Positions 1 to 64,000 of a stretch of DNA of 64,000 nt are shown here, one piece after another (position 1 is the first letter of the stretch; every line of letters begins with the position of its first letter). The notes under the pieces are model-generated. The model was not told the origin of the DNA, made no database searches, and saw only the letters and a program-made list of their open reading frames with translations. The stretch spans positions 53,160,761-53,224,760 of the forward strand of contig OZ024869.1 in the NCBI GenBank assembly GCA_964017185.1. Reading direction: 5' to 3'. The DNA is from Rugalucina vietnamica (Eukaryota; Mollusca; Bivalvia; Lucinida; Lucinidae). The position numbers and the translations under genes were made by a program.

Positions 1-280
1 GACTACTTTATTACTGCTAAACCAGTGCCTCCCCGGAAAAAGTGGTTAAAGTCAAACCATTCATACATACGGAAAGCCTTTTTGGTTTACTTGGATGGTT
101 ATTTTTTTCATGCAAATTTTGGGTGTCATCATGACATCCTAATGCTGAGTAGAAGTACCATAAAATGGAGGCAATGTCCCGACGTGACCATAGCTCTTGA
201 CTGGGATGCAAAGCCACAACTCAAAAACAAACAAGCAAAATTTCATTTACTATATACTTATACATTTCATTGTCTATATA
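1..280. other. Repeat fragment, no gene
   Basis: Positions 108-218 match the dispersed SINE-like family at 14306 (AGTAGAAGTACCATAAAATG, GTCCCGACGTGACCATA). The open frames here are short and unsupported. Confidence 0.5.
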
Positions 281-516
281 TGAGCCGCGACGCGAGAAAA
301 CCGGTCTTCGGGGTTTCCGAACAGGTCCCACACAAACCGGCCTGTACAAGCTCAGAAAGAGCTAGAAGCTTGAAATTTCGGATTTAAGTAGAAGAGGAAT
401 TGTACTATCCGAGTAGCGAAAACAAAGGCGCTGATCAGCTTCGCGGTTACCGCGAAGCTGATCTGCGCCTTTGTTTTCGCATAGGCAAAAATCCGGTTTT
501 CTCACGATGCGGCTCA
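281..516. mobile_element. Palindrome-core MITE (family P)
   Basis: Termini TGAGCCGCG / TGCGGCTCA flanked by TA on both sides. The core palindrome AGCTTCGCGGTTACCGCGAAGCT-like sits at 433-463. Confidence 0.85.
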
Positions 517-1246
517 TATTTGCCATAGCATCAAGCAAGGATATGATAACAGCATATTTATTTTAACTGCCACTATGGTCTAGCCAACAGGACTGATTTA
601 ACAATGAATGATAGTGAACAAATTGTGAAACTGAGTACATGTACAACTGAGCCCTGGCCCCAAGGTTATAGTTTTTTATCATGCTCAGCTTAGCTGAGAC
701 TGACATTTATCCTGCTTATTAAATAAATCTTTGGCTTTGATGGACTTAACCCAAAAATTCAATTAATTTGAGCTGTTTCAGGCACAGCTGAGTTGAGCTT
801 GAAAATATTTTTATAACCTCGGGGACCTAATCCATGTCTACTGACACTGAGGATGATGATCGCAACAAAAATCCCAGTCAACAATGTTTAGTTATGCCAG
901 GAATAAAGCCAATGCTTCCTGTGATCTTGGCTGGTTGATTTGGGGTTGAATGTCCCACCAACAGCTAAGGTCATATGGAGACCGGATATCGGTTTATAGT
1001 CTCATCCAACAGACTGGAGAAGCCCGGCATCAAACCTGGAACCCCTGGTTTACAAGGCAAGTGACATAACAATGTTCTTGACTGGTGCTATGGGGAAGAC
1101 ATGATTACTTTTCAAGGACACAAGCAGATCTTACACCCCAAAAAAATTCTTGTTCACACAGCATAGCCACTGTGCATCCCAATTTCATTTTTTGAGGTAT
1201 TACCAAGATCATTTTGATAATTAAAACAGTGTTTTCTGAGGAAAAC
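517..1246. other. Intergenic, mostly unassigned
   Basis: Positions ~940-1090 contain AATGTCCCACCAACAGCTAA, a remnant of the dispersed SINE-like family. I see nothing else. Confidence 0.5.
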
Positions 1247-2448
1247 TATGTCCCCCCAACCGTTTAGTAATTGAAATGTAGTTACCTTGTGATATGAAGT
1301 TTTTCTATGGAAGACACCATGCCCATCTTGTTCTGTATGGTGTGGTAGTTAAAACTTGTTTTGGACCCTGTCTAAAATTTGGTCACGATCACCAAATTCT
1401 TATAAACTCTGAACCTCCTCACAACAATGCTTCTGTGCAAGTTTGGTCCAATCCATCAATTGGCTTACAAGTTATCGCGTCCAAAAGACTAAGTTCAACA
1501 GTTATGAACTAGTGACCTTGGAAATTAGGTCAAGGTCACCAAAATCTTATCAACTCTGAGCCTCCTCCCAACAATGCTTCTGTGCAAGTTTGGTCAAAAT
1601 CCATCAATTAGTTTACAAGATATCGTATCGGAAAAACTAATTTCAACAGTTTTTATGGACTCGTGACCTTGAAAATTGGGTCAAGGTCATCAAAATCTAA
1701 CCAACTCTGAGCCTCCACTCAACAATGCTTCTGTGCAAGTTTGGTTACAATCCATCAATTGGTTTACAAGATATTGCGTTGGAAAGACTAATTTCAACAT
1801 TTTTTATGGACTCATGTCCTTGAAAATTAGGTCAAGGTCACCAAAATCTAATCAACTCTGAGCCTTCTCGCAACAATGCTTCTGTGCAAGTTTGGTCAAA
1901 TTCCATCAATTGGTTTACAAGATATTGCCTTGGAAAGACTAATTTCAACAGTTTTTATGGACCCGTGACCTTGAAAATTAGGTCAAGGTCACCAAAATCT
2001 AATCAACTCTGAGCCTCCTCCTAACAATGCTTCTGTGCAAGTTTGGTCAAAATCCATCAATTGGTTTACAAGATATTGCATTGGAAAGACTAATTTCAAC
2101 AGTTTTATGGACTCGTGACCTTGAAAATTAGGTCAAGGTCTCTGAGCCTTCTCCCAACAATGCTCTTGTGCAAGTTTGGTCAAAATCCATTCATTTCTTC
2201 AGAAGATATCGCGTCGGAAAACCTAATTTGATCAGTTTTCATGGGCTGGTGACCTTGAAAATGAGGTCAAGGTCACCAAAATCTAATCAACTCTTTCACC
2301 CCTCCCAACCATAAATCTATGCAAGTTTGGTCAAAATCCATCCTCTGGTTCAAAAGATATCGCGTCGGAAAGAAGCTATGCCAACGCGGACGCCGACGGG
2401 ATCCGCACCAAAAACAATATGCCCCCCACCTTCGGTTGGGGGGACATA
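1247..2448. mobile_element. Tandem-core element B (about 151-bp units)
   Basis: Starts TATGTCCCCCCAACC and ends with a hairpin CCCCCCACCTTCGGTTGGGG-GGACATA whose right half mirrors the start. Seven or so units (e.g. 1512, 1663) each contain GTGACCTTGAAAATTAGGTC and AAGGTCACC. Architecture resembles bivalve pearl/HINE elements. Downstream of CUL2. Confidence 0.75.
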
Positions 2449-2461
2449 AATATGCATCAGG

Positions 2462-2657
2462 GAGCACTGCTAACATCTTGGTCAACAATTTTTCGGTAAT
2501 GTCGGGACAAAGCCTACACTTCCTAAGTATTAACCAGTACACCAGGGAGTTAATGTGTCTTGCTCAAGGACACAACATTGTGACCCCGTGGGGATTGAAC
2601 CCAGGACCTCTCGAAGATTCGGAGTCTGATGCTCTACCACCAGGCCACCACGCTTCG
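2462..2657 (-). mobile_element. Second tRNA-derived SINE family, antisense
   Basis: On the minus strand GTGGCCTGGTGGTAGAGCAT (box A) and GGTCCTGGGTTCAATCC (box B), followed by TTGAGCAAGACACATTAAC. Downstream of CUL2. Confidence 0.78.
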
Positions 2658-2771
2658 TAAAGACCCCAATCAGACTACTTCTCAGTTTCAATAAGTCTAC
2701 ACTGTTTGCCTACGCCTGTAAAAATTGAGTGTCACTGCAGTATACAGAGTAGTTTGGTAATGGTCATAAGC

Positions 2772-2990
2772 CTAAAATTCTGAGAAAACCAACAATGTCA
2801 TTTCTGAACATGTCCGACACAGAGCTGTACACAAGCACATAAGATGGCTAGAGGCTGGAAATGTTGGTTTTGTTAAGTAGAGGAATTGTACTATCCTTGT
2901 AGCGAAAACAAAGACACTGATCAGATCTGTGCCTTTGTTTTCGAACACCGGCATGCAAAATGTCGGTATTCTCATGACGCAGCCACATAT
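2772..2990. mobile_element. Palindrome-core MITE, family P, degraded
   Basis: Recognised by AGAAAACCAACAATG at the left, the GAAAACAAAGACACTGATCA block and GTATTCTCATGACGCAG at the right; the core palindrome is largely deleted. Confidence 0.7.
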
Positions 2991-3215
2991 TATCAAATAC
3001 ACTGTTACGTTTTGTTACAAAAAAGAAACATTCAACTTCTATGGAAGTTTTGTTACAAAAAATGTTAACATCTTTTTTTACCAAAAATTAATAGTACATT
3101 TGTAACTTAACTAACAACTTCCCTTGACTTTCCTCAACCAAGTTCCCAGTCAATCACATTAATCACAGTTGGTAGAACTATTTGCAAAACACTATCATAC
3201 ACACATGCATATGTA

Positions 3216-37588
<34,373 letters not shown>

Positions 37589-37997
37589 TCACGGTAGAAT
37601 TTTTTTATTTTTTGCATGTGAGTGTATTTTGATGTCCTACATACGAAAATGAAAAGAAATCGATACCGTTCCGAGCTTGTTTTCGAGATATCGGCCTTCA
37701 AAATCGTCAAATTTGAGAGCGAAAATACATTGACGTCAACGTAAAATGCGATTTTTAGACCCCCTTTTTGTTAATTTTCTTGATATATCTCAAAAAATCC
37801 ACGGTAGGATTTTTTAAAAAACTGATATGCATTAGAGAAATTCCTGAACTACATATAGATAACGAGAAAGTCCTTAGTTACCGGATTCGTTTTCCTGCTA
37901 TAGGCGTGTGGAGAGAGGTAGTCGTTGCTGAATTCAGTACATTTTACGCGCGACGTCGATTTTGCGCCAAAATTTCCGACACTGTTTAGTATTCAAA

Positions 37998-40009
37998 GGT
38001 ACAAGTAGGCAAAGATCAGGAAAAGGCGCAATCAGAAAAAGATTCCCACTCTAAAAACTGAGGTGGGAAAAAACCAAACTAACAATCAGGTACTTATACC
38101 ATGAAACAATCGTAAGCCGAATGGGCAGCTATTTTCCCAATAGGTGGCCACTCAGTTACCTTAACTTAACTAAAAATATGAAAACATACATAAGGCGCCA
38201 ACAGCACAAAAAAATTTTAAACACCAAGACATAAAACAAAAAGAACCACCACAGAAGTATCGACTTGGAACGATCAGTAACACAAAGTTACTGGCGGGCT
38301 TAAACCGGTTTTACATGGCCATAACCTCACCCTCAGCTTCTGCAGTGGTTCATAACATTTAGTTAGTTATTCGGTCCTCGTGGTGAATCTCTAACTAGTC
38401 AATGAATCATCAAGAACAAACAAATAAATCATGATAAACATCCTGATGAATCAAAAACCAGGACTCACAGACTGAGTAAGCTGCCCGACGAAGGAGATCC
38501 CTGGGCGCCGAATAACCTACTAACTCCGGAGCAAAAGAAAAACACCAGTTGGACCCCGGTGGGCCAAGCAACAGACAAGAAGCTCCGGCCCCAACCAACT
38601 AAAATGAATAGCTTTATGTCGGGGCCATCATAGAGTCTGACGCCCGACCCACCGGCGTGCAATTAAAGAAGGCAGCATAGTTATCAACCATGATTGGGTT
38701 AAAAACTAAGCATGCAGACTGTCGCATAACATTCAAGTTATAACCTATACGTTTGTAACGTGTTATGATTTTTCTGAACTGAAAAGAAAAATCATTAATT
38801 CCTTTAAGTTTCTTAAATTTGTAAACCAAGTCACCATAAAATTCAGGTTCCGAAAGGCCCTCACTTAAAAGCGTCTTTAACCCAACATTATATTTGGAAA
38901 TCAATTCATAGTGTCTACGATAAAATTTAGAAAATGTTTTTCGAAGTTTATGATACCGATAGCCCTGTTGGAGAAGTTTTGCCGTTAAACATTTATTTCG
39001 AGCGTTGAAGTCTGTAACATGATTGCAGACTCTAGCAAACCTAATAAGTTGCGAAATGTATACACCATAAGAAGCACGACGAGGAACGTCACCATCCAAA
39101 AAAGGAAAATTTACTATATCAAAATCAAAGTCATCGCGCTTATCATAAATTTTAGAAGAAACAAATCCATTTGCAACAGAAAGATGTAGATCTAAAAAGG
39201 GGGCTTCAGTATCTGAGATATTGGCTTTGTTCAACTGAAGTTCAGGTGGATAAATTTGATTGACCATACCTTCAAAATAAGGGTTGTCAATGTTCAATAG
39301 GTCATCGAGGTACCTAGATGTGGAATTAAAAGCCTCGATAACATCAGCTTGATTATCATGGTTAAGAGAATCCATGAAATCTCTTTCGTAGCAGTATAAA
39401 AATAAATCAGCTACGAGAGGTGCGCAATTTGTACCCATCGGAATTCCAACAATTTGTCTGTATAACTTGGTCCCAAATCTAATATAAATATTATCAAGGA
39501 GATAGGATAAGGCGTCGCATACATTCTGACATGACCAAAGTGTATACCGACTTTGGTCAGAGGAAGTGAAAAAAGCCTTTCTGTCATTACATGCCAAATA
39601 AAGTGAACCATAGTTTTTTAATGCCCTTTTGAAGGTCCACTCTATCAAATCCAGAAGTTTTTCTTTAATTAGATTATGTGGTAATGTTGTATACAGAGTA
39701 GAAAAATCATATGTGGACAAGCTTGTCGCACGGAACCCTCTACACTTCAATTTACTGAGCACCTCACCAGAATTTTTAATTGACCAAAACCAATTTTTAT
39801 TTGAAGTTTCATACACTGTCTCACAGTATCTTATAACATGAGATTTGATAGCAGTAAGACAGGAAGTTAATAATTTAGAAAGTTCAGTGGTAGTACAAGA
39901 GCTAGAATTTGCAATAAATATTGCTAACTGTCGCGGAAATGTTGTTTTCTTCGGGATAACATGTCCACAATCTATATTTTGAGCAAAAATAATAAATAAT
40001 ATCAAACTT
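37998..40009 (-). mobile_element. Penelope-like retroelement copy
   Basis: Covers the RT frame and about 610 nt of 3' sequence. The 3' limit (~37998) is set by the end of similarity with the fragment at 16588-16871; the 5' limit is approximate. It lies inside a TTAA-flanked inverted-repeat element (37567-40189). Confidence 0.7.
38614..40005 (-). CDS. Penelope-like reverse transcriptase ORF (463 codons)
   Basis: An uninterrupted frame with reverse transcriptase motifs: motif A STYDFSTLYTTLPH (Asp100), motif B GIPMGTNCAPLVADLFLYCY (residues 187-206) and motif C RYLDDLL (Asp234, Asp235). The arrangement SLYT-type motif A, (G)xxMG motif B and RY-x-DD motif C is closest to Penelope-like elements; that assignment is from recalled family patterns. 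No GIY-YIG endonuclease is visible in this frame, so the element is either an endonuclease-lacking type or truncated. The first ~14 codons (IFAQNIDCG) coincide with a 27-nt sequence also present in the palindromic repeats at 25.8, 26.7, 27.9, 46.6 and 53.4 kb. Its 3' region (37998-38613) recurs as a truncated copy at 16588-16871. It is a mobile element, not a host gene. Confidence 0.8.
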   Translation of the reverse strand: MILFIIFAQNIDCGHVIPKKTTFPRQLAIFIANSSSCTTTELSKLLTSCLTAIKSHVIRYCETVYETSNKNWFWSIKNSGEVLSKLKCRGFRATSLSTYDFSTLYTTLPHNLIKEKLLDLIEWTFKRALKNYGSLYLACNDRKAFFTSSDQSRYTLWSCQNVCDALSYLLDNIYIRFGTKLYRQIVGIPMGTNCAPLVADLFLYCYERDFMDSLNHDNQADVIEAFNSTSRYLDDLLNIDNPYFEGMVNQIYPPELQLNKANISDTEAPFLDLHLSVANGFVSSKIYDKRDDFDFDIVNFPFLDGDVPRRASYGVYISQLIRFARVCNHVTDFNARNKCLTAKLLQQGYRYHKLRKTFSKFYRRHYELISKYNVGLKTLLSEGLSEPEFYGDLVYKFKKLKGINDFSFQFRKIITRYKRIGYNLNVMRQSACLVFNPIMVDNYAAFFNCTPVGRASDSMMAPT

Positions 40010-40328
40010 TTTACATTTCTGAAGTCCTCTGCATAATTGTATGTATATAGTTTCGTATTCCGAACGTAAACTGACGCTATAAATGACGTTTCGAGCGAAA
40101 ACTGACGTTACGAATGCGGCGTAAAAATGACGTTTCGACCCTTAGATACGCACTTTCCTTTCAGCGCCTTCAATTACGTACATCTGTCTTTAAATGAGTT
40201 AATTTCTTCGGCATTGTTGTAAATCTGTAACAGACTGTCATTACTATTTAAGGAGTCATGTGGCCAAAATTGACCGTTCAGTTGTCTACCAGATGACAGC
40301 ACTGTGGAATTCACATAATGCCATTATC

Positions 40329-40548
40329 TGAGCCACCTCGTGGGAAAACCAACAATGTGGTTTCCGAACAGGTTCGACACAAACCGGCCTGTACAAGCAC
40401 AGAAAAGAGCTAGGACCTTGAAATTTCGGATTTAAGTAGAAGAGGAATTGTACTATCCGAGTAGCGAAAACAAAGGCGCTGACCGCGAAGCTGATCTGGT
40501 CTTTGTTTTCGCCTTTGCAGATTGTTGGTTTTCCCATGAGGCGGCTCA
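40329..40548. mobile_element. Palindrome-core MITE, family P
   Basis: TGAGCCACCTCGTGGGAAAA to GGCGGCTCA flanked by TC on both sides; one core arm deleted. Intergenic. Confidence 0.88.
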
Positions 40549-40759
40549 TCTGATCAAAAGATTGCATCTGACATGCTGAACTTGCATCGGAATGTCTTTG
40601 TTCTATCACTAATGGCAATAGAATTCTTTGCAGTGCTGGGCTGAAAACAGGGTTCAAACTAGCCCAGAAATTTAGGGAGAAGTTTTCTCTCCCCATGAAA
40701 AATTGGGAGATGTTTTTAACTTGAATTTTAAGTTTGCCTATGTATTTTATACATTTTCA

Positions 40760-41359
40760 CTTCTCCCTCAGCTGAAAATAGGGAGAAGTTCGTTCATTTG
40801 GGGAGACTATTTCTCCCTAATCACCCTGTAGGCTATTCCCTGCTGAAAATAAAATTTTGTTTGTCCTTTACCTACACACCCACAATTTACTCAAAAAATT
40901 ATATTGCAGTTTCCTGAAGAAAAATATGACTAATTTTGATAGTTTACATGATTTGGATTCTATTAAATGTTAATATAAAGACTCTTTCATACAGACATTC
41001 ATGCAAAATAAAAGGTGATGCTAAACAGACTAAAATGTTTAAGATCTTTTTTTAATAAAAGTAAACTTCCTACTCTCCAAAGACAGCAAAATATAATTTC
41101 TCTACCTACCCAAAATAAAAATGCTGGGTAGGTAAAAAAAAAAAAAAAACAAAAAAAAAACAACATTAATTCAGGGGCCCTGGGTCACCAAAAGTCCTAT
41201 CTTTTCATATAATTAAAGTTCATGAAAAAAAAAAAATACTAAATTGTAGTTAACTCTCAATTAAGATAATTGCAGCCATTTACAATTTGACTTTGAGCAC
41301 CTGATAAACAATAATACAGTATTCTTAAAACATCAAACAATACGTTATTGAGCCCAGAC
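40760..41359. other. Intergenic, low-complexity
   Basis: Repeats of GGGAGAAGTT / TTCTCCCT words (40668-40825, also near 49977-50042) and A-rich runs around 41137-41165. No gene seen. Confidence 0.5.
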
Positions 41360-41374
41360 TAATCATTTAAATTA

Positions 41375-41570
41375 CCGCTGTGTCTTGTGTGGGTTCGAGC
41401 CCCGCTCTGGCCACATGTGAGACAAGCCAAGTTCTGCTTGCGGGTGTGCCAGGTGGTTTTTCTCGGGTTTCTCTCTTTTTCGCCCCACCTACTGATTTGC
41501 CCATCTCATATGAGCTGAAATAATCTTGAAAAGGACGTAAAACTGAAAAAAAAAAAAAAAATAATAATAA
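41375..41570 (+). mobile_element. tRNA-derived SINE, 5'-truncated, with 15-bp target duplication
   Basis: Same SINE family, GGTTCGAGCCCCG box B, poly-A and ATA tail. Flanked by TAATCATTTAAATTA on both sides (41360-41374 and 41571-41585). Intergenic. Confidence 0.88.
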
Positions 41571-42049
41571 TAATCATTTAAATTAATTATGCAATTACTG
41601 TACAGAAATGTCTTCCCTTTTTAGCTGTCAATTTTGGACATACACATATAAATTTTGGCAATCTTTAAAATTTAGAAAACAACTGTTGGATAAAAAGATA
41701 AATTTTGTTGAAATACATGACAAGGACATCGAAAATGATTGCAGTGACTGCAGTCAATTGAGTAATTAGCAATAAAAGCTGTATAAAAAATTCACAAAGT
41801 TGATGGACCATGAGATATAGGTCATGAGCACTGGGTTAAGGTGCTTGGTTGAAGAGTATGACAAACACAATTTCTATGCAGAGTGTTATTCTAACAGCTA
41901 TTAATGCTATTAAAGAAATAATACATGTATTCTCAAGTTCTAGACACCACACAACATAATTTAACCTGATAAGATAAATAAGTCAGTGATCCATGAAATA
42001 TAGGTCAAGCACCCCATCAAAGTATTAGGTTTTGAATTGTTTGAAATGA

Positions 42050-42250
42050 TGCTTTACGTCCCAGTCAACAGCAATGGTCATACCCAACTAATCCAATAAG
42101 GCTTATATCTATGGATGGTTTGACTAAACCACTTTTCCTGGGCAGGCTCAGACATGAGCGGTTAACAAGTAATCAGATGGTCAGTCTGCAGATAAGAAAC
42201 TTTGCCTAGAGGCACGAGCAGCCCTTCTATTTCTCCTAGGCCCCAATGGG
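42050..42250. repeat. Dispersed SINE-like repeat, same family
   Basis: TTTACGTCCCAGTCAACAGC, CCACTTTTCCTGGGCAGGCT, AGCAGCCCTTCTATTTCTCC. Intergenic. Confidence 0.65.
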
Positions 42251-42440
42251 CAGGGGCCAGAAGGTGTGATCAATTGTATAGTATGTCAAGGACAATTACT
42301 ACGCAGTATTTCATGCATGATTACATCTCAGAATATGAATAATTTACTGGTATAATGTCAAATTGACACCAGGGGGATGGGGCTTGACCGATGGGGATGA
42401 CCATCGGCATAAGTCTGCCAAAATCATGATGATGATCATC

Positions 42441-42580
42441 CCCCCCCCCCTTACCTCCCCAAAAAAGGCAGTCGCTAAAGATATGGTAAGCTAAAAGATA
42501 TGGTACTGTATCTTTAGCCCACAGGCTAAAGGTACGGTACCGTATCTCTAGCCACTGCCCCCCCCCCCCCCCCCCCCTTT
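42441..42580. repeat. Poly-C tracts with a small palindromic repeat
   Basis: C runs at 42441-42450 and about 42549-42577 flank AAAGATATGGTA / TACGGTACCGTA palindromic words. The longer run could form an i-motif or G-quadruplex. Confidence 0.75.
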
Positions 42581-42589
42581 AAAAAAAAA

Positions 42590-44212
42590 TGGTCAGGACA
42601 CGTACCATGTAAGCACCCTAAACCGCTTCAGTTCATAACGGTGCCACCAGCCTTGAGTAAAAGACACTACAGACCCCTACATAAAAGGTCAACGAGGTCG
42701 TATGACAGTCAATAGAGAGAGATCAACAGGTAAGTGGATAGTAAAGATAAGGTAAGTGGTCATTACCTGAGGTGATGATCAGAAATGATCGACTCTGTAT
42801 CAGAAGATAGATATAGTAAAGATTGGGCATGGGATTTTCACTTTCATTTTGGAATTGTAAATACCATAAACTTGATGAGAGGAAGGGAAGTCGCAATAAA
42901 AAAAATTAAGCTAATTTGTCAATAAAATAGAATTGTGAAAAACTTTGGTGTTAAAACTTAATTAACAACCTTCCAAAATCTCAAAGAGCCAATTTTTGAG
43001 AGGCACAGAAAAATTTTCTTCAGTTTACAGAAGTCGCCATTGCTTGTATTATTCAAAACTCACATTTATTTTTGGACGAAAAAAAATAAATTCGAGACGT
43101 TTCGCCCCAAACCATTTCCTCCCCTAGTCGTTTCGCCCCCACAACGTTTTCTCCCTAGTCGTTTCCACCTAGTCGTTTCGCCCCACCAGTCGTTTCGCCC
43201 CACTAGTCGTTTCGCCCCCTAGTATATATGAAAGGGAAGATAGCATATAAATAAACTATATAATTACATTTTCCACATAATTTTGCGTACAGTAAAGTAG
43301 CGCAAAGTGGCGTAAAGAATCGCAAAGTGGCCCAAAGGTGGCGCTAAGTGGTATAAGAGACAGATGGTACACTTGTATACTCGCATGTAGGGGTCGGGCG
43401 TAACATAATCTCAGATTTTTTTGGTCATTTTTTGTAATACGACAATGGGAGGAGCACATAATCTTCTCACGGAGCTAATAGCTTTCATTATAGTATTGTG
43501 AAGCCCTAATGTGATGGCAAACTCTCCAGCATTGAATTTCTAGAGAAAAGTTTATCAGTATGCTATCAGTATCATTTGTTTTATTTGCCATTTCCAAGTT
43601 CATCACATGGCTAGTGTAAACATATTTAATGGATAATCCACAGCCGCAGCATCTTATTGGCCACAGTCAAGCAAAACAAACTTTTATGTTAGAACAGCCA
43701 AAGTCAGAAAAGCACCATAATGCACTATTTACATCACATTTCACATGAAGTAAATTAAAACTGCGGAAAACAACAGTATTCAACCATAATTATCAGAAAA
43801 CGCTTTGAATTAAATGCTGGAAAAATTCCCAGGACAATGCTGTCTTTGAAATGAGCCTATTAAAACTAACAAACTGACAGATACATTGCAATCTCTGCTT
43901 GGAACAACAGTCAGTAGAACCATGTCTTCTTAAGCCTAACGCTAACACCAGATGATAGCCCCGTGAGAGATTATAGGCTCCTGACATTGTTGATGATTGC
44001 AAAAACACTTTACTCTTCTCAACAGGCCTAACAGGTTAGAATTTGCTACATAGAGTGTGGGTTTCAGATTTTACACAAAATGTCACAGAAAGAAGCATTG
44101 TACTGGCATTATTTCTGTTACAAAGTGTCAAGCACACAGTGAAATATCAAATATCTCGTCAAATATTTCGTTTTTATTTCTTGTTATATTTAAAAAATAG
44201 ACCAGCTCTAGC
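42590..44212. other. Intergenic, no gene recognised
   Basis: Apart from the minisatellite at 43085-43230, I see no exon or repeat family; the frames present are short and unsupported. Confidence 0.45.
43085..43230. repeat. CCCC-rich minisatellite
   Basis: Short unit AGTCGTTTCGCCCC repeated with variations about seven times. Intergenic. Confidence 0.8.
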
Positions 44213-44344
44213 AGTGAATTGTTGAGTAATAATTCACTGTTTGGAGGTCAGTTGTAAAGAAGATCAAATCACGAGCGCGTAGCGCGAGTGATTTATCTTC
44301 TTACAACTGACCGACAAACAGTGAATTATTGCTCAACAATTCAC
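44213..44344. repeat. 132-bp inverted repeat (hairpin)
   Basis: Arms of about 60 nt: GTGAATTGTTGAGTAATAAT ... TTGTAAAGAAGATCAAATCA pairs with the right half, around an AGCGCGTAGCGCG loop. Intergenic. Confidence 0.85.
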
Positions 44345-44780
44345 GCACTTGAGCTGATCTATTTCGATTCTAACACACAATAAACGGAATAAATGTTGCT
44401 GAAACCGTCGATATCGTTCAGCTTTCCGCCATTGCACTGCCGATATCCCGCCAAATATTTGACTGTAATGCTGGTATTTACATACATTTATTACGTTTGT
44501 TGTGCGCTAAAACTACGTTTCACCGTCTAATGCTGCTTTGTGGGATAGCTGACGTCACAAATGCCGCAAAGTAACGTCACGCTTATTCGCCCAGTGAAAT
44601 TGTTGCACAATATAACACAATTTTTTACCATTGGCTATATAGGCGAGGTGTGTTAGAATCTTAAATAATAAATAAAAATAATGTTATAGGTGTATATTAA
44701 TGGAGAGAAGAAGAAAGAAATAATACCGTGTAGTATTGGAAATCGTGTAAATATTTAGATCTTGTGACTGTTCCCTTTAA

Positions 44781-45726
44781 GGATGTTCGCTGCCAATGAA
44801 AAAGTATTCAAACTTTTTTTCTAACCACTCTTTTTTGATTCCAAAATACAACACAAGGCATTTGAAAACAAAATAAATATAGGGTAGTGTGCATTTTTTC
44901 AAGCTACAGGCCTCTGAATGAGACCTCTGAGCACCATGTTTTAAATTTGGTAAAATTAATTTAATTTATAATTCTTTGAAACATACCTGTCGTGAACAAA
45001 AAATATACCTAGAATGCTTTCACAAGTCATAATATTTAAGTAGCGCAGACAATTTTGGACCAAAAGCACAGAAAAATTTGCAACTTGGAGTGGATGACAA
45101 AATTTTACGATTCCTTTTCTAACCCTACCCCCATACTTGAAAAGTCGGAAAAAAATCAATATTTTGAAATGTACCAATCCAATATTTGTTGATTCAAACT
45201 TTTTCTTGTATTTTCACACAACTTAGAACTTGGTAATACTGTTCGAATAAAAGAAAGAAAAATATAGGGTAGTGAGCATATAAGAGAGATCCAACAACTT
45301 GAAAATCGCCATTTTCGGCCTTTTTTCGGCTGTTTTGTTTCTAAAAGCCCATTTCATAAGACCACCTTCAATTTTAAAACCAGCACACCAAAGACATAAA
45401 GAATGACTTAGAATACCATGTACACATATACTGCTGCTAAAATAAACGTCGAACTAGTGCAATTAATTTGAAGATGTGTAATATTCAAGTTTAATCTACC
45501 CTACCCCCTAAATTTTACTGACAACTAAATTTTTCTGAAAAGTTGCAGAAAATGGGGTGAAAAAATGAAGTTTCTTAGATTGACAATTTTCATGGCTCAT
45601 TTGATGCATATTATCAATATGTATCCAAATATAAAATATTAGAAAAATATCTGCAACCGTTCACGAGATATCCTAGAAAAGAAAAACCGGAAGTTCCGAA
45701 ATGTCAAATGTTAGCAGCGAACATCC
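44781..45726. mobile_element. 946-bp TTAA-flanked inverted-repeat element
   Basis: Ends GGATGTTCGCTGC and GCAGCGAACATCC form a 13-bp inverted repeat, each next to TTAA (44777-44780, 45727-45730). No long frame inside. Intergenic. Non-autonomous piggyBac- or Kolobok-type by target site only. Confidence 0.8.
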
Positions 45727-45730
45727 TTAA

Positions 45731-46613
45731 GTCAATAAAAGGTGTGAAAACGTCTGTCAGGTTATGGTTATCAGTGCGGTATTGACTTATCTGCCACACG
45801 TCTGTTTGCAAGGTGTTATAACGATCGACTACTAATCTCTGCACGTGTCATTAATCGGATTATTAGAACATGTTGAAATGAGATTAAATGACTCAAAATG
45901 TTACTAAGGATCTGGGAAGATTTCTTTAGTGAGATTGCCCAAGAATTTTTTTTATAAAATCTCAAGTTCCAGGCACTGAAACAAAGTTTATTGCATTCGA
46001 AAAATAAGTTTCTATTGTATTTAGACACGTAATGCTTTGTAAAACTCAAGCAGTGACTTCTTAAAACATTTTACAAAATCTTTGAATAATATAGGATCAT
46101 ATATGAAATAGGAAACTTTTTGAATGACATATTATATCAAAATGCCATGTTTGGGCAAGGGGAAGGCTGACAAAAAGCCCCAAAATCGATAAATGGGCTC
46201 AACTATACTATCTTTCTTTGAATATTTTAATGCTTCCAAAGGATCAAACCTTTATATTTTATCAACTCCATTATTTGTAATGTACCAAGGCTATGGAAAT
46301 ATACTGTCTATGTATGTTCTACCTGAATGTACAGACTGTCTGTCCTATTTTAACAGGTATACACAAAGTGTACACACCATAATGCATATAGATATACTGT
46401 GAAAAATATGTTTATCATTGTTTGATGGTTTAAGTTTTATTTGAGATATGCCTCAGTGGACTTAAAATCATTAATGTAACGTCACTTCAGCACCACACAA
46501 TACTTGGTTTGACCCTAATTTGATGAATGCAAGATGTTGGCAGAAGAACTTCCCTAATGTCTAAAAACATATGGAGTCAATGTTCAAAGTAAAAGTTGCA
46601 TAATTTATTTTGC
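45731..46613. other. Intergenic, no gene recognised
   Basis: AT-rich unique-looking sequence between the TTAA element and a family R half copy. Confidence 0.45.
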
Positions 46614-46760
46614 TTAGTACAGTGTGGTTCTAACGAGTACCCACAATCTATGTTTGGAGCAAAAATAAGAAAATATGTTTACCCCTGTATACCCCAGTGA
46701 CGCTATATAAAGGAGGGGCTTAAGGGGGTATTCATTACATGTTTTCCTGATGAGGTGTTG
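46614..46760 (-). repeat. Palindromic repeat family R, half copy
   Basis: One arm (GTTCTAACGAGTACCCACAA) plus the flanking AAAATAAGAAAATATG and CTATATAAAGGAGGGGCTTA blocks, reverse orientation. Intergenic. Confidence 0.7.
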
Positions 46761-46849
46761 GCTATCATAATCAGTCAAAACATTTTCTATACACCGCAAA
46801 TTCAGGTCCACCAAAGGTATGCTGTTTCTCTGCCGGACTACCAGGTATT

Positions 46850-47090
46850 TGCTCGTTGTGAATATTACAGGTTTTCGTTCTATTCCATGACGATTGTTTT
46901 ACGGAACCGGCTCCCCGGTGCTTTTCCCTGATCTTGACTCCTTCAAGAGTGTGACGAGCAAGATCAACTCTTCAATACAAAATATTCACTATCAGGGACT
47001 GGAACGACCTCCTTGATTCTCTGATCTCCTCTGCTGAAATGTCTGATGACTGTTTATCCAAGTTCGCGGTTAAGGGTTTCATACCGGAGC
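46850..47090 (+). pseudogene. Decayed LINE C-terminal fragment
   Basis: Plus strand reads KIFTIRDWNDLLDSLISSAE then MSDDCLSKFAVKGF, the same block as 47676-47930, and before it a frameshifted RFSFYSMTIVLRNRLPGAF segment. Intergenic. Confidence 0.65.
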
Positions 47091-47675
47091 GAAGTGTCTA
47101 TGAACAGAAAAAGTATTTCGTTAATCTTTTAATCCTACATTTTGACAACAAGGTGCCCGTTTCCGGTGTCTCGTTTTGACAGGAACGCTGTTTCCGCCTA
47201 GATACCACATCGCTTCGAAGTCAGTCACCGGGTCCAGAAAAAGTAAAAAAAGACGTGACTATTTTATCCTGTATGAAAAAGAAATATCTATATGACTTTT
47301 CCCTGTGCTATGACATTTTGTTTTCCCTAAATTACTGTATATGTAGTTTTTAAGCATTGGTTTGATGTATTCACTTTCAGTTTCATTCTTGTTTGGAATT
47401 TAGAAAGCGAAAGTTGGTTGATAAATTTGTGGTTTAACTTCCTACCAACATATTAGGTCATACAGAGACAGGACTATGGTTTAAAATCTTGGATATTTCT
47501 GTCAGTGTTGTAAACCGTTAACTCATCCCTATCCATCCCACATTGTAAGAAGAGAAGTAGAAGACGAGTTTTCGGAACTCAACAACTCTACAAGAACTAG
47601 TTCTAGAAAAAGAACCGATCAATTTCGTATTCACTACATGCTATCGGTTCTAGTTGAAGCCATGGCTATCTGAAT

Positions 47676-47930
47676 CTGAATCTGAATAGTTTACTGGTGA
47701 CACGCCAAATGACATTATTTCACCAGGGGGTTCGGATGGGGGAGAGATTAGTCCCTTGAACGCACGAGTGAAGCGAACTTGGACACACAGTCATCAGACA
47801 TTTCAGCAGAGGAGATAAGTGAATCAGGGAGGTCATTCCAGTCCCTGATAGTCTGTGGAAAGAAACTACTTTTGTATGCTTCTTTGCTAGCTGAAGGTAA
47901 TAAAAGTCAATTACAAAATCTCACCATTTG
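47676..47930 (-). mobile_element. LINE 3' end (C-terminus of a reverse transcriptase ORF)
   Basis: The minus strand reads YKSSFFPQTIRDWNDLPDSL then SSAEMSDDCVSKFASLVRSR and stop, the typical C-terminal block of non-LTR retrotransposon ORF2, followed by a GATTCA-repeat tail near 47663-47680. Strongly 5'-truncated. Confidence 0.78.
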
Positions 47931-50674
47931 GATGTCACAACAGCATGATCACATGATGTCACTGTATATTCATATTATTCCATTCATGGTACTATCAAAT
48001 TACACAGTATTCCACCAAAAACAGTGATAATTAGTAAAATTTCCAGTTGTTTACTTGTTCATCCAACAGAAATCAGCAAATCCATGTGCATGATGTCATG
48101 TGACATTTTGGTATACAGTACATCACCAAAATTTTGCACCACAAAAACTGGTAGCATAGAATAGAATAGAATATTTTATTTGGTATACAATAAGTGTTCA
48201 CCACAACATACATGTAACAATAAATAACACGGCATTCCAATCAATACATTTTTATTGTGTGTTGTATACACAGATAAACTGACTTGTTTACTTGCAGAGT
48301 ATATTTTGCTTAATTTATATCTTGGGCAAGTCAAGTCGCCCCAACGACTCTGCTTTGGTATTTGAACAGAACATACATTTTAATTTACCTAACGGTGCAA
48401 TCCCACCTTAGGGCGTATGAAGGTGATTTATGTCAGAAATTGATCAACTCAGTATCTGAAGAAAAATAAAGAAGGAAAAAGATTTCTTGAGTTGGGTTCA
48501 AAGTCTCCAATGGGGGGGGGGGTCTCCTTTTTATCTGCTTTGCCCTCAATTGACCCATGAAAATGAAATAAGTTGGTCCCAGAGGAGGGTTCTTTCTAGC
48601 AAACCCCTTCTTAATCTGCCACTGTACCCAGATAAACACTGTTTGCCTCTAGCAAGGGTGTTAGCCTTCAAATAAACATTAGGTAATGGCTGTTGCATTA
48701 AAATGTTGGTGTTTGGGGTGTCAGTTCCCAGTCTTCCTGAACAAGTGTTGCCTTCCGGTACCAGAAGGGGCCTGATAACGGGAATGGACTATCGGAATGG
48801 ACATTTATATGTGTCCTGGAGTACTTTTTATTCGGTTTTTGGGGGAAAGACAGTCATTAGTTCGAGAATCGTGTGGTTTAAGTACAGTTTGTTCGATGTG
48901 GTAGCCTATGTCAGGTGCTAGGTCACTGCTACAGTACCATCACATTTTACTAATTTCTATTTCTGTTCATGATCACCTCTGTCTTGCTGTATAACAAACA
49001 CTGGTGATCTCTATATTTTAATCAAATAAACCTCTGAACAGTAGCCACAACACAGTCGCCGCCAATGAGCTAACTTTACCACCCTGGGAAGTCAATTTTG
49101 CTATACTTGGTTGGATTATATCTTGGGCAAACTATCTGTATGACTACAGAAGTATGTTTTTTTTTTTTTTTTTCTGCAAATAACATATATTTAAAGCACC
49201 AAAATCCATAGCATCAGGGGTCCAGTTACTGGGCTCTAGGGCGAAAAACTTCGCCATAGGAGCCCAGGAATCGCCCTGGGGAGCCCCAAGGCCTACTAAA
49301 ACTTCGCCTGCTAATTTCTGCAACTTTTTTAAAAGCTTTACTTGTGTAAACAAATGGGTCATCAAACGATGTCTAGTGCAATCAACTGGAACATTATCCC
49401 TACCTGTCAACACTTCAAACAGCTGGCAGTTGGTTTGCTAATCCCTTCAGCATATCAATTATCATTGCTTAGGTCATAATTATGTTAAAATTGACACATT
49501 TTGACAGTTATCATTCCACATGTGAGTGGTCACAGATTTACCTGTCATTTTTATCCGGGCCTATTTATCCATACATTCAAATGAGATCAATAAAGTCAAA
49601 GAAGCATTTGAAAAGTTTTCTCCACAATTATGCCTTTTTGATGTGGACAGTTATGTATCATAGTAATTGACATTTTGTGCACATAAGTTGTTTTTATTTT
49701 TTATTTAAAGATCGTTTTACAAGTTCTAGCTTTTACAAAATTGTTGTCCTTTCTATTTAGAGGTTCTTTATGTTTGTAAAATGATTTCACTGTTTCCCTA
49801 ACTCCAAAATGCAGTCTAATAGAAATATTAATAGAAGATTAGCAGAATATTCCCTTTCTTTTTTATTTGGTCATTAAAAACACAAGGAGTGGAAAACTAT
49901 GTTGTATTTCAAATCAAGGATTTCATTTTAAACCGAAACAATCCAATTCCATATCATAAGTCGCTTTATTTGTCACTTCTCTCTAGGTCCCAAAACTTCT
50001 CCCTAACTTTCTTGGAGAGAGAAGTGATTTCTCCCTATTTTTCAAGGCCAGCAGGACCCCTGTAGCATAATGTCAATTCCAGTTGTCCTTTCCCTTAAAA
50101 GTGCTTATTCGGGTCCATTCTGGTAAAGAAACGCACCCCTGAAAAAGCCTTATTAAAAGCCATTATATATAGGATATGCTGGTCTGCAGCTCTATGACCA
50201 TATCGCAGTTGCTAATGGCGGAGGTGCAAGCACCCCTATATATCTACCATCCTGACCAACATATTCTCAATACACAAATGCTGCTATACATGTAAGCATT
50301 GTTATTGCTTTAGGGTCATTATATTTGAATCATTTTTTGGATGTCATTACCTTTTTTGGGGGGTAAAAGTTGATTAAAATGGAGGCAACATCTCGACATG
50401 TCCAAAACTGTTGACTGGGACGTTCAGCATCAATTCAAAGAAACAAACAGTCTTTTTTTTTCTTCTTTTTTTATGTTTATAGAGATCTTGCACACAAGAT
50501 TATAATAATCAAAGGGGCATAATTCAGCAAAGAGTTACATTTACTGACAGAAAAATATACCTGTCAACAATCTTTTCACATGGCATTCTTATTCCATGAA
50601 ACTTTAAGGCCCTAGCATATAGGCCATTCAAAAAGGAATCAGCATATGTCTTGTCCATTGAAAAATAACTTCAG
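47931..50674. other. Intergenic, mostly unassigned
   Basis: Contains a T-run (49157-49174) that would be a poly-A tail on the minus strand for the ~300 bp upstream (possible retro-inserted sequence), a TTCTCCCT repeat near 49980-50040 and a SINE-like fragment at 50360-50430. No gene recognised. Confidence 0.45.
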
Positions 50675-51030
50675 AAATACCATATTGGTTCTAATTAGCA
50701 CACATGCTCCAATAGGCACACACCCTGGTTGTTTCCGAATAACACGTGCATAAGCACACGGCGCCAGTAGTAAATTGTTATTTTACACCAATTCTACACA
50801 ATGTTAACGCATATGACGCATTAAAACTGAACAGTAAATGATCATAAACTACTTTGCAACAATTTGAACACTTATTGACATCACCAAAATTCACCATTGA
50901 AAGATATGACATGGTTATTTCAGCATTTTGATGTGTTGTTTTCGTTCTTAGTGTGTGTTTCTTACCTCAACTTTTAGTAATTTTGAAAAGTTAAGCGCAC
51001 TGTGCGCTAATTAGTACGAATACGGTATTT
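50675..51030. mobile_element. Inverted-repeat MITE family S, copy 2
   Basis: Same family: AAATACCATATTGGTTCTAA left and GTACGAATACGGTATTT right, about 28-bp imperfect inverted repeat. Intergenic. Confidence 0.75.
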
Positions 51031-52279
51031 AAGTTTCAATAAGCCAAAGCAAGCAAAATAAAAGGGTCCTGCTTAATGTGTCTGTCAAAATTATGTTGCT
51101 ATTGGATTATCAATTTCTTTTTTTTTTTTTTTTTTTTTGGAATCATCAATGGGCATACACTGTACTTCACTGAACTTACACAGAAGGTCAGTTTGCACAT
51201 GTGTTAATTGAGAACAATGGCTGACTGAAATATGAAAATATTGTGTAAAAAATGGTGACAATGGAGTACTCAGCGATCTAGTCACACTGGAGTGATTTCA
51301 AACAGTCAATATTGTAGATTGGTATGTTTTCTTCAATAGTCACATAAAGTTTTTTGCTGACACATCAGCAATATTGAAAAATCTACTCTTTTGTAATGAA
51401 AGAGTTAACATGTCATTCCCGTCTTACAAAATCTACCACTATACAAGAACCAGTACCAGTACCAGTTACCTTCGAAATTCGGTGTAGTTAATGTTTATAG
51501 TTGTAATTTATAGCTCTCTCTAAAATCTCGGGTTTATCACAGTTCTTGCACACATGCAGTGACACATGCTGCACTAAAACAGAGTTGAGAAATTGGTCAC
51601 TTTCATGTGTCAAGATAACTATCCTTGATTAGAATCACTGAGGTAGGTTTTTCAGCCAGACGAAAAGTCCCTTCTAAATTCGGTGTAGTAGTAAACAAAA
51701 CTCAAAACAAAATTATCCAGTTGTGCCAGAACAGTCTGATTTTTACCAATTTGTAGAGCTGGATATCCCCAAAGTAGTCATGGTAATTAAACTTATCTAT
51801 CCTGTCTGGTTTGTATTTGGGATGAATTTAATCTCGGGGACTATATTTTATTAAGAATTTACTTTTTTTCCTTGTTGAAAAAATGAGTGTGTGAATTTAA
51901 ATGCTTGTGAACTTGCACAACATTGTCGTTCAGATACAATTTTTATACCCCGAATTTTGAATTGCCCCGAATTTCGAAGGTTCCGCCATACCATAAAAAT
52001 AAGAAAACCTAGACTCAGACCTTCAGCTGTTGTTTACAATCTCCATGTGTACACTGTAGCATTCCGAATGTGTCACACAGCCTCAGTTCCAGGAGTGTAC
52101 TAACTCGGAAAAAAATGTTTTTACTTTACACTACAAATTTTCAAACATGAAATTCACTTTGAAAAACTAAATCCTGCTTACCCTCACTTCGCACACTGTT
52201 CGAAGAGATATTAAATTTTGTCTCCAGATGATATTCCATAAGAAAAGTCTGATTTCCTGCTTTAAATCCATAATTTCTG
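51031..52279. other. Intergenic, unassigned
   Basis: A T-run at 51118-51138 and two inverted words CTTCGAAATTCGG (51470) / CCGAATTTCGAAGG (51966) that may bound a diverged element. No gene recognised. Confidence 0.45.
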
Positions 52280-52450
52280 AGATTACACATTCAGCTGACG
52301 CGTTTGCGGTCATTTTTGAGGCGCATTGCTAAGCCAATCAGAAAGCACCTCTCCGGGCTCACGAGGTAAATGCGCGCCGTGACGCCAAGGCACCCTCGTG
52401 ACGTCATGGTCGAGTTTGGATGCACTCACCACGTGTCAACCATGTGTAAT
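52280..52450 (+). promoter_or_regulatory. CpG-rich patch with CCAAT and CRE words, possible SPAG1 promoter
   Basis: AGCCAATCAG at ~52333, TGACGTCA at ~52400 and CACGTG at ~52431 lie in a locally GC- and CpG-rich stretch about 650-800 bp upstream of the SPAG1 start codon. Promoter role is inference. Confidence 0.35.
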
Positions 52451-52914
52451 CTGAACCTGCCAGGTTGGGTAACAAATAGCAATTTTTTGCCAGAAAGTAA
52501 TTTTCAGTAGGGCTTTTTCCATTGTGAAATTTCAGCAAGGGAAGTAACTATTTTCCCGGAAAAAAAATCTAAACTGATTATTTTTCAATTAAAATGCACA
52601 AAACCAAAACAAAATTGTAAAGTCCACATAGCTGAGTGCCATACTCATAAAACTTATCCACAGATTTGCAAGATTTTCAATTTTAAGGTGTTTGGGTTAT
52701 CTCACTTGCACATGCAGAAAAGGCCTATTCTAATAATTTTGGGCAGTTTTTTTTTTTTTTTAGTTGACCGATTTATTTATTTTATTTTTTTGCGGCACTT
52801 TTTGAGACTTAAGGGTTGCAATATGATGACATGGTCATATTTTTCTTGAGGGGTTTCAGAATAGTAAATTTGGAAAAAGGCGGTTTCTGAAAGATGGTGT
52901 ATGGACAGAATCAG

Positions 52915-53056
52915 GGAGGTGGGGACTTGAGAAGAATAGTGCCATCAGTGTTGTGAAAATAAAGATGCTGATCAGCTGTTCCGTTTTTTGTGTGCAGCTA
53001 GCTGACCTAAGCTTTTATTTTTGTATATAGAAAGCAGGTTTTCTCATGAAATGACT
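52915..53056. mobile_element. Palindrome-core MITE, family P, strongly degraded
   Basis: Only the AAAATAAAGATGCTGATCAG and AGGTTTTCTCATGAAATGAC blocks resemble the family. Just upstream of SPAG1 exon 1. Confidence 0.5.
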
Positions 53057-53098
53057 AATTTCGCTTCAGGAGACACCCCAAGACAGTGTATATGAACA

Positions 53099-53235
53099 AT
53101 GGCAGCCAAAACAGATTCTGCCCTGACATCAGGAAATACTTCCAGATTCAACATACCAATCAGTCATCTAGACTTTGACTACATCAAGAAATGTACGGAC
53201 ACCAAAGAACTGGAAAAGATATATGTCACTCTCAA
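53099..53235 (+). CDS. SPAG1: SPAG1 exon 1 (residues 1-46)
   Basis: The start is the ATG at 53099 (MAAKTDSALTSGNTSRFNIP), in frame with HLDFDYIKKCTDTKELEKIY. An overlapping ATG at 53092 is in another frame. Donor GTAAGA. A TTTCGCTTCAG about 30 nt upstream of the ATG could be an acceptor, so a 5'UTR exon is possible. Confidence 0.92.
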
Positions 53236-56200
53236 GTAAGAAGCTGCAGTAAACATTGTGATAATTTTATCATTACGAAAACTTGCCCATGCAGTATACA
53301 GAATTTTTTTTGGTTGTAAAAATGAAAATTTTCACTGGAAAAATTTTGATATTTTTCTTATTTTTGCTCAAAACATAGATTGTGGGTCTAATGAGTACCC
53401 ACAATCTATGTTTGCTCAAAACATAAATTGTGGGTCTAACGAGTACCCACAATCTATGTTTTGGAGCAAAAATAAGAAAAATAGGTATACCCCCGCATAC
53501 CCCAGTTTTGCTATATAAAAGTGGGGTTTAAGGGGATATACATTACACGGACACATTATCCTGATGTACAGTTGCTATGTTAGGCCCTGAGGACATGATA
53601 TAGTGACTATGCATCTCCTATATCAACTACTTACAGCATCAGGAAATCTTTTGTGAAATACATTTATGTGTAGTGAATGGGAAACTATAATATGCATTAT
53701 GGAGACAGTATCACGCCTTTTTAGCAAATTTTCAGAAAATTTTATTCAGCACGTGCTCAATAAAGTTCATTAAAAACTGACAAAAGATAATTGTTCTGAC
53801 ACTGTACCAAATGCTCAGGAATCCACTATCCTTTTCAGGTCAGGAGATGAGGGCTATTTTCCAGAACTACAAAAGACCTGTGAAGACAGACTTACTGAAC
53901 TGAATCCAAACAGGTAAGATTCTAGTTCTTTGTATCATTGTATGTTCTATGTTCAAATCGACTCTGGTAATGTATTAGCAGATGTGTTTTAAAGGTTTTC
54001 AGTGTCTCTGCCCATTTGTGGATATCCTATATACAGTTCCAATAAAAGATGATTTTCAAGAAATAAGTAAAACTATTTTTTTATTTGAACTTTGTTTGAC
54101 ACTATCACTTCATAGCACTGATTTTTTCACGGAATTGGAAGTATAACATTCTTTGCATGATGTTTTAACGAAGTTAAAGGGCATCTGAACTTCAAGTTAT
54201 TGTTCTGTTGGCACCTTTAATACAAGCCGCCTCGTGGGAAAACCAACAATGTGGTTTTGAACAGGTCCGACACAAACAGGGCTGTGCAAGCACAGAATAT
54301 GGCAAGAGACTGGAAATTTTGGATTTTGAAAGTAGAGGAATTGTACTATCCGTGTAGCGAAAACAAAGGCGCTGATCAGCTTCGCGGCTACCGTGAAGCT
54401 GATCTGCGTCTTTGTTTTCGCATATGCAGATTGTTGGTTTTCCCATGTGGCGGCTCATATATTGTGTCTTTTTGTTCTTTTCAGTCGAATTTTACGGAAG
54501 GAAAATCCTGTATCTACCAAAGGAGACTTGGATCATACTGAGTGGCAAGAGTTGGATAAAGACCTTAAGGTTTGAATTTAACCATATATAACGAATGGAC
54601 TTGACCGTCATTAACAATTGGGAGAGTCCACTTTTCATTTTGAGGACATCAAGCGATTTTAAATTTTTATAATATTTTTTTATGAAATTACTTAATGCCT
54701 ACAGAATACCCTCAGATGGGAAGCCGCATTCTGCAGAGTCACATCTGAGGCTATTCTTTTTTGCCTGTGTCCCATAAAAAGGACACCAGGCTTATATGAG
54801 TTCATGCTAAGGCATGTTTTCAAGATAAAATCAAAATGAGCATAAAATTTGAAAATGCTCACGGATGATAAAGACCTTTAGAATTATAGATATTTATTCA
54901 TTCATACCGTTACAGCAGGAAAATCAATAGAATTTAAATTCTGCATAACCTGGTACCTCAGAAAAGAACATATTCCTTAAAAAGACAACCTGAGTTGTTG
55001 GCTCTTTAAATTTTCACATGAGCTTGTAAGTCCTGTGCTTCTCTCTTGTTACACCAGGGCCTTTACTTTATCTGTATATGGAGTAATACATGAGCCTCCT
55101 CATGAGAAAACCAACAATCTGTGTATGCGAAAACAAAGACGCAGATCAGCTTCGCAGTAACCGCGAAGCTGATCAGCGCCTTTGTTTTCGCTACTCGGAT
55201 AGTACTGTACAATCCCTCTTCTGCTTATATCCGAACTTTCAAGCTTCTAGCTCTTTTCTGTGCTTGTACGGGCTGGTTTGTGTCGGACCTGTTCGGAAAC
55301 CACATTGTTGGTTTTCTCACTAGGCGGCTCACATCATGATGCAGTGTCTTTATTGTAGGATTGGACAAGCGGTATGAAAACTATGGAGGAATCAATAAAG
55401 ACTTCCCAGAATGCACCAGACACTACTGATGATGATCTACCTCCAATCAGATCAGGGGCCATTACTCTTACCTCAGAAGGGGTTGGTAGTATAGGAAATT
55501 TTATCATTGGAATATCGTTTGAGCTGCATCACGAGAAAATGGGTCTACCAGATTTTTGACCAGGTCTGACGCAAACAGCCTGTTCATTCACAGAAGAAGG
55601 CTAGAAGATAGAAAAAAGTAGAAAAAGACAATGGTAGGGATTTAGCGAAAACAAAGGTGCTGATCTGCGCCTTTGTTTTTGCCAAGGCAACCCCTCACCC
55701 CCTCCCCCCTCCCCCCCCCCCCCCCAAAAAAAAATAAAATAAAAAAATAAAAACAGTTTTCTCATGACACAGCTCATTTGATAGAGGATAAAAACCCAAG
55801 ATTATAGAATGTTTTTGGAAAAGAGTATTTTCCTCTTCTATCTTGTGCTATTGAGACAGAGCAAGTTTAAGTTACTGGCAAAAGATGGACTCGAACTTAG
55901 TCTAGTGAAACTACTGGCAAACAGCCCACATTGCTGTTTTATGGAGGGTGCTAAGGAACAAAGCAAACAAAATGAAATTTTGAAGAAAACAAAATGACCT
56001 GGATCTGACAAAAAGGTACCTTTGGGCATTCAACTACCTTTTTTCCGTCTAAATTTCACAATTTTTATGCTGAGATTTATGGTATATTTGTAGGCAAAGA
56101 CGACCCAACCCAGTAAAAAGAAATCAGCAATGCCAAGAGAATACAGAGACTGGGACAAGTATGTCAATCTCATTATATGAGCCGCGACGCCAGACAAAAG

Positions 56201-59200
56201 GTCTTTTGGGGTTTTCGGCCAGGTCTGACACAAACCGGCTTGTACCGTCACAGTAGCAGGCTAGAAGCTTGAAATTTTGGATGAAGGAAGAATTGTACTA
56301 TCCATGTAGCGAAAACAAAGGCACTGATCAGCTTCGCAGTTACTGCGAAGCTGATCTGCTCCTTTGTTTTCGCAAAGACAAAAATCTGGTTTTCTCATGA
56401 TGCAGCTCATGTCTTAAATTACTAGAATCTTTGTAGTGTAGTCATTACTACAGGTGTGCTATGTTTCTTAAAACTGTCATTTGAATCACAGTTGTTCAGA
56501 AAGTGATAGGATGAATAGGTTGGTACATGGGTTACATAATAGCTTTCATGACCAGACTCCACACAAGTATCTCATTGTGCTATTTCAAACAGACTTGTCT
56601 TTGATAAGATCACATATTGTAAGGGTATACCCGAGTCGTAAGGGTAGGCATGCTCTGGTGTCCATCCATTGTTCATCTGTCCGTTCTTAATTTCAAAACT
56701 CTTCTTTTCTGGAACCACTTGGTTAATCAAAGTTAAATTGTATGTGGAGCCTCCTTGGCAAGGGGGAAACAAAGTTTATATAAATGATCTAGGTCACATG
56801 ATAAATGATCTACGTCACTTGATATCCACGAAGCTTGTTAGTTAGGATTGATCCAAATAATCGAAAATCCTATTTGTCTGTCTTATTTGTTAGGATTGAT
56901 GTTGACAAAGAACTGGAGAAAGTTGATGAAGGGGACAAACCTAAAGGAAGAAGTTTTGTTGACGGCAAAGAGATCAAAGATATACCAGAATATGTTGATA
57001 CAAAAGGTAATTTGTATTAGTATATAGAATTAAGAATTTCTATTCACAAAAATTAGCTTCTTTTCAATAATAAGCAACACCTAGAATTTTCTTGCATAGT
57101 AATGCAGTTAAAGAAGGGTGATGTGGTAGATAGTCTCCACATTGTCAAATATGAGCAGCAGCACTAGAAAACTGGTCTTTGTGGTTTTCGAACAGGTTCG
57201 ACCCAAACTGGCATGAACAGTCTCAGGACATGGCTAGAAACAGCAGCTTGAAATATTGGATTTAACAAGAAGAGGAATTGTACTATCCACATATTTGTGT
57301 CACTTAAGCAAAAAACATTTTTCTCAAGATGTGTTCCATATACATGTAGTAACTATTTGGCAAAAATTAGAAGCCTTTGAGACCTAGTAGTTAAGGCACT
57401 CATTTCGTAAAACCAGAGTTAGTAGATTTGATCCTACTTTGAACCACTTGATACTTTTATAGGCCCAAACCTTTGCCGTTTGCATTTACTAAAACAGGTA
57501 TTCCATACATGTGCTTTAGAGATGAAGACATCTATACGTAAGTTTGCAAGCATATTTAGATTCTATAAAGGCTTATGTGTCCATTTTGTCACAGGTTTAA
57601 CAGAAAGTGAAAAACTAATGAAGGCCAACAGAGAGAAAGACAAAGGAAATGAGGTAAAAATTCATTACATGCATTACCTGCACCCTCTCCTTTTTCAGTA
57701 GCTATGTTGAAAATTTTTGAATCTTGATAAAGATTATTGAATTAAGGCTTCTAGTACTAGCAAAGAAAACCCTATCCATGAAGGAGCAATTTTTCTATAT
57801 TCATGCTTCTTCATTTTATTTAGAATAGGTGTGTTTATTACCATGCATTTTAAATTTTCTATATTTGGAGAGTACAGTGGCCTATTGGTATACCATCACA
57901 GTCCAGAGCAAGCGGTTGGGGATTTGAACCCCACTGGTGCGGAGTTGTGTCCTTGATCAAGACACTTTAACTTTCTTGGAAGTGGTGGTGGCTTCAGCCT
58001 GATATGAATAACAATTGTTTACAAACTTTACAGTGATTTTAAACCACAAAGCAAACAAAAATTTCATTGCAGGCCTTTAAAGCTGGGGATTATAAGGAAG
58101 CCTTGGTATATTATTCCAGAAGTATTTCACTGCAGCCTACGGCAGCTTCATACAATAACAGGGCCTTGGCATGTGAGTAGAGCAGAACTTTCTAAAATCT
58201 TCATACTCTTTGTTTATTTGTTGTAGTGGATTTGAAATTAGATTCCTGCAGACGCAGTCACAATATGAAGTATTTGCTATTTCAAATCATATCAGTTAAC
58301 AGAATTTACTAGAAAGGTTAAACCATGTTGTTAACCTTGTTTTTAAGATTGGTAACTGTAAACTGTCTAGAAATTTCACTATTAGAATCTTTGGAAATTA
58401 ACTCATTTAAGCCGGGTGTCCTATTTATGGGACATAGGCAAAAAGCATAGCTGAAGATGTGACGTTGCAAAATGTGGTGTTACATCTGAGGCCATTCTGT
58501 TTGCATATGAAAATTTCATGAAAAAAAAATGAGATGAAAATTAAAAATCATTCCTGCTGCCCCTACAAATTGAAGTGGACTCACCAAAATGATAACGATG
58601 GGAAAGTCCATTTGTCAAAAATGGGTTAAGAATCTATATATTATTTTGTTTCCAGATCTAAAGACCCAGGACTGGGTGAAAGCAATGACTGACACGGACA
58701 AAGTTCTCAAAATAGAGCCAGATAATATCAAAGGTAAAAACTTACATTCGGATGATTCCTAGGTTTTTCTATGGAACTGTAAGATGTATGAAATTCTGGT
58801 AGATAGATTGAAGAAAACAATGTACTATTTGCCATATTTTGGTGGCAGCTTCAAGAGTGAAAGTAAATTGTCTATTAAGCATGAATGCAGCAATATTATA
58901 TCTAGAAGAACTTTTATTATGCCCCCAACTTTGAAAAAGTTGGAAGGGCATATTGGTTTGGGCTTGTCTGTCTGTCTGTCTGTGTGTGCGTGTGTAACGC
59001 CTTTTTTTTGAATGGTGAATGTTAGGGATTTGAAATTTCATGTGTGTATTCCTCATGAAAAAATAGTTGACCCGTATTTTTTTTCTTGTCCGAGTTATGC
59101 CCCTTTTCTGAGTTATTTCCCTTTGAAAACAAAATTTGAAAATCTTGTGTGCAAGATATCTCCAAAAGTATTTAAGCTAGAGCCTTCAAATTTGGTATAC

Positions 59201-62200
59201 TGGTTGGGGATGATGAGTAGATTACCTGATCAACTTTTGAGAACTTTCCGTCAAATTTTGACAAAAATACAGAATTTTGAAATTTTGATTGATTTTTCCA
59301 CTTTTCGGTGAAATTTGAAACTTTTGAAAGGTGAATGCTAGGGTTTTGAAATTTCATATACACATTCCTCATGATAAAATAGTTGACCCGTATTTTTTTG
59401 TATGGCCAAGTTATGCCCCTTTTCTGAGTTATGTCCCTTTGAAAACAAAATTTGAAAATATTGTGTGCAAGATATCTCAAAAAGTATTTGAGCTAGAGCC
59501 TTCATATTTGGTACACTTGTTGGGGCTGAGAAGTAGATGACCTGATCAACTTTTGAGAACTTTCCGTCAAATTTTTACAAAAATACGGAATTTTGAAATT
59601 TTGATTGATTTTTCCACTTTTCGGTGAAATTTGAAACTTTTGAAAGGTGAATGCTAGGGTTTTGAAATTTCATATACACATTCCTCATGATAAAATAGTT
59701 GACCCGTATTTTTTGTATTGTCTATTTATGCCCCCAACTTTGAAAAAGTTGGAAGGGCATATTGGTTTGGGCTTGTCTGTCTGTCTGTCTGTGTGTGCGT
59801 GTGTAACGCCTTTTTTTTGAATGGTGAATGTTAGGGATTTGAAATTTCATGTGTGTATTCCTCATGAAAAAATAGTTGACCCGTATTTTTTTTCTTGTCC
59901 GAGTTATGCCCCTTTTCTGAGTTATTTCCCTTTGAAAACAAAATTTGAAAATCTTGTGTGCAAGATATCTCCAAAAGTATTTAAGCTAGAGCCTTCAAAT
60001 TTGGTATACTGGTTGGGGATGATGAGTAGATTACCTGATCAACTTTTGAGAACTTTCCGTCAAATTTTGACAAAAATACGGAATTTTGAAATTTTGATTG
60101 ATTTTTCCACTTTTCGGTGAAATTTGAAACTTTTGAAAGGTGAATGCTAGGGTTTTGAAATTTCATATACACATTCCTCATGATAAAATAGTTGACCCGT
60201 ATTTTTTGTATGGCCAAGTTATGCCCCTTTTCTGAGTTATGTCCCTTTGAAAACAAAATTTGAAAATATTGTGTGCAAGATATCTCAAAAAGTATTTGAG
60301 CTAGAGCCTTCATATTTGGTACACTTGTTGGGGCTGAGAAGTAGATGACCTGATCAACTTTTGAGAACTTTCCGTCAAATTTTTACAAAAATACGGAATT
60401 TTGAAATTTTGATTGATTTTTCCACTTTTCGGTGAAATTTGAAACTTTTGAAAGGTGAATGCTAGGGTTTTGAAATTTCATATACACATTCCTCATGATA
60501 AAATAGTTGACCCGTATTTTTTGTATGGCCAAGTTATGCCCCTTTTGTGAGTAATGTCCCTTTGAAAACAAAATTTGAAAATATTGTGTGCAAGATATCT
60601 CAAAAAGTATTTGAGCTAGAGCCTTCATATTTGGCACACTTGTTGGGGCTGAGAAGTGGATGACCTGATTATTTTTTGAGAACTTTCTGTCAAATTTTTA
60701 CAAAAATACGGAATTTTGAAATTTTGATTGATTTTTCCACTTTTTGGTGAAATTTGAAACGTTTGAACGGTGAATGCGAGGGTTTTGAAATTTCATATAC
60801 ACATTCCTCATGATAAAATAGTTGACCCGTATTTTTTGTATGGCCAAGTTATGCCCCTTTTTTGAGTTATGTCCCTTTGAAAACAAAATTTGAAAATCTT
60901 GTGTGCAAGATATCTCAAAAAGTATTTAAGCTAGAGCCTTCATATTTGGTACAGTTGTTGGGGCTGAGGAGTAGATGACCTGATTAACTTTTGAGAATTT
61001 TCCGTCAAATTTTTACAAAAATACAGAATTTTGAAATTTTGATTGATTTTTCCACTTATCGGTGAAATTTGAAACTTTTGAACAGTGAATGTTAGGGTTT
61101 TGAAATTTCATATACAAATTCCTCATGAAAAAATAGTTGACAGGCATTTTTTTTTCATGTTCAAGGTATGCATTTTTTTGGAGTTATGGCCCTTTTAAAA
61201 TAAGATTTGAAAATCTTGTGTGCAAGATATCTGAAAAAGTATTTAAGTTAGAGCCTTCATATTTGGTATACTGGTTGGGGCTGAGAAGAAGATCACCTGA
61301 TTACTTTTTGAGGACTTTCCATCATATTTTGACAAAATAACTCCATTTTGAAATTTTTACTCCATTTCTAACTTGTATGCAAAGGCTTACATTCTGTTTC
61401 TGGATGGAGGCAAAAAAGGCAACCGAACAGCTTTTTTAGGAAATTAAATTTCACTTAATTCGAATGAAATAATGAATCATACAAGCTGCCAGTTTAGGGA
61501 CAAGCATACAGTTGGGGGCATAGTGTTTTACAAACACGCATTTCTAGTTTAATTAATCATAATGATCACCAAATTCTTTTTATGCGGCTTTGTTTTGTTT
61601 TCTAAGCGATCAGTTTTCTAATATACTATTTCCAGCATTATTAAGGCAAGCTACAGCTAGGAAGGGTCTAAAACAGTTTGACAAGGCTAAGAAAGATCTT
61701 GATACAGTACTAGCAAAAGAACCCAACAACAAGAGAGCTCAGGTTAGCATTGCTCAAGTAATAGATGTTTTTAGTTTTCTGGCAAGTTTGTAGGCAAATC
61801 ATTCTATTTAGCCACAAAGATAAGTTGATAGAATCATGAAAAGAAATATTTGCTAATTACAGATATTGACTTTCAAAGTAAAATGATGCAAACCAGTCTG
61901 TGCAAAGCAGAGCTGATCTTACTTTTGTTTCTCACATTTTGAAAAATGTATTTTCTTTATGTATCTGTGGACAAACAAAAATGACACACCTGAGTTACTG
62001 TGAGGAATACATAAATGAATCAAATTCACCTTTCCCATTTCCTTCTGTTGCTTAGGACTTATTACAAGAAGTTGAGAAGGAAAGAAAGGAGAAGAAAGCC
62101 AAAGGAAGAAGAATGGTAATTGAAGATGTTGATGGTGAGGAAGAGAATGAACCTCCTAATGAAGAGTCAAACAAGGGAATCAATTTGGTAAATGATAGTA

Positions 62201-62863
62201 TGGGTAGTGACTCTAACAGTGTGCCAAAGGGAAACAATTCTAAGAAGTCTGGAAGGAAAATGAAGATAGAAGAAGTTGATGATGAGGAACCAATGATGAA
62301 TGGTCATGTTGAAACAAATGAATTAAAAGGAAAAGATGAGGAAGAAATTCTTGGAAATGGTGAAGTGAATCATGCAGGTGGGGATACCGATAAGAGTAAA
62401 GATATATGGACAGAGGAACATGTTGAAAAACAGCTTCCAGTGAAAACTTGTGAGAAAGGAGATTCTGTAAGTAAGAATAATATAGCTAGGGAGTCTAAAA
62501 CTGAAGGTGCAATAGAAAAGACCAATGATCATGTGAATGATAAAGATAGAACTAAAGAATCAGTTCAAAAAGAAAGTGTTGAAAGTGGTGCTTTGACAGA
62601 AAAGGTTGGACAGGAACAAACAACTAAAGAAAATGAGGAAAATGAAACAGGTCAAAGTGCAGAGGATGATAAAGACACTGAAAATTCTGATGATTCTGAT
62701 GCTGATGTAGCCAAAAATCCTCTCACAAGACCTGTGTTTTATCAGAAGCCCTTTCCAGCTAATTGTGTGAAACTTCGGGAAGACGGGAATACATTGTTTA
62801 AAAATGGACAGTATGGGGATGCAATTAGTCGGTATAGCAAGGTTATTGGGACCTTAGAAAATG
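53099..62863 (+). CDS. SPAG1: SPAG1 (sperm-associated antigen 1), 5' part, 11 exons, runs off the window
   Basis: Cytoplasmic TPR co-chaperone; in animals SPAG1 works with HSP70/HSP90 and R2TP-like complexes to pre-assemble axonemal dynein arms. Exons: 53099-53235, 53839-53913, 54485-54569, 55359-55481, 56094-56158, 56894-57006, 57595-57653, 58073-58172, 58656-58733, 61636-61742, 62056-62863, giving 583 codons plus one base with consistent phases. The N-terminus has HLDFDYIKKCTDTKELEKIY, as in SPAG1. Exons 7-10 encode a TPR block with KGNEAFKAGDYKEALVYYSR and an Asn-Asn-Arg-Ala-Leu-Ala turn. Exon 11 is an acidic linker that ends in the first helix of a second TPR block (LREDGNTLFKNGQYGDAISR). 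Vertebrate SPAG1 is about 926 residues, so roughly a third is missing to the right. The exon 4 donor is the least certain junction. Confidence 0.93.
53330..53560 (-). repeat. Palindromic repeat family R, doubled hairpin
   Basis: Two successive hairpins of AACATAGATTGTGGGTCTAA and complement, then the family tail in reverse orientation. SPAG1 intron 1. Confidence 0.75.
53839..53913 (+). CDS. SPAG1: SPAG1 exon 2 (residues 46-71)
   Basis: Acceptor TTTTCAG, donor GTAAGA. Encodes SGDEGYFPELQKTCEDRLTE then LNPN, matching the SGEEGYYPEL region of vertebrate SPAG1. Confidence 0.92.
54223..54457. mobile_element. Palindrome-core MITE, family P
   Basis: GCCGCCTCGTGGGAAAACC to TGTGGCGGCTCA; core AGCTTCGCGGCTACCGTGAAGCT-like at 54377-54399. 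SPAG1 intron 2. Confidence 0.85.
54485..54569 (+). CDS. SPAG1: SPAG1 exon 3 (residues 71-99)
   Basis: Acceptor TTTTCAG, donor GTTTGA. Encodes RILRKENPVSTKGDLDHTEW then QELDKDLK. A palindromic MITE ends 27 nt before the exon and a TTAA-flanked MITE starts 13 nt after it. Confidence 0.92.
54582..54800. mobile_element. Hairpin-core MITE, TTAA family
   Basis: Same family; left TTAA at 54578-54581, right TTCA (one change). Core hairpin partly decayed. Starts 13 nt after SPAG1 exon 3. Confidence 0.8.
55091..55331. mobile_element. Palindrome-core MITE, family P, near consensus
   Basis: Flanked by CA on both sides; TGAGCCTCCTCATGAGAAAA to TAGGCGGCTCA. SPAG1 intron 3, ends 27 nt before exon 4. Confidence 0.9.
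55359..55481 (+). CDS. SPAG1: SPAG1 exon 4 (residues 100-140)
   Basis: Acceptor TTGTAG. Encodes DWTSGMKTMEESIKTSQNAP, then DDDLPPIRSG, which aligns with the DNLPPVRG segment of vertebrate SPAG1. The donor chosen is GTTGGT after Gly140 because it is the GT that keeps phase 0 with exon 5; it is a weak site. Confidence 0.8.
55520..55776. mobile_element. Palindrome-core MITE, family P, with poly-C/poly-A insertion
   Basis: Ends TGAGCTGCATCACGAGAAAA and CATGACACAGCTCA flanked by TT. Contains a C-rich then A-rich tract (about 55688-55750). Confidence 0.78.
56094..56158 (+). CDS. SPAG1: SPAG1 exon 5 (residues 141-162)
   Basis: Acceptor TTGTAG, donor GTATGT. Encodes AKTTQPSKKKSAMPREYRDW then D, matching the lysine-rich PRDYAEWDK segment of SPAG1. 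Confidence 0.9.
56178..56409. mobile_element. Palindrome-core MITE, family P
   Basis: TGAGCCGCGACGCCAG to GATGCAGCTCA; core arms AGCTTCGCAGTTACTGCG, intermediate between the two palindrome versions but still fully paired. SPAG1 intron 5, 20 nt after exon 5. Confidence 0.85.
56894..57006 (+). CDS. SPAG1: SPAG1 exon 6 (residues 162-200)
   Basis: Acceptor TTGTTAG, donor GTAATT. Encodes IDVDKELEKVDEGDKPKGRS through IPEYVDTK. Confidence 0.9.
57163..57340. mobile_element. Palindrome-core MITE, family P, degraded
   Basis: GAAAACTGGTCTTTGTGGTT and AAGAGGAATTGTACTATCC blocks remain. SPAG1 intron 6. Confidence 0.6.
57595..57653 (+). CDS. SPAG1: SPAG1 exon 7 (residues 200-219), start of TPR block 1
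   Basis: Acceptor GTCACAG, donor GTAAAA. Encodes LTESEKLMKANREKDKGNE, the segment leading into the first TPR helix. Confidence 0.93.
57880..58015 (+). mobile_element. Second SINE family, sense
   Basis: ACAGTGGCCTATTGGTATAC (box A-like), GGGGATTTGAACCCCACTG (box B) and CTTGATCAAGACACTTTAAC. Ends 58 nt before SPAG1 exon 8. Confidence 0.72.
58073..58172 (+). CDS. SPAG1: SPAG1 exon 8 (residues 220-253), TPR block 1
   Basis: Acceptor TTGCAG, donor GTGAGT. Encodes AFKAGDYKEALVYYSRSISL then QPTAASYNNRALA, a canonical TPR with the conserved Asn-Arg-Ala turn. Confidence 0.95.
58402..58625. mobile_element. Hairpin-core MITE, TTAA family, reverse orientation
   Basis: 224 bp with TTAA at 58398-58401 and 58626-58629 and ends CTCATTTAAG / AAATGGG. 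SPAG1 intron 8. Confidence 0.85.
58656..58733 (+). CDS. SPAG1: SPAG1 exon 9 (residues 253-279), TPR block 1
   Basis: Acceptor TTTCCAG, donor GTAAAA. Encodes LKTQDWVKAMTDTDKVLKIE then PDNIK. The next intron is 2.9 kb, mostly a tandem-core repeat element. Confidence 0.95.
58918..61522. mobile_element. Tandem-core element E (about 315-bp units), copy 1
   Basis: Starts with a hairpin TATGCCCCCAACTTTGAAAA-AGTTGG, a GTCT microsatellite, units with GGGTTTTGAAATTTCATATA and TTGACCCGTATTTTTTG, and ends GTTGGGGGCATA. Contains an 809-bp duplication of its own head. SPAG1 intron 9. Confidence 0.78.
61636..61742 (+). CDS. SPAG1: SPAG1 exon 10 (residues 279-314), TPR block 1
   Basis: Acceptor TTTCCAG, donor GTTAGC. 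Encodes LLRQATARKGLKQFDKAKKD then LDTVLAKEPNNKRAQ, the third TPR and capping helix. Confidence 0.95.
62056..62863 (+). CDS. SPAG1: SPAG1 exon 11 (residues 315-583), acidic linker and start of TPR block 2
   Basis: Acceptor TTGCTTAG, donor GTAGGT. An 808-nt exon, by far the longest. It starts DLLQEVEKERKEKKAKGRR, runs through about 230 residues rich in Glu, Asp, Lys, Asn and Ser (predicted disordered), and from about residue 549 enters a TPR helix (NCVKLREDGNTLFKNGQYGD). The next exon lies beyond the window. Confidence 0.92.
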
Positions 62864-63193
62864 GTAGGTAGTTTATTGCAGTTTTTGCTAAGCCCATTTA
62901 GGGCTTTTAGAAATTAAGGTTATGTCAGACTGAACAGTGTACAAGCCTTCACTATTCATTTGATTACCAAAGTTGTTAATTGGGATCCAAAACATACAAA
63001 GCAAACACTTTAGGGTTGTGCATATTGATAGGAGAGTTGTAGCTTTGTTTCAACACTTGTTAAATGTGTATATGGAAAATTTACCATCAAAACAGCCAAA
63101 AGTAATGCAAATGGTTCATACTAAAATGTAATGTAGGTTAGTTAACAAGACAGCATAAGATATTCATTTATGCAACAAACAGAACAGACAGCA

Positions 63194-63435
63194 GGGCGCC
63201 CCAGCAGCTGAGCCGTTAAGAGTGCTGTTTCTTAATCACTCGATCATCTCACTGCTGTGTCCGATATGGGTTCGAGCCCCGTGCTGGCCACATGTGAGAC
63301 AAGCCAAGTTCTGCTTGCGGGTGGGCCAGGTGTTTTTTCTCGGGGGTTCTCCCTTTTTTGCCCGACCTACTGATTGGCCTGTCTCATATGAGCTCAAATA
63401 ATCTTGAAAGGGATGTTAAACTGAAAAAAAAAAAA
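63194..63435 (+). mobile_element. tRNA-derived SINE, near full length
   Basis: GGGCGCCCCAGCAGC head, box-B-like GGTTCGAGCCC at 63269, body CCACATGTGAGACAAGCCAA, tail with TTAAACTG and poly-A. SPAG1 intron 11. Confidence 0.8.
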
Positions 63436-63501
63436 GGACAGACAGCAGTCTCAACCAAGCCATATCTGATCCACCACCACACGTTTGATGAAGGTTATGT
63501 T

Positions 63502-63570
63502 TATGCCCCCAACTTTGAAAAAGTTGGTGCCCCCAACTTTGAAAAAGTTGGAAGGGCATATTGCTTTCGG

Positions 63571-63607
<37 letters not shown>

Positions 63608-64000
63608 GCGTCTGTTAACTTTTGAACCGTGAATGCTACGGTTTTGAAATTTCATATGCACATTCCTCATGAAAAAATAGTTGACCCGTATTTTTTTTCA
63701 TGTCCGAGTTACGCCCCTTTTCTGAGTTATGTCCCTTTGAAAACAAAATTTGAAAATCTTGTGTGCAAGATATCTCAAAAAGTATTTAAGCTAGAGCCTT
63801 CATATTTGGTACACTTGTTTGGGCTGAGGAGTAGATGACCTGATTAACTTTTGAGAACTTTCCGTCAATTTTTTACAAAAATACGGAATTTTGAAATTTT
63901 GATTGATTTTTCCACTTTTCGGTGAAATTTGAAACTTTTGAATGGTGAATGCTAGGGTTTTGAAATTTCATATACACATTCCTCGTGAAAAAATAGTTGA
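63502..64000. mobile_element. Tandem-core element E, copy 2, cut by window end
   Basis: Same head, with the CCCCCAACTTTGAAAAAGTT block doubled and a longer GTCT run (63574-63608), then the first units. SPAG1 intron 11. Confidence 0.75.

Follow-up and report, generated by a model that had tools for sequence, protein, structure and literature searches.

An abundant and recently active MITE family in Rugalucina vietnamica with a variable 2-bp target duplication between A and T

Stowaway and other Tc1/mariner MITEs are short, non-coding elements that reach very high copy numbers and carry a 2-bp duplication of TA. Helitrons insert between A and T, without a duplication and without long inverted ends. 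We analyzed the P family of elements in a 64-kb stretch of the genome of the bivalve Rugalucina vietnamica (hereafter the window, meaning this whole stretch) and across the assembly. P resembles Stowaway-type elements in being short, non-coding, very numerous and flanked by 2-bp duplications, but these are not restricted to TA (22 of 79 exact duplications) and its ends differ. With Helitrons it shares insertion between A and T, but it has a 2-bp duplication and inverted ends of 24–31 bp. Passages of PMC4482050 that treat the PHIS transposons give the target of ISL2EU as A-AT-T, with conserved outer A and T, a duplicated pair AT and ends that usually begin with GG, and the target of Pangu as ANT, with a 3-bp duplication that takes in both A and T. 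Like ISL2EU as described there, P has a 2-bp duplication (79/97 sampled insertions) between an outer A and T (84/97), but AT accounts for only 4 of its 79 exact duplications and its ends read TGAGCC rather than GG. Pangu also has outer A and T around a variable interior, but duplicates 3 bp including both, whereas P duplicates 2 bp inside A..T. P is a MITE family of very high copy number that was mobile recently, and its target rule is sharper than first described: an A to the left and a T to the right of the duplication are nearly always present, a feature absent from the earlier note on this DNA.

The P element is ~236 bp long, with ends TGAGCC and GGCTCA, inverted ends of 24–31 bp and an internal palindrome of 65 bp. 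Its short length, lack of coding sequence, inverted ends, target duplication and high copy number are those of a MITE. In the window, the hexamer TGAGCC is found 46 times (19.7 expected), and a profile search (first made from 9 copies, then rebuilt from 18) recovered 22 copies or fragments, in agreement with the at least 20 copies counted earlier. Full copies lie at 20946–21181 (+ strand, TTCGCGG core, flanks AA/CA), which served as a genome search query and whose core palindrome occupies 20982–21046 (+ strand, 65 bp); at 28083–28318 (+, TTCGCGG core, duplication TG); at 54223–54457 (−, one arm with one CpG-type change, duplication TA); at 55091–55331 (+, TTCGCAG/CCGCGAA with one arm changed, duplication CA); and at 56178–56409 (−, TTCGCAG/CTGCGAA core, + strand flanks TA/TG). 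The copy at 281–516 (−, TTCGCGG core, duplication TA in A..T) belongs to a burst subfamily, and that at 12499–12734 (+, TTCGCGG core, duplication TA) has degenerate ends. Deletions in the core mark the copies at 12223–12437 (+, partial, duplication TA), 20344–20541 (−, most of the core, duplication AA), 21561–21772 (+, partial, duplication AA) and 2767–2987 (−, an old copy with the palindrome centre deleted, flanks CA/TA). The core is smaller by 16 bp at 40329–40548 (−, duplication TC) and missing at 57152–57338 (−, left end degenerate, duplication TA); the copy at 25189–25358 (−, duplication AA), which has the core variant CCGTGCAG, lacks part of its right half. One end is lost at 8618–8834 (+, right end, with extra sequence in the core) and in the fragments 22951–23128 (−, left end), 52930–53051 (−, old, right end) and 55520–55689 (−, left end, palindrome centre deleted). 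A Pfam scan of three open reading frames in the window gave no transposase match. The window also contains a SECIS match.

Both ends were placed by hand in 18 window copies, and 17 were kept: the copy at 9639 was left out of the flank counts since it has lost the right end, and the CA/CA duplication it seemed to have was rejected, the match being flank sequence. Identical 2-bp flanks border 13 of the 17 (shuffled pairing mean 4.5, with 13 reached in 2 of 100,000 shuffles), the mismatched copies being those at 2767, 8983, 20946 and 56178, and none of the 18 copies with both ends placed has matching 3-bp flanks. Read on the + strand, the duplications are TA (six), AA (three), AT, TG, TC and CA, so duplication of pairs other than TA is real; the base outside is A on the left in 15/17 and T on the right in 17/17. 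We extended these counts to a flank sample of window and genome copies (110 insertions with both ends, 97 of them with at most one mismatch per 6-bp end), from which duplicate loci were removed by flank similarity. The 2-bp flanks are identical in 79/97 insertions (shuffles mean 19.9, maximum 35 in 20,000), and 3-bp flanks match in just 2/97. This genome-wide sample and one nested insertion (see below) uphold the earlier claim of a 2-bp duplication without TA specificity. The outer base is A on the left in 89 and T on the right in 91 of the 97, with both present in 84 (p = 1.5e-70 against base composition), hence our description of the site as A-NN-T. The 79 exact duplications comprise AA/TT (40), TA (22), CA/TG (7), AT (4), AG/CT (3) and GA/TC (3); most copies were picked by similarity to three queries, so these frequencies do not describe a random genome sample. 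The inverted ends cannot extend into the flanks, because AA/TT, CA, GA and AG lack self-complementarity. Relative to A-NN-T sites in the window, AA/TT is 2.2-fold and TA 2.6-fold enriched among the 70 exact duplications within A..T, where GC-only pairs and AC/GT are absent. The fourth base is biased to pyrimidine/purine (137 of 194 half-sites). The phrase "no fixed sequence" used earlier for the target accordingly fits the duplicated pair, which varies, but not its setting: A..T encloses it in 84/97 insertions, and the pair is mostly AA/TT or TA. The 2-bp rule is itself imperfect, because flanks are unequal in 18/97 insertions (8 of them at both letters) and the rule fails in 2 of the 20 youngest copies, L116 and L134, the latter reading ATT/ATT, a 3-bp repeat. 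The TA enrichment would suit a sloppy Tc1/mariner-type (Stowaway-like) MITE aimed at TA, a reading we regard as extremely improbable: 57 of the 79 exact duplications are of pairs other than TA. In the burst subfamily this holds for 14 of 18, which mutation cannot explain because the copies are too young.

Occupied and empty sites could be compared directly in two places. An outer copy at 27121–27595 (+ strand, TGTGCAG core, duplication TA) is split by a nested copy at 27239–27474 (− strand, duplication AT), whose flanks read CAAT and ATTC where most other P members read CAATTC; the 2-bp duplication is therefore shown directly. The copies at 8983–9436 (+, TGTGCAA core, flanks TA/TG, broken at about 9115–9315 by another repeat) and 9639–9874 (+, TGTGCAG core, right terminus lost) lie in two duplicated pieces of a cullin-like exon, and an intact paralogous exon reads GATATG at the site where both begin. 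They are probably a single insertion that was duplicated afterwards. Only the left junction of the copy at 8983 was used, because its right flank has no usable match to the intact exon (464 of 1000 shuffles were as good). The window contains a Cullin-2 exon. When joined flanks were compared with all loci, at least one possible excision trace appeared (L085 against L088); this one sits in a TA repeat and was not relied on.

A search of the 1.09-Gb assembly (47 contigs) with the 22-bp end pattern TGAGCCGCNTCATGNGAAAACC returned 20,256 exact matches, against 0 for the reversed-pattern control, and P is present in at least thousands of copies. The core pattern had 0 matches in viral contigs; 3 matches in prokaryote genomes were judged to be chance from the pattern length (~7 expected by our own estimate). 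A search with the copy at 281–516 gave 2457 candidates, 40 of which were scored; besides the query itself, these comprise one place at 416 bits, 35 places at exactly 411 and three at 409. We fetched 20 burst copies from the 39 non-query places, a sample chosen by similarity. Of these, 19 are identical over 237 bp and the other is one base off; all 20 occupy different sites, and 18 have exact 2-bp duplications. Median divergence from the group consensus is 0 in the burst group, 2.5% among relatives of the copy at 20946 and 7.6% among relatives of the copy at 9639. P was thus mobile very recently in this genome: identical copies of one subfamily occupy many sites. A search of one literature library, which took in passages of PMC4482050, PMC10294476, PMC12730594 and PMC10045372, found no paper on the P family. 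With at least thousands of copies and a burst of identical ones, P is well suited to the search for a recently active animal transposase.

The earlier note could not assign P to a known superfamily. The ISL2EU-like target now points to a candidate superfamily: since the A-NN-T geometry is shared with ISL2EU, an ISL2EU/PHIS-type transposase is the best lead. We put at about even the chance that the P enzyme is a DDE transposase of this type with a relaxed middle dinucleotide. P inserts in the manner of ISL2EU. We do not file it under ISL2EU because it departs from two typical features, the duplicated AT and the GG ends, and because its transposase, the decisive feature, is only putative. The A-NN-T rule ties P to ISL2EU and suggests that dinucleotides other than AT can be duplicated. 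ISL2EU-like elements with THAP, HTH and DDE domains and YqaJ do occur in this genome, with ends other than those of P. At locus L080 we found HTH_Tnp_4, DDE_Tnp_4 and a YqaJ open reading frame, and at L077 THAP, HTH_Tnp_4 and DDE_Tnp_4 with a YqaJ match below the cut-off; the ends of both differ from P ends, and all transposase families whose boundaries were read have ends other than TGAGCC. L080 and L094 share a 5.1-kb ISL2EU-like element, in which a TGAGCC-like motif was rejected as a P-type end, as it lies inside the element and not at its boundary.

The search for an autonomous partner with the ends of P, proposed earlier, was carried out in two ways. The HTH_Tnp_4 search gave 269 candidates, of which 150 matches were listed and 41 looked at. 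Thirty loci of ~3.1 kb, mostly reaching 1.5 kb to either side, were covered; nine of these places, one more of them and L081 were taken as 9-kb stretches, and 10 further matches as 3.5-kb stretches. These 41 of the 150 listed matches revealed no autonomous element with TGAGCC ends, but most are short loci, and an end may lie further out. P copies and end-like motifs at these loci were judged to be passengers from their orientation and completeness. Burst-type ends followed by an unusual base numbered 321 of left type and 318 of right type, the first 100 of each being listed. The 16 of the 321 left-type ends that we inspected were all MITEs, with no autonomous partner among them: 13 were complete or nearly complete (L147 with a short insert), and L135, L136 and L144 had other DNA inserted in the core. 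L144 was followed for a further 5 kb: about 1 kb on, the MITE sequence picks up again, and open frames of ≥120 aa are absent. No left and right unusual ends 1–10 kb apart were seen by eye to form a pair among the matches listed.

Two other sources of the enzyme have to be weighed against a PHIS-type transposase. A non-PHIS transposase, for instance of CMC type (EnSpm/Mirage/Plavaka), could move P, the A..T rule then being a convergent preference; passages of PMC4482050 report 2–4 bp duplications for CMC and passages of PMC12730594 give 2 or 3 bp for Plavaka, and the 41 of 150 listed HTH_Tnp_4 matches yielded no PHIS partner with P ends. We consider this unlikely, as the A-NN-T geometry is that described for ISL2EU in PMC4482050, and TGAGCC differs from the Plavaka ends TGT..ACA or CATCA..TGATG given in PMC12730594, Plavaka being the one CMC group compared. 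Alternatively, P might stand for a group of DNA transposons that is new to the literature and has a transposase of its own, which we hold possible, though doubtful. No group treated in the relevant parts of PMC4482050, PMC12730594 and PMC10045372 combines such ends with a variable duplication and the A..T rule, and the loci examined held no partner with P ends; that missing partner is weak evidence, however, because these loci cover only a small share of the transposases in the genome. A broader version is more speculative still: P would be an undescribed or strongly deviating group, active or very recently so, with a free dinucleotide inside A..T and a hairpin that acts as a functional transposition signal, kept symmetric in all amplifying sources, hairpin and ends co-evolving with the transposase.

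At 20982–21046, complementarity holds for 31 of 32 opposite core positions, and the DNA folds into 30 pairs at −39.5 kcal/mol. The three core versions named earlier (TTCGCGG/CCGCGAA, TGTGCAG/CTGCACA and TTCGCAG/CTGCGAA) are all present in the window. In a window core alignment of 12 copies, 11 of them distinct, changes on both sides occur at 7 of 32 pairs (as many in 4 of 500 shuffles), and covariation is 0.172 against 0.101 in shuffles (0 of 500 as high), though related copies inflate such tests. Further pair types do not exceed shuffles (16 against 16.0; 355 of 500), and sliding the partner by 1–3 columns destroys the pairing. We placed changes on a tree built from the non-core columns, using 102 gap-free cores from 116 copies and counting by parsimony. 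Internal branches carry 9 paired complementary, 6 breaking and 7 restoring changes, against 13, 94 and 7 on terminal branches. Paired change is thus a feature of source lineages that single copies mostly lack. The earlier statement that both arms changed together thus holds for the named versions, 20 of the 22 paired changes falling at four of the 32 pairs (the subfamily-marking pairs 14/52, 26/40, 27/39 and 30/36), but in individual copies the two arms decay independently. Likewise, the arm covariation proposed for testing is genuine at the subfamily level, with no evident ongoing process in individual copies. Terminal double changes outside the four marker pairs number 3 (1.5 expected). An alternative random resolution gave four, two of them complementary.

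Where paired changes recur at an inner pair, tree error or block exchange may be the cause; the inner marker pairs span 15 bp, and exchange of this centre as a block between subfamilies could also fit the three inner pairs. Independent CpG decay of both arms is a further candidate: CpG-type transitions separate the versions at two of the three inner pairs and make up 35 of 133 terminal changes in a core with 8 CpG dinucleotides, and in several copies a CpG has changed in one arm. We nevertheless judge it very unlikely, given that both sides of pair 26/40 differ by a transversion, that the paired forms are common to many copies, and that terminal double changes over all core pairs reach 14 against 2.5 expected. 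The core data do not discriminate between selection and arm-to-arm copying, the two mechanisms proposed earlier.

Our preferred explanation, which we hold with moderate confidence as a whole, is that P is a non-autonomous cut-and-paste MITE that inserts at A-NN-T through a putative ISL2EU/PHIS-type enzyme and has its arms equalised in source copies. A transposase supplied in trans would cut the palindromic A-NN-T with a 2-base stagger and join the TGAGCC ends to the cut target, NN being duplicated by gap filling. Core and end arms would be equalised in the small number of source copies from which subfamilies arise: amplification may be confined to copies with an intact hairpin and matching ends, or one arm may be copied from the other, through template switching in the hairpin or through gap repair. 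Once a copy is inserted, no visible process would keep its arms equal, and they would decay separately. The tree demonstrates this contrast between sources and copies, and from it we infer the mechanism. Paired change in sources against independent decay in copies makes it directly testable whether MITE hairpins are selected or self-copied.

The ends of P behave like the core arms, with paired change at the subfamily level. End positions 15 and 23–24 carry A or G at both ends, following the subfamily, and agreement between the two ends extends to 21 of 24 positions in the burst group, compared with 29 of 31 in the group of the copy at 20946.

At 8880-10100, an intact cullin-like exon is adjoined by two partial copies, and both of these stop at a copy of P, the ~236-bp MITE family, at the same position in each. 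The P copies at the two partial pieces probably derive from a single insertion that was duplicated afterwards. The exon was assigned to cullin by eye, the only part of the window matched to Cullin-2 being 26017-26292. The P copy of 8983..9436 (+) is interrupted at 9115-9315 by a different short repeat, whose ends resemble GACTCCTCCG/CGGAGGACTC.

Elsewhere in the R. vietnamica genome, the core palindrome of P carried unrelated inserted DNA in three of the 16 examined copies with an unusual base next to a burst-type left end (L135, L136, and L144 with L151), and the core may act as an attractor of insertions. At a pair of paralogous sites, one (L085, 2285-2522) contains P, and the sequence of its P-less paralogue (L088, 2232-2333) resembles the two TA duplications separated by one additional T, a possible excision footprint located in a TA repeat.

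Two other repeated elements encode transposase-related domains. An ISL2EU-like family (L047-L054, L058, L077, and L078) has a THAP-HTH-DDE ORF, ACTCTTTATCGACAAG ends, and AT flanks, with 96-99% identity over long stretches (nine loci). A 5.8-kb element at L065-L076 harbors an HTH_Tnp_4 ORF of 276 aa as well as P copies or pieces; three 9-kb loci compared were ~99% identical, and one score was common to 23 matches among those listed.

Within the window, a 463-aa ORF has at its end a SECIS_1 match (38572-38639, -; 37.4 bits, cut-off 35) that could be due to chance. The Pfam scan of this ORF returned no match; by eye, its sequence looks like a Penelope-type reverse transcriptase. The ORF at 62113-62871 (+), which we take by eye to resemble SPAG1/TOMM34, had a weak, below-cut-off TPR match near its end. 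The two arms of a near-perfect 260-bp inverted repeat (19303-19562 and 19574-19833; 97% identity, 11-nt spacer) with GGCCAGTTGTTCAAAA ends form a large fold-back element.
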